64,000 nt of DNA from the NCBI GenBank assembly GCA_002213445.1, contig NJIE01000008.1:124001-188000 (forward strand), read 5' to 3'. The stretch is from Xenophilus sp. AP218F. Lineage in GTDB: Bacteria > Pseudomonadota > Gammaproteobacteria > Burkholderiales > Chromobacteriaceae. The first letter of the stretch is position 1. The number at the start of each line of letters is the position of its first letter. Position numbers and translations under genes: made by a program. This document shows, piece after piece, positions 1 to 64,000 of this stretch. The notes below the pieces were generated by a model, which saw only the letters and a program-made list of their open reading frames with translations, was not told the DNA's origin and did not search any database.

Positions 1-123
1 ATCGCCGAGATCTGTAACAATCTGGACATCACGGCGACTCACTGTTCGGTGCTGTTGTATCGGGCGCGGATGAGCCTGCGCGAATGTTTTTCCATACGCT
101 GGAGCCGGGGAGGCGAGCCATGA
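1..123 (+). CDS. ECF-type RNA polymerase sigma factor, C-terminal end (partial)
   Basis: The frame is open from the first base and ends in TGA at 121-123. The 40 visible residues begin IAEICNNLDITATHCSVLLYR, minus the last letter: a helix-turn-helix followed by a basic recognition helix, typical of sigma region 4 (sigma70_r4), which reads the -35 element. The pattern of an IAE..N......V...L.RAR motif is the family hallmark. The rest lies outside the window. The stop overlaps the start of the next gene (ATGA), so the two are translationally coupled, as is usual for a sigma factor and its anti-sigma partner. Which sigma subgroup it is cannot be told from this piece. Confidence 0.8.
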   Translation: MAEICNNLDITATHCSVLLYRARMSLRECFSIRWSRGGEP

Positions 124-299
124 AGTTGAGTTGTCGCGAAGCCAGCCGGCTGATTTCAGCCGGGATGGATCGACCGCTGAGCGCCGCCGAGCATATCAAG
201 CTCCGCATGCATCTGCTCTTGTGCGGCAACTGCCGTGAGTTTTCGCATCAGTTGACCACGCTGCGGCAGGCGGCGCGCAAGGCGGGGCGCGGCGAGTAA
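120..299 (+). CDS. small zinc-finger (zf-HC2-like) putative anti-sigma protein
   Basis: A 59-residue protein whose ATG at 120 overlaps the stop of the sigma gene. It has the zf-HC2 layout: an N-terminal CREASRLIS segment, a histidine near residue 26, and a later C-x2-C pair in LLLCGNCREF, together the H/C residues that bind zinc in ZAS-type anti-sigma factors. There is no membrane segment, so it would be a soluble cytoplasmic sensor. An in-frame ATG at 84 exists but lies inside the sigma gene and would add unlikely residues. It probably holds the upstream ECF sigma factor inactive; the coupling supports this, but the signal sensed is unknown. Confidence 0.7.
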   Translation: MKLSCREASRLISAGMDRPLSAAEHIKLRMHLLLCGNCREFSHQLTTLRQAARKAGRGE

Positions 300-420
300 G
301 CGCCGCAGGCGCTCGCTTTGGAGCGAGAGGCGGATCACCCAGCCGGCGCAAGCCGGCTTTTGTTTGACCTCTTGCCGGCCGCTCGGCGTATTCTGTGGTT
401 TTGACCCCGGGGGAGCGACG

Positions 421-1314
421 ATGAACGCCAGCGAGCAATTGCAAAGCCTGATCCGCCAGCATGACGAGCAACCCGATGCCTGCGCCGACGCCCTGCGCGG
501 CCTCCTCGCCGCGCAAACCCTGCCGGCGGAGGACCTGCCTGGCGCGGGCTGGCTGGTCAACCATCTGATCGGGGAACAGCAGGGACGCTGGGCCGAGGCG
601 TGGGCGCTGTTGCGGCCGCTGTCGCAGGCGTCCGATCATCCCCGGCTGTTGCGCAACGCCGCTGTCGCGGCCGCGCTGGCCGGGGAGGCGGTGGCCGCCT
701 GGGCGCTGGAGCGGCGAGTGGCCGGGGCTCAGAGTGCGCCGCTGGCGCCGACGCGGCAGGCCCTGCGCCTGGCCGCGTTGCAGCATCTGCTGCCGGCCTT
801 GTCCGCCCGCGCCGGCGCCGAGGCCTTGCAAGGTTTGCTGGAAGAGTTCGTCGACGAAGCCTGCGCCATGGACGCGGTGGCCGCGGCCAGCCTGAACAAC
901 GCGGTGTCGACGCTCTTGGAGCGCGATGGGCTGGATCCGGCCGACCCGGTTTGCGCCCAGGCGCTGACCGCCGGCGCGGAGTTGGCGCGCCGCTTGTGGC
1001 GGCGGGCCGGCAATTGGGTCAACGACGAGCGCGCCTGCTATCTGCAGGCCCTGGTGGCCAACCGGCTGGGCGACGCCGCCGCGGCGCGGCGGGCGGCCGA
1101 GGAAGGGCTGGCCTTGATCGCGGCCAACGGGCAAGAAGAGGTGGACCAGGCTTTCCTGCTGCTAGAGGCGGCGCGAGCCTGGCTGGCGCTGGGACAGCGG
1201 GAGGCCGGGCGGCAGGCGTGCCGGCAAGCGCGCTCTTTGGCGGCTTCGTTCGAAGACGCGGGTTTGTGGCAGTGGTTCGACGACAAGGCGCGGGGGCTGC
1301 CCGCTGCGGATTAG
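421..1314 (+). CDS. TPR-like alpha-helical protein of unknown function
   Basis: A 297-residue soluble protein that is almost wholly alanine/leucine-rich helix. Repeats such as AARRAAEEGLALI and EAARAWLALGQREAGRQACRQA have the small-large residue spacing of tetratricopeptide-like hairpins, suggesting a protein-binding scaffold. No signal peptide or membrane segment is seen. The ATG at 421 follows a GGGGGAGCG ribosome binding site; a longer frame from 364 lacks one. It stands alone between the sigma/anti-sigma pair and the convergent DUF2061 gene. No partner or pathway can be named. Confidence 0.65.
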   Translation: MNASEQLQSLIRQHDEQPDACADALRGLLAAQTLPAEDLPGAGWLVNHLIGEQQGRWAEAWALLRPLSQASDHPRLLRNAAVAAALAGEAVAAWALERRVAGAQSAPLAPTRQALRLAALQHLLPALSARAGAEALQGLLEEFVDEACAMDAVAAASLNNAVSTLLERDGLDPADPVCAQALTAGAELARRLWRRAGNWVNDERACYLQALVANRLGDAAAARRAAEEGLALIAANGQEEVDQAFLLLEAARAWLALGQREAGRQACRQARSLAASFEDAGLWQWFDDKARGLPAAD

Positions 1315-1322
1315 CGCAAGGC

Positions 1323-1514
1323 TCAGGCTGTGGCGGCCGCGCCGGCCTCGGCGCGGGCGTGCCAGGCTTTGTCGAAGAAATAGTGGACCACGGTGTTGAC
1401 CAGCGGCTCGACAAAGGTCACCGCGCCGCTGACCGCGAGGTCGCCGGTCAGGGCGTAAGTGACGCCGAAGGCGGTGAGAATGTGCACCAGCCCGAAGACA
1501 GCGCTTTTGGCCAT
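1323..1514 (-). CDS. DUF2061 small membrane protein
   Basis: A 63-residue protein (start MAKSAVFG) with two hydrophobic helices and the DUF2061 signature: a first helix HILTAFGVTYALTGDLAVSG, then an EPLVNTVVHYFFDKAW block where E, P, N and the closing W are the conserved positions. It is an inner membrane protein of unknown role. A longer in-frame reading begins upstream but would run through the Fur box at 1536-1553, so the ATG at 1514 is chosen. The Fur-like box 22 bases before the start suggests induction on iron limitation; whether the protein takes part in iron handling is unknown. Confidence 0.75.
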   Translation of the reverse strand: MAKSAVFGLVHILTAFGVTYALTGDLAVSGAVTFVEPLVNTVVHYFFDKAWHARAEAGAAATA

Positions 1515-1535
1515 GACTTGCTCCGAAATCAAATA

Positions 1536-1553
1536 AAAATGATTATCATTTAT
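1536..1553. promoter_or_regulatory. Fur box upstream of the DUF2061 gene
   Basis: The stretch AAAATGATTATCATTTAT contains the 13-base palindrome AATGATTATCATT (1538-1550), a near-perfect match to the core of the Fur consensus (GATAATGATAATCATTATC). It sits 22 bases before the DUF2061 start codon, where a bound repressor would block RNA polymerase. The surrounding DNA is much more AT-rich than the coding regions. Confidence 0.75.
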
Positions 1554-1781
1554 ATTTAATTCACCAAAGGCTGTCCAGTTGTTTTTGCCAATGCCGTTGA
1601 TAGCGAGCATGAGGCCTTCCGGGCTTGCCGGCATTGCGGCCGGCCGACGCGCATGGCGCGATAGCCGCATTCGCCCCGGGATGTCAGCGCTTCGCGCTCG
1701 CTATCGGATGCGGGAGAAAAGCCGGCGCGCCCTCGGCGCGAGCAGGCCAAGGCGGAGTTGATAACGACCAATTTATAAGAA

Positions 1782-1809
1782 TTGGTTTTTATAGTATTAA
1801 CTTTATATT
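1782..1809 (+). promoter_or_regulatory. possible sigma-70 promoter of the phosphoesterase operon
   Basis: In the AT-rich part of the 374-base gap 1515-1888, TTGGTT (1782-1787) and TATATT (1804-1809) are 16 bases apart and would start transcription about 70 bases before the GTG start of the phosphoesterase gene. Neither box is perfect. The rest of the gap (1560-1750) is GC-rich with short inverted repeats and no gene I can support. Confidence 0.3.
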
Positions 1810-1888
1810 CACAATTCAACGCGAAAATGGCGCTGGCTTGGCCACCCGGGCCATGCCTCATGGTCTAAACACTCCGCGGAGATTCATC

Positions 1889-4126
1889 GTGAATAAACAG
1901 CACCCGGCAGCCCAGGCGGCATCGCTTACGGCTATTGCTGCAGCCTGTCTGCTTACTGGTTGTGGCGGCGGCTCGGCTGCGACCCATCCCCCAGCCAACC
2001 CCGCCGCCAATGCCGCCATCAATGGCGTCGTTTCCAGCGTGTTGCTGACGGCGGGCAGCGCGACGACCCCGACATTGAACGCCGGCTATTACCAGGGAGC
2101 GCTGGTTTGCTACGACCCGGGCAATACCGGCCACTGCGCCGCCGGCCAGAAGCCGGTCGCCACCAATGCCCAGGGCCAGTTCACGCTGCCTGCCGGCTCC
2201 GGCCCCATCATTGCCGATATCGGCACGTCGGCCACCAATACCGCCAATGGCCAGAAAGTCGCCAGCCGCCTGGCGTTGCGCATCGCGCCGGATCAGGTTG
2301 CCGAGCAAAGCGCCAATGGCGGCAAAGCGGTGATCAGCCCGATGTCTAGCGAAGTGTTGCGCGCGATGGAGGCCAACAGTTCGCAATACCAGACCGAAAA
2401 AGCCAATCTGGCGGCGCGCATCGGGGTTGCCGCCGCATCCGTGCTGGCTGATGCCAATACGCTCTCCGGCGCGACGCAATACGCGGTGCTGACCGAGGAA
2501 AACATTCTGGCCGGGCGTTTCGCCTATGCCACCGCCAAGCTGGATCGCGGCGACAAGTATCCGGATGCCCTGGCGGCACCCGGCGGCGACCCTGAGCTGA
2601 CCGGCCTTGCCAATGTGACAGCGGCGACGGCCGCTACGACCGATACCCGTCAGGCCATCACCTTCCAGCAAGCGCAACAGGCCGCGATGAATATCGAAGG
2701 CATTCCGCGCTACGACCATATCTTTATCGTGATGCTGGAAAACAAGGGCACGCAGACGATTCTGGGCTCGCCCTACGCGCCCAACATCAACAAATACCTG
2801 CAAGCCGGCAACCAGTTCACCAGCTACTTCGCCACCGGCAACCCCAGCGAGCCTAACTATACCGCGCTGGGCGGCGGCGACGACTGGGGCATCACCGACG
2901 ACAGTCAGTGGAACTGCGGCGCCGCCGGCGCCAGCGCGGTGCAGGACCTGCCGATGCCGGACAGTTCGCAGCCGGGTCTGCAAAGCTCGCCGTTTGCGGC
3001 AAGCTGCGCGATTTCCGGCACGCAGGCGGTGCACAACATCGTCGGCAAGCCGAATATCTTCAACGCGCTCAGCGGCAACGGCATGCAATGGCGCACCTAC
3101 AGCGAGTCGATGAATCCGGGGCAGGATGTGCGTACCGACAGCGTCGCCGACCCGGCGGTCACCGCCAACGACAACAACACCGCCGGCCTGGTCCTGCCGA
3201 TGCCAGCATCCCTTTACAAGACCAAGCACCACCCGGGCATGGCCTATCAGAACGTGCGCAGCGCGCCGGAGTTCAAGTTCAGCAACCGCACGCTTGGCGG
3301 CGGCCAGTGGGACGCCAATCTGGTGGCCAGGGCCAGCAAATATGCGGTGCCGGCCAATTACAACGTGGACCAGTTTGGCAGCGATCTGCAGTCCGGCGCG
3401 GTGGGGCAGATCAACTTCATCATGCCCGACCAGTGCGACGACATGCACGGCATCAGCGTGCTCGGCGCAGACGGCCACACCCAGGCCAGCGATTGTTCCG
3501 GCAATGCCCTCATTACGCGCGGCGACAATTTCGTGAACAAGCTGGTGCAGAAGATCCAGGCGTCGCCGTTGTGGGCCAATCGGCAGAAGCGCGTGGCCAT
3601 CGTGCTGATGTTTGACGAAGGCACGGCCACCAGCGGTTACAACTCGTGTTGCGGCTGGAACCCGAGCAATGGCGCCGATTCGAACCCGCTCAAGCGGAAT
3701 GCCGATGGCAGCTGGTCGGCGGATGCGTCGATTCTCAATTACACGCAGGGCAACAGCGGCCACGGCGAAAGCGTCTTCGCGGTGTTGAACAACCAGCCCG
3801 ATGCGCCCAAGGGCATCATCGACAGCGACGCTTACAGCCACTTCTCGTTTGTGCGCACGTTGCAGGACATGTTCGGCCTGGCGGATCCGGGCAACGATGC
3901 CTCGTACATGAACCGCACCAAGTACACCGAGAAGTTCGTAGCGCAAAACCTGTTGAACCTGCCGGAATACGCCGGCAGCGCCGACACCCACTTCGATTCT
4001 GTGCGTCCGATGAACCACGCCTATGTGATCCCGGCGACGTATGTGCAGAAGCAATCGTCGGATGTCACAGGCCCGGCGCAGGTCGGCCCCGACGCCAGCA
4101 AGACCAATGTCTGGGCGCTGAAGTAA
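1889..4126 (+). CDS. phosphoesterase family lipoprotein (acid phosphatase / phospholipase C-like)
   Basis: A 745-residue exported protein starting at a GTG with GGAG upstream. The N-terminus has a signal peptide ending in a lipobox (LLTGC), so it is probably anchored in a membrane by lipid. Residues about 40-110 form an Ala/Gly/Thr-rich domain. From about residue 276 the PF04185 phosphoesterase fold begins with YDHIFIVMLENKG and continues through NPSEPNYTALGGG, IMPDQCDDMHG, VLMFDEGT and NSGHGESVFAV, which carry the conserved metal-binding Asp/His/Glu positions. It should cleave phosphate esters in the envelope; substrate is unknown. The next two genes lie 76 and 52 bases downstream on the same strand, suggesting one operon. 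A longer frame from 1625 is rejected for lack of a signal peptide at its start. Confidence 0.8.
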   Translation: MNKQHPAAQAASLTAIAAACLLTGCGGGSAATHPPANPAANAAINGVVSSVLLTAGSATTPTLNAGYYQGALVCYDPGNTGHCAAGQKPVATNAQGQFTLPAGSGPIIADIGTSATNTANGQKVASRLALRIAPDQVAEQSANGGKAVISPMSSEVLRAMEANSSQYQTEKANLAARIGVAAASVLADANTLSGATQYAVLTEENILAGRFAYATAKLDRGDKYPDALAAPGGDPELTGLANVTAATAATTDTRQAITFQQAQQAAMNIEGIPRYDHIFIVMLENKGTQTILGSPYAPNINKYLQAGNQFTSYFATGNPSEPNYTALGGGDDWGITDDSQWNCGAAGASAVQDLPMPDSSQPGLQSSPFAASCAISGTQAVHNIVGKPNIFNALSGNGMQWRTYSESMNPGQDVRTDSVADPAVTANDNNTAGLVLPMPASLYKTKHHPGMAYQNVRSAPEFKFSNRTLGGGQWDANLVARASKYAVPANYNVDQFGSDLQSGAVGQINFIMPDQCDDMHGISVLGADGHTQASDCSGNALITRGDNFVNKLVQKIQASPLWANRQKRVAIVLMFDEGTATSGYNSCCGWNPSNGADSNPLKRNADGSWSADASILNYTQGNSGHGESVFAVLNNQPDAPKGIIDSDAYSHFSFVRTLQDMFGLADPGNDASYMNRTKYTEKFVAQNLLNLPEYAGSADTHFDSVRPMNHAYVIPATYVQKQSSDVTGPAQVGPDASKTNVWALK

Positions 4127-4202
4127 TCAACAGGCGCAGCCGAATCGGGCTGCCGGGGAGCCGATCTTCGGCAGCCTGATGTTCAAATGATCTGGAATCA
4201 TC

Positions 4203-5600
4203 ATGAGACAGTTCGCGAAATATGCGCGGGGCCTTGTCGCCGGCCTGACCGGCGTTGCGCTCGCCGCATGCGGAGGCGGCGGTGGCGGCACAACCGCCAG
4301 CGGCACGCAGGCTTCCCCCGGCGCGCCGTCTGCGCCGGTTGCGCCAACGCCGACGGGCACCGCTGGCGCCGCGCTCAGCCTGGCGGCGCAAGTCGGGCAG
4401 AAGCTGTTTTTTGACCCGACGCTGTCTGCCTCCGGCAAGATGTCGTGCGCCACCTGCCACGATCCGAATCACGCTCATGCCCCGCCGAACAATCTGTCCG
4501 TCCAGCTTGGCGGGCCGAATCTGAATCAGCCCGGCTCGCGGGCGGTGCCGTCGTTGCGCTACAAGGAATACACGCCTGCTTACGCCGATCTGCTTAGCAA
4601 CCCGGACGGCATCAGTCAGCCCGGCCCTGGCGGGGGCTTCACCTGGGATGGCCGCGTGAATACGCTGGCCGATCAGGCCGCCTTGCCGCTGATGTCTCCG
4701 GTAGAGATGGCCAACGTCTCGCAAGCCGCCGTCGTCAAGGCGGTGCAAGCCGCCAGCTATGCGCCGTTATTCCGGCAAGCCTTCGGCAGCGGCGTCTTTG
4801 CCGATGCGGCGACGGCTTTCGCCAATATCGCGCAGGCATTGCAGGCGTATCAGCGCGAAGATCCCGGCTTTCATCCTTACAGCAGCAAATTCGACCTGTA
4901 CGCCGGCAACAAGGTCGGCGGCTCGCTTACCGCGGCGGAAATCCGAGGCATGCGGGTGTTTACCGACCCGGCTCGCGGCAACTGCGCCAGCTGCCATTAT
5001 CAGGGCGCGGGGCTGAACGGCAGCTCGGCGCTGTTTACCGATTTTTCATACGAGGCGATAGGGGTGCCGCGCAATATGGCGATTGCCGCCAACCAGATGG
5101 CCGGCTACTACGACCTGGGCGTGTGCGGCCCCAATCGCAGCGATCACGCGCCCGCTGCGCCCGGCGCCGCCGATATCTACTGCGGCATGTTCAAAACGCC
5201 GACGCTGCGCAATGCGGCCACGCGCCAGAGCTTTTTCCACAACGGCGTGATGCATACGCTGGAGCAGGTCATCCGCTTTTACAACACGCGCGATACCTAC
5301 CCGGAAATCTGGTATCCGACGGTCGGCGGCACGCCCAAGGCGGTTGCCGACGCAAGCTTCCCGACTTACGGCTTGATCACCACGCAATATGTCGGCGGCG
5401 CGGTGCGGAAATACGACGACATGCCTGCCGGCTATGTCGCCAATATCGACCCGCAGATGCCGCTGGATGGCCGCAAACCCGGCTCGATGCCGCCGATGAG
5501 CGAACAGAATATTTCCGATCTGCTGTGTTTTCTGAATACGCTGACCGATGGTTATAAACCGCCTGCCTCAGCGCCGATATCCGGCGCGTGCGTTAACTGA
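4203..5600 (+). CDS. di-heme cytochrome c peroxidase / MauG-family lipoprotein
   Basis: A 465-residue protein with a lipoprotein signal (VALAAC, Cys23) and a Gly/Ser/Pro linker to about residue 57. Two c-type heme motifs are present: CATCH at 82-86 and CASCH at 261-265, in the two-domain arrangement of bacterial di-heme peroxidases (CCP_MauG). Family members reduce hydrogen peroxide using cytochrome c, or oxidise protein side chains. The FTWDGR and MSPVEM segments match the family's inter-heme region. It would act on the outer face of the inner membrane or at the outer membrane. The phosphoesterase lipoprotein precedes it; the linkage of the two is not explained by known pathways. Confidence 0.85.
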   Translation: MRQFAKYARGLVAGLTGVALAACGGGGGGTTASGTQASPGAPSAPVAPTPTGTAGAALSLAAQVGQKLFFDPTLSASGKMSCATCHDPNHAHAPPNNLSVQLGGPNLNQPGSRAVPSLRYKEYTPAYADLLSNPDGISQPGPGGGFTWDGRVNTLADQAALPLMSPVEMANVSQAAVVKAVQAASYAPLFRQAFGSGVFADAATAFANIAQALQAYQREDPGFHPYSSKFDLYAGNKVGGSLTAAEIRGMRVFTDPARGNCASCHYQGAGLNGSSALFTDFSYEAIGVPRNMAIAANQMAGYYDLGVCGPNRSDHAPAAPGAADIYCGMFKTPTLRNAATRQSFFHNGVMHTLEQVIRFYNTRDTYPEIWYPTVGGTPKAVADASFPTYGLITTQYVGGAVRKYDDMPAGYVANIDPQMPLDGRKPGSMPPMSEQNISDLLCFLNTLTDGYKPPASAPISGACVN

Positions 5601-5652
5601 TCCAGGCCTGGGCCGGCCTTCGATTTGATGAAAACAAGGGAAACAGAAGCCT

Positions 5653-6300
5653 ATGAAACCCGCTGCTTATCTCCTTCTCGCCGTCATCCCGCTGATCAGT
5701 CTCGTCAGTTTCGGCGCGCAGGCCGTCAGCCGCCAGCGTGCCGAGCCCGATCCGCATGCTTTTGACGCCGGCGTGAAGGCGTATCTGGCCCAAAAGGGCC
5801 ATGTTTGTCTGGCCAAGCGCAACTGGCCGATCGACGTCGCTCCCGACGAGGAGCGCATGAAACAGCGCGACGCCGTGCAGATGCCGGTATTGAAAAAGCT
5901 GGGCCTGGTCAGCGAAACGCGCGTCGTGGCGCATTTTGACAAGGGCAAGAACACAGGCGAGGTCGTTGTGCGTCGCTTCTCGCTCACCCGCGAAGGCAAG
6001 AAATACTTGCTGAGTCAGAACCAGGCTGCTCCAGCCGTGGGTGGCCGCAAGGCCGATTTCTGCGTCGCGACCGTTGCCCTGGACAAGGTGACCGGCTGGA
6101 GCGCGCCCAGCCAGGGGCCACGGCCGGAAACGACGGTGCGCTACACCTATCGCGTCAAGGCCGCGCCATGGCTGAAGGACAAGGACGCCCAGCGGGTTTT
6201 CCCAATGGTGGCGCGTTTGCTGGCGGGGGAGAGGTCATTCGAGTTGCAGGAAAGATTCGTCAGGACGGACAAGGGCTGGAGGGCGGTTGATTTGATGTGA
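5653..6300 (+). CDS. exported protein of unknown function
   Basis: A 215-residue protein with an N-terminal hydrophobic segment (AAYLLLAVIPLISLVSFGAQA) followed by a soluble basic domain; signal peptide or single anchor. The body has a MPVLKKLGLVSE helix and a beta-rich second half (RYTYRVKAAPWLK), somewhat like small periplasmic lipoproteins, but I do not recognise a family. It starts 52 bases after the di-heme peroxidase gene, preceded by AGGGAAACAGAAG, and is probably the last gene of that operon. It has two cysteines in the visible mature part (VCLAK and DFCVA) that could form a disulfide. Confidence 0.6.
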   Translation: MKPAAYLLLAVIPLISLVSFGAQAVSRQRAEPDPHAFDAGVKAYLAQKGHVCLAKRNWPIDVAPDEERMKQRDAVQMPVLKKLGLVSETRVVAHFDKGKNTGEVVVRRFSLTREGKKYLLSQNQAAPAVGGRKADFCVATVALDKVTGWSAPSQGPRPETTVRYTYRVKAAPWLKDKDAQRVFPMVARLLAGERSFELQERFVRTDKGWRAVDLM

Positions 6301-6312
6301 CGGACGCCGCGC

Positions 6313-6520
6313 TCACAAGCTTGCCGTCGCGCCTTTCGGCAGATACGGCCGGTCGCGCAGCCACTTGGTCGCGACCCACTTCGCGCCTTCCCGTACCGGC
6401 GCCCCGGCATGCAAGGACAGCGGATCCAGCTGTCCGACGCCGGGGCGGTCCCGGGTTTGCACAGTTGGCAAGGCGAGCGGGCCGGTTGGCGGATGGGCAT
6501 GCGCGGCGGCGACTGGATTG
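6313..6520 (-). pseudogene. remnant of a prolyl 4-hydroxylase-like 2OG-Fe(II) oxygenase (C-terminal end only)
   Basis: Read on the minus strand, the frame ending in TGA at 6313-6315 encodes DPLSLHAGAPVREG followed by AKWVATKWLRDRPY. This is the characteristic C-terminus of bacterial P4Hc-domain oxygenases, including the SLHAG iron-ligand histidine and the basic 2-oxoglutarate-binding region. Upstream, about 6440-6520, similarity fades into unrelated proline-rich residues and there is no usable start, first iron-binding HxD motif or ribosome binding site. I read it as a deletion remnant. It occupies the 398-base gap between the exported protein gene and the DUF2325 gene. Confidence 0.6.
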
Positions 6521-6635
6521 ATCCGGCGTGGACTGCTTCCTGCGGTTTGACCTCTTCGGCAGCCCGCCGCAGAGGGGCGTGATTGGGAAGCGTCAGAATC
6601 GGGCCGCGGCGATGCGGCGCCGGACGTGAGCGGAG

Positions 6636-6665
6636 GATAAAAAAAAGAGCCGGCGATGCCGGCTC
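6636..6665 (-). terminator. intrinsic terminator of the DUF2325 gene
   Basis: On the minus strand GAGCCGGC-AT-GCCGGCTC-type arms (6647-6665) are followed by a run of T residues (the A-run at 6639-6646 on the plus strand). It lies 34 bases past the DUF2325 stop. Confidence 0.8.
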
Positions 6666-6698
6666 GTCAAACTCTACAAGGTGAGATTAAAGAGGCAA

Positions 6699-7049
6699 TC
6701 AGCGCTTGCGCTTGCCGGCCTTGTCCTGGGCGCGTTGCGGGCAGGCGGCGCAAGGGTTTTCGCACATGCCGACGCCAGTGAGCGACTGCTTGAGCGCGCA
6801 GACGGAACGCCGACAGGCGATGAAGCGGACTTTTTCCTCGGCCGCCAGCTCGCGGAAGTGGCGCATCACGTTGTGGCCGAGAAAATCGGTAAACAGGATC
6901 AAGAGATCGGTGCCGGCCGGCAGTCTGTCCACCTTGCGCTGGTGGGAGCTGTTGCGGCCGCTCAAGTGGCGGTGAATATTGATGCCGTAGCTTTGCAGCA
7001 CATCGGGAATATTGCCGAGGGTGTCGGCGCCAACCAGCATGGCGTTCAT
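6699..7049 (-). CDS. DUF2325 family protein
   Basis: A 116-residue soluble protein. It opens with MNAMLVGADTLGNIPDVLQSYGI, minus the last two letters the typical Rossmann-like DUF2325 start, continues with TDLLILFTDFLGHNVMRHF, and has a cysteine-rich C-terminus (RRSVCAL, GMCENPCAACPQ) that might bind metal. The ATG at 7049 is chosen because a longer frame would cross the Fur box at about 7074-7093; MLVGAD at 7040 is an alternative. The Fur-type box 25 bases upstream and the terminator downstream make it a single-gene iron-responsive unit. The biochemical role of DUF2325 is not known. Confidence 0.75.
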   Translation of the reverse strand: MNAMLVGADTLGNIPDVLQSYGINIHRHLSGRNSSHQRKVDRLPAGTDLLILFTDFLGHNVMRHFRELAAEEKVRFIACRRSVCALKQSLTGVGMCENPCAACPQRAQDKAGKRKR

Positions 7050-7072
7050 CGCGTTCTCCTGTTGAGTTTTGA

Positions 7073-7093
7073 AAATAATAATCATTATCATTT
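7073..7093. promoter_or_regulatory. Fur box upstream of the DUF2325 gene
   Basis: AATAATAATCATTATCATTT contains ATAATCATTATCAT, matching the Fur consensus in most positions and in an otherwise GC-rich area. It lies directly before the DUF2325 start and just after the stop of the upstream small gene, so it can only control the DUF2325 gene. Confidence 0.75.
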
Positions 7094-7095
7094 AC

Positions 7096-7290
7096 TCAGT
7101 CAATCAGGAATTCGCGCGCCCGGCGTTGTTGTGGCGTTTTTCCCGCAACGGCCGCCGCTTGGCTGAATACACCCGCCGGGCTGATCGGTTCCGCTTTGCC
7201 GTCCTCGCCGAGGAAGACGCCGGCGCGTGGCATCTGCGTCTGCGCGCGGCCGGGGCGATCTTTGAAGCGGGCGCCCGGCATCTTTCCCAT
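7096..7290 (-). CDS. small basic protein of unknown function
   Basis: A 64-residue frame from ATG 7290 (MGKMPGARFKDRPGRAQTQM) to TGA 7096-7098, with GC-rich third positions on this strand and frame, as in its neighbours. The coding signature appears to extend upstream in frame (LLAKPLACDEPQPLFAPIET), so the true start may be a non-ATG codon as far up as about 7440. No family is recognised. It ends right at the Fur box of the DUF2325 gene and follows the secretin-like gene on the same strand, so it may be the last gene of the ubiB-like operon. Confidence 0.4.
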   Translation of the reverse strand: MGKMPGARFKDRPGRAQTQMPRAGVFLGEDGKAEPISPAGVFSQAAAVAGKTPQQRRAREFLID

Positions 7291-7463
7291 GATCGTTTCG
7301 ATCGGGGCGAACAGCGGCTGCGGTTCGTCGCAAGCCAGCGGCTTGGCCAGCAGGCTGCCTGTCGCGCCTGTCCGCTCAGGGGCATGGCGTCGCCCGGCGA
7401 GGGGACGGCCGGGGGGCGCGATTTGCTGCAGGCTGAACGATTCGCTCTGGCTGCAATGGCGGC

Positions 7464-8234
7464 TCAGGGCGCCGCGCTGACGCGCAGTTGCAGCGCGCCG
7501 CTTTGCTCCTGGCTGGCGTTCGCGGCCCCCAGCAGAAAGCGCTCGCCGCCGTTCTGATCCACGCTGAACGCGCCTATGGTCAACCACTCGCCCAAGGCTC
7601 CGCGCACTTCGGCGCTGATGGCCTGGCCGCCGCTGAAGTCCTCGGCGCGCGCCGCCAGCTGCAGCGTGACCTGTCCGCCCTGGACGCGGGGGCGGACGTA
7701 GATGCCGGTGACGGTCTGCCGATACTCGACGCCCAGCGCCGGCGCGCCGCCCGGCGCGAGCAGCACGATGGGCAGCGGCCGGCTCTGCGTCAGCTGGATC
7801 AGGCCGCTTTTGCCGTCCAAGAGACGCAGGCTTTGTTTCACCTCGCGCTGTTGCCGGCCGCTGCCGGCGGACAGCGTCGCGCCCGCTCGCGCGGCGTCGC
7901 GGCTGTCCAGACTTTGCCGCGCGCGCGGGCTGCCCAGCGTCAGGCTGGCGCGGCTGTCCTGGCGCAGGCTGACCTGGCTGACTTCCAGCAACAGGGCCTG
8001 CGGTTTGCGGTCCAGCTGTCCGATCAGCTGGCGCAGGGCGCGGCTGCGCGCCGGCGAGGCGTCCAGTATCAACTGGCCGTCAAGGGCGCTGAGCTTTTCG
8101 CCTGCTTGCAGTTGCGGGCGCAAGGCGGCGGCGACTTCGTCGCCGTCGCGCCAGTTGAGGGTGATGACTTCCAGCGCCTGGACCGCGGGGGCGAGCAGGG
8201 CGGCGATCAGGCCGCCGGCGATACGGCGTCGCAT
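7464..8234 (-). CDS. short secretin/NolW-like exported protein
   Basis: A 256-residue protein with a signal peptide (IAGGLIAALLAPAVQA). Residues about 22-88 (VITLNWRDGDEVAAALRPQL, then LSALDGQLILDASPARSRAL) follow the N1/NolW fold used by secretin periplasmic rings, and the last third (GIYVRPRVQGGQVTLQL, EWLTIGAF) recalls the C-terminal strands of secretins such as PilQ or GspD. At 256 residues it is far shorter than a secretin (over 500), so it probably does not form an outer membrane channel alone. Its ATG overlaps the stop of the UbiB-family gene upstream, indicating coupling. Confidence 0.6.
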   Translation of the reverse strand: MRRRIAGGLIAALLAPAVQALEVITLNWRDGDEVAAALRPQLQAGEKLSALDGQLILDASPARSRALRQLIGQLDRKPQALLLEVSQVSLRQDSRASLTLGSPRARQSLDSRDAARAGATLSAGSGRQQREVKQSLRLLDGKSGLIQLTQSRPLPIVLLAPGGAPALGVEYRQTVTGIYVRPRVQGGQVTLQLAARAEDFSGGQAISAEVRGALGEWLTIGAFSVDQNGGERFLLGAANASQEQSGALQLRVSAAP

Positions 8235-9916
8235 CAGAGCTCCTTTCCCGAGCGCCAGATCGACCAGACCAGCCACACGCTGTTGAGCAGGGCCAGCAGG
8301 AAGCCGACGAAGCCGAAGAAGGGCAGGCCGAACAGCTTGGGGCCGGCGTTGACGGTCATGACGATGGACGAGCCTATGATCAGGCAGCCGGTGACGATGC
8401 CCATGGTCAGCCGGTTGCTGCTGCGGTCCAGTTGCTTGCCGAAATTGTCCAGCCGCTGCAGGTCGAAATTGATGCGGAACTTGCCGTGGCGCATGTCGCG
8501 GCCGATGCGGGCCAGGTCGCGCGGCAGCCCGGTGAGCACCTCCATGCCGTCCGACAGCGTTTGCCGGCCGCGCTTGAGCATCGCGGCCGGGTGGTAGCGG
8601 GCGATCATCAGCTCGCGCACGAAGGGCGTGATGTGGGCCACCAGCTGGAAATCGGGGTCCAGCTGCCGCCCCAGCCCCTCCAGCGTGAGCAGGGCCTTGA
8701 ACAGCATGGCCATGTCCGGCGGCAGCAGGATGCCGTGGTTGCGGATCAGCGTCATGATGTCGCCGATCAGCTGGGTGACATTGAGCCCCTTGAGCGGCAC
8801 GTGTTCGTACTGGAACATGAATTCGCTCACTTCGTCGGCGAACTTCTGCATGTCCACCGGCGCGCTGCCGGTCCATTCCACCAGCACGTCGATGATGCCG
8901 TGTTCGTTGTGTTCGGCCACCGCCGAGAGCAGATCGACGATTTCGTCGCGGCGCGCGTGGCTGATGCGGCCGACCATGCCGAAGTCGATGAAGGCGATGC
9001 GATGGCCGGGCAGGAAGAACACATTGCCGGGATGCGGATCGGCGTGGAAGAAGCCGTTGAGCAGAATCATCTTCAGCACCGCGTCGGCGCCGCGCTGAGC
9101 CAGCAGCGACGGGCTCAGCCCGCTGGCGGCGAGCTGGTCCAGCCGGCTGGCCGGCACGCCGTCGACAAAGCTTTGCACGTTGACGGCGGCGTTGGTGTAG
9201 TCCCAGTGCACTTGCGGCACGCAAACGTCCGGATCGTCGGCGAAGTCGCGGCCGAAGCGCTCCATATTGCGCGCTTCGATGGCGAGATCCAGCTCGCGGC
9301 GCAGCGAGCGCGAGAACTGGGCGGCGATGCCGCCAGGCTGGAAGCGGCGCAGTTCCGGGAATTCCGTTTCCAGCAAGGCGGCTAGGTGGGCCAGGATGCG
9401 CAAGTCGGCCTCTACCTTGTCCTGGATGCCCGGACGGCGCAGCTTGACAGCCACGTCGCTGCCGTCGAACAGCCGGGCGCGGTGCACCTGGGCGATGGAG
9501 GCGGAGCCTATCGGCTGCATGTCGAAGCTGGCGAACAGCGCCTCGGGCTCGTTGCCCAGCGCCTGGCGCAGCAGCTGGCGCACCGCGTCTTCGCCGACCG
9601 GCGGCACCCGGTTCTGCAGTTTTTCGAATTCGTCTATCCACTCGGGCGGAAACACGTCTACGCGGGTGGACAGGATCTGGCCCAGTTTGATGAAAGTGGG
9701 GCCCAGCTCCTCGAAAGCCTGGCGCACCCTGACCGGCGTCGGCAGCGAAGCGGAGGAGCCGTCGCCGCCCAGGTGCAGCCATTCGCCGGCCTTTTCCACC
9801 GCGCGCGGCAGCTTGAGGCGCTGGGCGAATTCGCCGAGGCCGTGGCGGATCAGAATGCCGCTGATTTCCTTCAGGCGCGGTAAGTCCCGCATTGCAATCA
9901 AGGTTTCTCTTATCAT
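8234..9916 (-). CDS. ABC1/AarF/UbiB family atypical kinase
   Basis: A 560-residue protein with the hallmarks of the UbiB/ADCK family: the KxGQ motif in FIKLGQILSTR near residue 78, the Ala-rich nucleotide loop in PIGSASIAQVH, and the catalytic DPHPGNVF and IDFGMVGR motifs. Two hydrophobic helices at the C-terminus (MGIVTGCLIIGSSIVM and LLALLNSVWLVWSIW) anchor it in the inner membrane. Family members support ubiquinone synthesis or quinone/lipid handling by ATP hydrolysis. It is not in a ubiE-ubiJ-ubiB cluster here, so it may be a paralogue rather than the main UbiB. It diverges from the NlpC/P60 gene with 60 bases between starts. Confidence 0.85.
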   Translation of the reverse strand: MIRETLIAMRDLPRLKEISGILIRHGLGEFAQRLKLPRAVEKAGEWLHLGGDGSSASLPTPVRVRQAFEELGPTFIKLGQILSTRVDVFPPEWIDEFEKLQNRVPPVGEDAVRQLLRQALGNEPEALFASFDMQPIGSASIAQVHRARLFDGSDVAVKLRRPGIQDKVEADLRILAHLAALLETEFPELRRFQPGGIAAQFSRSLRRELDLAIEARNMERFGRDFADDPDVCVPQVHWDYTNAAVNVQSFVDGVPASRLDQLAASGLSPSLLAQRGADAVLKMILLNGFFHADPHPGNVFFLPGHRIAFIDFGMVGRISHARRDEIVDLLSAVAEHNEHGIIDVLVEWTGSAPVDMQKFADEVSEFMFQYEHVPLKGLNVTQLIGDIMTLIRNHGILLPPDMAMLFKALLTLEGLGRQLDPDFQLVAHITPFVRELMIARYHPAAMLKRGRQTLSDGMEVLTGLPRDLARIGRDMRHGKFRINFDLQRLDNFGKQLDRSSNRLTMGIVTGCLIIGSSIVMTVNAGPKLFGLPFFGFVGFLLALLNSVWLVWSIWRSGKEL

Positions 9917-9976
9917 GTTCTTTTCTGCGTCCCGCCTGGCTTTACACTACCGGCCCCGTCCGATAGAGTTCGGCCT

Positions 9977-10747
9977 ATGAAATTGCAACTCCGCTTATCT
10001 GCTCTGGTGCTGGCAGGCTTTATGTTATTCGCCAATGCAGCGCCAGAGAAAGCCCCCGCCGAGGGGCGCGCCGCGGCGGAAAGCCCGGCGTCGGACGCCC
10101 CGGAAGACCCCATATCCAAGTATGCCTCGCCTGCAGAGGATGCGGTGGGCGATCTGTTATTGCAAGCCATGAGTCTGCTGGGCGTCGCCTATCGTTTCGG
10201 CGGCAACACGCCCGACGACGGCCTGGATTGCAGCGGCTTCATCCGTTACGTGTTCCAGAAATCGCTGCGCGTGAACCTGCCGCGCACCGCCGCCGAGATG
10301 GCGCGGGTGGGCAAGTCCGTCGGCCGCGGCGAACTGATGCCGGGCGATCTGGTGTTCTTCAATACCCGCGGTTTCAGCTATTCGCACGTCGGCATTTACA
10401 TGGGCAACAACAAGTTCATCCATGCGCCGCGCACCGGCAAGAACATCGAGGTGGCCAATTTGTCCCAGAGCTACTGGACGGCGCGCTACAATGGTGCCAG
10501 GCGGGTGAATCGCAGCACGGCGCAGCAGGCGGCGGATACGTCGGGCGACGTGGCGGTGAAATCGGCGGTCAAGCGCGCCTCCGGCGCCGAATCCGCGGCG
10601 GCCGAGGTCAAGTGCCGCAAGGGCAAGAAATGCAAGAAGCCGGCGGCGGAAGCCTCCGCCAAGAAGTCCAAGAAGGGCGGCAAGGCGGCAGCCAAATCGT
10701 CATCGTCGAAATCCTCCGGCGGCAAGAAGAAAAAGGCCAAGCGCTGA
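9977..10747 (+). CDS. exported NlpC/P60 (C40) peptidoglycan hydrolase with a lysine-rich tail
   Basis: A 256-residue protein: signal peptide (1-21), an Ala/Pro/Glu linker to about 50, an NlpC/P60 domain 60-170 and a lysine/serine-rich tail from about 200 to the end. The catalytic triad is visible: Cys85 in DCSGF, His137 in SHVGIY and His149 in FIHAP. Such enzymes cleave the D-Glu-diaminopimelate bond in cell wall stem peptides. The tail (KKSKKGGK and similar) is not part of the usual family and may bind nucleic acid, teichoic or anionic wall polymers, or DNA in biofilm; this is inference. A strong terminator follows, so it is a single transcription unit. Confidence 0.85.
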   Translation: MKLQLRLSALVLAGFMLFANAAPEKAPAEGRAAAESPASDAPEDPISKYASPAEDAVGDLLLQAMSLLGVAYRFGGNTPDDGLDCSGFIRYVFQKSLRVNLPRTAAEMARVGKSVGRGELMPGDLVFFNTRGFSYSHVGIYMGNNKFIHAPRTGKNIEVANLSQSYWTARYNGARRVNRSTAQQAADTSGDVAVKSAVKRASGAESAAAEVKCRKGKKCKKPAAEASAKKSKKGGKAAAKSSSSKSSGGKKKKAKR

Positions 10748-10771
10748 TCTGGCTTGGCTGATGCGAATCAT

Positions 10772-10801
10772 CGATGCCCGCGATTGCGGGCATCGTGTTT
10801 T
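10772..10801 (+). terminator. intrinsic terminator after the NlpC/P60 gene
   Basis: A perfect 10-base stem CGATGCCCGC / GCGGGCATCG with loop GATT (10772-10795), followed by TGTTTT. Confidence 0.8.
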
Positions 10802-10813
10802 CAGGAAGGAATC

Positions 10814-11032
10814 ATGGCTTTGAAAATCGAGACGCCGGTGTGGCGCGACCCGCAGGGCAATGTGGTGGCCTGCGTGGAAAAACTGAAGGTGATGCAGGAA
10901 AACCTGGAAGAAATCGCCCAGCTGGCGCAGGACGCCTTCGAGGACGCCATCCTGATGGGCTGCGACGAGCGGCAGGTGCGCGCCTTCCTCGTGCGGATGA
11001 TGGAAAGCCTGGACAACCCCTACCAAGCCTGA
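10814..11032 (+). CDS. small conserved-looking protein of unknown function
   Basis: A 72-residue acidic protein starting MALKIETPVWRD, with a good AGGAAGG ribosome binding site. The body is one long amphipathic helix (EKLKVMQENLEEIAQLAQDA) followed by a second short helix with two cysteines overall, which suggests a helical dimer. I do not recognise a family. It ends 15 bases before lolC on the same strand and may be cotranscribed, but nothing in its sequence suggests lipoprotein transport. Confidence 0.6.
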   Translation: MALKIETPVWRDPQGNVVACVEKLKVMQENLEEIAQLAQDAFEDAILMGCDERQVRAFLVRMMESLDNPYQA

Positions 11033-11047
11033 CCTGAAAGGTTATCG

Positions 11048-12292
11048 ATGGCCCTGCCTTTTGAAGCCTTTATCGGCTTGCGTTATCTGCGCGCCAAACG
11101 GCGCAACAGCTTCATATCCTTCATTTCCCTGATTTCCATCGTCGGCATCGCGCTAGGCGTCGCGGCGCTGATCATCGTGCTGTCGGTGATGAACGGCTTC
11201 CAGAAGGAAATCCGCGGCCGCATCCTGAGCGTGGCCTCGCATCTGGAAGTGAGCAGCTACGACGGCCGCCTGGCCGGCTGGCCGCAAGTGTCGGCCCAGG
11301 TGGCCCGCAACCCTCAGGTGCTGGCGGCGGCGCCCTTCATCAACGATCAGGGCCTGTTCGTCGCCTTCGGCAATGTGCGCGGCGGCATGGTGCGCGGCAT
11401 CGAGCCCAAGCTGGAAGACCAGGTGGTAGACGTGGGCCGCCACATGGTGGCGGGCAAGCTGGAAAACCTCAAGCCCGGCGAGTTCGGCGTGGCGATGGGC
11501 GTGGAGCTGGCCCGCCAGCTGAATGTGGGCATGGGCGACAAGGTGACGCTGCTCACGCCGCAAGGTTCGATCACCCCGGCCGGGATGATTCCGCGCTCCA
11601 AGCAGTTCACCGTGGTCGGCCTGTTCAAGGTGGACATGTTCGAATTCGACGCCTCGCTGGCGATGATCCATCTGCGCGACGCGCAGGTGCTGGCGCGGAT
11701 GGGCGACGCGGTCAGCGGCGTGCGCTTCAAGCTGCGCGATCCGATGCAGGCGCCGCTGGTCAAGCAGCAGCTGCGCGCGCAAATGCCGCAGGCGATGGTG
11801 TCCGACTGGACCGACGCCAACGCCAATTACTTCCGCGCGGTGCAGATCGAGAAAAGAATGATGACCATCATCCTGACGCTGATCGTGGCGGTGGCGGCGT
11901 TCAACCTGGTTTCGACGCTGGTGATGGTGGTGACCGACAAGCAGGCCGATATCGCCATCCTGCGCACGCTGGGCGCGTCGCCGGCCAGCATCATGAAGGT
12001 GTTCATGATCCAGGGCGCGGTGGCGGGCGTGCTCGGCACGCTGTCCGGCGCGGCCGGCGGCGTGGCCGTGGCCTTGAACCTGGATGTGATCGTGCCGCTG
12101 ATCGAGCGCGTCATCGGCAGCAAGATCCTGTCCAGCGAGGTGTACATGATCGACTACCTGCCGTCCGACGTGCAGTTCGGCGACGTGTCCACCATTACCG
12201 TGATTTCCCTGCTGCTCGCCCTCCTGGCTACCCTGTATCCGAGCTGGCGCGCGGCGCGCACCCAACCGGCGGAGGCCCTGCGCTATGAGTAA
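11048..12292 (+). CDS. lolC: LolC/E-type lipoprotein-releasing ABC transporter permease
   Basis: A 414-residue inner membrane protein. An N-terminal helix ([23 protein letters not shown], split by the motif VMNGFQKE) is followed by a large periplasmic MacB-PCD-like domain, then three C-terminal helices around 275-400 of the FtsX fold. With LolD it extracts mature outer membrane lipoproteins from the inner membrane and passes them to LolA. Only one permease gene is present, as in bacteria that use a homodimeric LolF/LolC-type permease. It overlaps lolD by eight bases. Confidence 0.9.
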
Positions 12293-12974
12293 CGAGGTGA
12301 TCGTCTGCCGTCAGCTGGGCAAGCGCTATCAGGAAGGCGAATTGAGCGTGGACGTGCTCTCCGACGTCAGCCTGCAGGTGGACAAGGGCGAGCGCATCGC
12401 CATCGTCGGCGCGTCCGGCTCCGGCAAGAGCACCTTGCTGCATCTGCTGGGCGGGCTGGACAAGCCCACCTGCGGCAGCGTGTCGGTGCTGGGGCGCGAT
12501 CTGGCGACGCTGAGCGAAGAGGCCTGCGGCCAGCTGCGCAACCAGTCGCTGGGCTTCGTCTATCAGTTCCACCACCTGCTGCCGGAATTCACCGCGCTGG
12601 AAAACGCGATGATGCCGTTGCTGATCCGTCGTTTGCCGCGCGCCGAGGCGGCGGCGCGGGCGGCCGCCATGCTGGAGCGGGTGGGGCTGGGCAAGCGGCT
12701 GGCCCACAAGCCGGGCGAGCTCTCGGGTGGCGAGCGTCAGCGCGCCGCAATCGCCCGCGCGCTGGTGACGCAGCCGGCCTGCCTGCTGGCCGACGAGCCC
12801 ACCGGCAATCTGGACGCGAACACCGCCCGCCAGATTTTCGAATTGATGCTGGAATTGAACCAAACGCTGGGAACCAGTCTGATTATCGTCACTCATGACC
12901 TGGAGCTGGCGCATCGCACCCAACGCGTCTTGCGCCTGAACGAAGGACGGCTGGAGTCCGGCGCGGCGGCCTGA
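12285..12974 (+). CDS. lolD: LolD, ATPase of the lipoprotein-releasing complex
   Basis: A 229-residue ABC ATPase with Walker [10 protein letters not shown] (42-50), a Q-loop in [17 protein letters not shown] that matches the MacB/LolD subfamily, signature LSGGERQR, Walker [12 protein letters not shown] and an H-loop in IIVTHDLEL. It powers the LolC permease encoded just upstream; the eight-base overlap implies coupled translation and matched amounts of the two proteins. Confidence 0.93.
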
Positions 12975-13030
12975 GCCTGCGCGTGTCGACACAGCGCGTC
13001 TGTTGTCAGTCAGAACAGAAGGAGAGTTGT

Positions 13031-14317
13031 TTGCTGCTCAAATATCAGGAATTCAATTTCGATGCTTTGCTGAACGCCGTGCTGACCGAAAACGGCATGG
13101 CCGAGTTCGGCATCGGCGTGGTCTGCGTATTGCTGGGCATCCTGATCGCCCGCCGGGTGTTCGCCCGTTATTTCGCGCACCATCCGGAACGTTACGACCG
13201 CTTCCTGCCCTACGCCGGCATGCGGCTGGTGCTGCCGCTGTCGGCGCAGTTCCTGGTCCAGCTGTCGTTCTGGGTCTGGACCCATGGCCTCGGCAAGCAC
13301 GCCGTGGTGCTGTACGTGTTCAGCGTCATGCTGCTGGGGCTGGCGGTGATCCGTCTCTGCACCGCCTTGCTCCGGCAGGCGTTGCCCAAGGGCAAGGTGG
13401 AGCGCACCAGCGAGCACTTCGTCGCCATCGTGCTGTGGCTGGGCTTCGCCACCAAGCTGATCGGCTTTGACGACGTGGTGCTGGACGCCCTGTCTTCGGT
13501 GGCGTTCTCGGTGGGCAAGACGCGCATCGATCTTCTGACCATCCTCAACGGCGTGTTGTGGGTGTCGGTGATCGTGGTGGCGGCCTTGTGGGTGAGCCGG
13601 ATCATCGAAGGCCGGCTGATGAAGCTCAAGCACCTCGACCCCAGCTTGCGCATCGTGTTCGCCAAGCTCACCCGCATCGGCCTGGTGGTGATCGCGGTGC
13701 TGATCGCGCTGCCGGTGGTGGGCATCGATCTGACGGTGCTGTCGGTATTCGGCGGCGCGGTCGGTATCGGCTTGGGTTTGAGCCTGCAGAACATCGCCCG
13801 AAATTTCCTGTCCGGCTTCATCATCCTGCTGGACCGCTCCATCCGCATCGGCGACCGTCTGATGGTGGGCGACCGGGTGGGCAACGTCACCCGCATGACC
13901 TCGCGCTACGTGGTGCTGCGCGGCGGCGACGGCAGCGAGGCGCTGATTCCGAACGACCTGCTGGTGTCCGGCACGGTGATCAACCAGTCTTATTCGGAAA
14001 AGAGCCTGTGGACCAGCCTGCCGGTGCAGGTGGCTTACGGCACCGACCTCGACCTGGCCATGTCGCTGCTCAAGCAGGCGGCCGAGCACCCGCGCGTGCT
14101 GAAGGAGCCGGGCCCCAACGCCTTCGTCACGCTGTTCGCCGACAGCGGCATCAATATGGAGCTGGGCTTCTGGGTGGCAGACCCGGAAAACGGCTTCCTG
14201 GGCTTGAAGTCCGACATCAATCTGGCGATCTGGCGCTTGTTCCAGCAGCACAATATCGAAATCCCCTTCCCGCAGCGGGAAGTGCGCATCATCGGCGACA
14301 AGCCGGCGCAAGCTTGA
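13031..14317 (+). CDS. MscS-family mechanosensitive ion channel
   Basis: A 428-residue inner membrane protein with about five to six N-terminal helices and a C-terminal MscS domain. The pore-lining helix is VLSVFGGAVGIGLGLSLQNI, followed by ARNFLSGFIILLDRSIRIGDRL, minus the last letter, and the beta domain with RYVVLRGGDGSEALIPN. Such channels open on membrane tension and release solutes on osmotic downshock. A TTG at 13031 is chosen as start because GGAG lies six bases before it; a GTG at 12983 is an in-frame alternative without a good site. The FixJ-type gene follows 17 bases later. Confidence 0.85.
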   Translation: MLLKYQEFNFDALLNAVLTENGMAEFGIGVVCVLLGILIARRVFARYFAHHPERYDRFLPYAGMRLVLPLSAQFLVQLSFWVWTHGLGKHAVVLYVFSVMLLGLAVIRLCTALLRQALPKGKVERTSEHFVAIVLWLGFATKLIGFDDVVLDALSSVAFSVGKTRIDLLTILNGVLWVSVIVVAALWVSRIIEGRLMKLKHLDPSLRIVFAKLTRIGLVVIAVLIALPVVGIDLTVLSVFGGAVGIGLGLSLQNIARNFLSGFIILLDRSIRIGDRLMVGDRVGNVTRMTSRYVVLRGGDGSEALIPNDLLVSGTVINQSYSEKSLWTSLPVQVAYGTDLDLAMSLLKQAAEHPRVLKEPGPNAFVTLFADSGINMELGFWVADPENGFLGLKSDINLAIWRLFQQHNIEIPFPQREVRIIGDKPAQA

Positions 14318-14334
14318 CAGCACGAGAGGACATC

Positions 14335-14961
14335 ATGAGCGCGAAACGTCTGGCCATCATCGACGACGACGCCGCCGTCAGGCAATCGCTGGTCTGGCTG
14401 CTGGACGGCCAGGGCTATCGCGCCGCCGGTTTCGACAGCGCGGAGGCCTTTCTGGCGGCCAGCGACGGTGCCGACTTCAACGGCATCATCCTGGATTTGC
14501 GCATGTCCGGCATCAGCGGCATCGTGCTGCTGGAGAAGCTGTCGGCCTGGCCGTACTGCCCGCCGGTGATCATGCTCACCGCCCACGGCGACGTGCCGCA
14601 CGCGGTGGCGGCGTTGAAGCTTGGCGCGCTGGACTTCATGGAAAAGCCGTTCGACGACGTGCACCTGCTGGAGCGCGCGGCGGCGGCGGTGGAGCTGGAC
14701 GCCGCCAACCGCCAGGCTCATGATCGCCGCCGCAAGGTGAACGCGGCGCTGGGCCTGCTCACCGAGCGCGAGCGCGAGGTGATGCAGCTGATCCTGATCG
14801 GCAAGCTCAACAAACAGATCGCCGAGGAGCTGTCGATCAGCATGAAGACGGTGGAAGTGCATCGCGCGCGGGTGTTCGAGAAAATGGGCGTCAAGTCCGC
14901 GGTGGAGCTGGCCGGCATGCTGGCCGACGGCGCGGTGGCGGTGAACGGAGGCAAGGACTGA
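14335..14961 (+). CDS. FixJ/LuxR-type two-component response regulator (orphan)
   Basis: A 208-residue protein: receiver domain 1-120 with the acidic pair at Asp10-Asp12, phosphoacceptor Asp54 in IILDLRM, the MLTAHGD switch Thr/Ser and a Lys in MEKPFDD; then a LuxR-type helix-turn-helix (LTEREREVMQLILIGKLNKQ, recognition helix SISMKTVEVHRA). It resembles FixJ/TodT/StyR-type regulators. No histidine kinase gene is next to it, so its input is unknown. It lies between mscS and nudB with tight spacing (17 bases and a one-base overlap), so it is probably expressed with them. Confidence 0.85.
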   Translation: MSAKRLAIIDDDAAVRQSLVWLLDGQGYRAAGFDSAEAFLAASDGADFNGIILDLRMSGISGIVLLEKLSAWPYCPPVIMLTAHGDVPHAVAALKLGALDFMEKPFDDVHLLERAAAAVELDAANRQAHDRRRKVNAALGLLTEREREVMQLILIGKLNKQIAEELSISMKTVEVHRARVFEKMGVKSAVELAGMLADGAVAVNGGKD

Positions 14962-15410
14962 TGGGCGACAAGCAACCGATATCGGTGCTGGTGGTGATCC
15001 ACACCGCCGATGGCCAGGCGCTGTTGATCGAACGCGCCGACAAGCCGGGCTACTGGCAGTCGGTGACCGGCAGCCGCGAAGGCGAGGAAACGCTGGCGCA
15101 AACCGCCTGCCGCGAGCTGGCCGAGGAAACCGGACTGCAGGTGGAGCCGGCGATGCTGGACGATTGGGGCATCTGCAACCGGTACGAGATTTACGCGCAC
15201 TGGCGGCATCGTTACCCGGCCGGCGTCACCCACAACGACGAACACGTGTTCGGCCTGTGCCTGCCCGCCCCGCGGCCGGTGCGCCTGGCGCCGGGCGAGC
15301 ATCTGGCCTGGCAGTGGCTGCCTTGGGATCAGGCTGCCGACAAGGCGTTCTCGCCCTCCAACGCCGAGGCTCTGCGGCTGTTGCCCAAGCGGCTGGCGCT
15401 GAGCGCCTAG
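14961..15410 (+). CDS. nudB: dihydroneopterin triphosphate pyrophosphatase (NudB-like Nudix hydrolase)
   Basis: A 149-residue Nudix enzyme. The Nudix box is present as G-x5-E-x7-REL-x-EE-x-G (starting GSREGEETLAQTACRELAEE). PISVLVVIH, GYWQSVTGS and ICNRYEIYAHWRHRYPAGV match NudB rather than general Nudix proteins. NudB removes pyrophosphate from dihydroneopterin triphosphate, the first committed step of folate synthesis after GTP cyclohydrolase. The start overlaps the stop of the response regulator. A terminator follows. Confidence 0.85.
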   Translation: MGDKQPISVLVVIHTADGQALLIERADKPGYWQSVTGSREGEETLAQTACRELAEETGLQVEPAMLDDWGICNRYEIYAHWRHRYPAGVTHNDEHVFGLCLPAPRPVRLAPGEHLAWQWLPWDQAADKAFSPSNAEALRLLPKRLALSA

Positions 15411-15431
15411 GCCATTGCCTCCCGAGTCCCA

Positions 15432-15456
15432 AGCCCGCTGATCGCGGGCTTTTTTG
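15432..15456 (+). terminator. intrinsic terminator after nudB
   Basis: Stem AGCCCGC / GCGGGCT with loop TGATC, followed by a run of six T, 21 bases after the nudB stop. Confidence 0.85.
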
Positions 15457-15512
15457 CGCCTGCGATGCAATCCGCCCTTGTCGATTGGCGGCCGGCCCGA
15501 GCGGTGTCGTGC

Positions 15513-16121
15513 CTAACCGAAGCCGCGCTGGCGCAAGGCCTGGTACAGCATGGCGGCGCTCAGCGCGTCGTTGAGCGCGTCGTGGCGCGGCAGGGCGGGA
15601 ATGGCCAGGTCCTGATGGAGGCAGGCCAGGCGCAGGTCGATGTGCGCGCCGGGGTTTTGCCGGAACTTGTAGTCGTAATAGCGCGCGGAGAGTTCGATCT
15701 GGCGCTGGGGCAGGCCGATGCCCAGCAGCGGGCGCAGGTATTTGTCGAGCACCGCCACGTCGTACTCCAGGTAATAGCCCAGCAGCGGGCGGCCGCCGGC
15801 GAAATCCAGCAGCCGCAGCACGGCCTCGCTGGCCGGCATGCCCTGGCTGACGTCCCGCGGGCGCAGGCCGTGGATGCGGACGTTGTCGCCTTCCGGCGGG
15901 GTTTCCGGCTTGACCAGCAGGTAGAGCGATTCGCTGCTGAGGATGCGATTGCCGCGGATTTTCACCGCGCCGATCGACAGCAGCTCGGCCTTGGCGACGT
16001 TGAGGCTGGTGGTTTCGCAGTCTATGCTGACCAGCTCGTCGGGATGCTCGTCGAACAGATGGGCGTAGCGCGGATCGCGCAGCCGGCTGAGTCGCCACCG
16101 TCGGCGCAGGGCGGCCAGCAT
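15513..16121 (-). CDS. DEDDh 3'-5' exonuclease, DnaQ family
   Basis: A 202-residue protein with the exonuclease motifs Exo I VSIDCETTSLN (Asp/Glu), Exo II YYLEYDVAVLDK (Asp) and Exo III PRHDALNDALSAA (His and Asp). It should degrade single strands from the 3' end, in repair or RNA turnover. It is coupled to the CBS/nucleotidyltransferase gene upstream (its start overlaps that gene's stop). This gene pair is common in proteobacteria, though the shared function is not established. Confidence 0.85.
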   Translation of the reverse strand: MLAALRRRWRLSRLRDPRYAHLFDEHPDELVSIDCETTSLNVAKAELLSIGAVKIRGNRILSSESLYLLVKPETPPEGDNVRIHGLRPRDVSQGMPASEAVLRLLDFAGGRPLLGYYLEYDVAVLDKYLRPLLGIGLPQRQIELSARYYDYKFRQNPGAHIDLRLACLHQDLAIPALPRHDALNDALSAAMLYQALRQRGFG

Positions 16122-17926
16122 CAGAAGTTGCCCAGCCGATAATGGTGGCGCAGCTGGGTCTTGAATTTCTTCACCACCGCCAGCGCGTCCTTGAGCAGGT
16201 CGCGCTCCAGCGTGGACAGCTGCTCCGGTTCGATCAGGCTGGTGGCGGGCCGGCCGAGGGCGATTTCGGCCAGGCCGCGCTCCAGCTTCAGCTCCAGCAG
16301 AAAAGACAGCGCCTCCTGGATGTCGCTGGCGAGACCGGCCTCCAGCCGGCCCATTTCGGCCAGCCGCTGGGCGCGTGCCTGGCTGCCGGTTTCGGCCACG
16401 CCGTATTCCAGCGCCAGCGCCCGCAGGCCGTGCACCAGCGGGAAAATGCCGCCTTTTTTCAGGTCGAGCGTGTCGCGGCCGTCCCGGTGGCGGGTTTGCA
16501 GGTGGGAAAACAGGCTAAGCGGCGTGTCGAATTGTTCGATGGCGCGGGCGAAGCGCGAGAAGAAGCCGGCGTTGTCCTGCAACTGCTGTTGCAGATAGGC
16601 GCGCGCCTGCGTCAGCAGGCCGGCCTCGCCGCAGACGGCGTCGGCGTCGACGAAAATGGCCAGCTGCATCATCGCCTCGCCGTCCGGCTGGTGAATCCAG
16701 CGGTGGATGCGGTCGCGCCACGCGCTCTGGCTCAGCCGCCACGCCGGATTGCTGACCATGATGCCGCCGGGGCAGGGCGGGTAGCCGAAGCTCGCCAGGG
16801 CGGCGGAGAAGGCCTGGCAGCATTCCGCCAGCTGCGGGTGCTCGCAGCCGTCGCGCACGATCAGCGCGTTGTCCTGATCGGTTTTCAGAATCTGTTCGCC
16901 GCGCCCTTCCGAGCCCATGACCAGCAGACAGCTGTTGGCCGCCAGCTCGGCCGGGACGATCAGCTGCCAGGCGCGGGCGAACAGCCGGCCGTTCAGCGTC
17001 TGCACCAGCCGGCCCAGCTGCGGCGGCTTGACGCCGTGTTCGGACAGGATCTGCACCAGCCGGGTGATCTGCTGGGCGATGCGGGCGAGCTCGTCCAGCG
17101 AGGCGGCGCGCTCCAGTTGCTGCGCGATCAGGTGCGAGTGGTTGGAGAAATAGGACAGCACGTCCACCTGCGCCAGAATGCCCACCGCCTGGCCGTTTTC
17201 CGTGACCACCAGTCGGCGGATGTTGCGGCGGGTCATCAGCAGCAGGGCGTTGAACAGGAAGTCGCCGCTGTCTATGGTCAGCAGCTGGTACTGGCAGTGT
17301 TCGCCCACCGGCGCGTCGCCCGGCACGGCGTCAAGCACGATGTCGCGAAAATCGGTGGTGGTGAAGATGCCCAGCCGTTCGCCATCGCGCACCAGCACCG
17401 ACTTGCTCTTGTGCGCCTTCATCGCGGCGGCGACGGCGCGCACGCTGTCGGCGGCGGAGACGAAAACCGGCTGGCGGTACGCGACGTCGCGCACGGTGGC
17501 GGTTAGCAGGGTTTGCAGCTCGCGATGGCCGGCGCGCTGCGCGAGGAGGCCCAGTTTTTCCGAGACGCTGGCGAAGAAAAAGGCGCCGAATCGCGGGTTG
17601 CTTTCGGTGAGGGTGAGCAAGGCCGCGCGCGGCAGCACGTAGAGCAGGGCCTCCTCGTCGACGATGAAGCGATGGGCGCTTTGTCCCGCCACCAGCGCGC
17701 GGGCGTCGAAACTGTCCTGCGCTCGGTAGCGGGCGACCACTTCCTCGTCGGCCATTTCCCGCACTACGCCCTTGATCACCACGTAGAGCGCGTCGATGGC
17801 CTGCTCCGGGCCGATGACGACGGCCTCATCGGCGAAGAAGGCGATGTCCGCTTGCGATTCCAACTGCTCCCTTTCGGCCGGGCTTAGGTTGTCGAACGGC
17901 GGGAAGTTGAAGTCGAAGCGGCTCAT
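16121..17926 (-). CDS. cNMP-binding / CBS / DUF294 nucleotidyltransferase-like protein
   Basis: A 601-residue cytoplasmic protein. Residues about 10-130 are a cyclic-nucleotide-binding-like domain (FFADEAVVIGPEQAIDALYV), 150-270 a CBS pair (MKAHKSKSVLVRDGERLGIF and RRNIRRLVVTENGQAVGI), 330-450 a DUF294 nucleotidyltransferase-like domain with GSEGRGEQ and TDQDNALI, and then a DUF294 C-terminal substrate-binding helical domain. The GSxGRxE / DxDN pattern is that of GlnD-like nucleotidyl transferases. It may sense nucleotides and modify a protein or nucleotide, with the exonuclease as partner; no substrate is known. Confidence 0.85.
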   Translation of the reverse strand: MSRFDFNFPPFDNLSPAEREQLESQADIAFFADEAVVIGPEQAIDALYVVIKGVVREMADEEVVARYRAQDSFDARALVAGQSAHRFIVDEEALLYVLPRAALLTLTESNPRFGAFFFASVSEKLGLLAQRAGHRELQTLLTATVRDVAYRQPVFVSAADSVRAVAAAMKAHKSKSVLVRDGERLGIFTTTDFRDIVLDAVPGDAPVGEHCQYQLLTIDSGDFLFNALLLMTRRNIRRLVVTENGQAVGILAQVDVLSYFSNHSHLIAQQLERAASLDELARIAQQITRLVQILSEHGVKPPQLGRLVQTLNGRLFARAWQLIVPAELAANSCLLVMGSEGRGEQILKTDQDNALIVRDGCEHPQLAECCQAFSAALASFGYPPCPGGIMVSNPAWRLSQSAWRDRIHRWIHQPDGEAMMQLAIFVDADAVCGEAGLLTQARAYLQQQLQDNAGFFSRFARAIEQFDTPLSLFSHLQTRHRDGRDTLDLKKGGIFPLVHGLRALALEYGVAETGSQARAQRLAEMGRLEAGLASDIQEALSFLLELKLERGLAEIALGRPATSLIEPEQLSTLERDLLKDALAVVKKFKTQLRHHYRLGNF

Positions 17927-17934
17927 GGCGGTTC

Positions 17935-18741
17935 CTATCGGCCGGCGGCGGGCGTCGGGGGCTGGGCCGCGCGGTGCGTCAATAGCGGGCTGCCGTCGCG
18001 GAACAGGATCAGTTCGCCCGGCTGCAGCGCGATCCAGGTTTCATTGTCGGTCAGCGGCTGGGTGGCGATCATCGCCACCTGATCATGCGGGGTGGTGACG
18101 GTGGAGAAGTCCACGGTCACATCGTCGTCCACCAGGTGCGCGGTGTTGAACGGCGCCTGGCGCACGATGTAGTGCAGGTGGGTGGAGCAGTGGGTGAACA
18201 GCACCTCGCCGTTGCTGAGCATGAAGTTGAACACGCCGAAACGGCTGATCTCCTCGGCCAGCCTCGCCACCTCGGCGAACAGCTGGTCCAGTTGCGGCGG
18301 CTGGCGCCATTTGGCCCGCAGCCGCTCCAGCAGGTGGCAGAATGCGCGCTCGGAATCGGTGCAGCCCACCGGGTTGTAATGGTCGCCGGGCTCCGGCGAG
18401 AAATTTTCCAGATTGCCGTTGTGGGCGAAGATCCAATACTGGCCCCACATCTCGCGCATGAAGGGATGGGTGTTGGCCAGGCTGACCACGCCTTGCGTGG
18501 CCTTGCGGATGTGGGCGATCACGTTTTCCGACTTGATCGGGTAGCGGCGCACCAGGTCGGCCACCGGCGATTCCACCGAGGGCTTGTCGTCCAGAAACAC
18601 CCGGCAGCCCTTGCTTTCGAAGAAGGCGATGCCCCAGCCGTCGGCGTGGTGGTCGGTGAGGCCGCCGCGGCGGTGAAAGCCCTCGAAGGAGAACATGATG
18701 TCGGTGGGAGTATTGCAGTTCATGCCCAATAACTGGCACAT
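17935..18741 (-). CDS. class II glutamine amidotransferase (YafJ-like)
   Basis: A 268-residue protein in which Cys2 after Met1 (MCQLLGMN) is the N-terminal nucleophile of the Ntn-hydrolase fold. GGLTDHHADGWGIAFF, NVIAHIRKAT, NTHPFMRE and FAHNGNLENF are the glutamine-binding and catalytic motifs of the DUF4 / YafJ amidotransferase family, which hydrolyses an amide to release ammonia. The start at 18741 is fixed by the required Cys at position 2. It stands nine bases upstream of the CBS/nucleotidyltransferase gene, so three genes (amidotransferase, CBS protein, exonuclease) likely form an operon. Its target compound is unknown. Confidence 0.88.
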   Translation of the reverse strand: MCQLLGMNCNTPTDIMFSFEGFHRRGGLTDHHADGWGIAFFESKGCRVFLDDKPSVESPVADLVRRYPIKSENVIAHIRKATQGVVSLANTHPFMREMWGQYWIFAHNGNLENFSPEPGDHYNPVGCTDSERAFCHLLERLRAKWRQPPQLDQLFAEVARLAEEISRFGVFNFMLSNGEVLFTHCSTHLHYIVRQAPFNTAHLVDDDVTVDFSTVTTPHDQVAMIATQPLTDNETWIALQPGELILFRDGSPLLTHRAAQPPTPAAGR

Positions 18742-18893
18742 GGATTCGGTTCCGCTAGTGTTGTGGGTTGATCGTGGCCGGTCTTGAGCCGGCTCCGGCG
18801 TGCTTGAGCTTAGGCGATATATGACAGCGCGGCAATGGCTGCGGCCAGACGCGTCCGCTTGCGAGCCGCGCCCGGCCTGTCGCGCCCGGCGGG

Positions 18894-19811
18894 CTAGCGC
18901 GGCGGCAGGCCGGCGTCCCAGGGCGCGCAGGGGCCGGAAAAGCGCGCCAGCAGGAAATCGAGCAGGGCGCGCACCGCCAGCGGCAGCAGCCGGCGCGAAG
19001 GGTAGAGCGCGTAGATGCCGAGGCGCGCCGGCTCCCATTCCGGCAGCAGCGCCCGCAAGCGGCCATCGGCCACCAGCGGCGCGGCAAGATAGCTCGGCTG
19101 CAGGCTGACGCCCGCGCCGGCCAGCGTGGCCTGCAGCAGGGCGGTGGCCTCGTTGGCGCTGAGCCGGCCGCCGACGCGGACGGCTTCCTCTTGCCCGCCG
19201 CGGCTGAAACGCCATTCGCTGCGGCCGAAGTTGCTGTAGCTCAGGCAGTGATGCTGGGCGAGGTCGGCTGGGCGCGCCGGCGCGCCGACGCGCGCGAGGT
19301 AGGCCGGCGAGGCCACCGCCAGCGAGCGGCATTCGCACAGCTTGCGCGCCACCAGGCCCGGATCGGGCTCATTGGTGATGCGGATGGCCAAGTCCACCCT
19401 TTCTTCTATCAGGTTGACGCTGCGATCTCCCAGCAGCAGGTCTATCCTGACTTGCGGGTGCAGGGCCAGAAAATCGCCGACCGCCGCCGCCAGCTCGGCC
19501 TGGCCGAAGGAGGTGCTGGCCGCCAGGCGCAGCATGCCGCGCACTTCGCCGTCGCGCTGGCTGGCGTCGGCCTGCACTTCTCCGGCCAGCTCCAGCATTT
19601 GCTGGCAACGCGCGAGGCAAGCGGTGCCGGCGTCGGTGAGGGTGACCTTGCGGGTGGAGCGTTGCAGCAGGCGCACGCCCAGCCAGTCTTCCAGCTCGGC
19701 GATGTAGCGGGTGACCATGGCGCGGGACATGTCCAGCTCGTCGCCGGCGGCGGTGAAGCTGCCGCGTTGCGCCACCTCGGCGAAGACCTGCATGGCAGTC
19801 AGTCTGTCCAT
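18894..19811 (-). CDS. LysR-family transcriptional regulator
   Basis: A 305-residue regulator: winged helix-turn-helix at 1-60 (MQVFAEVAQRGSFTAAGDEL, recognition helix SRAMVTRYIAELEDWLGVRL) and a LysR substrate domain about 90-295. The ATG at 19811 is preceded by an AT-rich gap of 130 bases shared with the divergent MBL-fold gene, the usual position for its operator, so it probably controls that gene and the DsbA-like gene beyond it. The effector is unknown. Confidence 0.85.
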   Translation of the reverse strand: MDRLTAMQVFAEVAQRGSFTAAGDELDMSRAMVTRYIAELEDWLGVRLLQRSTRKVTLTDAGTACLARCQQMLELAGEVQADASQRDGEVRGMLRLAASTSFGQAELAAAVGDFLALHPQVRIDLLLGDRSVNLIEERVDLAIRITNEPDPGLVARKLCECRSLAVASPAYLARVGAPARPADLAQHHCLSYSNFGRSEWRFSRGGQEEAVRVGGRLSANEATALLQATLAGAGVSLQPSYLAAPLVADGRLRALLPEWEPARLGIYALYPSRRLLPLAVRALLDFLLARFSGPCAPWDAGLPPR

Positions 19812-19941
19812 TAATTTGATCGAATTTTGAAACAATAATGTCCAGTTTAACGCATTTATCTGTCCGTATTTGGCAATTATAGTGAGCGCATCTGATTCAC
19901 ACCCGCCGGCAGGGCCGGCACATTCAATCAAGGAGTCGCAT

Positions 19942-20805
19942 ATGTTCCGCCAAACCCTCGTTGCCACCGCTCTCGCCGTAGCCGGTTTCTCCGCCCAGGC
20001 CGCCGATCTGAAACTGTCGGTATACAACGCCGACAGCAACAGCTTCAACGTCAGCTCGGTGCTGGTCGCCGGCGACAAGGACGCCGTGCTGATCGACACC
20101 GGCTTCACCCGCGCTGACGCTTACCGCATCGCCGCCCGCGTGCTGGACAGCGGCAAAAACCTGAAAACCATCTACATCAGCCAGGCCGATCCGGATTACT
20201 ACTTCGGCGCTTCGGTGCTAAAGCAGATCTTCCCCAAGGCCGAGCTGGTGGCCGCGCCGGAAGTGCTGGCCCACATCAAGGGCAATGTGAAGGGCAAGGT
20301 GGCGTTCTGGGGTCCGAAGATGGGCGCCAACGCGCCGCAAGCCAAGCCCTTGCTGCCGACCGCGCTGAAGGCCGACAAGATCATGCTGGAAGGCAAGACG
20401 CTGGAGCTGCGCGACACCAAGGGCGTGATGGCTCACCGCGGTTATGTCTGGATTCCGTCCATCCGCGCCATCGTCGGCAACGTGGGCGTCTACTCCGGCA
20501 TGCACGTCTGGACCGCCGATACCCAGAACGACGCCGAGCGCAAGGGCTGGTACAAGCAGCTGGACGATATGGAAGCGCTGCAGCCGGAAGTGGTGGTGCC
20601 GGGCCATATGATCGCCGGCGACAAGATGGACGTCTCCGCCATCCGTTACACCCGCGATTACCTGAAAACCTTCGAGGCCAAGAACGCCGCCACCGCCAAC
20701 AGCGCCGAACTGATCGAGGCGATGAAGCAGGCTTACCCGCAAGCGGCCGAAGTCTCGACGCTGGAGCTGGGCGCGAAAGTCCGCAAGGGCGAAATGAAGT
20801 GGTAA
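19942..20805 (+). CDS. exported metallo-beta-lactamase-fold protein with altered metal site
   Basis: A 287-residue protein with signal peptide (to Ala21) and an MBL fold: IDTGFTRAD, the strand ending YISQADPDYYFGA (about 78-90) and VVVPGHM near residue 228. The usual zinc motif HxHxDH is replaced by SQADPDYY, so the first metal site has lost its three histidines; the PGH histidine is kept. A small periplasmic MBL group appears to share this ADPDYYFG form, so it is probably a specialised family rather than decay. Enzyme activity is doubtful or uses a different metal arrangement. It starts 131 bases from the divergent LysR gene and is followed nine bases later by a DsbA-like gene. Confidence 0.75.
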   Translation: MFRQTLVATALAVAGFSAQAADLKLSVYNADSNSFNVSSVLVAGDKDAVLIDTGFTRADAYRIAARVLDSGKNLKTIYISQADPDYYFGASVLKQIFPKAELVAAPEVLAHIKGNVKGKVAFWGPKMGANAPQAKPLLPTALKADKIMLEGKTLELRDTKGVMAHRGYVWIPSIRAIVGNVGVYSGMHVWTADTQNDAERKGWYKQLDDMEALQPEVVVPGHMIAGDKMDVSAIRYTRDYLKTFEAKNAATANSAELIEAMKQAYPQAAEVSTLELGAKVRKGEMKW

Positions 20806-20813
20806 GCGCGGGC

Positions 20814-21503
20814 ATGACGCTGCATTACTTCTATGACCCGCTGTGCGGCTGGTGTTACGGCGCGTCGCCCTTGTTGCAAGCGGCGGCGGCCCTGCCGGGG
20901 CTGAGGCTGGAGATGCGGGCGGGCGGCATGATCGCCCCAGAAGATGGCCGGGTCATCACCGCCGACTGGCGCGGCTATGTGATGCCGCACGACCAGCGCA
21001 TCGCCCAGCTGAGCGGCCAGCCTTTCGGCGAGGCTTACTTCAACGGCCTGCTCAACGATGTCGGCGCGCCGCTGAACTCCACGCCGCCCATCGCGGCGGT
21101 GCTGGCGGCCAAGGCCTTGGGCGCATCGCCGCTGGCGATGCTGGCCAAGCTGCAGCAAGCGCATTATGTGGACGGCTTGCGCATCGCCGAATTCGGGACG
21201 CTGCGGGAGCGGGCGCGAATGCTGGGCCTGGACGGCGAGGCCTTCGCCGCCGAGTGGCGGCGTCAGCTGACGCTGGCGGAGGCTCACATCGCGGACACCC
21301 AGGCGCGGATGCGTCGCCATGGTCTGCGCGGTTTCCCCTCCTTGCTGCTGGAGCGAGACGGCGAATGGATCATGGTGGACGTGTCGCGCTGGCTGGGTCG
21401 GCCGCAGGCCTTCGCGGCCGAGCTGTCCGGTCTGCTGTCGGAGGCCGGGACGGCAGGCGCGGCGGATGAGGCGGCGTTCTGCACGCCGGAGCGCTGCCGC
21501 TAG
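20814..21503 (+). CDS. DsbA-family / FrnE-like thioredoxin-fold oxidoreductase
   Basis: A 229-residue cytoplasmic protein without signal peptide. It starts LHYFYDPLCGWCYGASPLL: a thioredoxin fold with active site C-G-W-C at residues about 10-13, an inserted helical domain, and a cis-Pro strand GFPSLLLE. This matches the DsbA/FrnE/GST-kappa-like group, which carry out thiol-disulfide exchange or isomerisation. A C-terminal AFCTPERC pair of cysteines may serve as an extra redox couple. A GTG at 20799 is an alternative start inside the MBL gene. It likely shares the MBL promoter. Confidence 0.8.
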   Translation: MTLHYFYDPLCGWCYGASPLLQAAAALPGLRLEMRAGGMIAPEDGRVITADWRGYVMPHDQRIAQLSGQPFGEAYFNGLLNDVGAPLNSTPPIAAVLAAKALGASPLAMLAKLQQAHYVDGLRIAEFGTLRERARMLGLDGEAFAAEWRRQLTLAEAHIADTQARMRRHGLRGFPSLLLERDGEWIMVDVSRWLGRPQAFAAELSGLLSEAGTAGAADEAAFCTPERCR

Positions 21504-21522
21504 GCGCGCAGCAGTCGCCAAG

Positions 21523-21562
21523 ACGGGCGAGCCGGGTCAAACCCCGGCTCGCCCGTTTTTTG
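21523..21562 (+). terminator. intrinsic terminator between the DsbA-like and LysE genes
   Basis: A 14-base stem ACGGGCGAGCCGGG / CCCGGCTCGCCCGT (21523-21555) followed by a T-run, 20 bases after the DsbA-like stop. The stem may also serve the convergent LysE-type gene. Confidence 0.88.
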
Positions 21563-21576
21563 TTGGCGCAGAGCGC

Positions 21577-22212
21577 TCAACGCGCCAGAATCAGGCGCAG
21601 ACCCAGCGCGATGAAGATGGAGCCGGCCACGCGGTCCAGCCATTGGCTGGCTTTACGGCTTTTGGCCAGCCACTGGCCAACGTGGCCGGAGAAATAACCC
21701 AGCGCGCCGAAGATCAGCGCGCCTTGCAGCGTGAACAGCGCGCCCAGCGCGGCGGTTTGCAGCCCGACCGACCCTTGCGCCGGGTTGACGAATTGCGGCA
21801 GGAAGGCGAGGAAGAACAGCACCACCTTGGGGTTGATGGCGTTGGCGATCAGGCCGCGGCGGAAGGTGGCGGCCAGCGATCCGGCCTCGCCGCGGGCGGA
21901 GACGTCGAAGCTCGCGCCCGGGCTGCGGATGGTTTGCCAGCCGAGGTAGACCAGATACGCGCCGCCGGCGATCTTGAGCGCCAGGAAGGCGAGCGGCGAG
22001 GCGGCGATCAAGGCGCTGACGCCCAGAGCAGCCAGCACGGTATGGTTGAGGCAGCCGATGGCGCAGCCCAGGCCGAAGGCCATGCCCTGGCGGCGTCCCT
22101 TGGCGATGCCTTGGCTCAGCACCATCAGGTTGTCGGGGCCGGGAGAGAGGGTGATCAGCATGGCGGCGGCCAGAAAGGCGAGCGCCTGTTGCAGGGTAAG
22201 AATGGTCATCAT
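21577..22212 (-). CDS. LysE/RhtB-family amino acid exporter
   Basis: A 211-residue inner membrane protein with six hydrophobic helices and the LysE/RhtB signature near the N-terminus: AMLITLSPGPDNLMVLSQGI and then GRRQGMAFGLGCAIG. NAINPKVVLFFLAFLPQF is the second conserved block. Such proteins export homoserine, threonine, lysine or related metabolites. The substrate cannot be assigned from sequence. It is a single gene convergent with the DsbA-like gene. Confidence 0.87.
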   Translation of the reverse strand: MMTILTLQQALAFLAAAMLITLSPGPDNLMVLSQGIAKGRRQGMAFGLGCAIGCLNHTVLAALGVSALIAASPLAFLALKIAGGAYLVYLGWQTIRSPGASFDVSARGEAGSLAATFRRGLIANAINPKVVLFFLAFLPQFVNPAQGSVGLQTAALGALFTLQGALIFGALGYFSGHVGQWLAKSRKASQWLDRVAGSIFIALGLRLILAR

Positions 22213-22344
22213 GGCAAGACGGCGGTAAGGGGTGCCCGATCAAAGCATGAAACCCGCGGCTTTGGCAATGTTTGGCCGCCCGGCGGGTGACAAGCCGGGT
22301 GCGGGCCACTAAAATCGTGGCCATCGATTTTGAGGAATTGTTTT

Positions 22345-22845
22345 ATGCCGTCTTTTGATGTCGTTTCCGAAGTGAACAAGGTAGAAGTGCGCAACGCGCT
22401 GGAGCAGGCCAACAAGGAAGTCTCCACCCGTTACGATTTCAAGGGCAGCGACGCCCGCATCGAGAGCACCGACAAGGAAGTGACCCTGTACGCCGACAGC
22501 GAATTCCAGCTGGATCAGGTCAACGAGATCCTGGTGGCCAAGCTGTCCAAGCGCGGCGTGGACGTGCGCAGCCTGGATTACGGCAAGCTGGAGAAAGTGT
22601 CCGGCAACAAGGTGAAGAAGGTATTGAAGGTCAAGGAAGGCCTGGACAGCGATCTGGCGAAGAAAATCGTCAAGCTGCTGAAGGATTCCAAGATGAAGGT
22701 GCAAGCCAGCATCCAGGGCGAAGCGGTGCGCGTATCGGGCGCAAAGCGCGACGTGCTGCAGGAGGCCATCGCCTTGCTGAAAAAGGACATCGCCAGCGAT
22801 ATGGAAAACGGCGCGCCCTTGCAGTTCAACAACTTCCGCGATTAA
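22345..22845 (+). CDS. yajQ: YajQ-family cyclic-di-GMP/nucleotide-binding protein
   Basis: A 166-residue protein, near the usual family length, opening [20 protein letters not shown], with [13 protein letters not shown] in the first of two RNA-recognition-like folds and [20 protein letters not shown] in the second. YajQ proteins bind cyclic di-GMP or nucleotides and act on transcription or phage processes in some species. A GAGGAA site precedes the ATG at 22345. It is a single gene with its own terminator. Confidence 0.92.
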
Positions 22846-22883
22846 GCCGCCGCGGCGCCCGCCAGGCGCCGCATCGGCCAGCC

Positions 22884-22917
22884 ATGCCGCTTGCCTGAAA
22901 GGGCCGGCGGCATTTTT
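22884..22917 (+). terminator. intrinsic terminator after yajQ
   Basis: Stem ATGCCGC / GCGGCAT with a 16-base loop that has its own G/C pairs, followed by five T; 39 bases after the yajQ stop. Confidence 0.65.
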
Positions 22918-23073
22918 CATGCGCGCAGCCGGCGGGCGCGTGGCGTCGGCGAGACTCGCGCTGGCGGGAAGGACGGTTGCGGGCAAGTTTTGCTTGGGGC
23001 TGCCCGTCGGCGCTGCCTATGCTGCAGGCAGGGCGGTTTTCCGTATGTAATTTTCCTTAGTCATGGGAGGAAC

Positions 23074-23454
23074 ATGGCATCTGCTGCCGGGGAGCGCATC
23101 CTGCTGGTGGAGGACAATCCCACCAGCCAGGAGCTGTTGCAGCAAATGATGGAGTGCCTGGATTGTCCGGCCGACTTCGCCTGCAACGGGCGCGAAGCGG
23201 TGGACATGGCGCTGCGCAACGATTACCGGCTGATCCTGATGGATATCCAGATGCCGGTGATGAACGGCCTGGAGGCCACCTGCCAGATCCGCGGCAGCGG
23301 CCTGAGCCGGCAGCCGCAGATCGTGGCGATGACCGCCAACGCCTTCGACGACGACAAGAAGCGCTGCCTGGACGTCGGCATGAACGGCATGCTGATCAAG
23401 CCGTTCAGACTGGAGGAGCTGCAGTCGGTGCTGGAGCGCTATCTGGCAGGTTAG
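23074..23454 (+). CDS. stand-alone response regulator receiver domain
   Basis: A 126-residue CheY-like protein with acidic pair Glu13-Asp14, phosphoacceptor Asp57 in LILMDIQMPVMNG, the AMTANAF switch Thr and LIKPF lysine. It has no output domain. The sequence style (IQMPVMNGLEAT, ANAFDDDKKRCLDVGMNGML) is that of receivers found in hybrid histidine kinases, so it may be a phosphate relay partner of an unlinked hybrid kinase. GGGAGG lies before the ATG. Its stop overlaps the stop of the convergent pirin gene by four bases. Confidence 0.85.
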   Translation: MASAAGERILLVEDNPTSQELLQQMMECLDCPADFACNGREAVDMALRNDYRLILMDIQMPVMNGLEATCQIRGSGLSRQPQIVAMTANAFDDDKKRCLDVGMNGMLIKPFRLEELQSVLERYLAG

Positions 23455-24287
23455 AACCGCTCCTGCTTGTAATCCTCTATCGCCTGCTGGATTTCCTGAC
23501 GGGTATTCATCACGAACGGCCCCCATTGCTCGATCGGCTCGCCCAGCGGTCGGGCGGCCAGCAGCAGCGCGCCGCTGTCTTCCCGCGCGGCCAGACGCAG
23601 CGAGTCGCCGTCATTGGCCAGAATCGCCAGCTGGCGCGCGCCGACTTCCCGCTCCTCGTCGCCGATGGCGATGGTCCCCTGATAGACGTAGACGAAGGCG
23701 TTGTGGTCGGCGGGAATGGCCATGCTTTCCACGCTGCCGGCAGCCAGCCGCGCGTCCAGGTACAGGGGCTCGGTGTCTGGACGCAGGATCGCTCCGCGCT
23801 GTCCGGCGAATTCGCCGGACAGCAGTTTCAGCGTATTGCCCTGCGCGCTGGTCAGGCTGGGGATGCCGTCAGCCTGGATGTCGCGATAATCGGGCGTCTG
23901 CATCTTCTGGGCGGCGGGCAGGTTGATCCACAGCTGGAAGCCGTGCATCAGGCCGTCTTCCTGCTCCGGCAGCTCCGAATGGATGACGCCGCGTCCTGCC
24001 GTCATCCATTGCATCCCGCCGCTCTCCAGCAGGCCCTCGTGGCCCGCGTTGTCGCGGTGGCGCATGCGGCCGGCCAGCATGTAGGTCACGGTTTCGAAGC
24101 CGCGATGCGGATGGCTGGGAAAGCCGGCGATATAGTCGTCGGGGTTGTCCGAGCGGAATTCGTCGAGCATCAGGAAGGGGTCCAGGCGGCGTTGCAGGTC
24201 GGAGGTCAGCACCCGCAACAGGCGGACGCCGGCGCCGTCGGATACTTCGCGGCCGCGGACAATGCGTTCAAGGGATCGGTTGGGCAT
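23451..24287 (-). CDS. pirin-family cupin protein
   Basis: A 278-residue bicupin. The N-terminal cupin has FPSHPHRGFETVTYMLAGRM and SGGMQWMTAGRGVIHSE, carrying the His/His/His/Glu metal ligands; the second cupin is degenerate. Bacterial pirins of this type can have quercetin dioxygenase or regulatory activity and often respond to oxidative or electrophile stress. The gene is divergent from a LysR regulator with a 97-base AT-rich gap, an arrangement seen for many pirins and indicating that the LysR protein controls it. Confidence 0.88.
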   Translation of the reverse strand: MPNRSLERIVRGREVSDGAGVRLLRVLTSDLQRRLDPFLMLDEFRSDNPDDYIAGFPSHPHRGFETVTYMLAGRMRHRDNAGHEGLLESGGMQWMTAGRGVIHSELPEQEDGLMHGFQLWINLPAAQKMQTPDYRDIQADGIPSLTSAQGNTLKLLSGEFAGQRGAILRPDTEPLYLDARLAAGSVESMAIPADHNAFVYVYQGTIAIGDEEREVGARQLAILANDGDSLRLAAREDSGALLLAARPLGEPIEQWGPFVMNTRQEIQQAIEDYKQERF

Positions 24288-24384
24288 GACAGGCTCCTGA
24301 TTGGATGGACAGGTTGTCAGTATTGCAGTGAAAATAATGATGGAAAAGCGCAAAATTCAGCACGAATACATTTGAAAATCAGAT

Positions 24385-25299
24385 ATGAATCTCCCCAAAA
24401 CCACATTGGAACAATGGCAGGTGGTCGCCGCAATCGTCGAAGAGGGCGGGTTTGCCCAGGCTGCGGCGAGGCTGCATCGCAGCCAGTCTGCGGTCAGTTA
24501 CGCAGTGGCTCGCTTGCAGGAGCAGCTGGGCGTGGCGCTGTTCCGCCAGGAGGGGCGGCGCATGTTGTTGACCGAAGCCGGCGCGGCCTTGCTGCGCGAC
24601 GCCCATGCCGTGCTGGCCGGCGCTCACCGGCTGGAGCGCCGCGCCGCGGCCCTGGCGGGCGGTTGGGAGGCGGAGGTGCGCCTGGCCGCCGACAGCCTGT
24701 TTCCGCTGGAGGCCTTGCTGGCGGCTTTTTCCGGATTTGCCGATCACTGCCGCGATACCCGCTTGCAGGTGCGCGAGGAGGTGATGTCCGGCGTCGACGA
24801 CGCCTTGCTGGGCGCGGAGGTGGATCTGGCCATCGCCGGGCGGGTGCCGCAGGGTTTTCTGGGCGAGTGGCTGCTGGACGCAGAATTCATCGCCTGCGTC
24901 GCGCCGACGCACCCTCTGGCGGGGCGGGACGAGGTAAGCGAGGCGGATTTGCGCCAGCACGTGCAGGTGGTGCTGCGCGACTCCGGCAGCCGTCAGCCGC
25001 GGGACGAGGGCTGGCTGGGCGCGGCGCAGCGCTGGACCGTGTCGCAGCCCGAAACCGGCATCGCCATGGTGGAGCGGGGGCTGGCGTTCGCCTGGCTGGC
25101 CAGGCACCGCATCCGCGGCCAGCTGGCCGCGGGCGGTTTGCGCGTTTTGCCCTTGGTTCATGGCGGCATGCGCAAGGCGTCCTTGTATCTGGTGTTGCCC
25201 GACGCCGCCGGTCTGGGGCCGGCGGGCAGGCATCTGGCCGATTGTCTGCGCCGAGAGGCGGCGGCGTGGCGGGCGGATGGCGGGGCGGCCGCTCAGTGA
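24385..25299 (+). CDS. LysR-family regulator, likely of the divergent pirin gene
   Basis: A 304-residue regulator: winged helix-turn-helix (VVAAIVEEGGFAQAAARLHR, recognition helix SAVSYAVARLQEQLGVALF) and LysR substrate domain from about residue 90. It shares an AT-rich intergenic region with the pirin gene on the other strand. Its end overlaps the convergent GntR gene by seven bases. The effector is unknown. Confidence 0.87.
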   Translation: MNLPKTTLEQWQVVAAIVEEGGFAQAAARLHRSQSAVSYAVARLQEQLGVALFRQEGRRMLLTEAGAALLRDAHAVLAGAHRLERRAAALAGGWEAEVRLAADSLFPLEALLAAFSGFADHCRDTRLQVREEVMSGVDDALLGAEVDLAIAGRVPQGFLGEWLLDAEFIACVAPTHPLAGRDEVSEADLRQHVQVVLRDSGSRQPRDEGWLGAAQRWTVSQPETGIAMVERGLAFAWLARHRIRGQLAAGGLRVLPLVHGGMRKASLYLVLPDAAGLGPAGRHLADCLRREAAAWRADGGAAAQ

Positions 25300-25967
25300 C
25301 TGGCCTGCTGGCCTTTCAGGTAGCTTTCCAGCGCGTGGCCGGCGGAGAGGATGTGATAGCGCAGGAATTCCGCCGCTTCTTCGGCCTTGCCTTGGCGGCA
25401 CATTTCCAGCAGGCGGGTGTGCTCTTCGTGGGCGCGTTCCATGGTGCGGGTGAACAGGATCTGCATCCGGGTGTAGCGGTCGGTCTTGTTGTGCAGGTGC
25501 TCGATCAGGGCCAGCGTGTTGGGGCGGCGGGCGGCGCGGTACAGCATCAGGTGAAAGCGGGAGTTGATTTCGCCCCAGTGGCGCACGTCGTTGTTGTGCA
25601 AGGCCAGCTCGAACTCTTTCAGCGTCTGCTGCGCCGCGTCGTGATCGGCGGCGGTCTGACAGGGGATGGCGGCCCGCAGCAGCGAGCTCTCCAGCATGGC
25701 GCGCACTTCCAGCAGCTCCAGAATGTCTTCCAGCGACAGCTTGGAAACCAGCGCGCCCTTGTGGTCGATGATCTGGATCAGCCCTTCGGCCTCCAGCTGG
25801 CGCAGCGCTTCGCGCACCGGCACCCGGCTGACGCCGTATTCGTTGGAAAGCGCTTCCTGGCGCAGTTGTTGGCCGTCGACGAATTCGCCCGACAGAATGC
25901 GGCGGCGCAGGGATTCGGTTACGGCACTGGTAAGCGTCTGGCGCTTGATCGGCTGCAGGGTAGTCAT
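25293..25967 (-). CDS. GntR-family regulator, FadR/VanR subfamily
   Basis: A 224-residue protein with an N-terminal winged helix (LRRRILSGEFVDGQQLRQEAL, then SRVPVREALRQLEAEGLI) and an all-helical FCD effector domain (residues about 80-215) with the Asp/His metal-binding positions in INSRFHLMLYRAA and HEEHTRLLE. FCD regulators usually bind small organic acids and repress catabolic genes. No target operon sits next to it: the flanks are a LysR gene and tRNA-His. A good promoter lies 50 bases upstream. Confidence 0.87.
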   Translation of the reverse strand: MTTLQPIKRQTLTSAVTESLRRRILSGEFVDGQQLRQEALSNEYGVSRVPVREALRQLEAEGLIQIIDHKGALVSKLSLEDILELLEVRAMLESSLLRAAIPCQTAADHDAAQQTLKEFELALHNNDVRHWGEINSRFHLMLYRAARRPNTLALIEHLHNKTDRYTRMQILFTRTMERAHEEHTRLLEMCRQGKAEEAAEFLRYHILSAGHALESYLKGQQASH

Positions 25968-26016
25968 GGTGGGGGTCGTCGTCTGTCAGTCAATCGGATA
26001 CATGCTAATGGATTCG

Positions 26017-26044
26017 ATTATACGGAGCCAGCTTTGGCAGGCAA
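26017..26044 (-). promoter_or_regulatory. sigma-70 promoter of the GntR gene
   Basis: On the minus strand TTGCCT (26039-26044) and a perfect TATAAT (26017-26022) are 16 bases apart, about 50 bases before the GntR start. Confidence 0.65.
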
Positions 26045-26105
26045 GGCCTATATTCGACCATTTTTGTCGCAAAGATGAAAACGAATGGCGCGAGCGGAAA
26101 AGCAA

Positions 26106-26131
26106 AAGGCCCGGCGTATGCCGGGCCTTTT
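26106..26131 (-). terminator. intrinsic terminator of tRNA-His
   Basis: On the minus strand AAAGGCCCGGC-ATAC-GCCGGGCCTTTT: a strong stem with T-run, seven bases past the tRNA 3' end. Confidence 0.85.
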
Positions 26132-26137
26132 CAAGGC

Positions 26138-26214
26138 TGGGGTGGATAATGGGACTCGAACCCACGACAACCGGAATCACAATCCGGGACTCTACCAACT
26201 GAGCTATATCCACC
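26138..26214 (-). tRNA. tRNA-His (anticodon GTG)
   Basis: On the minus strand a full cloverleaf is present: acceptor GTGGATA / TATCCAC, D-arm TAGCTCAGTTGGTAGAG, anticodon stem CCGGA / TCCGG with loop TTGTGAT, and T-arm with GTTCGAGTC. An extra 5' G faces C73, the G-1:C73 pair typical of tRNA-His, and the 3' CCA is encoded (26138-26140), giving 77 bases. Confidence 0.95.
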
Positions 26215-26254
26215 ACCGTATCGCTCGCCAAAAAAGACGGCGAAGAGGCTGCGC

Positions 26255-26283
26255 ATTATACGGAGCGCTTCCCGGAAAGGCAA
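26255..26283 (-). promoter_or_regulatory. sigma-70 promoter of tRNA-His
   Basis: On the minus strand TTGCCT (26278-26283), a 17-base spacer and a perfect TATAAT (26255-26260). It is GC-rich just downstream of the -10 box, as in stringently controlled stable RNA promoters, and lies 40 bases from the tRNA. Confidence 0.75.
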
Positions 26284-26420
26284 GCGCTATCCGGTTTTTA
26301 GGCGGATGGCGCTTTTTGCCCAAGCCTGGCCGCGCGCCTGATTTTCGCGTTTGGCGATCATGGGCCAAGCCATGCGCCGGCGCGGGGCGGCCAGCCTCGG
26401 GCCAAGAGCAGCGCCGCCGT

Positions 26421-27098
26421 TCACGAGGCCATGGTCTTGACCTGCGTCTCCAGCTGTCGCTGCAAATCCGGAGGCAGGCGCAGCTGCTTGGCCAGCTCGT
26501 TGAGATAGGCCCTTTCCATGAAGCTTTCCTCATCCACCACCAGAGCGCTGGCCAGATACATTTCGGCCGCCAGCTCCGGCGTTTGCGCCAGCGCCGCCAC
26601 GCGCGCCGGCTCCAGCGGGCTGGCCAGCTCGGCCTCCAGCCATTGGCGGTCCTGCTCGCTGCCGGAGAGCCGGAGCAGCTCCGCTTCCAGCATGCCGCGC
26701 TCGATCTGGCTGACGTGGCCGTCGGACTTGGCTGCGGCGATCATCGCCGTCAGCACCGCGCGGCTGTGTCGCTCGATCTGGGCGGGCGGCAGACGGTCCA
26801 GCGTGCGCGGCGCTTCGCTCGCGGCAGGCTGCTTGCGCTGCCACTCGCCGTAGGCGCGGTAGGCCATTACGCCCAGCGCGGCAAGGCCGCCGTACACCGC
26901 CAGCTTGCCGCCTATCTTGCGCGCCTTCTTGTTGCTGAGCAGCAGCCCCAAAGCCCCTCCGCCCAGCGCGCCGCCGCCCAGCCCGGCGAGCAGCGAGCCG
27001 CTCTTGCTTGTCGACGCCTGATGGCGCGCGGGGGCGGATTCGCCCAGCAGATCCTTGCCTGACCGCAGCAGTTGATCCAGCAGTTTACTTGCGCTCAT
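26421..27098 (-). CDS. DUF533 family membrane-associated protein
   Basis: A 225-residue protein. Residues 40-85 are Gly/Ala/Leu-rich and hydrophobic (GSLLAGLGGGALGGGALGLL), then AVYGGLAALGVMAYRAY, and from about 105 comes the TerB-like DUF533 helical domain (AMIAAAKSDGHVSQIERGML, then FMERAYLNELAKQLRLPPDL). This resembles E. coli YebE. Function is unknown; TerB-like domains are thought to bind metal or sense stress at the membrane. It is monocistronic. Confidence 0.85.
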   Translation of the reverse strand: MSASKLLDQLLRSGKDLLGESAPARHQASTSKSGSLLAGLGGGALGGGALGLLLSNKKARKIGGKLAVYGGLAALGVMAYRAYGEWQRKQPAASEAPRTLDRLPPAQIERHSRAVLTAMIAAAKSDGHVSQIERGMLEAELLRLSGSEQDRQWLEAELASPLEPARVAALAQTPELAAEMYLASALVVDEESFMERAYLNELAKQLRLPPDLQRQLETQVKTMAS

Positions 27099-27300
27099 GC
27101 CATTCCCTGAATGGTGGTTAAGATGCTGCTCTGAGCCGGACATGGCGTGGATAGTTCCGGTCGGGCGCGGCGTGAAATTCACCAAAGCCGGACCGCGATG
27201 CCTTGGACGCGGCGCGGCCATCTCGTCTATCCTCGAGCTTGCGTCGGCCGCCTTGTCCGCGCCGCCGCGCAACCCCATTGAGCAAGCACGAGAGGCCGCG

Positions 27301-27975
27301 ATGAGCCGGGAACTGGAGATCATTGAAAAAATCGTTTTGGGCCTGGACCCGATGCGGGTCGGCGCGACGCTGGACACCCCGCGCGATCCCGGCCTGGACA
27401 AGGCCCGCGCCGTTTATTACGAGCACCTCAAGCGGGTGTGCAAGCAGCATGTCCGGCCGGAGCGCTTGCCCGCGTCCGAACCGGACCGCCATCCCGCGCC
27501 GCGCAAGGGCGAGCGCTGGACGATAGCCGAAGACAACCGGCTGGAAGCGCTGTGGGACACCTCTCCCGCCATCACCACCGAGCAGCTGGCGGTCAAGCTG
27601 GGGCGCACCCGTTCCGCCATCATCTCGCGTCTGAGCAAGCTGGGTTTGTTCCCCGACCACCAGCAGGCGATGCTGGCGGACAACCGCCGGCTAGAAGCGG
27701 CCGGATCGCCGCCGTTCTGGCAGCTGGACGCCGCCCCCGCATCGACGGCCGCGGCGCAAGCGGTCGGCGAGGGCAATGCCGGTCGCCGCTGGACTGAGGA
27801 AGACGACGGGAAGCTCAGGCGCGACTGGCGCGGGGCCGACGCGCCAAGCTGCGGCGAGCTTGCCTTGCGGCTGGGCCGGACGCGCGGCGCCATCATCGCG
27901 CGGCTGGTTCGCATCGGCGAATTTCCGGATCGGGACGCGGCAATCGCGGCCGATAGGTTGCGGCGCGAAAAGTAA
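27301..27975 (+). CDS. protein with two tandem Myb/GcrA-like helix-turn-helix repeats
   Basis: A 224-residue protein. Two similar units, residues about 73-117 and 164-208, each begin with W-T-x-x-E/D-D and end with LGRTRSAIISRLSKLGLF or LGRTRGAIIARLVRIGEF, so a DNA-binding domain has been duplicated. The unit resembles the SANT/Myb-like or GcrA-type helix-turn-helix, suggesting that one molecule binds a direct or inverted repeat. The first 60 residues hold DKARAVYYEHLKRVCKQH, which is seen in small helicase/topoisomerase-associated proteins; this is tentative. No neighbour hints at a target. An ATG at 27301 matches the end of an AGAGGCCGCG site. Confidence 0.65.
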   Translation: MSRELEIIEKIVLGLDPMRVGATLDTPRDPGLDKARAVYYEHLKRVCKQHVRPERLPASEPDRHPAPRKGERWTIAEDNRLEALWDTSPAITTEQLAVKLGRTRSAIISRLSKLGLFPDHQQAMLADNRRLEAAGSPPFWQLDAAPASTAAAQAVGEGNAGRRWTEEDDGKLRRDWRGADAPSCGELALRLGRTRGAIIARLVRIGEFPDRDAAIAADRLRREK

Positions 27976-28114
27976 GCGAAGGCGGCTCCGCGCGGCGATG
28001 CGCGGACCGTGGCGGCCTTCCCGCGTCTCCCTGCGCAGAGCCGTCTACGTTCCGGTCTGGCGAGCGCCGGCCGGCATAGGCAGAGGTTTGACTCGCCGCC
28101 GGTTTGCGCCGCGC

Positions 28115-29008
28115 TCAGGCTGCCGAGGTTTCGGATTTCAGCCAGTTGCGAAACGCCGTGAAGGCGGAGTTGTCTTCGGAGCGCGTCGGGAAGATCAGGT
28201 AATAGTAGAGGCGGAGCGACACCTCCATCTCCAGCGGTTTGACCAGCCTTCCGGCCGCGATGTCGTATTCCACCAGCAAGGATTGGCCCAGGGCGACGCC
28301 CTGGCCGTCTATGGCGGCCTGCAAGGCCTGCATGGCGTCGTCAACTTCCTGGGAGGGTGAAAGTTCCATCTCGCCGGCCCCTGCTTCCGCCAGCCATTGC
28401 TGCCAACTGGGGTGATGCGCCATGTGCGGCGAATGGCTGACGTGCAGCAAGGGCAGCCGCGCCAGATCGGCAAGCGACCGGACCGGCTCTCCCATGGCCG
28501 GGCTGCACACCGGGAAGAACCGCGTGCTGGCGAAGTGCTCCACCATCAAGTCCTCGTTCCCGGGCCGTTTGTCGTCGATCGCCACATCGAAATCCGGATA
28601 GTCCTGCGCCGCCGCGCTGCTCACCTCGATGCGGATGTTGGGGTACAGATTGAGAAAACGGTACAGGCGAGGCACCAGCCATTTGGTGGCCAGAACGGTA
28701 GGCGCCGCCACCCGCAAGGTGGCCGACTTGCCGTGTTGCAGCATGGCTGTGGCTTGCTGCAGGGCGCGAAAAGCCTCTCGTACTCTGGGCAGATAATGTT
28801 TGCCCGCGTCGGTGAGAAACAGCTGGTTATTGCGCCTTTCAAATAACTTCAAATCGAGATAATTCTCCAGCAATTTTATCTGGTGGCTGACGGCGGCATT
28901 GGTGACAAACAGCTCATTGGCCGCTTTGGTAAAGCTTAAATGATGCGCGGCCACTTCAAACACGCGCAGTGCATTCAAAGGGGGGAGGCGGTTTGTCATA
29001 TGATTCAT
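28115..29008 (-). CDS. GcvA-like LysR regulator of the galactose cluster
   Basis: A 297-residue regulator beginning with PPLNALRVFEVAAHHLSFTK, the characteristic GcvA/AmpR subgroup start, with recognition helix NAAVSHQIKLLENYLDLKLF. The substrate domain includes LRVAAPTVLATKWLVPRL. It is divergent from dgoK, with a 93-base AT-rich region (poly-A/T tracts) between the starts where LysR binding and both promoters would lie. I infer that it controls the eight-gene galactose cluster. Two in-frame ATGs (29008 and 28999) are possible starts. Confidence 0.85.
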   Translation of the reverse strand: MNHMTNRLPPLNALRVFEVAAHHLSFTKAANELFVTNAAVSHQIKLLENYLDLKLFERRNNQLFLTDAGKHYLPRVREAFRALQQATAMLQHGKSATLRVAAPTVLATKWLVPRLYRFLNLYPNIRIEVSSAAAQDYPDFDVAIDDKRPGNEDLMVEHFASTRFFPVCSPAMGEPVRSLADLARLPLLHVSHSPHMAHHPSWQQWLAEAGAGEMELSPSQEVDDAMQALQAAIDGQGVALGQSLLVEYDIAAGRLVKPLEMEVSLRLYYYLIFPTRSEDNSAFTAFRNWLKSETSAA

Positions 29009-29101
29009 TAAAAAAAATTTAATGAGAAATAAAAGTATTTTTAGTTTGCCACATTTTCGGGGAGAGGAAAGAATGCGATAACAAAAAAACAGATTGATGC
29101 C

Positions 29102-30103
29102 ATGCATATCCTGACGATTGATACCGGAACCACCAATACCCGAGTAACGGTTTGGAATGGCAATGCGCTCAAGGCCCATGCCGCTAGACAGGTCGGGGTC
29201 AGAGATACCGCCATTAGCGGTAATGTGTCCATTTTGCAAAGAGGCATTTCCGCCACGATTGAGGCTGCGCTCGCCAAGGCCCGGCTGGATATTTCATCCA
29301 TCGATCTGGTGCTGGCCTCGGGCATGATCACTTCCAACGTCGGCCTGTTCGAAATTCCGCATTTGCTGGCGCCTGCCGGTTGCGATGAGCTGGCGGCGGG
29401 AATGCAATCCGCGATGATTCCGGAAGTTTGCGAAAAGCCGATCTGGTTTATTCCCGGCGTACGCAATATGAATGAAAGCGTCGGCCTGCATAATTGCGAA
29501 AGCATGGATATGCTGCGGGGCGAAGAAGTGGAGGCGATGGCCCTGATCGAAAGGCTGTCCATTTCCGAGCCCGCCGTCATCGTGCTGCCAGGTTCCCACT
29601 CCAAATTTGTCCATCTTGACGAAAAGCAACGCATTACCGGCTGCGTCACCACGCTGGCCGGCGAGTTGCTGCATGTCATTACCCACAACACCATTTTGGC
29701 CGGCGCGTTAAATAGCGACTTCGCCGTGGAAATCGACGAGGAAATGCTGCTGGCCGGCGCGCGTTCAGCCAGCAAAATCGGCTTGGGCCGAGCCTGTTTC
29801 ATTGTCCGCATGCTGGATCAGTTCACCATTTATGACCGCAATGCGCGCGCTAATTTCCTGCTTGGCTCCGTCTTGGGCGCGGATTTGCTGACGCTGAAAA
29901 ATACCGATGCAATTCGCATCAGCCCCGGGATTCAATACGTCATCGCGGGTAATCGGATTTTGCGCGAGGCCATCGGCCTGCTGGTGCGGGGCGACGATTT
30001 CTTTTCCGGAAAGGTGACGACGGTAGGCCACGACTTGCAATCTGATTTGGCGGGTTATGGCGCCATACTGGTGGCCCGCCGGCGCGGTTTGTTGCGGGAT
30101 TGA
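29102..30103 (+). CDS. dgoK: 2-dehydro-3-deoxygalactonokinase (KDGal kinase)
   Basis: A 333-residue protein with the DgoK/ASKHA-like opening ILTIDTGTTNTRVTVWNGNA, then ASGMITSNVGLFEIPHL and PGVRNMNE, and LPGSHSKFVHLD. It phosphorylates 2-dehydro-3-deoxy-D-galactonate with ATP to give the 6-phosphate, the substrate of DgoA encoded 5.4 kb downstream. It is the first gene of the divergent cluster. The ribosome binding site is weak. The N-terminal DTGTTNTR phosphate loop is intact. Confidence 0.88.
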   Translation: MHILTIDTGTTNTRVTVWNGNALKAHAARQVGVRDTAISGNVSILQRGISATIEAALAKARLDISSIDLVLASGMITSNVGLFEIPHLLAPAGCDELAAGMQSAMIPEVCEKPIWFIPGVRNMNESVGLHNCESMDMLRGEEVEAMALIERLSISEPAVIVLPGSHSKFVHLDEKQRITGCVTTLAGELLHVITHNTILAGALNSDFAVEIDEEMLLAGARSASKIGLGRACFIVRMLDQFTIYDRNARANFLLGSVLGADLLTLKNTDAIRISPGIQYVIAGNRILREAIGLLVRGDDFFSGKVTTVGHDLQSDLAGYGAILVARRRGLLRD

Positions 30104-30196
30104 AAACCGAGGCGGCCTTCGGGCGCGCTATATGGCTGGCTGGCGCGAGCGTTTCGGTCCAGGCAAAGTTGTAAAAACATAACGAGGAGATATTTC

Positions 30197-31186
30197 ATGA
30201 AGCGCATCGGAAAATTTTCAGCCGGCATCGGTTTGTTGCTGGCTCTGTTTGCCGGCGGCGTCCGCGCGGCCGAAGAAATCAAGATCGGCTTTCTGGTCAA
30301 GCAAGCGGAAGAGCCCTGGTTTCAGGACGAATGGCGATTCGCCGATCAGGCGGCCCGGGAAAAAGGCTTCAAGTTGGTCAAAATCGGCGTTCCGAATGGG
30401 GACAAGGTGCTGATGGCGATCGACAACCTGGCCGCACAGCATGCTCAAGGCTTCATCATCTGCTCGCCCGACGTCAAGCTGGGGACAGCCATTTACTCCG
30501 AAGCCAAACAGAATCGCCTCAAGGTCATGAGCGTGGATGACCGGCTGGTGGACGGCGCCAACAAGCCGATCGCGGCTATTCCACATATGGGGATTTCGGC
30601 ATTCAAGATCGGCGAGCAAGTCGGCCTCGCCATCGCCGGCGAAATCAAGAAGCGCGGCTGGCGCATGGAGGAGGTCGGGGCGATTCGCCTTTCTTACGAT
30701 CAGCTTCCCACCGCCAAGGAACGCACCGATGGCGCGGTGGCGGCGCTGAAAGCGGCAGGTTTGCCCGGCGGCAATCTCATCAATGCGCCGCAAGCCAAGA
30801 CCGACACCGAAAACGCCTTCAATGCCGCCAATATCGCGATTACCCAGAATCAGAAATACAAGCATTGGGTGGCGTTCGGCATGAACGACGAGGCGGTATT
30901 GGGCGCGGTGCGGGCGTCGGAGGGGCGCGGCATCGGCGTCGGCAATTTTATCGGCGTGGGCATCGGCGGCAGCAAGGCGGCGATGAATGAATTTGCCAAA
31001 ACCGGCACAACCGGCTTCTTCGGCACGATTCTGATCAGCCCCAAGCGCCACGGCTATGAAACCGCCGCCAATATGTATGAATGGATCAAAACCGGCAAAT
31101 CGCCCGAGGCGCTCATTCTGACCAGCGGCAAGCTGATGACTCGCGGCAACGCCAGCGAGGTGCGCAAGGAAATGGGGCTGCAATAA
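30197..31186 (+). CDS. araF: periplasmic sugar-binding protein of the AraF type
   Basis: A 329-residue protein with signal peptide (1-24) and a type I periplasmic binding fold. KIGFLVKQAEEPWFQDEW and FIICSPDVKLGTAI closely follow E. coli AraF, which binds L-arabinose and also D-galactose. In this cluster the ligand is more likely galactose, because all downstream enzymes belong to the galactonate route; this is inference. GAGGAGA precedes the ATG. It feeds the AraGH transporter encoded next. Confidence 0.87.
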   Translation: MKRIGKFSAGIGLLLALFAGGVRAAEEIKIGFLVKQAEEPWFQDEWRFADQAAREKGFKLVKIGVPNGDKVLMAIDNLAAQHAQGFIICSPDVKLGTAIYSEAKQNRLKVMSVDDRLVDGANKPIAAIPHMGISAFKIGEQVGLAIAGEIKKRGWRMEEVGAIRLSYDQLPTAKERTDGAVAALKAAGLPGGNLINAPQAKTDTENAFNAANIAITQNQKYKHWVAFGMNDEAVLGAVRASEGRGIGVGNFIGVGIGGSKAAMNEFAKTGTTGFFGTILISPKRHGYETAANMYEWIKTGKSPEALILTSGKLMTRGNASEVRKEMGLQ

Positions 31187-31257
31187 TCGGGCAGGTTCCG
31201 CTGGCTTTTTGCCGCGGATGCCGTTTGACGTGAAGTGCTGGCACGGGAGTATTTGCG

Positions 31258-32787
31258 GTGAGCTATCTGGAATTCAAACAGATTGGCAAGGTTTTTCCTG
31301 GCGTCAAGGCCCTGTCCGATATCAGTTTCCAAGTCAATGCCGGCAGCGTGCACGCCTTGCTGGGCGAGAATGGCGCGGGCAAATCGACCCTGATCAAGAT
31401 TCTGGGCGGGGAGCATGTTCCCGACGAGGGAGTGCTGAGCATAGATGGCCAGCCGCGACGGTTTGCCAATAGCCGCGATTCCATCGACGCGGGCGTATCC
31501 ATCATTCACCAGGAGTTGCAATACGTCGCCGATTTGACCGTGATGGAAAACCTGCTGCTTGGCCATCTTCCCAACCGTTTCGGCTTTGTCAGCAGGAAAC
31601 AGGCGATGCGGCTGGTGGACAAACAGCTGAAATCGGTCGGGGTGGATATTCCGGCGGGAGAGTTGCTGCGCAACCTGTCGATTGGCCAGCGGCAAATGCT
31701 GGAGATTTGCAAAGCCATTTTCAGGGACGCCAAGATCATCGCCCTGGATGAACCGACCAGTTCGCTTTCTCATGGCGAGAGCGAAATCCTGTTTCGCATG
31801 GTGCGCGCGCTGAAGTCGCAGGGCAAGGCCGTCATTTATATATCGCACCGCCTGGACGAGGTTTTTGCCTTGTGCGACAGCGCGACGGTGTTTCGCGATG
31901 GCAGGAAGGTGGGGGATTTTCCGCAGTTGCGCGAAGTGTCGCGAGAAGAATTGGTCAGAAAGATGGTGGGGCGCGACATCCAGGATGTATTCGGCTATAA
32001 GCCGCGCAATCTGGGAGACATCCGCTTGCAAGTCCGGCAGCTGGCGGGGCGAAAGCTGTCCCGTCCGGTTTCTTTTTCGGCGCGCAGAGGCGAAATCGTC
32101 GGATTTTTCGGCCTGGTGGGCGCGGGGCGCAGCGAATTGATGCAGCTGATTTATGGCGCGGAAAAACCATCCGGCGGCGAAGTGCGGATTGACGGCGAGA
32201 AGATTGAAAGCGTCGGCATTCCCTATTCCATTCGCTCCGGCCTGGTTTTCTGCCCCGAGGATAGAAAGGAAGATGGAATCGTCGGATGCTTGTCGGTTGC
32301 TGAAAATATCAATATCAGCTGTCGCCGCCATCATCGTCTGGGGTATTTCTTTGTCAGGAATGATTTGGAGAAAAGAACGGCGGATCGCTATATCAAGCGG
32401 CTGAGAATCAAGACCCCCAGCCGGCAGCAGAAAATCAGTTTCCTGTCCGGAGGCAACCAGCAAAAGGTGATTCTGAGCCGCTGGCTGGCGGAGCAGGATT
32501 TGCGCGTGCTGATTGTCGATGAGCCGACGCGGGGGATCGATATCGGCGCGAAGAACGAGATCTACGCCGCGTTGTTTGAAATGGCTGAGAGCGGAGTGGC
32601 GATCATCATGGTGTCCAGCGAGTTGCCGGAAGTGTTGGGCGTTTCGGATCGGGTGGTCGTGATGTGCCAAGGGGAGGTGGTCGGGGAGCTTGATCGCGCC
32701 GCGGCCAGCGAGCAAAGCGTTCTCAAGCTGGCGTTGCCCGCCGGTCGCGGCGCGCCTAAAGCGATGCGACAGAAAGAGGGAGTGTGA
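31258..32787 (+). CDS. araG: sugar ABC transporter ATP-binding protein, AraG/MglA type
   Basis: A 509-residue double ABC ATPase with two nucleotide-binding halves. The first half has Walker [10 protein letters not shown] and signature [11 protein letters not shown]; the second has the degenerate loop [10 protein letters not shown], signature [15 protein letters not shown] and [11 protein letters not shown], all typical of the carbohydrate-uptake subfamily (CUT2). It energises pentose/galactose import with AraH. A GTG start is used, with GGGAG eight bases before it; no in-frame ATG fits. The stop lies just before the araH start. Confidence 0.92.
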
Positions 32788-32789
32788 CC

Positions 32790-33773
32790 ATGATTGTCGA
32801 AAACAAGATGGGCAGGCCGGTGAAGAAGGACAGGATGAAGCTGGCGGGTTTTATTGATGATTACAGCCTGATCCTCATTTTCGCCGCCTTGTTCGTGTTG
32901 CTGAGCCTGACGGTAGATTATTTCTTCTCTTGGGAAAACATGATCGGGCTGGCCTTGTCGGTATCGCAGGTGGGCATGGTGGCTTGCACGATGATGTTCT
33001 GTTTGGCCTCGCGGGATTTCGATTTGTCGGTGGGTTCGACGGTCGCCTTTTCCGGCGTGTTGTGCGCCATGGTGATCAATCGCACCGACAGCGTCATGCT
33101 CGGCGTCGCCAGTTCCTTGCTGGCTGGCGGCGTGATCGGTTTCATCAATGGCGCGGTCATCGCCAAGCTGCGGGTCAACGCCTTGATTACCACCCTGGCG
33201 ACCATGGAAATGGTGCGCGGTTTGGCTTTCATCGCTTCCGACGGCCAGGCGGTGGGTTTGTCCAACGCCAGTTTTTTCAGCATCGGCAATTTGATGATTC
33301 TGGGCATTCCCAGCCCGATCTGGGTGACGGCGGTTTGCTTCGTCGTCTTCGGAGTCATGCTGAACCAGACGGTTTTCGGACGGAATACGCTGGCGGTGGG
33401 TGGCAACCCTTCCGCGTCCCGATTCGCCGGGGTGAACGTGGAAAAAACCCGGATTTACATCTTCCTGCTGCAAGGCGTCATCGCTGCCCTGGCCGGGGTG
33501 ATTCTGGCGTCGCGGATTACCAGCGGCCAGCCCAACGCGGCGCAGGGTTTCGAATTGAACGTGATTTCCGCCTGCGTGCTGGGCGGGGTGTCGTTGATGG
33601 GCGGGCGGGCGACGATCAGCGGGGTGGTGGTGGGGGTGTTGATCATGGGCGCGGTGCAGAACGCGATGAATCTTCTGAATATCGATGCCTTTTATCAATA
33701 CCTGGTGCGCGGCGGCATTTTGCTGACCGCCGTGCTGATCGACCAGCTCAAGCAACGCGACCATAAAGACTGA
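32790..33773 (+). CDS. araH: sugar ABC transporter permease, AraH/RbsC type
   Basis: A 327-residue inner membrane protein with about nine to ten hydrophobic helices and the CUT2 permease signature: CLASRDFDLSVGSTVAFSGV, GFINGAVIAKLRVNALITTL and GVSLMGGRATISGVVVGVLI. It forms the channel for the sugar bound by AraF. An AGAAAGAGGG site fits the ATG at 32790; a GTG at 32784 overlapping the araG stop is possible. Confidence 0.92.
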   Translation: MIVENKMGRPVKKDRMKLAGFIDDYSLILIFAALFVLLSLTVDYFFSWENMIGLALSVSQVGMVACTMMFCLASRDFDLSVGSTVAFSGVLCAMVINRTDSVMLGVASSLLAGGVIGFINGAVIAKLRVNALITTLATMEMVRGLAFIASDGQAVGLSNASFFSIGNLMILGIPSPIWVTAVCFVVFGVMLNQTVFGRNTLAVGGNPSASRFAGVNVEKTRIYIFLLQGVIAALAGVILASRITSGQPNAAQGFELNVISACVLGGVSLMGGRATISGVVVGVLIMGAVQNAMNLLNIDAFYQYLVRGGILLTAVLIDQLKQRDHKD

Positions 33774-33785
33774 TGGGGAGCCCAC

Positions 33786-34550
33786 ATGAACCGATATGCC
33801 CATTACCCCAGCCTGAGAGACAAGCATGTATTCATCAGCGGCGGCACCACGGGAATCGGCGCGGACCTGGTGGCCGGCTTTGCCCGGCAGGCGGCGAAAG
33901 TGACCTTTGTCGGCCGCAATGCCCAGGCGGCGGCGGCCTTGCTCGATAGCCTGTCCGGCGCAAGCTGTCCTCCCGTTTTCATCGAGTGCGACATTACCGA
34001 CGTCGCGGCATTGCAGGCCGCCATCGCCGAGGGGCAGTCGCGGCACGGGCCTTGCCACGCGCTGGTGAACAACGCGGCCAACGATCAGCGCCACAAAACG
34101 CTGGAGCTGTCGGTGGCGGGCTGGGACGAGGCGATCGCGGTCAATCTGCGCCATCAGTTTTTCGCGGCGCAAGCCGTCATTCCGGGCATGAGGCTGCTGG
34201 GCGGCGGCAGCATCATCAACCTCAGTTCCACCAGCTGGAAGATCAAGGTGCCGGATTATCCGGCGTACGCCACCTGCAAGGCGGCGATACACGGCCTGAC
34301 CCGCAGCCTGGCCAGGGAGTTTGGCGCGGACCGCATCCGCGTCAATACCCTGACGCCGGGCTGGGTGATGACCGACAAGCAAAAACGCTTGTGGGTGGAC
34401 GCCTCCGGACTGGCCGAGCGCGATCGCAACCAGTGTTTGCCGGGAGACTTGCTGTCCGCCGACATCACCCGCTGCGCGCTGTTTCTGGCCGCCGACGATA
34501 GCCGCATGTGCTCCGCCCAGGAGTTCGTGGTGGATGGCGGGTGGACATGA
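33786..34550 (+). CDS. short-chain dehydrogenase, probable D-galactose (or L-arabinose) 1-dehydrogenase
   Basis: A 254-residue SDR enzyme: cofactor loop ISGGTTGIGADL, NNAAND, catalytic Ser in INLSSTSWKIKV, and YATCK (Tyr and Lys of the Yxx-K motif). It ends in the usual VVDGGWT. In this cluster it would oxidise galactose at C1 to galactonolactone with NAD(P), the first step of the De Ley-Doudoroff route. Substrate assignment rests on context; related enzymes also take L-arabinose or D-fucose. Its stop overlaps the lactonase start. Confidence 0.82.
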   Translation: MNRYAHYPSLRDKHVFISGGTTGIGADLVAGFARQAAKVTFVGRNAQAAAALLDSLSGASCPPVFIECDITDVAALQAAIAEGQSRHGPCHALVNNAANDQRHKTLELSVAGWDEAIAVNLRHQFFAAQAVIPGMRLLGGGSIINLSSTSWKIKVPDYPAYATCKAAIHGLTRSLAREFGADRIRVNTLTPGWVMTDKQKRLWVDASGLAERDRNQCLPGDLLSADITRCALFLAADDSRMCSAQEFVVDGGWT

Positions 34551-35452
34551 GCGTCTGTCGAGTCGTCTCCCGCAGCCGAGCCGCGCTCGGCGAGTGCGTT
34601 CTCTGGGATGACAGGACCGGTTTGCTGTGGTGGACCGATATTCTGGGGCGACGTTTGTGGCGCTGGGATTCGCAAACCGGAGGAGAGCGTTTCTGGCCGC
34701 TGCCGGCCAGGCTGGCCTGCTTTGCCTTGACCAAGCGCCAGGACACCTTGCTGCTGGGACTGGAGAAAAAGCTGGCCCTGTTTGATTGCGCCAGCGGCGA
34801 AGTGCGCGGCCTGGTCGAAATCGAGCCCGGCTCGCCGTTTACCCGCGTCAACGACGGGCGGTGCGACCGTAGCGGCAATTTCGTATTCGGCACCATGAAC
34901 GAGAGGGGCGAAGCCGCCATCGGCGGCTGGTATCGCTACTCCGTCGACGGCAGCCTCCAGAAGCTGGCGCTGCCGGCTTGCAGCATAGCCAACAGCATCT
35001 GCTTCAGTCCGGACGGCGGCACGCTGTATTTCGCCGACTCGCCGAGCGGGAAGATCTTCTGTTGCGACTACCAGCCGTCAAGCGGCGGCGTTTCGAACAT
35101 CCGCCTGTTTCACGACCTGGCCAATCGTTACCTGTCGGGAAAGACCCCCAATCCCGACGGCTCCATCATCGACGCGCAAGGCGGCTTGTGGAACGCCGAA
35201 TGGGGCGGCGCGAGCATTGCGCGCTATCTGCCAGACGGCCAGCTGGATCGCAGCCTGGCGCTGCCGGTCACCCAGCCGACCTGTCTGGCGTTTGGCGGCC
35301 CGGCGCTGGATGTCCTGTATCTCAGTTCGGCGCATGTCGGGCTGGGCCGGAGCTGGACCGGACACGAACTGGAGGGACGGGTCATGGCGCTGCGCGATAC
35401 CGGCCTGTCCGGCCTGCGCGAGGCCCGTTTTGGCGAGGCGTGGACCCGATGA
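34547..35452 (+). CDS. SMP-30/gluconolaconase-family sugar lactonase
   Basis: A 301-residue six-bladed beta-propeller. ALGECVLWDDRTGLLWWTDI is the family start with the metal-binding Glu; FTRVNDGRCDRSGNFVFGTM gives the metal-binding Asn and Asp; SICFSPDGGTLYFADS and NPDGSIIDAQGGLWNAEWGG are later blades. It should open galactono-1,4-lactone made by the upstream dehydrogenase to galactonate. The four-base overlap (ATGA) with the dehydrogenase gene supports consecutive steps. Confidence 0.87.
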   Translation: MSVCRVVSRSRAALGECVLWDDRTGLLWWTDILGRRLWRWDSQTGGERFWPLPARLACFALTKRQDTLLLGLEKKLALFDCASGEVRGLVEIEPGSPFTRVNDGRCDRSGNFVFGTMNERGEAAIGGWYRYSVDGSLQKLALPACSIANSICFSPDGGTLYFADSPSGKIFCCDYQPSSGGVSNIRLFHDLANRYLSGKTPNPDGSIIDAQGGLWNAEWGGASIARYLPDGQLDRSLALPVTQPTCLAFGGPALDVLYLSSAHVGLGRSWTGHELEGRVMALRDTGLSGLREARFGEAWTR

Positions 35453-35500
35453 GCGCCGTTCTCGCTCCCGCCGCGGCAGCGGCTTCATCATGGAGGAATT

Positions 35501-36127
35501 ATGACCTGGCCGACCAAGCTTCCCCTGATCGCCATTTTGCGCGGCATCCAGCCGCAGGAGGTTTTGGCGCATGTCGCGGAATTGCAGGCGTGCGGTTTTG
35601 ACGCCATCGAGATTCCCCTGAACTCGCCCAACTGGCAGATCAGCCTGCCGCTGTGCCTGGAGCGTTGGGGCGGGCAGATTCTGTTTGGCGGCGGCACCGT
35701 CTTGCATGCCCGGGAAGTGGATGCGCTGGCGCACTTGGGGGGCAGATTGCTGGTGACGCCCAATACCAGCGCAAGCGTCATCGCGCGGGCCGCCCACCAT
35801 CGCATGATCAGCTGCATCGGCTGCATGACGCCCACCGAGGCGCTGGCGGCGGTCGCGGCCGGGGCGCGGTGCCTGAAACTCTTTCCCGCCGCCCATATGG
35901 GCGCCGGATATATCCGGTCGATGCTGGCGGTGCTGCCCAGGAGCGTGCCGGTTTTCGCCGTCGGCGGCGTCACGCCGGAAAACCTGCCGCAGCTCCTGCA
36001 GGCCGGCTGCCGCGGCGCGGGGTTGGGATCGGAGTTGTATCGCGCCGGGCAGAGCCCGCGCCAGACCAGGGAGAACGCCGAGGCCTACGTCGAGGCCTAC
36101 CATTGCTGCCAAGGGGTTGCCGGATGA
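35501..36127 (+). CDS. dgoA: 2-dehydro-3-deoxy-6-phosphogalactonate aldolase
   Basis: A 208-residue class I aldolase of the KDPG/KDPGal family: [17 protein letters not shown] with the conserved [14 protein letters not shown] with the Glu, [30 protein letters not shown] (Schiff-base Lys) and [10 protein letters not shown]. Slightly shorter than or equal to E. coli DgoA, it cleaves KDPGal to pyruvate and glyceraldehyde 3-phosphate, the last step of the pathway. GGAGG precedes the ATG. It overlaps dgoD by four bases. Confidence 0.92.
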
Positions 36128-37272
36128 AGATCACCAAGCTGAGCACCTATCGCGTCGCGCCGCGCTGGATGTTTCTCAAGATGGAAACCGATGCCGGCAT
36201 CAGCGGCTGGGGCGAGCCGGTGCTGGAAGGCCATGCGCGCAGCGTGGAGGCGGCGGTGCATGAGCTGGGTTCGGCCTTGCGCGGCCATGACCCGCGGCGC
36301 ATCAACGATATCTGGCAGATGCTTTACCGCACCGGTTTTTATCGCGGCGGCGGCGTGCTGATGAGCGCCATCGCCGGCATAGACCAGGCGTTGTGGGATA
36401 TAAAGGGCAAGGCGCTGGGCGTGCCGGTGTACCAGTTGCTGGGCGGGCTGGCGCGCGACAAGGTCAAAACGTATAGCTGGGTGGGCGGCGATCGTCCCGC
36501 GGACATCATCCGCGACATAGAGGCCCGGCTGGCTCAGGGTTTCGATACCTTCAAGATGAACGCGTGCGAGGAGATGGCCATCATCGACAGCTCGCGAGCC
36601 ATCGACAAGGCCGTGGCCAAGGTGGCGGAGATCCGCTCCGCTTTCGGCAACGAGATCGAGTTCGGCCTGGATTTCCACGGCCGGGTTTCCGCGCCGATGG
36701 CCGGCGCGCTGATCCGCGAGCTGGAGCCCTATCGCCCCTTGTTCATCGAGGAGCCGGTGCTGGCGGAGCAGGCCGAGTATTACCCCAGGCTGGCGGCCAA
36801 AACCTCCATCCCGCTGGCCGCCGGGGAGCGCATGTATTCGCGCTTCGAGTTCAAGCGCGTGTTGCAGGCCGGCGGGATCGCGATCTTGCAGCCCGACCTT
36901 TCCCACGCCGGCGGCATCACCGAGTGCCACAAGATCGCCGCCATGGCCGAAGCCTGGGACGTGGCGCTGGCGCCGCATTGTCCGCTGGGGCCGATCGCGC
37001 TGGCCTCCTGCCTGCATGTCGACTTCATCAGCTGGAATGCCTTCATTCAGGAACAAAGCATGGGCATTCATTACAACCAGGGTTCGGACGTGCTGGATTA
37101 TGTCTTGAACAAGGAGGATTTCCAGCTGGATGGCGGCCATATCCGACCCTTTGTCCGGCCGGGCCTGGGCGTGGAGCTGGATGAGGAAAGGATTGTCGAG
37201 CAAGCTAAATCGGCGCCGGACTGGCGCAATCCGCTGTGGCGGCACGCGGACGGCAGCGTGGCGGAGTGGTAA
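36124..37272 (+). CDS. dgoD: D-galactonate dehydratase, enolase superfamily
   Basis: A 382-residue protein close to E. coli DgoD in length. It begins [20 protein letters not shown] and has a mandelate-racemase-type barrel with metal-ligand segments [15 protein letters not shown] and [10 protein letters not shown], and the C-terminal [10 protein letters not shown] histidine. It dehydrates galactonate to 2-dehydro-3-deoxygalactonate, the substrate of DgoK. It is the last gene of the cluster and is followed by a strong terminator. Confidence 0.93.
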
Positions 37273-37310
37273 GAAAAGCGTCGGCAAGACAAGACGCGAG
37301 CCGCCGCAAG

Positions 37311-37350
37311 CCAGGCCGATATCGCTGAGCGGATATCGGCCTGGCTTTTT
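37311..37350 (+). terminator. intrinsic terminator of the galactose cluster
   Basis: A 13-base stem CCAGGCCGATATC / GATATCGGCCTGG (37311-37344) followed by CTTTTT, 38 bases after dgoD. It separates the cluster from the convergent beta-galactosidase gene. Confidence 0.88.
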
Positions 37351-37351
37351 G

Positions 37352-40336
37352 CTAGCTCACTTGCTTGAAGATCCAGCGCTGGTTGGCGCCGCCATTCCCA
37401 TCCCAGAGGGTAATCGTCGAAGTGGGCGCGGCGCCGTAGACAGTCGGGCTGGTTCCGGAGTTGTTGTCATCCAGAACGCGGCCGCTTTGCACGCCCTGAA
37501 TGGCGAAGCTGAGCCCGTCGGCCTGCGGAATGAACGTGAATTGCTGATTCGCGCCGCCGTTGGCGCTCCACAATTCAAGCGCTGTTCCGTTGGCGGTTTG
37601 CTGGCCTTTGACGTCCATGACCAGGCCGCTTTTGACATTTTTCAATTGCCAATGGCCCGCCGCGGTGAATGTCAGCAACCATTGCTGCTCTTTCCCCCCA
37701 GTCGGATGGGCAATGCCCAGCAAGGTGCCATTGCTGCTGCCGCCTTGATAAGCGCCCAGCAGCAAATCGCTCAGCGCGCTGCGTATGGTGTACGTGGCAT
37801 TGTCGAGAATGGCCGGGATGATTCGCCACTGCTGGCTGAACGGCCATCCGGAATCGGCTTTCGCCGGCGCGGCGACGACGATGCTTGCCGCCGAGCCGGA
37901 GGTGGGCTGTTTGGACGCGCCGCTGACATCCAGCAGCAACTGGCTTTGCAGCCCGGTCAGCGTGAACAGGTTGGATTGGATATTGGCGGCCTTCCAGCTT
38001 TGATTGCTGCCGCCGTTGGCGGGAAAAACAATCACGGCCGAGCCGGACGTCGCGCCATGATTGGCAACGTCAAGCACCCCGCCAGTGCCGGCATTCTTGA
38101 TGACGAAGCTGCCATTCGCGCCCGGCGTCAGCGTCCAGGATTGCGATTTCGCGGCGCTGAAGGCCTTTTGGGCCGCGGCTTGATTGCCTGCGCCGCTTGC
38201 GACCGCATCCAGATACAGTCCGCTGTTCGCGTTCTGTATCTGGTATGTCATGTTGGCGACCAGCGGCACGCCTGTCGCGGGGATGGGGGCGTTGACATTG
38301 AACGGCAGGTTGCTGGAGCCGTGAAACGAGATGCTGCCGGGGGCGTTTTGCATGAACTCGAAAACGACAATCGAATTGCTGCCGCAGTTCAGCCAAACCC
38401 CGGGGCAGTACAGGCGGGTTTGAGGGCCGGCGGACGGCCAGTATCTTCCCAGGTTGATGCCGTTGACGAACAGATAACCCATGCCCCAGCCGGACATGTC
38501 GATATACATGTCTTTGGGCGTTGAGATATGGATGGCCGCTTTGGAAAGGAAGGGCTGGCCTCCCGCAGGCAGCGCGTTTCCGAAGGGGCAGTTGGCAAGC
38601 TGGCTGGACGACAGATTGGACAAGGCCATTTTCCAGCGCTTCAGCGCCACGCCATTGGCGTAAACATTGCCGGAAAGACCTCGGCCCTCGTTGTTCATGT
38701 TGGTGGAGACGCTGGCGCGGCCAAATGGCAGGCAGACAATCTGCAACGTGGCATTGGCCGGCACCTTGCCAAGATTGCATGTCGTCATCGGCGTTTTCGA
38801 GCCGTTTTTTACCGTGCTGAGCAGCACATTCGGCACTTTGACCTGATTGACGAAAACCAGCGCGCAATCGGGCGGGCGGTCGAATGTCAGGGAGATATCC
38901 CCCCCCGCCGCGGGAAGCGCGGTCTGGTAAACCGCGACGCCCGCCGGGTATACGCTTGAATCGACAGGCAGGGATTTGTTGAGCGTCCATGCCATCCACT
39001 CGATGGTTTTGGGCTGCTCGTTCTGAAGATTGAGCGGCAGGCGGGAAATCAGCGCGCCGTGCTGGAATTGGCTGGCGGGCACCGGCGGAATTTCCTGGTC
39101 GTTGATGTGAGGAATGCCGGTGGGAGCGGGGAAGAAGGGTACGTTATAGGAAGCGCTGGTAATGAACGCGGATTGTATCGGCCCGAAATTGAGATTCGCA
39201 TCGCCGGACTCGGAAACCGGCGCGCCGTAATCATAGGTCGTCGCGACCGGTTGGCATGGGTTATAGCCTTCGCAGCCGCTGGCAAAGCCGAAGTTTGTCC
39301 CGCCATGGCCGACGTAAAGGACAAACGACAGCTTTTTGCTGGCGAGGCTGGAAATCTGCTGCGCGAAATTGCCGACGTTGACTGTTTGCGCAGGGTCGCC
39401 CCACAAGGCCAGCCAGCCTGGGTAGCATTCGGCGCCGAAGACGCCCGTGCCGTAATTGTTGGCGGCAATGGGGTAGTTGGAAGCCGTGTCCCCATTTGCC
39501 GTCATGCCATAGGCCGTGTTGGCCGGCATTGTGATGCCATGATCTTTGAAGCCGTTTGCGTATCCGTCGCAAATGCAGAGTTTTCCCGCATAGCCCAAAT
39601 TCCGCCATTGCTGGGCTATCGCCGCAGGATAGGCGGGATCATCCGGCGACCACGAGGTATATTCGTTTTCCACCGCCACCAGCATGACGGGGCCGCCGGC
39701 ATCGATGGTGCGCCCGCGTATGACTTTATTGTAAAGCGCGGCATTCCAGGCTTTGACCGCGGCCATATAGTTGGCGAAATTGCCGCGGATTTGCAATTGG
39801 CCGGCGCTGTTCCGATATTGCGGGTCCGCCAGCATGCGCGGCGGCAGGCCGCCAAAGTCCCATTCGGCGCACACGTAAGGGCCTGGCCTCAGCAAGACCC
39901 ACATATTGTTTTTCGCGCACAGATCGATGAAATGGCCGATGTCTTTTCCCGGGTCGGAAAAATTGAAAGAGCCGTCGGACAATTCGTGGAAATTCCACAT
40001 CGTATAAAGCGATATGGTGTTGCAGCCCAGCGCCTTGACCATTTTTATCCGGTGTTCCCAATATTCCGGCGGAACTCTGGCGGGGTGGATTTCGCCGCCG
40101 AAAAACTGGAAGGGCGCGCCATCCATATACCAGCTGCCCGTTTTATCCCAACTCAGGGCATGGCTGCCGCCGCTGGAAAAAACGGCGTTTCCCGCGCTGG
40201 CGAGAGCCGAAGCCGGGTGGGTGGACTCGGCGCTTGTCGCGCCTGGAGCTTGGCTGGTCGGGTCGGACAGATCGGGACGGCATGCCACCAGCAACGGGGT
40301 CACGACCGCATAGGTAAGAAAATCACGCCTTTTCAT
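37352..40336 (-). CDS. exported GH35 beta-galactosidase lipoprotein with ricin-type lectin repeats
   Basis: A 994-residue protein. The N-terminus has both a twin-arginine-like start (MKRRDFLTYAV) and a lipobox (LLVAC, Cys19), suggesting Tat export of a folded lipoprotein. Residues about 65-400 are the GH35 barrel with acid/base Glu225 in AVENEYTSW and nucleophile Glu303 in GAECYPGW. Galactose-binding beta domains follow to about 680. The C-terminal 310 residues hold two ricin B-like lectin domains, with QxW-type repeats (QSWTLTPG, QQWLLTF, QRWIFKQ). It would release galactose from oligo- or polysaccharides outside the cell; the convergent cluster imports and breaks down that sugar. Confidence 0.9.
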   Translation of the reverse strand: MKRRDFLTYAVVTPLLVACRPDLSDPTSQAPGATSAESTHPASALASAGNAVFSSGGSHALSWDKTGSWYMDGAPFQFFGGEIHPARVPPEYWEHRIKMVKALGCNTISLYTMWNFHELSDGSFNFSDPGKDIGHFIDLCAKNNMWVLLRPGPYVCAEWDFGGLPPRMLADPQYRNSAGQLQIRGNFANYMAAVKAWNAALYNKVIRGRTIDAGGPVMLVAVENEYTSWSPDDPAYPAAIAQQWRNLGYAGKLCICDGYANGFKDHGITMPANTAYGMTANGDTASNYPIAANNYGTGVFGAECYPGWLALWGDPAQTVNVGNFAQQISSLASKKLSFVLYVGHGGTNFGFASGCEGYNPCQPVATTYDYGAPVSESGDANLNFGPIQSAFITSASYNVPFFPAPTGIPHINDQEIPPVPASQFQHGALISRLPLNLQNEQPKTIEWMAWTLNKSLPVDSSVYPAGVAVYQTALPAAGGDISLTFDRPPDCALVFVNQVKVPNVLLSTVKNGSKTPMTTCNLGKVPANATLQIVCLPFGRASVSTNMNNEGRGLSGNVYANGVALKRWKMALSNLSSSQLANCPFGNALPAGGQPFLSKAAIHISTPKDMYIDMSGWGMGYLFVNGINLGRYWPSAGPQTRLYCPGVWLNCGSNSIVVFEFMQNAPGSISFHGSSNLPFNVNAPIPATGVPLVANMTYQIQNANSGLYLDAVASGAGNQAAAQKAFSAAKSQSWTLTPGANGSFVIKNAGTGGVLDVANHGATSGSAVIVFPANGGSNQSWKAANIQSNLFTLTGLQSQLLLDVSGASKQPTSGSAASIVVAAPAKADSGWPFSQQWRIIPAILDNATYTIRSALSDLLLGAYQGGSSNGTLLGIAHPTGGKEQQWLLTFTAAGHWQLKNVKSGLVMDVKGQQTANGTALELWSANGGANQQFTFIPQADGLSFAIQGVQSGRVLDDNNSGTSPTVYGAAPTSTITLWDGNGGANQRWIFKQVS

Positions 40337-40846
40337 CGCTGTGTCTCCTTGGCACCTTATCGGGATGCATGGGTGCGTTTACATGTTGGATGCCCGCGCT
40401 TTTGATTTTTTATCGATTGAAAACCGAGGCGGGAAAGCAGCCGCTTCCCATATGCCTGAGGGATGAAATGAGAACGGCGAGCTTGTGAATGGCCGATATT
40501 CCCACTGGCGAATATTGTCCTGGCCGGCATCTTGCAGTGGCAAGTGACAAATATTGGTGCGAGGGTTGAGATTTATTTGACGGTGGGCAGGCAAGGCGCG
40601 CGCGACGGAAAACCTATATTGTCGCGCTTGCTTCGCGGCGCTGGTCCGATTGATTAACAAGTTGCTGAAATACGAACATCCTGCGTGCCGATGGATGGCA
40701 ATGCTGATAAAGAGACCGGGTTGATGGAGGCAAAATGCGCGGAGCCGGCAGAGGTGACGAAGCCTGGTTCCGTGCTAACAGTAGGTATGTTGAATTTTGT
40801 GTAAACGGACATCGGGCAGGACGCCGACATCCTCTCTGTAGATACA
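40337..40846. other. 510-base non-coding stretch upstream of the beta-galactosidase
   Basis: No gene is supported. The part next to the beta-galactosidase start carries a GGAGACACAG leader and should hold its promoter, but no clear -35/-10 pair or LysR box is visible. From about 40790 the plus-strand sequence GAATTTTGTGTAAACGGACA is typical of the terminal region of IS256-group elements and leads into the transposase remnant. Confidence 0.5.
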
Positions 40847-41264
40847 ATAAGCTCGAAGAAACGCGACGTACCTGATGCACTGCTGGGCAACTTGCTGGCC
40901 AATTACCAGAAACCTGAAGATCTAGCCGGCGAGAACGGCCTGCTCAAACCGCTCAGCAACCTGGTGGCCGAGAGCGCCCGGGATGCGGGGGGAAGCGTAC
41001 GTCCGGGTCATGGCAAACACAAGCCAGTGGTCAATCGCGCCGGAAACACCCGCAACGGCAAAAAGCCTCAAGACTCTCAAGAGCGAGTTTGGCGAATTCC
41101 CCATTGAGGTGCCACGCGGTCGGCAGGGTGTCTTTGGGCCGCAACGCATCCCCAAACACCAGAATCGCAGGGCCGGATTCGACGACAAAGTCATCTTGCT
41201 TTGCGCCCCGGGCCTCACCGTTCGGGAAGTTCTGGCCCATCTGGAAGAGATATGCGGTACCGAG
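40847..41264 (+). pseudogene. truncated, frameshifted IS256-family transposase
   Basis: Frame one encodes KKRDVPDALLGNLLANYQKP and then LAGENGLLKPLSNLVAESA, the standard IS256 transposase N-terminus; after a disrupted stretch at about 40985-41065 another frame continues SLKTLKSEFGEFPIEVPRGR, IPKHQNRRAGFDDKV and LTVREVLAHLEEICGTE. The expected ATG appears as ATA (40847), there is at least one frameshift, and all the catalytic DDE part is missing after 41264. It is a dead insertion sequence remnant lying directly beside the prophage attachment site. Confidence 0.8.
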
Positions 41265-41338
41265 GACGCTGTTTGCCTTCAGTGCCCTTGTAGTTGGAAG
41301 GTGTGCTTATACAGGTTTTTTATGCAGGCTGGAAAGCG

Positions 41339-41376
41339 GATAAGCCGTTGAATCCTTATGCATTCAACGGCTTATC
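41339..41376 (-). terminator. long hairpin beyond the tRNA-Ser 3' end
   Basis: A near-perfect 15-base inverted repeat GATAAGCCGTTGAAT / ATTCAACGGCTTATC with an 8-base loop, nine bases beyond the CCA of the tRNA-Ser fragment. On the minus strand it is the natural place for the tRNA terminator, although the T-run is not immediate. Confidence 0.55.
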
Positions 41377-41384
41377 TGGTGTTC

Positions 41385-41442
41385 TGGCGGAAGTGGTGAG
41401 ATTCGAACTCACGGTGGGCTCGCACCCACGACGGTTTTCAAG
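41385..41442 (-). other. attL: 3' part of a tRNA-Ser(UGA) gene at the prophage junction
   Basis: On the minus strand the fragment runs CTTGAAAACCGTC (anticodon loop with TGA), a serine-type variable arm, T-arm GTGAGTTCGAATCTCAC, acceptor strand CACTTCC, discriminator G and CCA. The 5' half (acceptor GGAAGTG strand, D-arm) is missing: beyond 41442 the sequence is unrelated. This is what remains when a phage integrates at the anticodon loop; the intact gene would be rebuilt at the right end, past the window. The integrase gene starts 670 bases to the right, as expected. Confidence 0.8.
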
Positions 41443-42113
41443 TCTTTGTCACAATCGAAACGAAACAAAGCCTTGTGATGCGTTCGTTTCCGCATCGCAA
41501 AAATCCTTTCCCATGTAGAAGCCGCGCCAGTGCTTGCTGGCATATTCCTTTGCGGAAATGATTTCGCCTCTGCCCGACTTCGCTTTTCTGAGAGAGTGCG
41601 GCCAAGAATTCGCGGCGCTGACAGCCATTACTGAGGAGGGCGTCGGCCGGCGATGGATGCGAGCTGCGCAGACAGCGCGCCTCCAGAAAACCCGCGCGGG
41701 GTGAGCGATAAAAACCCGTGGATTTCACTGCGAAATCAACTTAACTCATTGATTTTAAAGAATTCCACCTCCACGATTTCCGAAAAATCTACACGGATTT
41801 GCCCAGCACCTACACAACTTTCCCGCTTTATTACACAAGCCTATTTTTCACGGCAATCCCTCTTATCTTTTCTTTTTCTTAAAAAAATCAAAGAGAAAGA
41901 GAAAGAAAGGCGTAGAAAAAGGCAGGAGGGGAGATACACGGGTTTGCAAGGCTGCTTATTTTTTGACCCACAACTTTGAAAACGGAAAATTGCTGTTTTG
42001 GTGGATTTTGTGGAGTGGTAAAATATTGATTGGAAAGGATTTTGTGCGGATTTTTGCCGCCATCCACAAATCCACGGGTTTCTCTGCCTGTGGTTCCTTT
42101 TTGGGAGCTGCGA
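41443..42113. other. prophage left end, probable attP arm region (no gene supported)
   Basis: A 670-base AT-rich stretch between attL and the integrase. It contains a 14-base inverted pair AAACCCGTGGATTT (41712-41725) and AAATCCACGGGTTT (42068-42081), and two similar copies ATCTACACGGATTTGC (41788) and AGATACACGGGTTTGC (41931), which look like integrase arm-type binding sites. A copy of the phage repeat ACTTCGCTTTTCTG is at 41577-41590. Frames in this region have unlikely composition (poly-Lys, poly-Arg) and no ribosome binding sites. Confidence 0.5.
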
Positions 42114-43139
42114 TTGATTCGAGTGATGGAAGAGTTCCTGCTCTTCAAAGCTGATAATAGTGGCCTTTCTGATCGCTCCGTCAGAGCGTACCGCGACATA
42201 CTGGCCCGCTTTGAGGTGTGGCTTGATGGCCGTGATCCGCTGACGATCACTGGCGATCAACTGCTGGCATTTACCGGGCCATATCTGCACAAGGTGTTGA
42301 AACTGGCGCCTGTGAGCCGGACGCCATACGTGGCGTGCATCCGCGAACTGTACCGCTATCTATCATCGGTGCGCGGATTGGTTGTGATAGACCCCGCTGC
42401 AGCCCTGCCATACCCCCGAAAGCCGGCCCGCTTGCCGCGGGCCATGGCTTTGGATAGCGCGGAACGCTTGATGTGGGCCCCGGACTTCAACACGTTCGAG
42501 GGGGTGCGCGACGCTGCGATGCTGGGCCTGCTGTTGGGGTGCGGCCTGCGTGTGGGCGGGCTGGTGGCGCTCAATGACGGCAATCTGGTTGGCCAGATGG
42601 TTGAAGGGGAGCCGCGGCTGGCAATCAAGCCGACGGAGAAAGGTAAGAAAGAGCGGCTGATCCCCGTTCCGCGTGAGGCCGATTTGCTGCTGAGGGTTTA
42701 CATGGAACATCCGGCGCTGTCTGAGATTGACCGCATGATCGATGGTGGCGACCAGGTGCTGTTCGTCACGACTCGTAACCGGCACTGCCCGGAGCATGAG
42801 TATTACGGCGAGCGCCGCCGCTTCTCAACGCGTGGTGTTCTGGCGATGATCCGGCGTCATGGCAAGACCGCGGGGATACCAGAGGATCAACTACACCCCC
42901 ATGCGCTGCGTCACTTGTATGGAACCGAGCTGGCAGAGGGCGATGTGGACTTGCTGGAACGCCAGAAACTGATGGGGCATGCGGACCCGAAGTCCACCAG
43001 CATCTATACCAACCTGGCAATCCGAAAGCTGACCGACAGCGTGGACAAGGCAAATCCGCTGGGTAAGGTCTCAACCCCTGTTAGCCAGCTGCTGGGGGAG
43101 ATGGCGCGCAAACCAACGGGCGCGCGCAGGGTGCCTTAG
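42114..43139 (+). CDS. int: tyrosine recombinase / phage integrase
   Basis: A protein of about 341 residues with a SAM-like core-binding domain (SDRSVRAYRDILARFEVWL) and a tyrosine recombinase catalytic domain. The R-K-H-R-H-Y residues are visible: Arg in GCGLRVGGLVAL, His-x-x-Arg in HPHALRHLYGTEL, His in LMGHADPKS and the nucleophile Tyr in TSIYTNLAI. It should catalyse integration at the tRNA-Ser site. A TTG at 42114 has GGGAG six bases before it; an ATG at 42126 (MEEFLLFKAD) is the alternative. No excisionase gene is seen nearby. Confidence 0.88.
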   Translation: MIRVMEEFLLFKADNSGLSDRSVRAYRDILARFEVWLDGRDPLTITGDQLLAFTGPYLHKVLKLAPVSRTPYVACIRELYRYLSSVRGLVVIDPAAALPYPRKPARLPRAMALDSAERLMWAPDFNTFEGVRDAAMLGLLLGCGLRVGGLVALNDGNLVGQMVEGEPRLAIKPTEKGKKERLIPVPREADLLLRVYMEHPALSEIDRMIDGGDQVLFVTTRNRHCPEHEYYGERRRFSTRGVLAMIRRHGKTAGIPEDQLHPHALRHLYGTELAEGDVDLLERQKLMGHADPKSTSIYTNLAIRKLTDSVDKANPLGKVSTPVSQLLGEMARKPTGARRVP

Positions 43140-43264
43140 ATTCGTACAAGCCATAGTGTGGGAATTAACTCTGTGGTGTGAGTGGCCGTCCCAAGAGGGT
43201 TACACCAGATTTCCAAAGTGACCTTCAAAACGGGCTAAATCGAAAATCAGACCCATCCTCCTCC

Positions 43265-43293
43265 CACTTCGCTTTCCAACAAAAAGCGAAGTG
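43265..43293. repeat. hairpin built from the phage CACTTCGCTT repeat
   Basis: CACTTCGCTT and AAGCGAAGTG form a 10-base stem with a 9-base loop. The same core, as GAAAAGCGAAGTG, recurs at 43336, and as ACTTCGCTTTTCTG at 41577, 59844 and 61252. It lies in the gap before the first small gene of the packaging block. Confidence 0.5.
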
Positions 43294-43332
43294 ACGGGAC
43301 GGGGCGATGGGGATTACAGCAGAGGTGCGGAT

Positions 43333-43839
43333 ATGGAAAAGCGAAGTGGCGGGCAGGAAATCGCACGGGGTGGGCTCCCCGGCGGCGTGGGCGGCAGGGT
43401 GGCCCGGCATAGGGTGGGGGGTCGGCAAGGCCTTGGACACCTCCCGGCCAGGGGGGGAGGGTACCTGGATAACTGCAATCCTTCCCAACTCGCCTTTGGG
43501 ACCGAAAAAAATCGCGCGCGCGATCCGCGCCTGGCCGAGCTGAGGGCGATGGGCATGCATCCGACGTGGCAGCGGGTGGCGGCGGAGATCGGCATGGACG
43601 CCTTTCTGGCGATGTGGCGCGTTCTGGATGCTGAAGAGCAGTGGCAGCACCCCAAGGGAGGGCTGGAGCTGACGCTGCGGCGCTATCGCAGCTACGAGCA
43701 CCACCAGCGCGACACCTACATTCGCCAGCTGGCGCGCAGCGGCATGGCGCTGCCGCTTATCCGCCAGCGGCTGATCGATGCGATGGGCGTTGAGCTGGAG
43801 TGCGGCCGGCTGAAGCAGATCATCAGCAAGAGCCGGTAG
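43333..43839 (+). CDS. phage protein of unknown function before the terminase block
   Basis: A frame of up to 168 residues from ATG 43333. The second half (from about residue 65: NRARDPRLAELRAMGMHPTW, then WRVLDAEEQW and LRRYRSYEHHQRDTYIRQLA) is clearly coding and ends in a helix-turn-helix-like LPLIRQRLIDAMGVELECGR. The first half is Gly/Arg-rich and may not be translated, so the true start could be an ATG at 43549 or 43555. A DNA-binding or packaging-related role (Mu-like phages have a small protein here) is only a guess from position. Confidence 0.5.
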   Translation: MEKRSGGQEIARGGLPGGVGGRVARHRVGGRQGLGHLPARGGGYLDNCNPSQLAFGTEKNRARDPRLAELRAMGMHPTWQRVAAEIGMDAFLAMWRVLDAEEQWQHPKGGLELTLRRYRSYEHHQRDTYIRQLARSGMALPLIRQRLIDAMGVELECGRLKQIISKSR

Positions 43840-43841
43840 AT

Positions 43842-43885
43842 ATCCCCCCCTTATCCCGCGCCAGGCCATGCCGTTTAATGGCAGC
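43842..43885 (+). promoter_or_regulatory. phage bipartite C-tract element, copy A
   Basis: ATCCCCCCCTTATCCC (43842-43857) followed after 19 bases by AATGGCAGC; TTTAAT (43874-43879) would be the -10 box. It shares its C-tract, TTATCCC and spacing with copies at 50130, 63073 and, more weakly, 58485. It lies right before the packaging genes. Confidence 0.5.
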
Positions 43886-44848
43886 ATGGCCACAAAGCGC
43901 GACCTCTCCAAACCCCTGGAAACTGTATCCTTCCGTTGCCCCCATTGCCGGCATACCTTTGATGTCGAGCCGGCGCGAGTAGAGGAGGCGGCCGACCAGG
44001 AGCACCACCCCTTCGCCTATTTCTCAGCTTGCCCGCTGTGCGGCGAGGAGGTCGCACAAGCGCCGTTTCACAAAGCGCTGGTGAAGGCCTGGGCCAATGC
44101 CACCGGTCCGCGCACACCGGCCGGCAAGGCAGCCAGCGCCAAGAATCTGGAAGGCCACCCCACGGCTGAAGAGGCGCTGCGAACTCGGTTCAACGCCATG
44201 AAGCACGGGATGACGGCGGAGACGGCGCAGTATTTCCCGGCGCGGCCCGGCAAGTATCCCGCTTGCAGCAGCTGCGACGTGGATCACGGCTACTGCGCGT
44301 CGCAGCCTGCCTGCATCAAGCAGACCCAGCTCTTCATGGTGCACCACGCCGCGTTCGAGCAGCGCAATCCCAAGCACCTGACGCCCATTTATTCCTCGAT
44401 TCAGGCCAGCATCACCGCGATCATCCAGCAGATCCTGCAGACCATCATCGCGGACGGCGTGAAACTGGAAGCACCGGCCTGGGCGGTGACGCGCGAAGGC
44501 GAGATCGTGATCGGCGAGTACCAGGATTTGGAGACAGGGCAGACGCGTCGGATTATGGAGGTGAAAGCTCACCCGCTGCTCAAACCGCTGCAGGAATTCC
44601 TGTCCCGCAATAACCTGGCGCTCTCGGACATGGGCATGACGCCGAAAGCCATCGAGCAGGAAGAACAACAGATGGGCCGCCTGGCGCCGGCCGGCGACGT
44701 CCCGCGCACGCTGTCCCTGGAGGACTACGCAGCCAAGCAGGCCGAGTCCATGGCCGCCCTCAAAATCTTGGCAGATCGCGCCAACGCCCGGAAACAGCGC
44801 GATCCGGTGCTGATCGAATACCAGCAGCAAAACGGGGGCGAGCCGTGA
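43886..44848 (+). CDS. cysteine-rich phage protein, possible small terminase subunit
   Basis: A 320-residue protein starting MATKRDLSK (an ATG at 43868 is an alternative). It has CPHCRHTF and CPLCGEE near the N-terminus, a probable zinc ribbon, then CSSCDVDHGYC and QPACIK, a second Cys cluster, and an all-helical C-terminal half. The segment HGMTAETAQYFPARPGKYPA occurs in phage proteins located just upstream of a large terminase, so a DNA-recognition (small terminase) role is likely by position; I cannot name the family. The end overlaps the terminase gene. Confidence 0.6.
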   Translation: MATKRDLSKPLETVSFRCPHCRHTFDVEPARVEEAADQEHHPFAYFSACPLCGEEVAQAPFHKALVKAWANATGPRTPAGKAASAKNLEGHPTAEEALRTRFNAMKHGMTAETAQYFPARPGKYPACSSCDVDHGYCASQPACIKQTQLFMVHHAAFEQRNPKHLTPIYSSIQASITAIIQQILQTIIADGVKLEAPAWAVTREGEIVIGEYQDLETGQTRRIMEVKAHPLLKPLQEFLSRNNLALSDMGMTPKAIEQEEQQMGRLAPAGDVPRTLSLEDYAAKQAESMAALKILADRANARKQRDPVLIEYQQQNGGEP

Positions 44849-46503
44849 GCGGAGAGCGCACCAGCGCCGCCCAGCGCATCAAGGTGCAGCACCGTGCCGA
44901 GGCCGAGGTGATGCGCTATGCCCGGCCGGACCCGGCCACCGGCATCAAGCCGCATGCGCTATGGGCCAAACACGTGCACAACGTGGACCTGGACCCGATG
45001 CAGGTGCTCAAGATGCTGGAGATGGACGCCAACCCCAACACTGTAGATTTCAGCTGCCGGCGGACGGGCAAGACCGCCGTCAAGGAAATGTACGCGCTGG
45101 AGTTCCTGGCCACGACGCCATTTCAGGAGGAAGGCATCGTGGCCCCGCGGCTGCAGCAAAGCCAGACCAACATCACCTATCACCTGGACGCCATCCGGCG
45201 CAGCGACATCCTCACCGGTTGGATAGCCTACAAGAGCGGGCGTCCGCAGCTGGCGGACCTGAAATACCAGTTCGCCAACGGCAGCAAGGCCAGCTGCTAC
45301 GGCATCATGTCCCAGATCGACGGCGACGGCATCAGCTTCGCCAGCCTGGAGGAGACCGACGACATGCCGGCTGACCGGCTGTTTTCCCGCTTCCTGCCCA
45401 TGCTTGGCTCCGCGCGTCGGCTGGGTGTGGACCAGGGCGTCAGCTTCAAGCCGCAGATACGCATCACCGGGGTGCACAAGGGTGCGGACGTGTTGTCCCA
45501 CCTGATCGAGACCGGCGGCTACCACATCCTGCCGCCGGTGGACGTGTACCTGGGCATCGAGCTGGGCATCCTCAACGAGGCCTTTGTGCTGGAGATGCAG
45601 TCCCAGCTGCCGGAGGCGGAATACATCCGCCAGTTCCTCTGCATAAACGCCGCCGCGCAAAACTGGATCTGGGAGAAATACATCCGCCGCGCCATGGCGG
45701 TGGGCTTGCAAGCCGGGCTGAACCCGGCCGGGCCACTGCCGGGCCAGCGTTACCGCAAGCGCGGGCTGCTGTCCTTCGGCTATGACCACAGCGGCCACGG
45801 CGAGAGCGCCCACGCCTCTTGTTCCGCGCTGGCGGTATGCGAGCAGGTGGGCAACTTCATTACCTTCCCCTATGTGAAAACCTGGCCGGCCGGTACCGAC
45901 GACGCTGTGGTGGAGCGCGATCTGCTGGGCTTGTGGGAGTACTTCCGCCCTGACTACGCCATGGGCGACGCTTACGGCCTGGGCATGCTCACCAGCCTGA
46001 ATGACCGGCTATTTGCCCAGGGCCTGACCGAGGTGGATCGCCGCAGCATAGGCGAGGGCCAGTCCACCGCCAGCACATGGCAGCACTGGCCGTTCGCGCC
46101 GATTCGCTTCGAAGGGATGACCAAGCACAGCATGGCCAGCGCGCTGCGCGCGGCCTTCCACAACGGCCAGGCGGCCATCCCGTATGTGGATGACGGCACC
46201 GATGCCCTCAAGGCCAAGAACCACGCCAACACCCACTGGGGTCCGTCCGCGCTGGACCAGGTGCAGGCCGACGCCAGCGACTGGGGGCGCTTCATCCGCC
46301 AGCTGGGCAATATCAAGTCCAAGCCAGTGCAGGGCGCCAGCTACAACAGCTACAAGATGGCAAACCCGAAGATTGGCGATGACCTTTTCGACGCCGCCAG
46401 CGCCGGCGTGTGGGCGCTGCTTACCCGCGGCGTGGCCAGCTACACCCCAACGGTGATAGCCAGCCGCGCCATGACAACCGAACAACTGCTGGGGATGCGA
46501 TGA
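44845..46503 (+). CDS. phage terminase large subunit
   Basis: A 552-residue protein with the ATPase Walker A variant CRRTGKT near residue 74, a Walker B-like FASLEETDD around residue 170, and a nuclease-like domain with LLSFGYDHSGHGES and YAMGDAYG carrying acidic residues for metal binding. It packages phage DNA into the procapsid by ATP hydrolysis and cuts the concatemer or headful. Length and layout resemble Mu-like/B3-like terminases. It overlaps both neighbours by four bases. Confidence 0.82.
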   Translation: MSGERTSAAQRIKVQHRAEAEVMRYARPDPATGIKPHALWAKHVHNVDLDPMQVLKMLEMDANPNTVDFSCRRTGKTAVKEMYALEFLATTPFQEEGIVAPRLQQSQTNITYHLDAIRRSDILTGWIAYKSGRPQLADLKYQFANGSKASCYGIMSQIDGDGISFASLEETDDMPADRLFSRFLPMLGSARRLGVDQGVSFKPQIRITGVHKGADVLSHLIETGGYHILPPVDVYLGIELGILNEAFVLEMQSQLPEAEYIRQFLCINAAAQNWIWEKYIRRAMAVGLQAGLNPAGPLPGQRYRKRGLLSFGYDHSGHGESAHASCSALAVCEQVGNFITFPYVKTWPAGTDDAVVERDLLGLWEYFRPDYAMGDAYGLGMLTSLNDRLFAQGLTEVDRRSIGEGQSTASTWQHWPFAPIRFEGMTKHSMASALRAAFHNGQAAIPYVDDGTDALKAKNHANTHWGPSALDQVQADASDWGRFIRQLGNIKSKPVQGASYNSYKMANPKIGDDLFDAASAGVWALLTRGVASYTPTVIASRAMTTEQLLGMR

Positions 46504-46733
46504 GCTACGGCAAATACAAACTGGCCCGGCCGGCCGAACAACCCAAGCGCGCGCCGCCGCCGTTGACGCCGGCCCAGCGCGCCCGCGCGGCGCAAATGCG
46601 CGAGTCCTGGCTGGCGGCGTTTGGCGACGACAGCTTTATCCGGGAGCTGCACGAGGCCGGGCTGATAGACGGCTGGCGCAATGTCCTGTCCGTCACCCCG
46701 ATATCAGAGGAACCCACCCATGGCGATACTTGA
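46500..46733 (+). CDS. small phage protein between terminase and portal
   Basis: A 77-residue protein whose ATG overlaps the terminase stop (ATGA). It is basic and proline-rich at the start (LARPAEQPKRAPPPLTPAQR), then one helix RAAQMRESWLAAFGDDSFIR. Its end overlaps the portal start by 14 bases. No family recognised. The coupled arrangement implies a real gene made with terminase and portal. Confidence 0.55.
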   Translation: MSYGKYKLARPAEQPKRAPPPLTPAQRARAAQMRESWLAAFGDDSFIRELHEAGLIDGWRNVLSVTPISEEPTHGDT

Positions 46734-48102
46734 CTCACTGCTGGCCCGCTTTGGCCGACGGCTGCCGCAGCCCGCGGCTGGCGCCAATGCCGCCGCGGCG
46801 GCGGAAACCACGCTCCCCGATGAACCGCAAGGCCAAACCACTGAGACCGGCCGGCGCTCCACGCCGGAAAACCAGATCCGCTCGATGTACCGGCAGATGG
46901 CGGTGGACTACGACCTGCGCGCTGCCATCATGGACATCCGCCAGATGGACAAGTCGGACGGCCGCGTCAAGCGCATCCACAACCGCGTGGCGCGCGACGT
47001 CACGCGCGGCGGCCTGGTGCTGCTGCAGACCGACCCGGCCAGCCAGATACAGGGCGAATGGACCCGCTTTGTTCAACGCCTGCAGCTGGCCCGGCCGGAA
47101 AAGCTCAAATCGGACGCCCGCGGCCTGCTGATGGAAGGCAACCTGCCCATGCAGTGGGTGCTGGACGTCGCCGGCAACGTGGTGGCGGGCGTGCGCATGC
47201 CCACGGAAACCATGCGGCCCAATGTCGGCATCAATGGCCAGTTTCTCGATCCGCGCGCCGCCTACACCCAGATGGACCTCACCGCCGGCGCGGCGCTGGC
47301 CAGCTTCCCGTTGTGGCAGCTCACCCTGGTGCGGCTGGACCCGGACAACTTCGACGATATGGGCGCGCTGGGGCGGCCGTTCCTGGACGCCAGCCGGGAG
47401 ATCTGGCGCAAGCTGCGCATGACCGACACCGACCTGGTGATCCGCCGCAAGCACCGCGCGCCGCTGCGCCTCTCCCATGTGCTGGAAGGCGCGACGGAAA
47501 GCGAGCTGCAGGCCTACCAGGACCGGGTGGAGGCCAACAAGGAGCTGATCCAGACGGACTTCTACCTCAACAAGAAGGGCGGGGTTACAGCCATGCAGGG
47601 CGACGCCACGCTGGGCGACATCGGCGATGTGTTGTACCTGCTGGATTCCTTCTTTGCCGGCACCCCCTTGCCCAAGGGGCTGATGGGCTACACCGACGGC
47701 ATGGCGCGCGACATCCTGGAAGACCTCAAGCGCGACTATTACGACGAAGTGGACCAACTCCAGGACACGCTGGCGTGGGTGTACGAGTTCGGCTTCCGCC
47801 TTCAGCTGCTGCTCCGGGGGATCAACCCGGACGCCGAAGCCTTCCGCGTGACGTTTGCCGAGCGCCGCACCGAAACCATGACGCAAACCGCCGACCGCGC
47901 ATTGAAGCTCAAGGCGCTGGGCCTGCCGCAGTCCATGGTGTGGGAAGAAATGGGCTACAACGCCGCCGACGTGGAAGCCCGGCGCGAGAGCGACGCCCGA
48001 AACTACGAACCCTACCCGGACGCCGGCGCGACCACGGTGAAGATCACCCCCGGCAACGGCCGCAAGGGGGAGTCGGCAACGGACCTTGGCCATGGCCAGT
48101 AA
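46720..48102 (+). CDS. phage portal protein
   Basis: A 460-residue protein of the gp6/SPP1-like or Mu gp29-like portal group: MYRQMAVDYDLRAAIMDIRQ, FVQRLQLARPEKLKSDARGL, VGINGQFLDPRAAYTQMDL, and the long helix RVEANKELIQTDFYLNKKGG. It forms the dodecameric ring through which DNA enters the head. The ATG at 46720 is chosen over an upstream in-frame start because GAGG stands before it. Confidence 0.78.
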   Translation: MAILDSLLARFGRRLPQPAAGANAAAAAETTLPDEPQGQTTETGRRSTPENQIRSMYRQMAVDYDLRAAIMDIRQMDKSDGRVKRIHNRVARDVTRGGLVLLQTDPASQIQGEWTRFVQRLQLARPEKLKSDARGLLMEGNLPMQWVLDVAGNVVAGVRMPTETMRPNVGINGQFLDPRAAYTQMDLTAGAALASFPLWQLTLVRLDPDNFDDMGALGRPFLDASREIWRKLRMTDTDLVIRRKHRAPLRLSHVLEGATESELQAYQDRVEANKELIQTDFYLNKKGGVTAMQGDATLGDIGDVLYLLDSFFAGTPLPKGLMGYTDGMARDILEDLKRDYYDEVDQLQDTLAWVYEFGFRLQLLLRGINPDAEAFRVTFAERRTETMTQTADRALKLKALGLPQSMVWEEMGYNAADVEARRESDARNYEPYPDAGATTVKITPGNGRKGESATDLGHGQ

Positions 48103-48982
48103 TCTGGAACGCGCCGCCGCCATCCGCGCCGCCACGCTGACGGCGGTGGAGCAGCGCAACCAGCTGGCCGACGATGCGGTGCAGGACCTGATCGAGATCT
48201 ACGACGACGCCGGCGACGCCATTGTGGAGCACATCCAGCGCGCCGCCGACCAGGACGACCGGGTGACGCTGGACAGCCTGCAATCCGTTCTCTCGCACAT
48301 CCGGGAGCAGCTGCAGCGCCTGAACGAGCGGCGCGACGGGCTGCTGTACCGCCGCCTGGACGCCGCGGCGCAGGTGGGGGCGGGCGTGTTTGCCGGCGCC
48401 CTGCCGGATTCCCAGCTGTTTGCCGTCAATCACGCCGCCGTATCGTTTGTGCGCGGCTTTGTCGCCGCCGACGGCCTGCAGCTGTCGGACCGGCTATGGC
48501 GCATCAACCGCCAGGCGGCGCAAACGCTGGCCGACCATATCCAGTTTGCCGTGATAAATGGAGAAAGCGCGCACCAGGCCATGCTGCGCAGCATGGGACG
48601 CGGCGAGGGCGTGCCGGACGACATCGCCCACGCCTACAACGGGGCCAAAGCCGGTCAGCTGGGTCGGCGCGTGCGCAGCCTGATGACCGGCGAGGCGGAC
48701 CCGGTGAACGGCAAAGGGGTGGTGTACCAGGCGGAGCGGGTATTCCGCACCGAGATCAACCGCGCCCACGGCGAGGCCTACATGGGCGCCGCCTTCCAGA
48801 CCGATGGGGTGGCGGGGGTGCGCTTCATGTTGTCGCCCAACCACCGGGTCCGCGACGTGTGCGACCTGCACGCCACCGCCGACAAATACGGGCTGGGGCC
48901 GGGCGTCTACCCCGACCGCGCCAGTTGCCCGTGGCCGGCGCATCCGAATACGCTTAGTTATGTCGAAGGCGTATTTGCCTAA
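48092..48982 (+). CDS. MuF-type phage head morphogenesis protein
   Basis: A 296-residue protein. The first half is helical; the C-terminal half has the MuF fold: VFRTEINRAHGEAYMGAAFQ, then RFMLSPNHRVRDVCDLHATA, and YPDRASCPWPAHPNTLSYVE with conserved Cys/His that may bind metal. MuF proteins (Mu gp30, SPP1 gp7) associate with the portal and enter the capsid. The next gene is AT-rich cargo, a position where phages often carry effector genes with MuF. Confidence 0.8.
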   Translation: MASNLERAAAIRAATLTAVEQRNQLADDAVQDLIEIYDDAGDAIVEHIQRAADQDDRVTLDSLQSVLSHIREQLQRLNERRDGLLYRRLDAAAQVGAGVFAGALPDSQLFAVNHAAVSFVRGFVAADGLQLSDRLWRINRQAAQTLADHIQFAVINGESAHQAMLRSMGRGEGVPDDIAHAYNGAKAGQLGRRVRSLMTGEADPVNGKGVVYQAERVFRTEINRAHGEAYMGAAFQTDGVAGVRFMLSPNHRVRDVCDLHATADKYGLGPGVYPDRASCPWPAHPNTLSYVEGVFA

Positions 48983-49036
48983 GGCCGCTGCTGGGCCGGT
49001 AGGCGTGCTTCCTTCATCTGAGTTCGTTTTTCTTGT

Positions 49037-50119
49037 ATGATAAATGATTCAAGCGTAACGGTTGATGCTGCCATGGACATTAAGTGCGAAAGTAAAACTC
49101 AAGAAGATTTTGTAAGAGTGATTGATATTGACAAGCTTGAGGTGGGAGACATCATTCTTACTACTTCCGAGGAGAGTATAAGTACGTTGATTAAAACGGT
49201 AACGGATAGTGATATTTCACATGCTATGGTTTATTTGGGTGGCGGATCGGTTGTCGATTCTACTGGCGATGGTGTTCATGCACGAAATTTACAGAAAATG
49301 CCATATCCAGAGTCTTGCGCAATCTATGTTTTAAGAATGAATGAAGCTTTGACAGAGAAGCAGTTTGAGAAAATTGAGATTTATGCAAGATCGAATATCG
49401 GAACTGGCTATTCGATGGGGGAGGCAGGGTTATCAATTTTTGATGTTGAGAGCGGAGGATCAAGAAAGCAGTTCTGTTCAAGACTGGTTGCGCGAGCCTT
49501 TGAGGAGGCCGGCATTCGGCTGGTTAAAAACCCCAATTATTGCACGCCAGATGACTTGAAACAATCTTCTCTTTTGAGTTTTGTTGATGGAGTAATTCAA
49601 TCTATTTCGATGGCTGATTTCAGATCTCGTGGCAAAGACAGCGTTCAGGAAATGCGAGATGTAACTAAGGCGCTTTTGAGCGAGATAAGAAAAATCGCTC
49701 CTAACGTTGAAAGCATCAATGATATTAATGATTTTCTAATTGGTAACTCGAAAATGGATGGGGAGATTGCGCAGATTTTTGTTAAATCTGGCTATCTTGA
49801 TCTTTGGAGGAATGATGAGGCTTTGTATCCCTGGCGTTACGACCTTTTAAAGATTGTGGATTTTTATGAGTCTGGCAACAAAAGGCTGGAGCTGATTAAG
49901 TATGCGCGTGAAAGTGTGGCACATATAGAAGAAGGTGGTTTCGATCATTGGATAGTGTGTGCTCGAGGTTATTTTTATGCGTACAAATATTATGGTTTTG
50001 AAACTTTTAAATTATTGGCGGAATTGTATAGCAATCTTGAGAGCCAGCTTAATCGGCGACTTCTTTGTGCAAAGTATGTTGTGGAACAAGCGAAAAAGGA
50101 TGTGAGTGCTAGTATGTAA
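49037..50119 (+). CDS. AT-rich cargo gene: YiiX/NlpC-P60-like protein inserted in the head block
   Basis: A 360-residue protein with base composition and codon use very unlike its neighbours, marking recent insertion. Residues about 28-180 match the permuted NlpC/P60-type (YiiX/YebB-like, DUF830) fold: KLEVGDIILTTSEESISTLI, DSDISHAMVYLGGGSVVDST (His), and GGSRKQFCSRLVARAFEEAG (Cys). These permuted papain-like proteins are predicted amidases, proteases or acyltransferases. The C-terminal 180 residues are a helical domain I do not recognise. No signal peptide. It could be delivered with the particle beside MuF, or act on host lipids or wall; both are inference. The start is uncertain: ATG 49037 or 49072. 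Confidence 0.65.
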   Translation: MINDSSVTVDAAMDIKCESKTQEDFVRVIDIDKLEVGDIILTTSEESISTLIKTVTDSDISHAMVYLGGGSVVDSTGDGVHARNLQKMPYPESCAIYVLRMNEALTEKQFEKIEIYARSNIGTGYSMGEAGLSIFDVESGGSRKQFCSRLVARAFEEAGIRLVKNPNYCTPDDLKQSSLLSFVDGVIQSISMADFRSRGKDSVQEMRDVTKALLSEIRKIAPNVESINDINDFLIGNSKMDGEIAQIFVKSGYLDLWRNDEALYPWRYDLLKIVDFYESGNKRLELIKYARESVAHIEEGGFDHWIVCARGYFYAYKYYGFETFKLLAELYSNLESQLNRRLLCAKYVVEQAKKDVSASM

Positions 50120-50129
50120 TTGAGGTGTA

Positions 50130-50173
50130 ATCCCCCCCTTATCCCACCATCCCCCCTTGCTTACCCTGCTAGA
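50130..50173 (+). promoter_or_regulatory. phage bipartite C-tract element, copy B
   Basis: ATCCCCCCCTTATCCC (50130-50145), 19 bases, then CCTGCTAGA; TACCCT at 50162-50167 takes the -10 position. It follows the AT-rich cargo gene and precedes the protease/capsid gene by 35 bases, the place of the I-gene late promoter in Mu. Confidence 0.5.
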
Positions 50174-50207
50174 AACCGCGCATCCGCGCGACTCTGGTAG
50201 GTAGGCG

Positions 50208-52772
50208 ATGCAATCACCCCGACACTTCAAACTCTCCCAACAGGCGGCCGGCCAGGTGGTGCGGCTGCTGGCCGGCATGGCCGACATGCCCGATGGCAAG
50301 CCCACTAGCTGGGTCACCATCACCCGCGAGGGTTCGTTTACCGATCCTCGCTACGGCCGTTTCGAGATCACCCGCGACATGCTGCTGGCCATGGTCCGCA
50401 ACTTCGAAGCCGGCGTGGTGGGTACGGATATCTTCCTAGATGTAGACCACAAGCCCGGCGACGGAGCCGCCGCCAAGATTCTCCGGCTGGCGGTGGAGGG
50501 CGGCCGGCTGCGCGCGCTGGTGGAGTGGACCGACTTTGGCCGCGAGGCGGTCAAGGCCCGCGGCTTCCGCTATCTCTCCGCTGAATTCTCCGAAAACTGG
50601 CAGGACAACGAACAGGGCCGGCTCCACGGCCCCGTCCTGCTGGGTGCAGGCCTCACCGTGCGTCCGGTGATCAAGCGCCTGGACCCCGTCGCGCTGTCGT
50701 GTGATTCCGGCGCGGACATCCCCGTACTGCTCCACCCGGAGCTGGCACGAACCCTTCTTTCCGAGGCGAAAACCACGATGAACAAGCACCTGAAGGCGCT
50801 GCTGGAAGCCCTGGCCGCGCGCAAACTTTCCGAACAGGCGGTGTCCGCCGTCAAAACCCTGGCCGAAACCCAACTGGCCAGCATCACCGACGAGGCCCAG
50901 GCCAAGCAGCTGTGCGAGCAGCTGGAGCAGGCCGCCGTCCAGCTGTCCGAACAGCTGGCCAAGCTGCCGGCAAACGGCCCGGCGCCGGTGATCCAGCTGT
51001 CCGTCGGCAATGGCATGGACCCGGCCGGCGTGAGCGCGGCCGTGGCCAAGGCGCTCGCCGAGCGCGACACCGCCGCCAAGCAACTGGCCGAAACCACCGA
51101 AGCCAAGCGCAAGCTGCTGGCGGATGCCATCCATGCCGCCGCGGGCCTGGACGATGCCACCAAGAAGGCGCTGGCAGAGGCCGCCGCCGGCGTGATCACC
51201 GCCGACACCACCGACGACCAGGTGCGGGCGCTGGCGCAGATGCAAATCGACAACGCCAATGCCGTGGCCGCCGCCCGCCAGCTTTCCGCGCTGGGCTATG
51301 CGCCGGCAGGCAGCCCGCATATCGAGGTGGTCAACGACACCACCAAGAAGCTCAGCGAGGTGTACCGCGATCATCTGTCGCGCTCCAACAGCGCCAGCCA
51401 GCTGCATCTGGACCCGAAGGCGGTGCTGCCGCCGTTTGCCCAGAGGGTGCTGGCCGAGTTTGACCGCCTGCACGGCCATAAGCTGGATGCCGAGCTGAAG
51501 ATGCTGGCGCAAGGGCAGGGCACCATGGACGTGGGCAGCGCCGCGCTGCCGGTTGGCGTTGTGCGCGAGGTGATCCGCGAGGCGCTGTCCGATCTCAACG
51601 TGCTGGAGCTTGTGCAAACGCTGACCGATTTTTCCGGCGCGGCCACCACCCAAATCCCGTATGAGCTGCGCGACATCAGCCAGGTGATGAACGACGGCAT
51701 TGTGTACGAGAGCCAGCCTATCCCGTTTGCCGGCATCAGCCAGGCAATGGATACCGTTTCCATCACGCCGATGAAACTGGCCCTGTCCATCACCAACGAA
51801 GTGCAGTTCTTCACTCGCGCGTCCGCTCTGAATTGGGATGCGCTGGCTCGCAACATCGAGAGCAACGCCCGCGTGCTGCGCGAGCTGGTGGCGCGCCGCA
51901 TCTGCAACGAGCTGCAGCGCGCGTCGGACAGCTACCTGGCTATCCCGATCTCCAACGAAAACATCACTGCCCAGCTGACCGGCGGCAAATCGCTGATCAA
52001 GCTGTCCAGCTGGCCGGTGGTGCGTCCGTATCAGGCGCGAGACCTGCAAGGCAACGCCGTGGGCCTGCCGGAAAACCCCATCACCGTCACGCTCAATTCC
52101 GTGCAGATCAAGCAGTGGGACGGCAGCGGCAAGCAGCCGGCTGGCATCTACTGGCGCGTGATCAGCTTCAACCTGGGCACGCTGCAATTTGTGGACCAGT
52201 CCGGCCAGCCGGTGGCGCCGGCCGGCACCGGCACCAATGTCGTCAGCTACGCCGCGGCCAGCAACGTCACCCGATTCGATTTGGACCCGCAAGGCGGCGT
52301 GTCGCAAGAGAAATGGCTGAACGGCCTGCTGCAGAAAGTGGGCCAGCGCAAGGCCATGATGAGCGGCCAGCGATACGTCAAGCCGGAGTTCCTGCTGATG
52401 TCGCCCACCCTCAACGACACCGCCAGCAACGCCGAGCAGTTTGTGGCGAGCATGAAGCGCAACGGCAGCGACACCAACGCCCAGGGCGACTTGGCGGCGA
52501 TCAAAGACATCCCGGCCTGGGGCACCAACGCGCCGGGCGTGGACCTGGGCGACGAGCGCATCCTGATGGGCCAGCGCAATGTGCTGGGCTACACCATCGC
52601 CAAGCCGTTTGTCACCGGCGAGCCCTTCGAGCTGACCAACGGCAGCGGCCAGCCTATCGGCAAGAAAGCGGCCTACGGTGAGGAGTACAACGCCATCGCC
52701 GTGCCCAAGCCGGTGCGCAACCGCTTCACCAGCGTGATCGTGTACTCCAGCTCCGCCCGCGCGGCCCTGTAA
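50208..52772 (+). CDS. fused prohead protease / scaffold / major capsid protein
   Basis: An 854-residue polyprotein. Residues about 1-190 match the Mu I-type prohead protease (WVTITREGSFTDPRYGRFEI, VDHKPGDGAAAKI, FRYLSAEFSENW). Residues about 195-370 are a charged, Ala/Gln-rich helical scaffold region. Residues about 400-854 are a HK97-fold-type major capsid protein (LPVGVVREVIREALSDLNVL, then VARRICNELQRASDSYLAIP). In Mu the protease/scaffold (I/Z) and capsid (T) are separate genes; here one frame covers all. The capsid would have to be freed by self-cleavage. No stop or frameshift lies between the parts. Confidence 0.8.
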   Translation: MQSPRHFKLSQQAAGQVVRLLAGMADMPDGKPTSWVTITREGSFTDPRYGRFEITRDMLLAMVRNFEAGVVGTDIFLDVDHKPGDGAAAKILRLAVEGGRLRALVEWTDFGREAVKARGFRYLSAEFSENWQDNEQGRLHGPVLLGAGLTVRPVIKRLDPVALSCDSGADIPVLLHPELARTLLSEAKTTMNKHLKALLEALAARKLSEQAVSAVKTLAETQLASITDEAQAKQLCEQLEQAAVQLSEQLAKLPANGPAPVIQLSVGNGMDPAGVSAAVAKALAERDTAAKQLAETTEAKRKLLADAIHAAAGLDDATKKALAEAAAGVITADTTDDQVRALAQMQIDNANAVAAARQLSALGYAPAGSPHIEVVNDTTKKLSEVYRDHLSRSNSASQLHLDPKAVLPPFAQRVLAEFDRLHGHKLDAELKMLAQGQGTMDVGSAALPVGVVREVIREALSDLNVLELVQTLTDFSGAATTQIPYELRDISQVMNDGIVYESQPIPFAGISQAMDTVSITPMKLALSITNEVQFFTRASALNWDALARNIESNARVLRELVARRICNELQRASDSYLAIPISNENITAQLTGGKSLIKLSSWPVVRPYQARDLQGNAVGLPENPITVTLNSVQIKQWDGSGKQPAGIYWRVISFNLGTLQFVDQSGQPVAPAGTGTNVVSYAAASNVTRFDLDPQGGVSQEKWLNGLLQKVGQRKAMMSGQRYVKPEFLLMSPTLNDTASNAEQFVASMKRNGSDTNAQGDLAAIKDIPAWGTNAPGVDLGDERILMGQRNVLGYTIAKPFVTGEPFELTNGSGQPIGKKAAYGEEYNAIAVPKPVRNRFTSVIVYSSSARAAL

Positions 52773-52808
52773 CCCAGCCGGCCCGCCGCCGGCGGGCCGC
52801 ATCACCGG

Positions 52809-53273
52809 ATGCGACACATGAAAATCCCCTTCTACAACGACACCGACCACTACAAGACTATCGGCACTCAGCTGATCCCGCCGGGCGAAATCCGCGAGGT
52901 GGACGCCAGCCTGCTGCCGGACTTCTCCGCGGGCGATCTGGGCCTGGACGACGACGCGCCGGCGCACATCGTGGACGTGCTGCTGGCCGGCCCGCTGAAT
53001 GAGCTGTTGGCCACCCTGCCGGTATTGGCGCGCGAGGACCTGGAACAGCTGGGCGAGCGCGAGCAGCAAGACGGCCAGCGCGCAGAGGTGCTGGCCGCCG
53101 TCGCCGAACGCCTGCTGGCGCTGGCCAGCGCCGCCCAGGGCGAGCCGGGGCAGGAAGCCGCGCCCGTGGTCTTGGGCGTGGATCTGGCCGAAGGCGAAAG
53201 CCAGGTGAGCGTTGTTGACACGCAGCTTGGCGCCGACGGCGCGTCCACGGCAGCCAAGGCCCGCAAGAAATGA
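52809..53273 (+). CDS. phage head protein of unknown function
   Basis: A 154-residue acidic protein starting MRHMKIPFYNDTDHYKTIGT; the first 50 residues look like a small beta domain with PPGEIREVDASLLPDF, the rest a Glu/Ala/Gln-rich helix. By position (right after the capsid gene) it could be a head decoration or head-completion protein, but no family is recognised. It overlaps the next gene by four bases. Confidence 0.6.
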   Translation: MRHMKIPFYNDTDHYKTIGTQLIPPGEIREVDASLLPDFSAGDLGLDDDAPAHIVDVLLAGPLNELLATLPVLAREDLEQLGEREQQDGQRAEVLAAVAERLLALASAAQGEPGQEAAPVVLGVDLAEGESQVSVVDTQLGADGASTAAKARKK

Positions 53274-53893
53274 CCACGCTGGCCGCCTTCGCCGCCAATC
53301 TGCGCAGCAGCCTGCAGGCCGCGGCATCGTCCATCGATAGCCAGCCGGGCGACAACGCCGACTTTCAGCGGTTGATCCTTGTGGCGCTGGAGGACTACAG
53401 CCGCCGCCGGCCGCTGCCGCGCTTTGCGGAACTGAGCCTGCAGGCGGGCCGGGTGGTGTACGACTGCCCGGCGGACTTGCTCCTGGTGCAGGGCTTTGAC
53501 TGGGGGCGGGACGCCAAAGCCCGGCTGCAGTCCTGGGACGATGGCTGGCCGGGGCGCTTGCCCGACATGCGGGTGATGGACGCAGCCGGCGGGCGCGTGC
53601 TGTACCTGATGCCGGCCGCGTCCGCGCGGCAGATCAGCCTGCTGGGCAGCGCTGCGCCGTATCGCTACGGCGCGCGCCATCGGCTGGACGAAACCGGCAG
53701 CACCATCCCGCCCGGCGACGAGCCGCTGGTGCTGCTGCGCGCCCAGGCCGAAGCCATGCGCGAGCTGGCCATCTCGCACACCGTGAAGCCCTTCCAGCTG
53801 CGGGACGGTATCAGCGCCACCCCGCGCAACGGTACGCCGGCCTATCTGCACACCGTCCTGATGGACGAATTTGAACGGAGGGTCTGCCAATGA
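53270..53893 (+). CDS. probable head-tail connector protein
   Basis: A 207-residue protein: helical start (FAANLRSSLQAAASSIDSQP), a middle FQRLILVALEDYSRRRPLPR that is common in phage head-completion/adaptor proteins, and a beta-rich second half. It lies between the capsid and the tail-completion gene with four-base overlaps on both sides. The assignment is by position and general features, not by a firm family match. Confidence 0.55.
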   Translation: MTTLAAFAANLRSSLQAAASSIDSQPGDNADFQRLILVALEDYSRRRPLPRFAELSLQAGRVVYDCPADLLLVQGFDWGRDAKARLQSWDDGWPGRLPDMRVMDAAGGRVLYLMPAASARQISLLGSAAPYRYGARHRLDETGSTIPPGDEPLVLLRAQAEAMRELAISHTVKPFQLRDGISATPRNGTPAYLHTVLMDEFERRVCQ

Positions 53894-54429
53894 TCGGCCA
53901 GGTGACGGTTGACGATGAAGTGATCCGCCGCGCGTTTGAAAAAGCGCCGGCAGTGATGGCCAAAACCATGGAGCGCTACGTGGGCCGCGCGGGACAGTAT
54001 CTGGCGCGGGCCATGCAGCGCGAGCTGCGGCAGAACGGCAGCATCGGCTTCTCCACGCTGATCCAGTCCATCCATGCCGAACGGCCGTTTCCTATGGCGC
54101 GGGACGTGCTGGCAGGCGTGCGCTACGCCAAACAGGTGGAAGAGGGCACGGCAGCCGGCTATCGCGGCTTGCCGCCCACCCGCCCGCTGGCCGAATGGCT
54201 GCGCATCAAGCACGGGCTGGACGAGCGGGAGGCCAAGCGCCGCGCCTTTGGCCTGGCGCGTTACCTGCGCGACCACGGCACCGAAGCCAAGCCCTTTGTC
54301 CGCCCCGCATTCGATAAATCCCAAACCCGGCTGTTTGCCATGCTGCGCGAGGGCGCGGCGGAGGGCGTGCGCGCCGCCATTGGCGTGCGTGGACATTACG
54401 CCTTCACCGGCAGCAGCTACGGAGCATGA
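53890..54429 (+). CDS. phage tail-completion / HK97 gp10-like protein
   Basis: A 179-residue protein: AVMAKTMERYVGRAGQYLAR is a long basic helix, followed by ARDVLAGVRYAKQVEEGTAA and KPFVRPAFDKSQTRLFAML, the typical end of gp10/neck-type proteins (FxRPAFD). It would join head and tail or close the tail tube. Compact ATGA overlaps place it in one operon with the preceding genes. Confidence 0.65.
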   Translation: MIGQVTVDDEVIRRAFEKAPAVMAKTMERYVGRAGQYLARAMQRELRQNGSIGFSTLIQSIHAERPFPMARDVLAGVRYAKQVEEGTAAGYRGLPPTRPLAEWLRIKHGLDEREAKRRAFGLARYLRDHGTEAKPFVRPAFDKSQTRLFAMLREGAAEGVRAAIGVRGHYAFTGSSYGA

Positions 54430-54430
54430 A

Positions 54431-54838
54431 ATGCCCAGCCGCAAGATAGAAGACCTTCACCCCGACCTGCAGCCGCTGGCGCGCCAGTTTCTGGAACGCT
54501 GCCGGGCCGCAGGCCTGGATATCCTGATTACCTGCACCTGGCGCAGCGGCGCGGAGCAGAACCAGCTGTACGCCCAGGGCCGCACCCAGCCCGGCGCGCG
54601 GGTCACCAACGCCCGCGCCGGCCAGTCCGCGCACAACGCCGAGATACAGGGCCGGCCCGCCGCGCGCGCGTTCGACATCGTGCCGCTGGTGGCCGGCAAG
54701 CCTTGCTGGGACGACAAGCACCCCGCGTGGCAAACCGCCGGCCGCATCGGCATGGAGCTGGGGCTGAACTGGTACGGCCGCCCTGGGGCGCCGTTCCGCG
54801 AGTTTCCCCATTTCGAACTGGCGCGGGGGTATCAGTAA
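54431..54838 (+). CDS. phage endolysin, M15-type L,D/D,D-peptidase
   Basis: A 135-residue protein. RSGAEQNQLYAQGRTQPGAR, QSAHNAEIQGRPAARAFDIV and EFPHFELARGY contain the zinc ligands of the VanY/M15 peptidases (His in SAHN, Asp in AFDIV, His in PHFE). Such endolysins cut the stem peptide of peptidoglycan. It has no signal peptide, so it needs the holin encoded immediately after. It starts one base past the preceding stop. Confidence 0.85.
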   Translation: MPSRKIEDLHPDLQPLARQFLERCRAAGLDILITCTWRSGAEQNQLYAQGRTQPGARVTNARAGQSAHNAEIQGRPAARAFDIVPLVAGKPCWDDKHPAWQTAGRIGMELGLNWYGRPGAPFREFPHFELARGYQ

Positions 54839-55032
54839 TGGGCAAACGACTGAAACGCTACCTGCTGGCCCGCCTGCGCGAGCCATCCACCTGGCGCGGC
54901 GTGGTGCTGGTGGCCACCGCCTGCGGGTTGATGCTGTCGCCGCAGCAGCAAGAGGCGATTGTGACCGCCGGGCTGGCGCTGGCCGGCCTGGTGGGCGCCG
55001 CGCTACCGGACGGGAGGGATGGCGATGACTGA
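54838..55032 (+). CDS. small phage holin-like membrane protein
   Basis: A 64-residue protein with a basic N-terminus (KRLKRYLLARLREPSTWRG), a first hydrophobic helix VVLVATACGLML and a second AIVTAGLALAGLVGAAL, ending in acidic residues. Size, two helices and position between endolysin and spanin genes indicate a holin that lets the endolysin cross the membrane. Its ATG shares a base with the endolysin stop. Confidence 0.65.
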   Translation: MGKRLKRYLLARLREPSTWRGVVLVATACGLMLSPQQQEAIVTAGLALAGLVGAALPDGRDGDD

Positions 55033-55597
55033 GCTTTTCCTTCAACGCCTGCGCCTCTGGTGGCCGGCGCTGCCCGTGCTGCTGTGCATGGCGGCGGTGG
55101 GCTGGTTTGGCTACGACATCGGCCGCACTGCCGGCCAGCGGGATCTGGCCGCCTACCGCGCCCAGGTGACTGAACAGCGCCAGCGCGACAGCGCCGCCGC
55201 GCTGCAGCGCTACCAAGCGCGCACCGAGCAGCTGGCGGCGGTATCCGGCCGGCTGGATGCGGCGCTGACCGATCTGGACGCCACCCGCGATCAACTGAAA
55301 GCGAGGATTCCCCATGCCGCACAACGCCCCGCGCCGGCTGTCGGCGCTGCTGACGCTGGCCTGCTGTCTGTTGACGGCCTGCGCTTCTACAACGCCGCCC
55401 TTGGCCTGCGCGCCGATGCCCGCGCCGCCGCTGCCGGCCAGCCTGACGCGGCAGACGCCGCCGCCGGGGCTGCTGATTCCGGGGTATCACGCGCGGACCT
55501 CCTTGCCCACGTCGCCGACTACGGCGCGTGGTGCCGGCAACTAGCGGCGCAGCGGGACGCGCTGATCAAGATCGAGGAGAGCGGCCATGTCCAATGA
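55025..55597 (+). CDS. i-spanin (Rz-like)
   Basis: A 190-residue protein with one N-terminal transmembrane helix (WWPALPVLLCMAAVGWFGYD) and a long periplasmic coiled-coil (YRAQVTEQRQRDSAAALQRY and onwards), as in Rz i-spanins, which link the inner to the outer membrane and fuse them in the last step of lysis. The Rz1 gene is nested in another frame within it. An ATG at 55019 is an alternative start. Confidence 0.78.
   Translation: MTELFLQRLRLWWPALPVLLCMAAVGWFGYDIGRTAGQRDLAAYRAQVTEQRQRDSAAALQRYQARTEQLAAVSGRLDAALTDLDATRDQLKARIPHAAQRPAPAVGAADAGLLSVDGLRFYNAALGLRADARAAAAGQPDAADAAAGAADSGVSRADLLAHVADYGAWCRQLAAQRDALIKIEESGHVQ
55314..55544 (+). CDS. o-spanin (Rz1-like lipoprotein), nested inside the Rz gene
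   Basis: A 76-residue lipoprotein in a different frame, wholly within the Rz-like gene. It has the signal LSALLTLACCLLTACAS with lipobox LTAC, and a short proline-rich body (TTPPLACAPMPAPPLPASLT) as in Rz1 proteins. It would sit in the outer membrane and bind the Rz coiled coil. This embedded architecture is that of lambda-like Rz/Rz1 pairs. Confidence 0.8.
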   Translation: MPHNAPRRLSALLTLACCLLTACASTTPPLACAPMPAPPLPASLTRQTPPPGLLIPGYHARTSLPTSPTTARGAGN

Positions 55598-55877
55598 AAC
55601 CGCGCGCGCGCCCAGCTGGCACTTTGAAAAGCGCATCAACTTGGGCGACGTGCTGACTACTCTGGCGCTGGTGGGCACGCTGCTGGGGTTCATGCTGACG
55701 CTGGACCGCCGCCTGACCGTGGTGGAAGAGAAGCAGGCCCAACAGGCGGTGATTGACCGGCAGCAGGACGAACGCCAGCGCGAGCAGAGCAACGAGGTGA
55801 AGGCGGAGCTGAAGGATATTGGGGCCAAGCTGGACAAGCTGGTCGAGCGCCAATTCGACATGAAGGGCCGCCCATGA
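55587..55877 (+). CDS. small membrane protein with coiled coil in the lysis region
   Basis: A 96-residue protein: hydrophobic helix VLTTLALVGTLLGFMLTL near residue 22, then a charged coiled coil (VVEEKQAQQAVIDRQQDERQ onward). It might be a second holin/antiholin or a tail-assembly membrane protein; its place just after the spanins favours a lysis role. GGAGAG stands before the ATG. It overlaps the next gene by four bases. Confidence 0.6.
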   Translation: MSNETARAPSWHFEKRINLGDVLTTLALVGTLLGFMLTLDRRLTVVEEKQAQQAVIDRQQDERQREQSNEVKAELKDIGAKLDKLVERQFDMKGRP

Positions 55878-56476
55878 CCGCCGCCGCCCGTACCCTGGCC
55901 GCCCTCCGCGCCAGCTTGGCGGCGGCTCTGCCCGGCCGCATCCATTCGCCCGACTTTGTAGACCACCCCCGGCGTCAGCCGGCTGAACTGGAAAAGGGCG
56001 TGGTTACCGTGCTGATGCCGGACATCCAGCCCGATGACTGGCAAAGCAACCTGAGCCTGAAGGTGGTGGGCCAAGTGCAAGTGCATGAGCGCAGCAGCCT
56101 GCCGCACGATGTGGAAGCCGCCGAGCTGGCGCTGTACAGCCAGCTGGTGGCATGGCTGCGCAACCCTGGCGCAGGCGTCCCCCGCCTGCAGGCACGGGCG
56201 GCGCGGTTTTCCAGCCAGATGGAATTCCCCTATGGCTGGGTGGCGCTTGATGTGAGCTGCGGCCCGATAGACGACGCCGCCGGCGACGACGGCGAGCTGT
56301 ACCCGCCCAACCTGCAGCCCGGCCACCTGAGTGGCACGCACATCGACATTGACCTGTCCCCGCATGAAACCCGCGAGGAACACCACAAGTGGCTGAACGG
56401 CGATTACCGCGCCAGCCAGCCGGAACTCACCCTGGAGACGAAACATGCAGCTGATCAAGCTGAAGCCGGCCGCTGA
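55874..56476 (+). CDS. Mu gp37-like tail terminator protein (DUF1834-like)
   Basis: A 200-residue protein opening AARTLAALRASLAAALPGRI, with PAELEKGVVTVLMPDIQPDD and DVEAAELALYSQLVAWLRNP. It fits the size and pattern of Mu gp37, which caps the tail and joins it to the head. It directly precedes DUF2635 and the sheath gene, the same order as Mu gp37-gp38-L. Confidence 0.65.
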   Translation: MTAAARTLAALRASLAAALPGRIHSPDFVDHPRRQPAELEKGVVTVLMPDIQPDDWQSNLSLKVVGQVQVHERSSLPHDVEAAELALYSQLVAWLRNPGAGVPRLQARAARFSSQMEFPYGWVALDVSCGPIDDAAGDDGELYPPNLQPGHLSGTHIDIDLSPHETREEHHKWLNGDYRASQPELTLETKHAADQAEAGR

Positions 56477-56633
56477 CGGCCTGCTGGTGCGGCTGGAGGA
56501 TGGCAGCGGCTATCTGCCGGCCGAAGGCCAGCCGGTGCCGCTGACCACCTACTACCGCCGCCGGATGGCCGATGGCGACGCCGTGGAAGTTATCGATGAA
56601 CCGCCGGCCAAGCCGGCAAAGAAGGAGGCATAA
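56445..56633 (+). CDS. Mu gp38-like small protein (DUF2635)
   Basis: A 62-residue protein: LIKLKPAADGLLVRLEDGSG, YLPAEGQPVPLTTYYRRRMADG, minus the last two letters, and a Lys/Pro/Ala tail. This is the short beta protein always found before the sheath gene in Mu-like phages; function unknown. It overlaps the gp37-like gene by 32 bases and ends three bases before the sheath gene. Confidence 0.8.
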   Translation: MQLIKLKPAADGLLVRLEDGSGYLPAEGQPVPLTTYYRRRMADGDAVEVIDEPPAKPAKKEA

Positions 56634-56636
56634 CCC

Positions 56637-58118
56637 ATGCCCGACAACATCACTTTCATGTCCATCCCGGTGGGCATCCGCACCGGCGGCGTGTATGTGG
56701 AAATCGACCACACCAAGGCGCTGCGCGGCCTGCCGCAGATGGAGCGCAAGCTGCTGGTGCTGGGCCAGCGTCTTGCCGTCGGCAAAACTCCGGCGCTGAC
56801 GCCCTCCCGCATCCTCAACGCCGAAGATGCCGCGGGGCAGTTTGGCCGCGGCTCCATGCTGCATGTGATGGCCCGCGCACTAGATGCGGTGAAACAGCGC
56901 TACGGCCTGATCGACGTGTACGCCGTGGCGCTGGACGATCTGCCGGCCGGCGTGGCCGCCACCGGCAGCATCACCCTTACCGGCACGGTAACCAAGCCCG
57001 GCACGCTGGCCGCCTGGGTTGGCGGCGAGCGCGTGCGCGTGGGCGCCAGCATCGGCGACACCAACACCGTGCTGGCCACCAAGCTGGCGGCGGCTATCAC
57101 CGCCGACCCGGACCTGCCTGTCAGCGCCGCGGCCGCGGCCGGCAAGGTAACCATCACCGCCTACCACAAAGGGGAGGCCAGCAACGACATGGAAGTGTCG
57201 GTGGCCTATTACGACGAAGACGCGCTGCCGGAGGGCATCACCGCCGCCTGCGTCAACCTGGCCGGCGGCAGCGGCAACCCGGACGTGGGCGCGGCGCTGG
57301 CGACGATTGCCGAGGACTGGTACTACAGCATCGCTTGCGCCTACACCGACAGCGCCAACCTGGCCGCCATCGAGGCGGACATGGACGGCCGCTGGGGCGG
57401 CATGAACATGCGCACCGGCCACGCCTTCACCGCCCGCGTGGGCACCCATGCCGCGCTCACCACCTGGGGCGCGGCGCGCAACAGCCCGCACGTCACCACC
57501 TGGGGCCTGAAGGGCTGCCCCACCTGGGCGCCGGCCATGGCCGCCGCCTTTGCCGGCGTGTGCGAATTCCATGGCGCGATCGACCCGGCGCTGCCGCTGC
57601 GCAGCGTGGAAGTGCCGGGCGTGCTGGCCCCGCGGCTGCGCGACCGCTTCAACCGCAATGAACGCGAACTGCTGCTGCGCGACGGCATCAGCTCCACTAC
57701 CGTGGACAGCGGCGGCAAAGTGTACCTGGAGCGGGTGATCACCAATTACCAGAAGTCGCCGTTCGGCATCGACGACGAAAGCCTGCTGCGCCTGGAAACC
57801 AAGTGGACTGCGGACTACTACCGCTACGCCGTGCGCTCCCGCATCGCGCTGCGCTTCCCGCGCCACAAGCTGGCGGACGACGGCATCAACATTGCGCCGG
57901 GCCAGAACCTGGTGACGCCATCCATCATCCGCGCCGAGCTGATAGCCCTGCACCGCGAGCTGGAGCAGGCCGGCATTGTGGAAGACACCGACCAGTTCAA
58001 GCGAGACTTGATCGTGTCGCGCAGCGCCGCCGACGTGGACCGCGTCAACGCTGTGCTGCCGCCCAACCTGGTCAACCAGTTCGTGACCTTCGCTGCCGCC
58101 GTGCAGTACCGACTGTAA
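56637..58118 (+). CDS. contractile tail sheath protein
   Basis: A 493-residue protein of the Mu L type: starts ITFMSIPVGIRTGGVYVEID, has a variable protease-resistant domain in the middle, RTGHAFTARVGTHAALTTWG and SPHVTTWGLKGCPTWAPAMA, and a C-terminal sheath domain with LVTPSIIRAELIALHRELEQ. It forms the contractile outer tube, so this phage is a myovirus. It is followed by the tube gene. Confidence 0.88.
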   Translation: MPDNITFMSIPVGIRTGGVYVEIDHTKALRGLPQMERKLLVLGQRLAVGKTPALTPSRILNAEDAAGQFGRGSMLHVMARALDAVKQRYGLIDVYAVALDDLPAGVAATGSITLTGTVTKPGTLAAWVGGERVRVGASIGDTNTVLATKLAAAITADPDLPVSAAAAAGKVTITAYHKGEASNDMEVSVAYYDEDALPEGITAACVNLAGGSGNPDVGAALATIAEDWYYSIACAYTDSANLAAIEADMDGRWGGMNMRTGHAFTARVGTHAALTTWGAARNSPHVTTWGLKGCPTWAPAMAAAFAGVCEFHGAIDPALPLRSVEVPGVLAPRLRDRFNRNERELLLRDGISSTTVDSGGKVYLERVITNYQKSPFGIDDESLLRLETKWTADYYRYAVRSRIALRFPRHKLADDGINIAPGQNLVTPSIIRAELIALHRELEQAGIVEDTDQFKRDLIVSRSAADVDRVNAVLPPNLVNQFVTFAAAVQYRL

Positions 58119-58130
58119 GGAACCCCCACC

Positions 58131-58484
58131 ATGGCACAAATGACCGGAATGGTTTACGTCACCCTCAACGGGCAGCGCAAACGCTCCAAGCCCGGCGCAA
58201 GCCTCAAGCCGGGCGGCAAGATCAAGGAAGCGGTAAACGACGTGCACGGCTACTGCGGCACGGCGGTGAAGGAGATCAAGGGCGCTGAAATCAAATTCAC
58301 CATCCCGCACGCCTCCGACGAAGATGTGGTGGCGCTGCAGAATCTGGCAGATGTGACGGTGCTGTTTGAAACCGACAGCGGCCAGCGTTACCTGGCGCGC
58401 GGCGCAGACACGGTGGGGGAGGTGGAGCTGAAGGGCAACGAAGTGGAGGTGACGCTATCCGGCCAGCCGGCCGAGCTGGTCTGA
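58131..58484 (+). CDS. tail tube protein
   Basis: A 117-residue protein of the Mu M type: MTGMVYVTLNGQRKRSKPGA, then VKEIKGAEIKFTIPHASDED and LADVTVLFETDSGQRYLARG, all beta-rich, ending with EVTLSGQPAELV. It polymerises as the inner tail tube. Order sheath-tube is the standard one. The C-tract element copy D begins one base after its stop. Confidence 0.87.
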   Translation: MAQMTGMVYVTLNGQRKRSKPGASLKPGGKIKEAVNDVHGYCGTAVKEIKGAEIKFTIPHASDEDVVALQNLADVTVLFETDSGQRYLARGADTVGEVELKGNEVEVTLSGQPAELV

Positions 58485-58528
58485 ATCCCCCCGGTAACGC
58501 ACCAGGCGAAGTGCGGCATACTGGCTGT
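58485..58528 (+). promoter_or_regulatory. phage bipartite C-tract element, copy D (weak)
   Basis: AATCCCCCC (58484-58492) with GGTAACG instead of TTATCCC, then at the same distance CATACT (58517-58522) as the -10 box and TGGCTGT. It lies in the 281-base gap before the first AT-rich cargo gene; that gap also holds a terminator and nothing else I can support. Confidence 0.35.
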
Positions 58529-58586
58529 GTTGCGACAGATAGCTTCCCGGACTTACCTCTCTCACGGCGGTGTGGCGCTGCCTCTG

Positions 58587-58614
58587 AACCCCAGCTTCGG
58601 CTGGGGTTATTTTT
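58587..58614 (+). terminator. intrinsic terminator after the tail tube gene
   Basis: Stem AACCCCAGC / GCTGGGGTT closed by a TTCG tetraloop (58587-58608), followed by ATTTTT. It would end the main tail transcript and also stop much of any transcript from copy D. Confidence 0.85.
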
Positions 58615-58771
58615 ACACCAAAAGTAGCTTATGCATCTGGTGCAAGCTGCTGTTCTGCTTTATTGTTCTTCTGTCTGCACCAGTACTTATGGCGCTGAAC
58701 TTTTTTGTATTGCAGATTATGCATTTTTCGTAGAGAATCCCGCCCCTAGTAGCCTATGCTGAGGGATGAGG

Positions 58772-59176
58772 ATGAGCGAGAAGGTTGAGCTGGCCAAGCT
58801 GAAATTTGAGCATGACAAGTTCCGGCAGTCGATGTCGATCAAGCGCTGGGAAATTGTCGGTACGCTTATCGTTCACGCCATGAAGTCTGGAACGTACCTT
58901 GGTGGAATCTATTTCATTTTCGCTGGGCTGGGGGTGCTGCTCAATGAGCGCTCGCCAGAAGCAATTAAAGCCATTGCTGAGGTTGTGAAGGCTACCGACC
59001 TTGGATCAATACTCGGATATGTGTGGGGTTGCGCAATGACCACCATGTACCAATTTGAACGGCGCGGCAAAAAGCGCGCTATCCAGGAAAAGAGTAAGTA
59101 TCAAAAGGAAGTGGAGGCTGGCGAACCTAACCGCACCTCTTCCGGTCTAACCCCTACGGGGGAAACACCAAGTTAG
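58772..59176 (+). CDS. small membrane protein of the AT-rich cargo cluster
   Basis: A 134-residue protein: charged N-terminus (KVELAKLKFEHDKFRQSMSI), one clear hydrophobic helix GGIYFIFAGLGVLL and a second weaker segment GYVWGCAMTTMY, then a basic tail. GAGGG precedes ATG 58772 (58766 is an alternative). No family recognised. It resembles small inner membrane cargo proteins that prophages use in exclusion, but this is only by context. Confidence 0.55.
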   Translation: MSEKVELAKLKFEHDKFRQSMSIKRWEIVGTLIVHAMKSGTYLGGIYFIFAGLGVLLNERSPEAIKAIAEVVKATDLGSILGYVWGCAMTTMYQFERRGKKRAIQEKSKYQKEVEAGEPNRTSSGLTPTGETPS

Positions 59177-59187
59177 GAGATAATATA

Positions 59188-59784
59188 ATGCAACTATTTT
59201 TATTCGGACTTGGTTTGCTTTTGTTGATGGTGTCTTGGCATTTCATGATTAAGCCAACCTTGCGTGATAGAGCACGCGACAAGTTGTTTGACTTGCGCGA
59301 ATCTGTCCGTCAGTATTTTTTAGATCACCATGACTTGAATCATCATCTGTATAGAGATTTGAGGGGTTTGATTAATAGCTATTTGCGATATACGGAAGAG
59401 ATCACCTTTTTAGGTTTTGTGATGCAGCTTTGCTATTCCGATAAGCATGCTAAGCAATCTCGCAGTATTAAATATGCTGGGCTAGATAAGGGGTTAGTAA
59501 ATTTTGCTAACTCAGTGAGAGCTGATGCCAGTGGAATTGTAATTTGGTATGTGATCCAAACCTCTCTGCTTGGCTGGTTTTCTGTCGTTATTGGCTCTTT
59601 TTTATTTGCAATCGAACATGCTCGCGGGGCGCTAAAATCTCTTCGTGAGGATTATAAAGAGATATGCAAGATGCCCATTGCCAGATACGCAGTGATTGTT
59701 TTTATGACTCTTACTGCTACCTTTGGGTTGGGAACGGCGACAACGGCCAGAACCACGCTGGAACGCTGCGCTACAGACGCTTAA
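59188..59784 (+). CDS. membrane protein of the AT-rich cargo cluster
   Basis: A 198-residue protein with hydrophobic helices at residues 2-20 (LFLFGLGLLLLMVSWHFM), about 125-150 (IQTSLLGWFSVVIGSFLFAI) and 170-190 (YAVIVFMTLTATFGLGTA), and a charged loop between them that faces the cytoplasm (RDKLFDLRESVRQYFLDHHD). TAGGAG is well placed before the ATG. It is 11 bases after the previous gene, so the two may form a pair. No family recognised. Confidence 0.6.
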   Translation: MQLFLFGLGLLLLMVSWHFMIKPTLRDRARDKLFDLRESVRQYFLDHHDLNHHLYRDLRGLINSYLRYTEEITFLGFVMQLCYSDKHAKQSRSIKYAGLDKGLVNFANSVRADASGIVIWYVIQTSLLGWFSVVIGSFLFAIEHARGALKSLREDYKEICKMPIARYAVIVFMTLTATFGLGTATTARTTLERCATDA

Positions 59785-59803
59785 GAGTGGTCGTGGATAT
59801 AAT

Positions 59804-59833
59804 AAGCCCTGTCCAATCGGACAGGGCTTTTTC
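59804..59833 (+). terminator. intrinsic terminator after the second cargo membrane gene
   Basis: Stem AGCCCTGTCC / GGACAGGGCT with loop AATC, followed by TTTTCTTT; 20 bases after the stop at 59784. Confidence 0.88.
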
Positions 59834-59843
59834 TTTGCGGTCC

Positions 59844-59857
59844 ACTTCGCTTTTCTG
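59844..59857. repeat. phage 14-base repeat, left flank of the SAP-gene cassette
   Basis: ACTTCGCTTTTCTG, identical to copies at 41577-41590 and 61252-61265. Together with the copy at 61252 it brackets a segment of 1.4 kb with two AT-rich genes. Confidence 0.55.
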
Positions 59858-59937
59858 GACAATAGCATGTCGGTTTTTGCGATCTCGCACATGAAATGTG
59901 CGGGCATATGTGTGAAGTATTTAGAGGAGAATGTGAA

Positions 59938-60888
59938 GTGGCGCGTAAATTATCTACGGGAAATGGCTGGATAATTATTCTGGCGCTGATAGTTTTTGCA
60001 GTGGCTTCTTTGTTCAGCTGGATTGGGTCTGTGTGGTTTTCGGTTGTTTTGTTTGGTATTTCAGCCTTTTCGTTTATGCTGATTCGCTACAAAAATAAAG
60101 TGGCTGCAAATTGTTTTCCAAGGAAAACAGTATCTTTTAAGCCTGCTTCGGTCTCGCGTCATGCTGATGAAGGTGGTAGCTCTGATCTAATTGAAGTGGT
60201 GCGTAGAAAAATAAGCGTAGGTGACTGGAATGCGGCGAGACAGGTCTTGCGGTCAATTGCATGGGAAACCCATCGCACATCCACCCCGGAATTAAAGGCT
60301 CAGTTCAAATTGGCGATGTGCCAATTTGCAGCTAGCGATCCGCTGTATAAATTAATATTGCCGGCATTGCTAAGTCAGATAAAACTAACGCCTGGTTGCA
60401 TTCAGGCAAAAATATATGGAAGTGTGCCCGCATTTGGCGTGGAAGACCAGCGTTACGTTCTTTATTATGCGGAGGCGATTGGGGAGGTTGTTAGGATTAA
60501 AAAAGGAAACAGTTATGCACTCTTTCTCCCTGGTGATGCGCCATCTGAAATGGTTAGCGAGGATTTTTCTGAGTTGGAGAGAGAATTTTTGCATGAAATG
60601 CGGTTGAAGAAAAAGGTATCTCTCCCGTGCAATTCCTATTGGGAGCAGAAAATTCAAGGCTGCGCATTGGTAATGCGGAAATTTCAAAAGGCTGGATTAT
60701 TCAGAAAGGCTACGTTGCAAGAGTGTGTTGATCATGCGCTTGACAAATCGAGACTGGTTGAGGAGTTGAGGCTTTTGGGTTTGCCGGTTAGTGGGAATAA
60801 GTCAGTTTTGATTGAGCGCTTGTGTGAGTGCAGTCCGGAGCATGCTGAGATGCTGGTTAGTCAGATTGAGCTGTATATTCCAGTTTGA
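59938..60888 (+). CDS. membrane-anchored protein with C-terminal SAP domain
   Basis: A 316-residue protein from GTG 59938 (GAGGA nine bases upstream); a longer ATG frame from 59896 is possible. Two adjacent hydrophobic helices at the N-terminus (IILALIVFAVASLFSWIGSV and VVLFGISAFSFMLI) anchor it. The C-terminal 40 residues, KSRLVEELRLLGLPVSGNKS then VLIERLCE, form a SAP-type DNA-binding helix-extension-helix. The middle is a soluble domain with several cysteines and no motif I recognise. A membrane-tethered DNA-binding protein in a prophage cargo cluster is a candidate for blocking DNA entry of other phages. The base composition differs from the structural genes. Confidence 0.6.
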   Translation: MARKLSTGNGWIIILALIVFAVASLFSWIGSVWFSVVLFGISAFSFMLIRYKNKVAANCFPRKTVSFKPASVSRHADEGGSSDLIEVVRRKISVGDWNAARQVLRSIAWETHRTSTPELKAQFKLAMCQFAASDPLYKLILPALLSQIKLTPGCIQAKIYGSVPAFGVEDQRYVLYYAEAIGEVVRIKKGNSYALFLPGDAPSEMVSEDFSELEREFLHEMRLKKKVSLPCNSYWEQKIQGCALVMRKFQKAGLFRKATLQECVDHALDKSRLVEELRLLGLPVSGNKSVLIERLCECSPEHAEMLVSQIELYIPV

Positions 60889-60938
60889 TTGAAGTGTGCG
60901 GCGATTAAAAATTTACCATAATGCAAGTGAGAGGGCCT

Positions 60939-61232
60939 ATGTACTTGGCTTTTAATCTGATTGTGATTGCTTTTTCTCTTTGGGTTTTTAATGATGCCGT
61001 GAAGAATAAAATCGGGTATGGTGGTGGCGTCTTTAATTTGAGTGCTTTTGGATGGGCTATTTTTGTGATGTTTTTATTTTGGATTGGGCTTCCGGTATAT
61101 TTGATTTTACGGAAATCGCTAATTTCAAAAGCTAAGGCCTATCCAGTAATTACTGATGATGCGGAGGGGAAAATGCATGGTTTGATAACGCTTGGAGGGG
61201 CTGTGTTAATAGTGGCCCAGATACGTTACTGA
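60939..61232 (+). CDS. small membrane protein of the cargo cassette
   Basis: A 97-residue protein with three hydrophobic segments (YLAFNLIVIAFSLWVF, FGWAIFVMFLFWIGLPVYLI and LITLGGAVLIVAQI). GAGAGGG lies just before the ATG at 60939; an ATG at 60921 is an in-frame alternative. AT-rich like the gene before it. It might partner the SAP-domain protein. No family recognised. Confidence 0.55.
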   Translation: MYLAFNLIVIAFSLWVFNDAVKNKIGYGGGVFNLSAFGWAIFVMFLFWIGLPVYLILRKSLISKAKAYPVITDDAEGKMHGLITLGGAVLIVAQIRY

Positions 61233-61251
61233 TTAAACCTCATGCCTGCCA

Positions 61252-61265
61252 ACTTCGCTTTTCTG
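61252..61265. repeat. phage 14-base repeat, right flank of the SAP-gene cassette
   Basis: ACTTCGCTTTTCTG, in the same orientation as the copies at 59844 and 41577. It marks the change from AT-rich cargo to the C4 RNA/antirepressor block. Confidence 0.55.
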
Positions 61266-61337
61266 CTTGACACAGCTCGCTCCGGCGGGCTATCGTCATA
61301 TCCGGTGCTCAAAACACCTCAAAATCATACAGCGGAT

Positions 61338-61366
61338 ACCGCACCCGTCAGCCCTGCGGTTTTTTT
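61338..61366 (+). terminator. probable terminator upstream of the C4 RNA
   Basis: Short stem ACCGCA / TGCGGT with an 11-base loop, followed by seven T. Upstream of it, CTCAAAATCATACAG (61318-61332) resembles the C4 target and may be an older copy or an attenuator. Confidence 0.55.
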
Positions 61367-61400
61367 GCGTCCATAGTTTTTGCCTTGGCCCATTTTGTGG

Positions 61401-61500
61401 GACAATGCGCGTCCTATGGCCGGGTGTGCGGCTAATACAATACCCGTAAGGGGAATACGCCCGCCGTCTGTATGCGGTTTTGAGCACCCGGCCGCCCTCT
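61401..61500 (+). ncRNA. C4-type antisense RNA
   Basis: The region has the layout of the phage P1/P7 C4 antisense RNA: a closing stem GGCCGGGTG (61418-61426) / CACCCGGCC (61485-61493), an inner part with AATACCCGTAAGGGG, and the antisense segment CTGTATGCGGTTTTGAG (61468-61484). That segment is complementary, allowing a short internal gap, to CTCAAAATGACATACAG at 61515-61531, which reaches the ribosome binding site of the next gene. In P1 the C4 RNA, made from the same promoter, blocks translation of icd and hence of the antirepressor. A promoter of type TTGCCT/GACAAT just upstream is possible but poorly spaced. Confidence 0.8.
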
Positions 61501-61514
61501 CAAAAGGGGCAGAA

Positions 61515-61535
61515 CTCAAAATGACATACAGGAGG
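61515..61535 (+). promoter_or_regulatory. C4 RNA target over a ribosome binding site
   Basis: CTCAAAATGACATACAGGAGG: the first 17 bases can pair with the C4 antisense segment, and the CAGGAGG part is the ribosome binding site for the ATG at 61541. Pairing would hide it and stop translation. Confidence 0.7.
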
Positions 61536-61540
61536 CCATT

Positions 61541-61837
61541 ATGGCCAGCATCGACCCCATCCGTGAGGCGCGTCGCGCCTACAAGCGCGCGGACAGTGCC
61601 AAGTTCTACCTGAACCAACTCCCCGACGACTTCCGCGCCGCCATCTTCAATAACGGCATGCCGCATTGCCACGCCGTTACCCTTCAGCTTTCCCCGCAAA
61701 CCCTGCGCGCCATGCTGGAAGCCATCATAGCGGTGGAGTTGACCCGCGACCGGCTCACCTTCCTGCTGGACAATTGCCAGGCGCAGCCGGCAGCGCGCAG
61801 CGTGAAAGCGAGGAGGGTCGCGCCATGCAACAGCTGA
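61541..61837 (+). CDS. small protein in the icd position upstream of the antirepressor
   Basis: A 98-residue protein (DPIREARRAYKRADSAKFYL, AVTLQLSPQTLRAMLEAIIA) with a strong CAGGAGG site that is the predicted C4 target. It overlaps the antirepressor gene by 13 bases, so its translation probably opens the antirepressor start, as icd does for ant in P1. The protein itself shows a basic, helical sequence with no recognised motif; whether it inhibits host cell division like Icd is unknown. Confidence 0.65.
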   Translation: MASIDPIREARRAYKRADSAKFYLNQLPDDFRAAIFNNGMPHCHAVTLQLSPQTLRAMLEAIIAVELTRDRLTFLLDNCQAQPAARSVKARRVAPCNS

Positions 61838-62457
61838 ACTTTGCCCCGGTGCCGTTCCGCGGCGCCACGCTCTACCTGGTGGAGCGCAATAACGAGCCGT
61901 ACACGCCGATGAAACCAATCGTAGATGGCATGGGGTTGGATTGGAAAAGCCAGCATACGAAGGTTTCAGCCAATCCTGGCCGCTGGGGTATGGTGATAAT
62001 CACCATACCTTCCCAGGGAGGAGAGCAAGACATGCTGTGCATGCCGCTGCGCAAGCTGGCCGGCTGGCTGATGACCATCCACCCCAACAAGGTGAAACCC
62101 GAAATCCGCGACCGCATCGTGGCGTACCAGAACGAATGCGACGAGGCGCTGTGGCAGTACTGGACCACCGGCATGGCCATCAAGCCGGGCGTAAGCCCGC
62201 CGCCCCCGGCCCGTGATCCGTTTCTGGAAATGCTGGTGAAGGAGTTCGGCAAAGGCAACCTGGCCGCCGCCGAGCTGCTAAAAAGCCGCTACGGCCTCAC
62301 CCTTGACCTCGCCGCCCAGCGCAAGAAGAACGAGAGGCTCAGAAGCAACAGGGGCTATCCGCCGGTGACGGAGGTGGAGTGGCACCAGCAGCAGATGGAC
62401 GATTTGGATTCTTATGCCGAGTTCCAGAACCGGAAATTGAAGGAGCAAGGCCGCTGA
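61825..62457 (+). CDS. ant: phage antirepressor with P22_AR_N domain
   Basis: A 210-residue protein. Residues about 1-115 match the P22_AR_N domain (LNFAPVPFRGATLYLVERNN, YTPMKPIVDGMGLDWKSQHT and PLRKLAGWLMTIHPNKVKPE), which binds and inactivates a phage repressor, or, in related proteins, binds DNA. The C-terminal half is helical and specific to this phage. It would trigger prophage induction when made; C4 RNA keeps it silent. GAGG precedes the ATG. No repressor gene lies in the window. Confidence 0.85.
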   Translation: MQQLNFAPVPFRGATLYLVERNNEPYTPMKPIVDGMGLDWKSQHTKVSANPGRWGMVIITIPSQGGEQDMLCMPLRKLAGWLMTIHPNKVKPEIRDRIVAYQNECDEALWQYWTTGMAIKPGVSPPPPARDPFLEMLVKEFGKGNLAAAELLKSRYGLTLDLAAQRKKNERLRSNRGYPPVTEVEWHQQQMDDLDSYAEFQNRKLKEQGR

Positions 62458-62488
62458 TCCGCCGAGCTAGCGCGCCAGCTGGAAAGCA

Positions 62489-62514
62489 AAAGCCCCGCAT
62501 CTGCGGGGCTTTTC
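62489..62514. terminator. bidirectional intrinsic terminator
   Basis: AAAAGCCCCGCA / TGCGGGGCTTTT: a symmetrical stem with A- and T-runs on both sides, between the antirepressor and the convergent membrane protein gene. Confidence 0.88.
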
Positions 62515-62519
62515 TGCGT

Positions 62520-63032
62520 TTAGCCGTGTCTGCCTTTGCTCTGCTGGGGCTTGCCGCCGGCTTTCGCCTTTGTTGTAGCCGGTTTAGCTTGAGCAGGCTT
62601 GACGGGAGGTAGCGAGTTATCCTCGGGCGCAAAGACAGCAGCGCCGGCAATGCCGCCGCCAATCGCCGCTGACACGTACAAGTAGATGTTTTGCAGCAGG
62701 TTTCCAAATGCGGCCAAGTGGTCGTGGTTACCGGCGATAAGTCCTTGCAGACTTAGGATGGTGGTGGCGCTGAACCCCGCAGCGAACACGCCCAGCAAGA
62801 TCAAGCCAATGCCCCCAAACAGGAGATTGCCCTTGGTTTTTTCCTGGCGGGACACAAAATGAATCGCGGCGAAGCAGGTGAGCAGGTAAACCGTGACATT
62901 CAGAAGCATGATTGGCAATGCAAGCTCCTCGCTCAAGAATGGCATGGTGATGAAGTGCACCAATATTGCGAGAGAGGTAGGCCCAACAGCTATGGCCGAT
63001 CTATAGAATGTTCCCCGTCCAACCAATCGCAT
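62520..63032 (-). CDS. prophage membrane protein, transcribed against the structural genes
   Basis: A 170-residue protein with four hydrophobic helices (AIAVGPTSLAILVHFITM, MLLNVTVYLLTCFAAIHF, LFGGIGLILLGVFAAGF and NIYLYVSAAIGGGIAGAAVF) and a Lys/Ala/Pro-rich cytoplasmic tail. It is the only minus-strand gene in the prophage part seen here, with its own terminator, so it is likely expressed in the lysogen. This suggests superinfection exclusion or a host-altering function; no family is recognised. Confidence 0.6.
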   Translation of the reverse strand: MRLVGRGTFYRSAIAVGPTSLAILVHFITMPFLSEELALPIMLLNVTVYLLTCFAAIHFVSRQEKTKGNLLFGGIGLILLGVFAAGFSATTILSLQGLIAGNHDHLAAFGNLLQNIYLYVSAAIGGGIAGAAVFAPEDNSLPPVKPAQAKPATTKAKAGGKPQQSKGRHG

Positions 63033-63072
63033 ATTTTGCTCCGTGATTTATGAAGCGAGCATTGTGCGCTAA

Positions 63073-63116
63073 ATCCCCCCCTTATCCCATCTCTCAAGCC
63101 CTCCCACAATGCCAGC
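63073..63116 (+). promoter_or_regulatory. phage bipartite C-tract element, copy C
   Basis: ATCCCCCCCTTATCCC (63073-63088), 19 bases, AATGCCAGC; CACAAT at 63105-63110 takes the -10 position. The last part is nearly the same as in copy A (AATGGCAGCATGG against AATGCCAGCATGG). It precedes the tail chaperone gene by 40 bases. Confidence 0.5.
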
Positions 63117-63156
63117 ATGGCGCTGATGCGTCGTTTCCCCAACACCTGGAGCTGGC

Positions 63157-63459
63157 ATGAATACCAAAACCGTAACCCTCAAGCATGGCCTGAAGATTGG
63201 CGGCGCTGTCCACAAAGACATCGAGCTGCGCTTGCCCACGCTGGGCGACATGATGGAGGCCGAGAATGACGCCCCCGCATCGGCTGGCATTACCTTCCGG
63301 GCCGCGCTGATTGCTCAGGTGGCCGTGCGCGCGGGCAGCTTTCATGGGCCGTTCACCTTGGATATGTTCTCGCCCCTGTCGGTGCCTGATTTCAACTTGC
63401 TGGTTGATGGCTTGAAGGCGCTTGAAGCAGAGGGGGAAGGCGACGGGAGCGACAGCTAG
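63157..63459 (+). CDS. phage tail assembly chaperone (Mu gp41 / P2 gpE-like)
   Basis: A 100-residue protein: KTVTLKHGLKIGGAVHKDIE, LRLPTLGDMMEAEND and SVPDFNLLVDGLKALEAEGE. This is the short tail chaperone found just before the tape-measure gene in Mu- and P2-like myoviruses; it coats the tape-measure protein during tail assembly. It ends in an acidic tail at a G-run where a -1 shift would give a longer form. An ATG with GGAGCTGG ahead fixes the start. Confidence 0.8.
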   Translation: MNTKTVTLKHGLKIGGAVHKDIELRLPTLGDMMEAENDAPASAGITFRAALIAQVAVRAGSFHGPFTLDMFSPLSVPDFNLLVDGLKALEAEGEGDGSDS

Positions 63460-63590
63460 GGCTGTGGGACGGGGTGTTCTTGTTGCTTACCAAGACCAGC
63501 CTGTCCGAGTCCGAGATTCTGAAGCTCCCTCCGTGGCGTTTCCATCATTACCTCTCACGGTTGAGCATGGACAGTAAAGATGTCGAATAG
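63432..63590 (+). CDS. -1 frameshift extension of the tail chaperone (E'-like)
   Basis: No separate start is seen, but the -1 frame is open from the G-run GAGGGGGAA (63430-63438) to TAG at 63588-63590 and encodes LGLWDGVFLLLTKTSLSESE then ILKLPPWRFHHYLSRLSMDS. Size, position and the LPPWRFHHYLSRL pattern match the extended chaperone domain made by programmed frameshift in P2-like (E/E') tails. The codon GGG can re-pair after slipping one base back. It overlaps the tape-measure start. Confidence 0.65.
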   Translation, partial: GGRRRERQLGLWDGVFLLLTKTSLSESEILKLPPWRFHHYLSRLSMDSKDVE

Positions 63591-64000
63591 CCTTGAACTC
63601 AGCGTGCGGATTACCGCGGATACCGGCTGGTATGGGAAAGCCATGCGTGATGCCGGGTCGCTTACGGCCAGAGAAAGCGACGCCATTAGCCGCAGCTTGG
63701 GAGGTGTCAGCCGGTCGTTGAAGACGGCGGGGCGCGATGCCACGCAACAGGGCAGTGCCATCGGCCAGGCTTTGGCCAAGGCCGGGCGCGCCAGTTACTT
63801 TGGCCGCGTACTGAGCGATCTTGGCGCGCTTCGCCGTGAGATGCGGGCGGCACAAGACCAGATGACTACCTTGGAGCGCACCGTGTCGCGTTTCAAGCAG
63901 GCGGGCGGCCTTATTGTAGGGGGCGTGGCCGCTGGCTATGCGCTCAAAGAGCCTGTCAAGCAGACTATGGGGTATGAGCGTCGCTTGGCGATGATGGCCA
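63580..64000 (+). CDS. tail tape-measure protein, N-terminal part (cut by window end)
   Basis: An open frame from ATG 63580 to the end of the window (140 codons): MSNSLELSVRITADTGWYGK, then helical Ala/Arg/Leu-rich sequence (SDLGALRREMRAAQDQMTTL) and a glycine-rich hydrophobic helix GGLIVGGVAAGYALKEPVKQ. The start and the heptad-like helices are those of tape-measure proteins, which set tail length. It starts within the end of the frameshifted chaperone. The rest lies outside. Confidence 0.82.
   Translation, partial: MSNSLELSVRITADTGWYGKAMRDAGSLTARESDAISRSLGGVSRSLKTAGRDATQQGSAIGQALAKAGRASYFGRVLSDLGALRREMRAAQDQMTTLERTVSRFKQAGGLIVGGVAAGYALKEPVKQTMGYERRLAMMA

Follow-up and report, generated by a model that had tools for sequence, protein, structure and literature searches.

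What function do the C-rich elements have that recur between the gene groups of a prophage in Xenophilus sp. AP218F? In the 64,000-nucleotide stretch of contig NJIE01000008.1 that we analysed (hereafter the window), the phage that carries these elements appears to be temperate; its head and tail genes are Mu-like, and it has integrases of its own: an integrase-like gene at 42030-43139 matches Pfam Phage_integrase with 84.1 bits, and the integrase-like L037:570-1634, which adjoins a tRNA-Ser, scores 26.2 bits, just below the 27.1 cut-off. We consider it likely that the elements are late promoters of this Mu-like temperate phage, switched on through their C-tract by a Mor/C-type activator encoded at 43333-43839.

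The sequence ATCCCCCCCTTATCCC occurs without mismatch, each time on the + strand, at 43842 (copy A, 43842-43857), 50130 (copy B, 50130-50145) and 63073 (copy C, 63073-63088), and comprises the C-tract together with TTATCC, which occupies the -35 position. A search of the window that permitted up to three mismatches returned three matches, all of them exact, while 100 shuffles searched with the same three mismatches gave a mean of 0.40 and reached at least three in 2 of 100 cases. In the 3.98-Mb genome, ATCCCCCCNTTATCCC with up to two mismatches adds just two sites to A, B and C, both with two mismatches and on other contigs; the three copies are the sole sites within one mismatch. The exact triple described in the initial annotation is thereby confirmed, the motif is not common elsewhere in the host chromosome, and the shuffle and genome searches reject chance repeats as the origin of the elements. 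As also noted there, a second block lies 19 bases past the 16-mer in A, B and C (AATGGCAGC at 43877, CCTGCTAGA at 50165 and AATGCCAGC at 63108), and in all four copies, including the weaker copy D (58485-58500, + strand, with a diverged C-tract), a -10-like hexamer ends 37 bases after the first A: TTTAAT (43874-43879), TACCCT (50162-50167), CACAAT (63105-63110) and CATACT (58517-58522).

A weight matrix built from 17 elements, the window's three included, scored A at 44.7, B at 46.9 and C at 51.9 bits (39.9, 43.3 and 49.5 when held out); 6 of 23 candidate elements had been left out of it, namely the chance hits L024, L025, L026 and L030, as well as L106 and one L008 near-duplicate. Copy D scores 4.6 bits, rank 4 on both strands of the 64 kb, a low value that had suggested a decayed copy. 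This idea was rejected once we found that five related prophages have a counterpart 3' of the stop codon of their tail-tube gene, and it is because of this conservation, rather than its score, that we accept copy D as real.

The elements had been taken for a family private to this phage; we found the same class in prophages of beta- and gammaproteobacteria, with a spelling that differs from phage to phage. Aligned on the start codon of the gene that follows copy A, with the A of ATG as +1, 75 non-redundant upstream regions show C at -41 to -36, T at -35 to -30 and an AT-rich stretch at -12 to -8, where the TTTAAT of copy A lies (upstreams more than 80% identical, loci whose upstream stretch was shorter than 60 bases and GTG starts were dropped). 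The same geometry recurs in 40 further sites that have no ATG anchor, made non-redundant at the same 80%; 29 of these 40 have A or G as their predicted +1. Searching 82 loci (window included, exact duplicates removed only) for each phage's own spelling elsewhere yielded 44 sites on the late strand versus 2 on the opposite strand, and a reversed-box control gave 5 sites on both strands together; at least one extra site is present in 35 of the 82 loci, and the other 47 have none at 17/22 or better. In some loci, such as L023, L185, L120 and L123, a clear C-tract is missing upstream of the small-terminase-like gene.

The spelling is also shared within a phage. Across 55 phages, again filtered at 80% identity, the box of the packaging gene matches the protease-gene region of the same phage at a mean of 15.2/22 positions and that of other phages at 11.7/22, a result that none of 10,000 permutations equalled. 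The own protease region was the best or tied partner in 26/55 phages and strictly the best in 19/55, counts that are held down by our limiting the B region to 130 bases before the gene and by the A box being out of register in GTG-start relatives (e.g. L106, L160, L204), both of which work against the matching.

These features point to promoters that depend on an activator. TTATCC matches TTGACA at 3/6 positions, the -35 is degenerate and T-rich across relatives, and a sigma-70 consensus scan of 58300-63200 gave no match at C or D. Several same-strand copies stand before late functional blocks, as in Mu-type promoters, and may be co-regulated; the initial assignment of each copy to such a block holds for A (packaging), B (protease and capsid) and C (tail chaperone and tape measure), and fits D poorly, which had been placed before cargo. 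In the mechanism that we propose, a Mor/C-superfamily activator of the phage, encoded directly before copy A, would most likely bind the C-tract (roughly -42 to -36), adjoining the weak -35, and host sigma-70 RNA polymerase would be recruited to the -10 at normal spacing. The geometry, the strand bias and the A/B matching lend good comparative support to the original idea that these are late promoters on whose C-tract an activator acts; its private family, its activator to the right and its cargo promoter were not borne out.

Phage Mu offers the closest comparison: its late regulation (Pm, Plys, PI, PP and Pmom; Mor and C) likewise uses several promoters with non-consensus -35 regions, each before a functional block, and a small phage activator protein whose gene precedes the first late unit, a role for which we have a candidate here. 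PMC4287176 describes Pm as having a -10, lacking a -35 and requiring Mor. One late promoter of Mu is annotated before the protease gene I, the position that copy B has here. The sites differ, however: Mu's is a dyad centred at -43.5, whereas the C-tract next to the -35 is not palindromic, with no centre of at least five pairs in the 16-mer matching over one third and a best value of 5/8 in a 29-base stretch. Transposable Mu-like phages are characterised by a DDE transposase rather than an integrase. Unlike Mu, moreover, the phage carries integrase-like recombinases and a candidate activator that is only remotely related to Mor/C, its first late gene is predicted to be leaderless, and one of its elements would make a short RNA.

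The candidate activator gene (43333-43839, + strand; 168 amino acids if ATG 43333 is the start) ends two bases before copy A, that is, to its left. An activator had been expected to the right of the window, where the genes seen are CI/Cro-like repressors, a LuxR-type gene and apparent early genes. Homologues are present in 5/5 element-bearing genomes, and two G-rich DNA blocks in the 5' coding part are strongly conserved. Profile-profile comparison links the candidate to Mor/C with probabilities of 74.5% and 89.5%, which 0/300 shuffles equalled, and 8/27 homologues of the candidate match phrog_836 'late transcriptional activator' (best E 1e-4). The similarity is remote: 0/27 family members match Pfam Mor (PF08765), the window's protein matches neither phrog_532 nor phrog_836, single-sequence Pfam and NCBIfam scans gave no lead, and a PDB profile search found nothing better than E 0.5. 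The sole PF08765 match in the whole genome at E up to 0.001 lies on another contig.

Close relatives with almost the same elements nevertheless differ in the DNA-binding end of the candidate. Alignment A3 excluded L066, whose frame is broken. Partial Mantel tests over 36 rows (one prophage, G019 = L091, counted twice; L076 and L133 dropped for want of a large terminase) gave r 0.107 (p 0.036) for the HTH part, r 0.082 (p 0.09) for the whole domain and r 0.035 (p 0.26) for the domain without the HTH, and the large terminase is a better predictor of the box (partial r 0.35-0.44). Such a test hardly singles out the candidate as the partner of the box. The gene is nevertheless the likely activator and would act through the C-tract.

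Copy A would drive the packaging unit, whose first gene is the small-terminase-like one (43886-44848, + strand); the predicted +1 coincides with its start codon, ATG 43886. The label refers to a 320-aa protein encoded before the large terminase, whose best PHROG terminase-small match is weak (E 0.049). A Shine-Dalgarno-like 4-mer precedes this gene in only 1/88 relatives, compared with 29/101 for the large terminase, 21/64 for the protease, 13/16 for the sheath and 8/10 for the chaperone (upstream regions more than 80% identical removed). From this geometry and scarcity, the late mRNA of the gene should be leaderless across the family, which extends what had been raised as a mere caution into a family-wide prediction. 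Leaderlessness alone would not be new, since phage transcripts are called 'often leaderless' in a passing statement of a transcriptome paper (PMC5312081); what is predicted here concerns one late packaging gene throughout a phage family, behind an activator-dependent promoter.

An imperfect inverted repeat (43864-43891, + strand) surrounds the -10 and the start codon. It falls outside the class with at least six perfect pairs, which accounts for 20/78 relatives against 5.0 expected (upstreams more than 75% identical removed). In some relatives such a repeat could hide the start within readthrough RNA, and the repeat may also block its translation here. This resembles T4 e, soc, 49 and I-TevI, where, according to PMC3014915, early readthrough RNA folds over the start and the late promoter lies within the fold, so that the late transcript has no 5' arm. 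The T4 messages keep a ribosome-binding site, whereas the late message here would begin at its AUG, and the promoter types differ.

Copy B (predicted +1 about 50174), which comes after a low-GC cargo gene in the window, would serve protease and capsid through a structured leader (50174-50207, + strand) with a predicted GC hairpin. Copy C (predicted +1 about 63117) would serve the tail chaperone and tape-measure unit with a leader of about 40 nt ahead of the chaperone at 63157. Terminator-like hairpins lie directly 5' of C in L038, L043 and L052 and directly 5' of B in L084, L089 and, with a weaker box, L010; transcription would therefore have to restart at these points. L082, L085, L087, L088 and L120 have such a hairpin downstream of B and ahead of the protease gene, an arrangement for which a plain promoter does not account. 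Leader terminators in L103 and L157 were dropped, as their predicted hairpins have no T-run behind the stem.

Copy D is poorly described as standing before cargo, since a terminator-like hairpin (58587-58608) with a T-run follows about 60 nt past its predicted start. Its transcript is more likely to be a short terminated RNA than a cargo mRNA: the predicted product of about 86 nt (58529-58614, + strand) would stop where the preceding unit has its terminator (hairpin and T-run, 58587-58614). Terminator-like matches in 58300-63200 are no more frequent than in shuffles (5 versus 6.8), and the terminator rests for this reason on conservation. GGTGTGGC is invariant in 6/6 D regions, the stem that the window could form being a different one, and Rfam gave no match to the D RNA region at gathering score. 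In the window, D precedes the cargo genes and C follows them.

In phage lambda, the late promoter PR', which is regulated by Q, gives rise to a short terminated 6S RNA. The predicted D RNA and the leader terminators of some relatives are reminiscent of this arrangement. Another phage factor could read the elements, for example an unrecognised sigma-like protein or a Q-kind antiterminator that acts at the promoter and would afterwards read through the leader terminators. The weak co-variation of candidate and box would agree with such a factor, as would the hairpins after D and in the five B leaders. We nevertheless regard it as rather unlikely, given that the remote Mor/C relative accompanies the elements in 5/5 element-bearing genomes and that no terminator is seen in the window between A or C and the following gene; unlike lambda, each phage has several promoters, and the candidate factor is Mor/C-like.

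Conserved, phage-specific elements ahead of functional blocks, with dyad symmetry over the -10 in the A block of some relatives, might also be expected of operators at which a repressor keeps the late genes silent in the prophage. The fixed distance to a canonically spaced -10, the poor -35, the 44-to-2 strand bias and the non-palindromic C-tract make this very improbable. Even less credible are recombination sites bounding cargo insertions, or a DNA site for packaging, as the positions of B, C and D around cargo in the window might suggest: the elements lie on one strand only with fixed promoter geometry, and the Paludibacterium locus L052, where 131 bp without any cargo gene separate D from C, largely refutes insertion boundaries.

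Late promoters under a Mor/C-type activator are thus the reading that we favour. Our literature search found little on the late regulation of Mu-like temperate phages beyond Mu, and among the matches listed for open-access PMC articles none dealt with the promoters described here or with late packaging transcripts that are leaderless. The elements could, as a tentative proposal, belong to a widespread, undescribed late system, in which a diverged Mor/C activator co-evolves with phage-private C-tract promoters, the first promoter lies in a hairpin so that a packaging protein is made only from leaderless late RNA, and the last one produces a conserved late RNA of about 70-86 nt whose CU-rich stretch could base-pair with Shine-Dalgarno sites. 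In dozens of phages of beta- and gammaproteobacteria these promoters can be read straight from the sequence, a candidate activator gene can now be named, and the individual promoter spelling of each phage makes them a natural resource for studying how activators recognise their sites. If packaging genes throughout the family do start leaderless, in some phages with a start-hiding repeat, this would be a simple means of restricting packaging to the late phase.

The coordinates, spacings and hexamers that the initial annotation had given for the elements all proved right on re-checking the sequence, and the motif is rare elsewhere in the host chromosome: the strong copies A (43842), B (50130) and C (63073) are the sole matches at up to one mismatch in the 3.98-Mb host genome, in which the window lies within contig C20. 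A weight matrix from 17 elements, including these three, scored them at 44.7-51.9 bits and ranked copy D (58485) as the next best site on both strands of the 64 kb, at 4.6 bits. Across genomes of the same bacterial family, the element pattern at one mismatch was matched in 8 of 61, own genome included. Besides the own genome, related prophages with the element are present in G019, G021, G044 and G045; G004, G011 and G058 hold a single pattern match each without the second block, as does a second place in G019. We also took relatives of the large terminase from 17 viral loci, 47 named genome loci and the 80 best-ranking of 183 viral loci (the 80 overlap the 17). Of 206 sources, 147 contained the N-terminal portion of the small-terminase-like gene (43886-44848 in the window, behind copy A), near-duplicates counted. 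In most of these the gene is preceded, at a fixed distance from its ATG, by a tract rich in C or pyrimidines, then a T-tract and then an AT-rich block; some of the 147 do not have this layout. The elements are widespread, so that their earlier description as a 'private' family is not borne out.

When the A of the ATG is counted as +1, 75 non-redundant ATG-start regions show a C peak at -41 to -36, a T peak at -35 to -30 and an A/T peak at -12 to -8. The distance between C-tract and -10 block is likewise constant within a base in a GTG-start subgroup (L106, L159-L161) whose gene begins about 25 bases past the predicted +1, which makes the spacing a property of the promoter and not of the start codon. 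Judged by these positions, the layout is of the sigma-70 type with a poor -35, and the C-tract is placed where an activator beside the -35 would bind.

The spelling of the elements is phage-specific. In 55 phages, retained from 79 after removal of near-duplicates, the 22-base box upstream of the small-terminase-like gene matched the region upstream of the same phage's protease gene at a mean of 15.2 of 22 positions versus 11.7 for other phages' regions. None of 10,000 random pairings came this high, and for a control box next to it the two means were 11.2 and 11.1. The own protease region was best or tied in 26 of the 55 phages; in 19 it was the sole best match. Such joint change of two separate places within one phage would be the pattern expected from a phage-encoded binding protein. 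A search of 82 loci (1.47 Mb, window included) for extra box sites yielded 44 in late-strand orientation, 2 in the opposite one and 5 for the reversed box over both strands, with no extra same-strand site in 47 loci at the threshold used. Forty non-redundant extra sites, picked out solely for their likeness to the box of the phage in question, share the promoter layout described above, and their predicted +1 is A or G in 29.

Predicted folds place terminator-like hairpins directly 5' of copy C in L038, L043 and L052, and directly 5' of copy B in L084, L089 and, with a weaker box, L010, so that transcription would need to restart there, in line with promoters rather than another type of site. 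In Mu, gene I, the counterpart of the protease gene behind copy B, has its own late promoter and a predicted terminator before it. Downstream of element B, ahead of the protease gene, L082, L085, L087, L088 and L120 also have terminator-like hairpins with T-runs, and the B leaders of other relatives contain stretches with UCCUCC or GCTCGCTCGC, by eye partly inside hairpins.

Copy D, initially taken to serve the cargo genes, is probably not a dedicated cargo promoter, since the starts of D and C are 131 bp from each other in L052, whereas 4,588 bp and the cargo genes separate them in the window. Five related prophages carry D past the tail-tube stop (L043, L038, L239, L240, which equals L052, and L241, which equals L040), with the motif NTCC[AC]CCCCTGTTT accompanied by a -10-like block, rich in A and T, that reads CATACT in the first three and is less clear in L240 and L241; in all five a CU-rich stretch comes next, then GGTGTGGC and then a terminator-like hairpin with a T-run. 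In the set of 12 loci surveyed for D, in which L237 is the window's phage and L239-L241 have the element, L242-L244 show a C-rich tract and hairpin without a clear match, L245-L246 the terminator-like hairpin alone, and L247-L248 neither element nor hairpin at this place; the sequence of L238 ends there. The RNA predicted in the window spans 58529-58614 (+ strand), with its hairpin at 58587-58608. Terminator-like matches in this region show no excess (5 versus 6.8 in shuffles), and the case for the terminator therefore rests on conservation: GGTGTGGC is invariant in six of six phages, and the stem CGGT...ACCG, found in five, is replaced in the window by different letters that, read by eye, can still pair.

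The gene at 43333-43839, which ends two bases 5' of copy A, is a rather likely candidate for the late activator acting on these elements. Homologues were found in all five element-bearing genomes searched; that of G021 carries one internal TAG, and G044 has an additional weak match. In G044 and G045 the homologue lies about 40 kb from copy A, which it would adjoin only after circularisation. A profile search found a homologue in Microcystis phage vB_MaeS-yong1 that is annotated as 'middle operon regulator', and profile-profile comparison of 27 homologues with 27 Mor/C proteins gave a probability of 74.5%, or 89.5% over 82 columns with sparse columns omitted. The latter match scores 37.5; the best among 300 column shuffles reached 23.7 and the reversed profile 10.1. 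Eight of the 27 homologues, the window's protein not among them, match phrog_836 'late transcriptional activator' (best E 1e-4), as do Mu Mor and Mu C; none of the 27 matches Pfam Mor. Against an activator role counts that the DNA-binding end of the protein varies among close relatives with near-equal elements, and its co-variation with the box beyond phylogeny is weak (r 0.107, p 0.036 for the helix-turn-helix part; r 0.082, p 0.09 for the whole domain). Two G-rich DNA blocks, GGGTGGGGGGTCGGCA and GGGGGGAGGGTACC (43412-43467), also lie within the gene's 5' part. Block one occurs with at most two mismatches in 34 of 38 sources, some of them from one phage, and 29 of these 34, vB_MaeS-yong1 included, also have block two; the blocks may be a site for packaging (cos/pac) or some other kind of DNA site.

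An SD-like 4-mer precedes the small-terminase-like gene in just 1 of 88 relatives. The corresponding counts are 29/101 for the large terminase, 13/16 for the sheath, 8/10 for the chaperone and, in another four late genes, 14/75, 21/64, 8/46 and 16/30, with none for portal and tape measure among just 4 and 2 usable starts. Together with the promoter geometry, this near-absence predicts a leaderless late packaging message, beginning at the AUG or within 1-2 bases of it. Leaderless phage transcripts as such are already known; one published account calls phage transcripts 'often leaderless' (PMC5312081). Perfect inverted repeats of at least 6 bp between -34 and +4 of this start occur in 20 of 78 relatives versus 5.0 expected (no more than 10 in any of 40 shuffled sets). 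Sixteen of these 20 have a 3' arm that ends inside the ATG or within three bases of it. In L175 (11-bp arms) and L105 (10-bp arms) the ATG is itself part of the arms, with the AT-rich -10 block in the loop. A readthrough RNA from upstream would hide the start codon, and an RNA begun at the promoter could not. Start-hiding is the least general step, because the window has only an imperfect repeat and a perfect one of this length is missing from 58 of the 78 relatives. T4 gene e uses a similar mechanism but keeps a normal leader (PMC3014915), whereas the late message here is predicted to be leaderless.

The prophage seems to start near 41.4 kb. A 30-base stretch there (41384-41413) shares 83% identity with the end of the tRNA-Ser (L037:1684-1771) that flanks the prophage on the right. 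Its genes include an integrase-like gene (42030-43139), those for packaging and a Mu-like head and tail set, after which come a LuxR-type gene, repressors of CI/Cro type, additional genes and, next to the tRNA-Ser, another integrase-like gene. One prophage holds two integrase-like recombinases (42030-43139 and L037:570-1634); in vB_MaeS-yong1 an annotated XerD-like recombinase likewise adjoins the Mor-like gene. The phage-borne LuxR-type gene, which encodes an autoinducer-binding and a GerE domain, follows the late genes to the right of the window (L006:10205-10942), and a cargo gene with Peptidase_C92 and NlpC/P60 similarity (49037-50119) lies between the head genes and copy B. An sRNA-Xcc1 family RNA (61418-61501, 86.6 bits) stands 5' of a P22_AR_N antirepressor gene (61666-62457), a pair which resembles a C4-type antirepressor control module. 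It is preceded by TTGACA-18-TATCGT (61267-61296), the top sigma-70-type match (10/12) within 58300-63200, where such matches are no commoner than in shuffles.

On sequence grounds, the elements are probably a widespread set of late promoters, a variant of Mu-type activation. To this type of activation they would add a leaderless packaging message, a start-hiding repeat and a late short RNA, all of them predicted.
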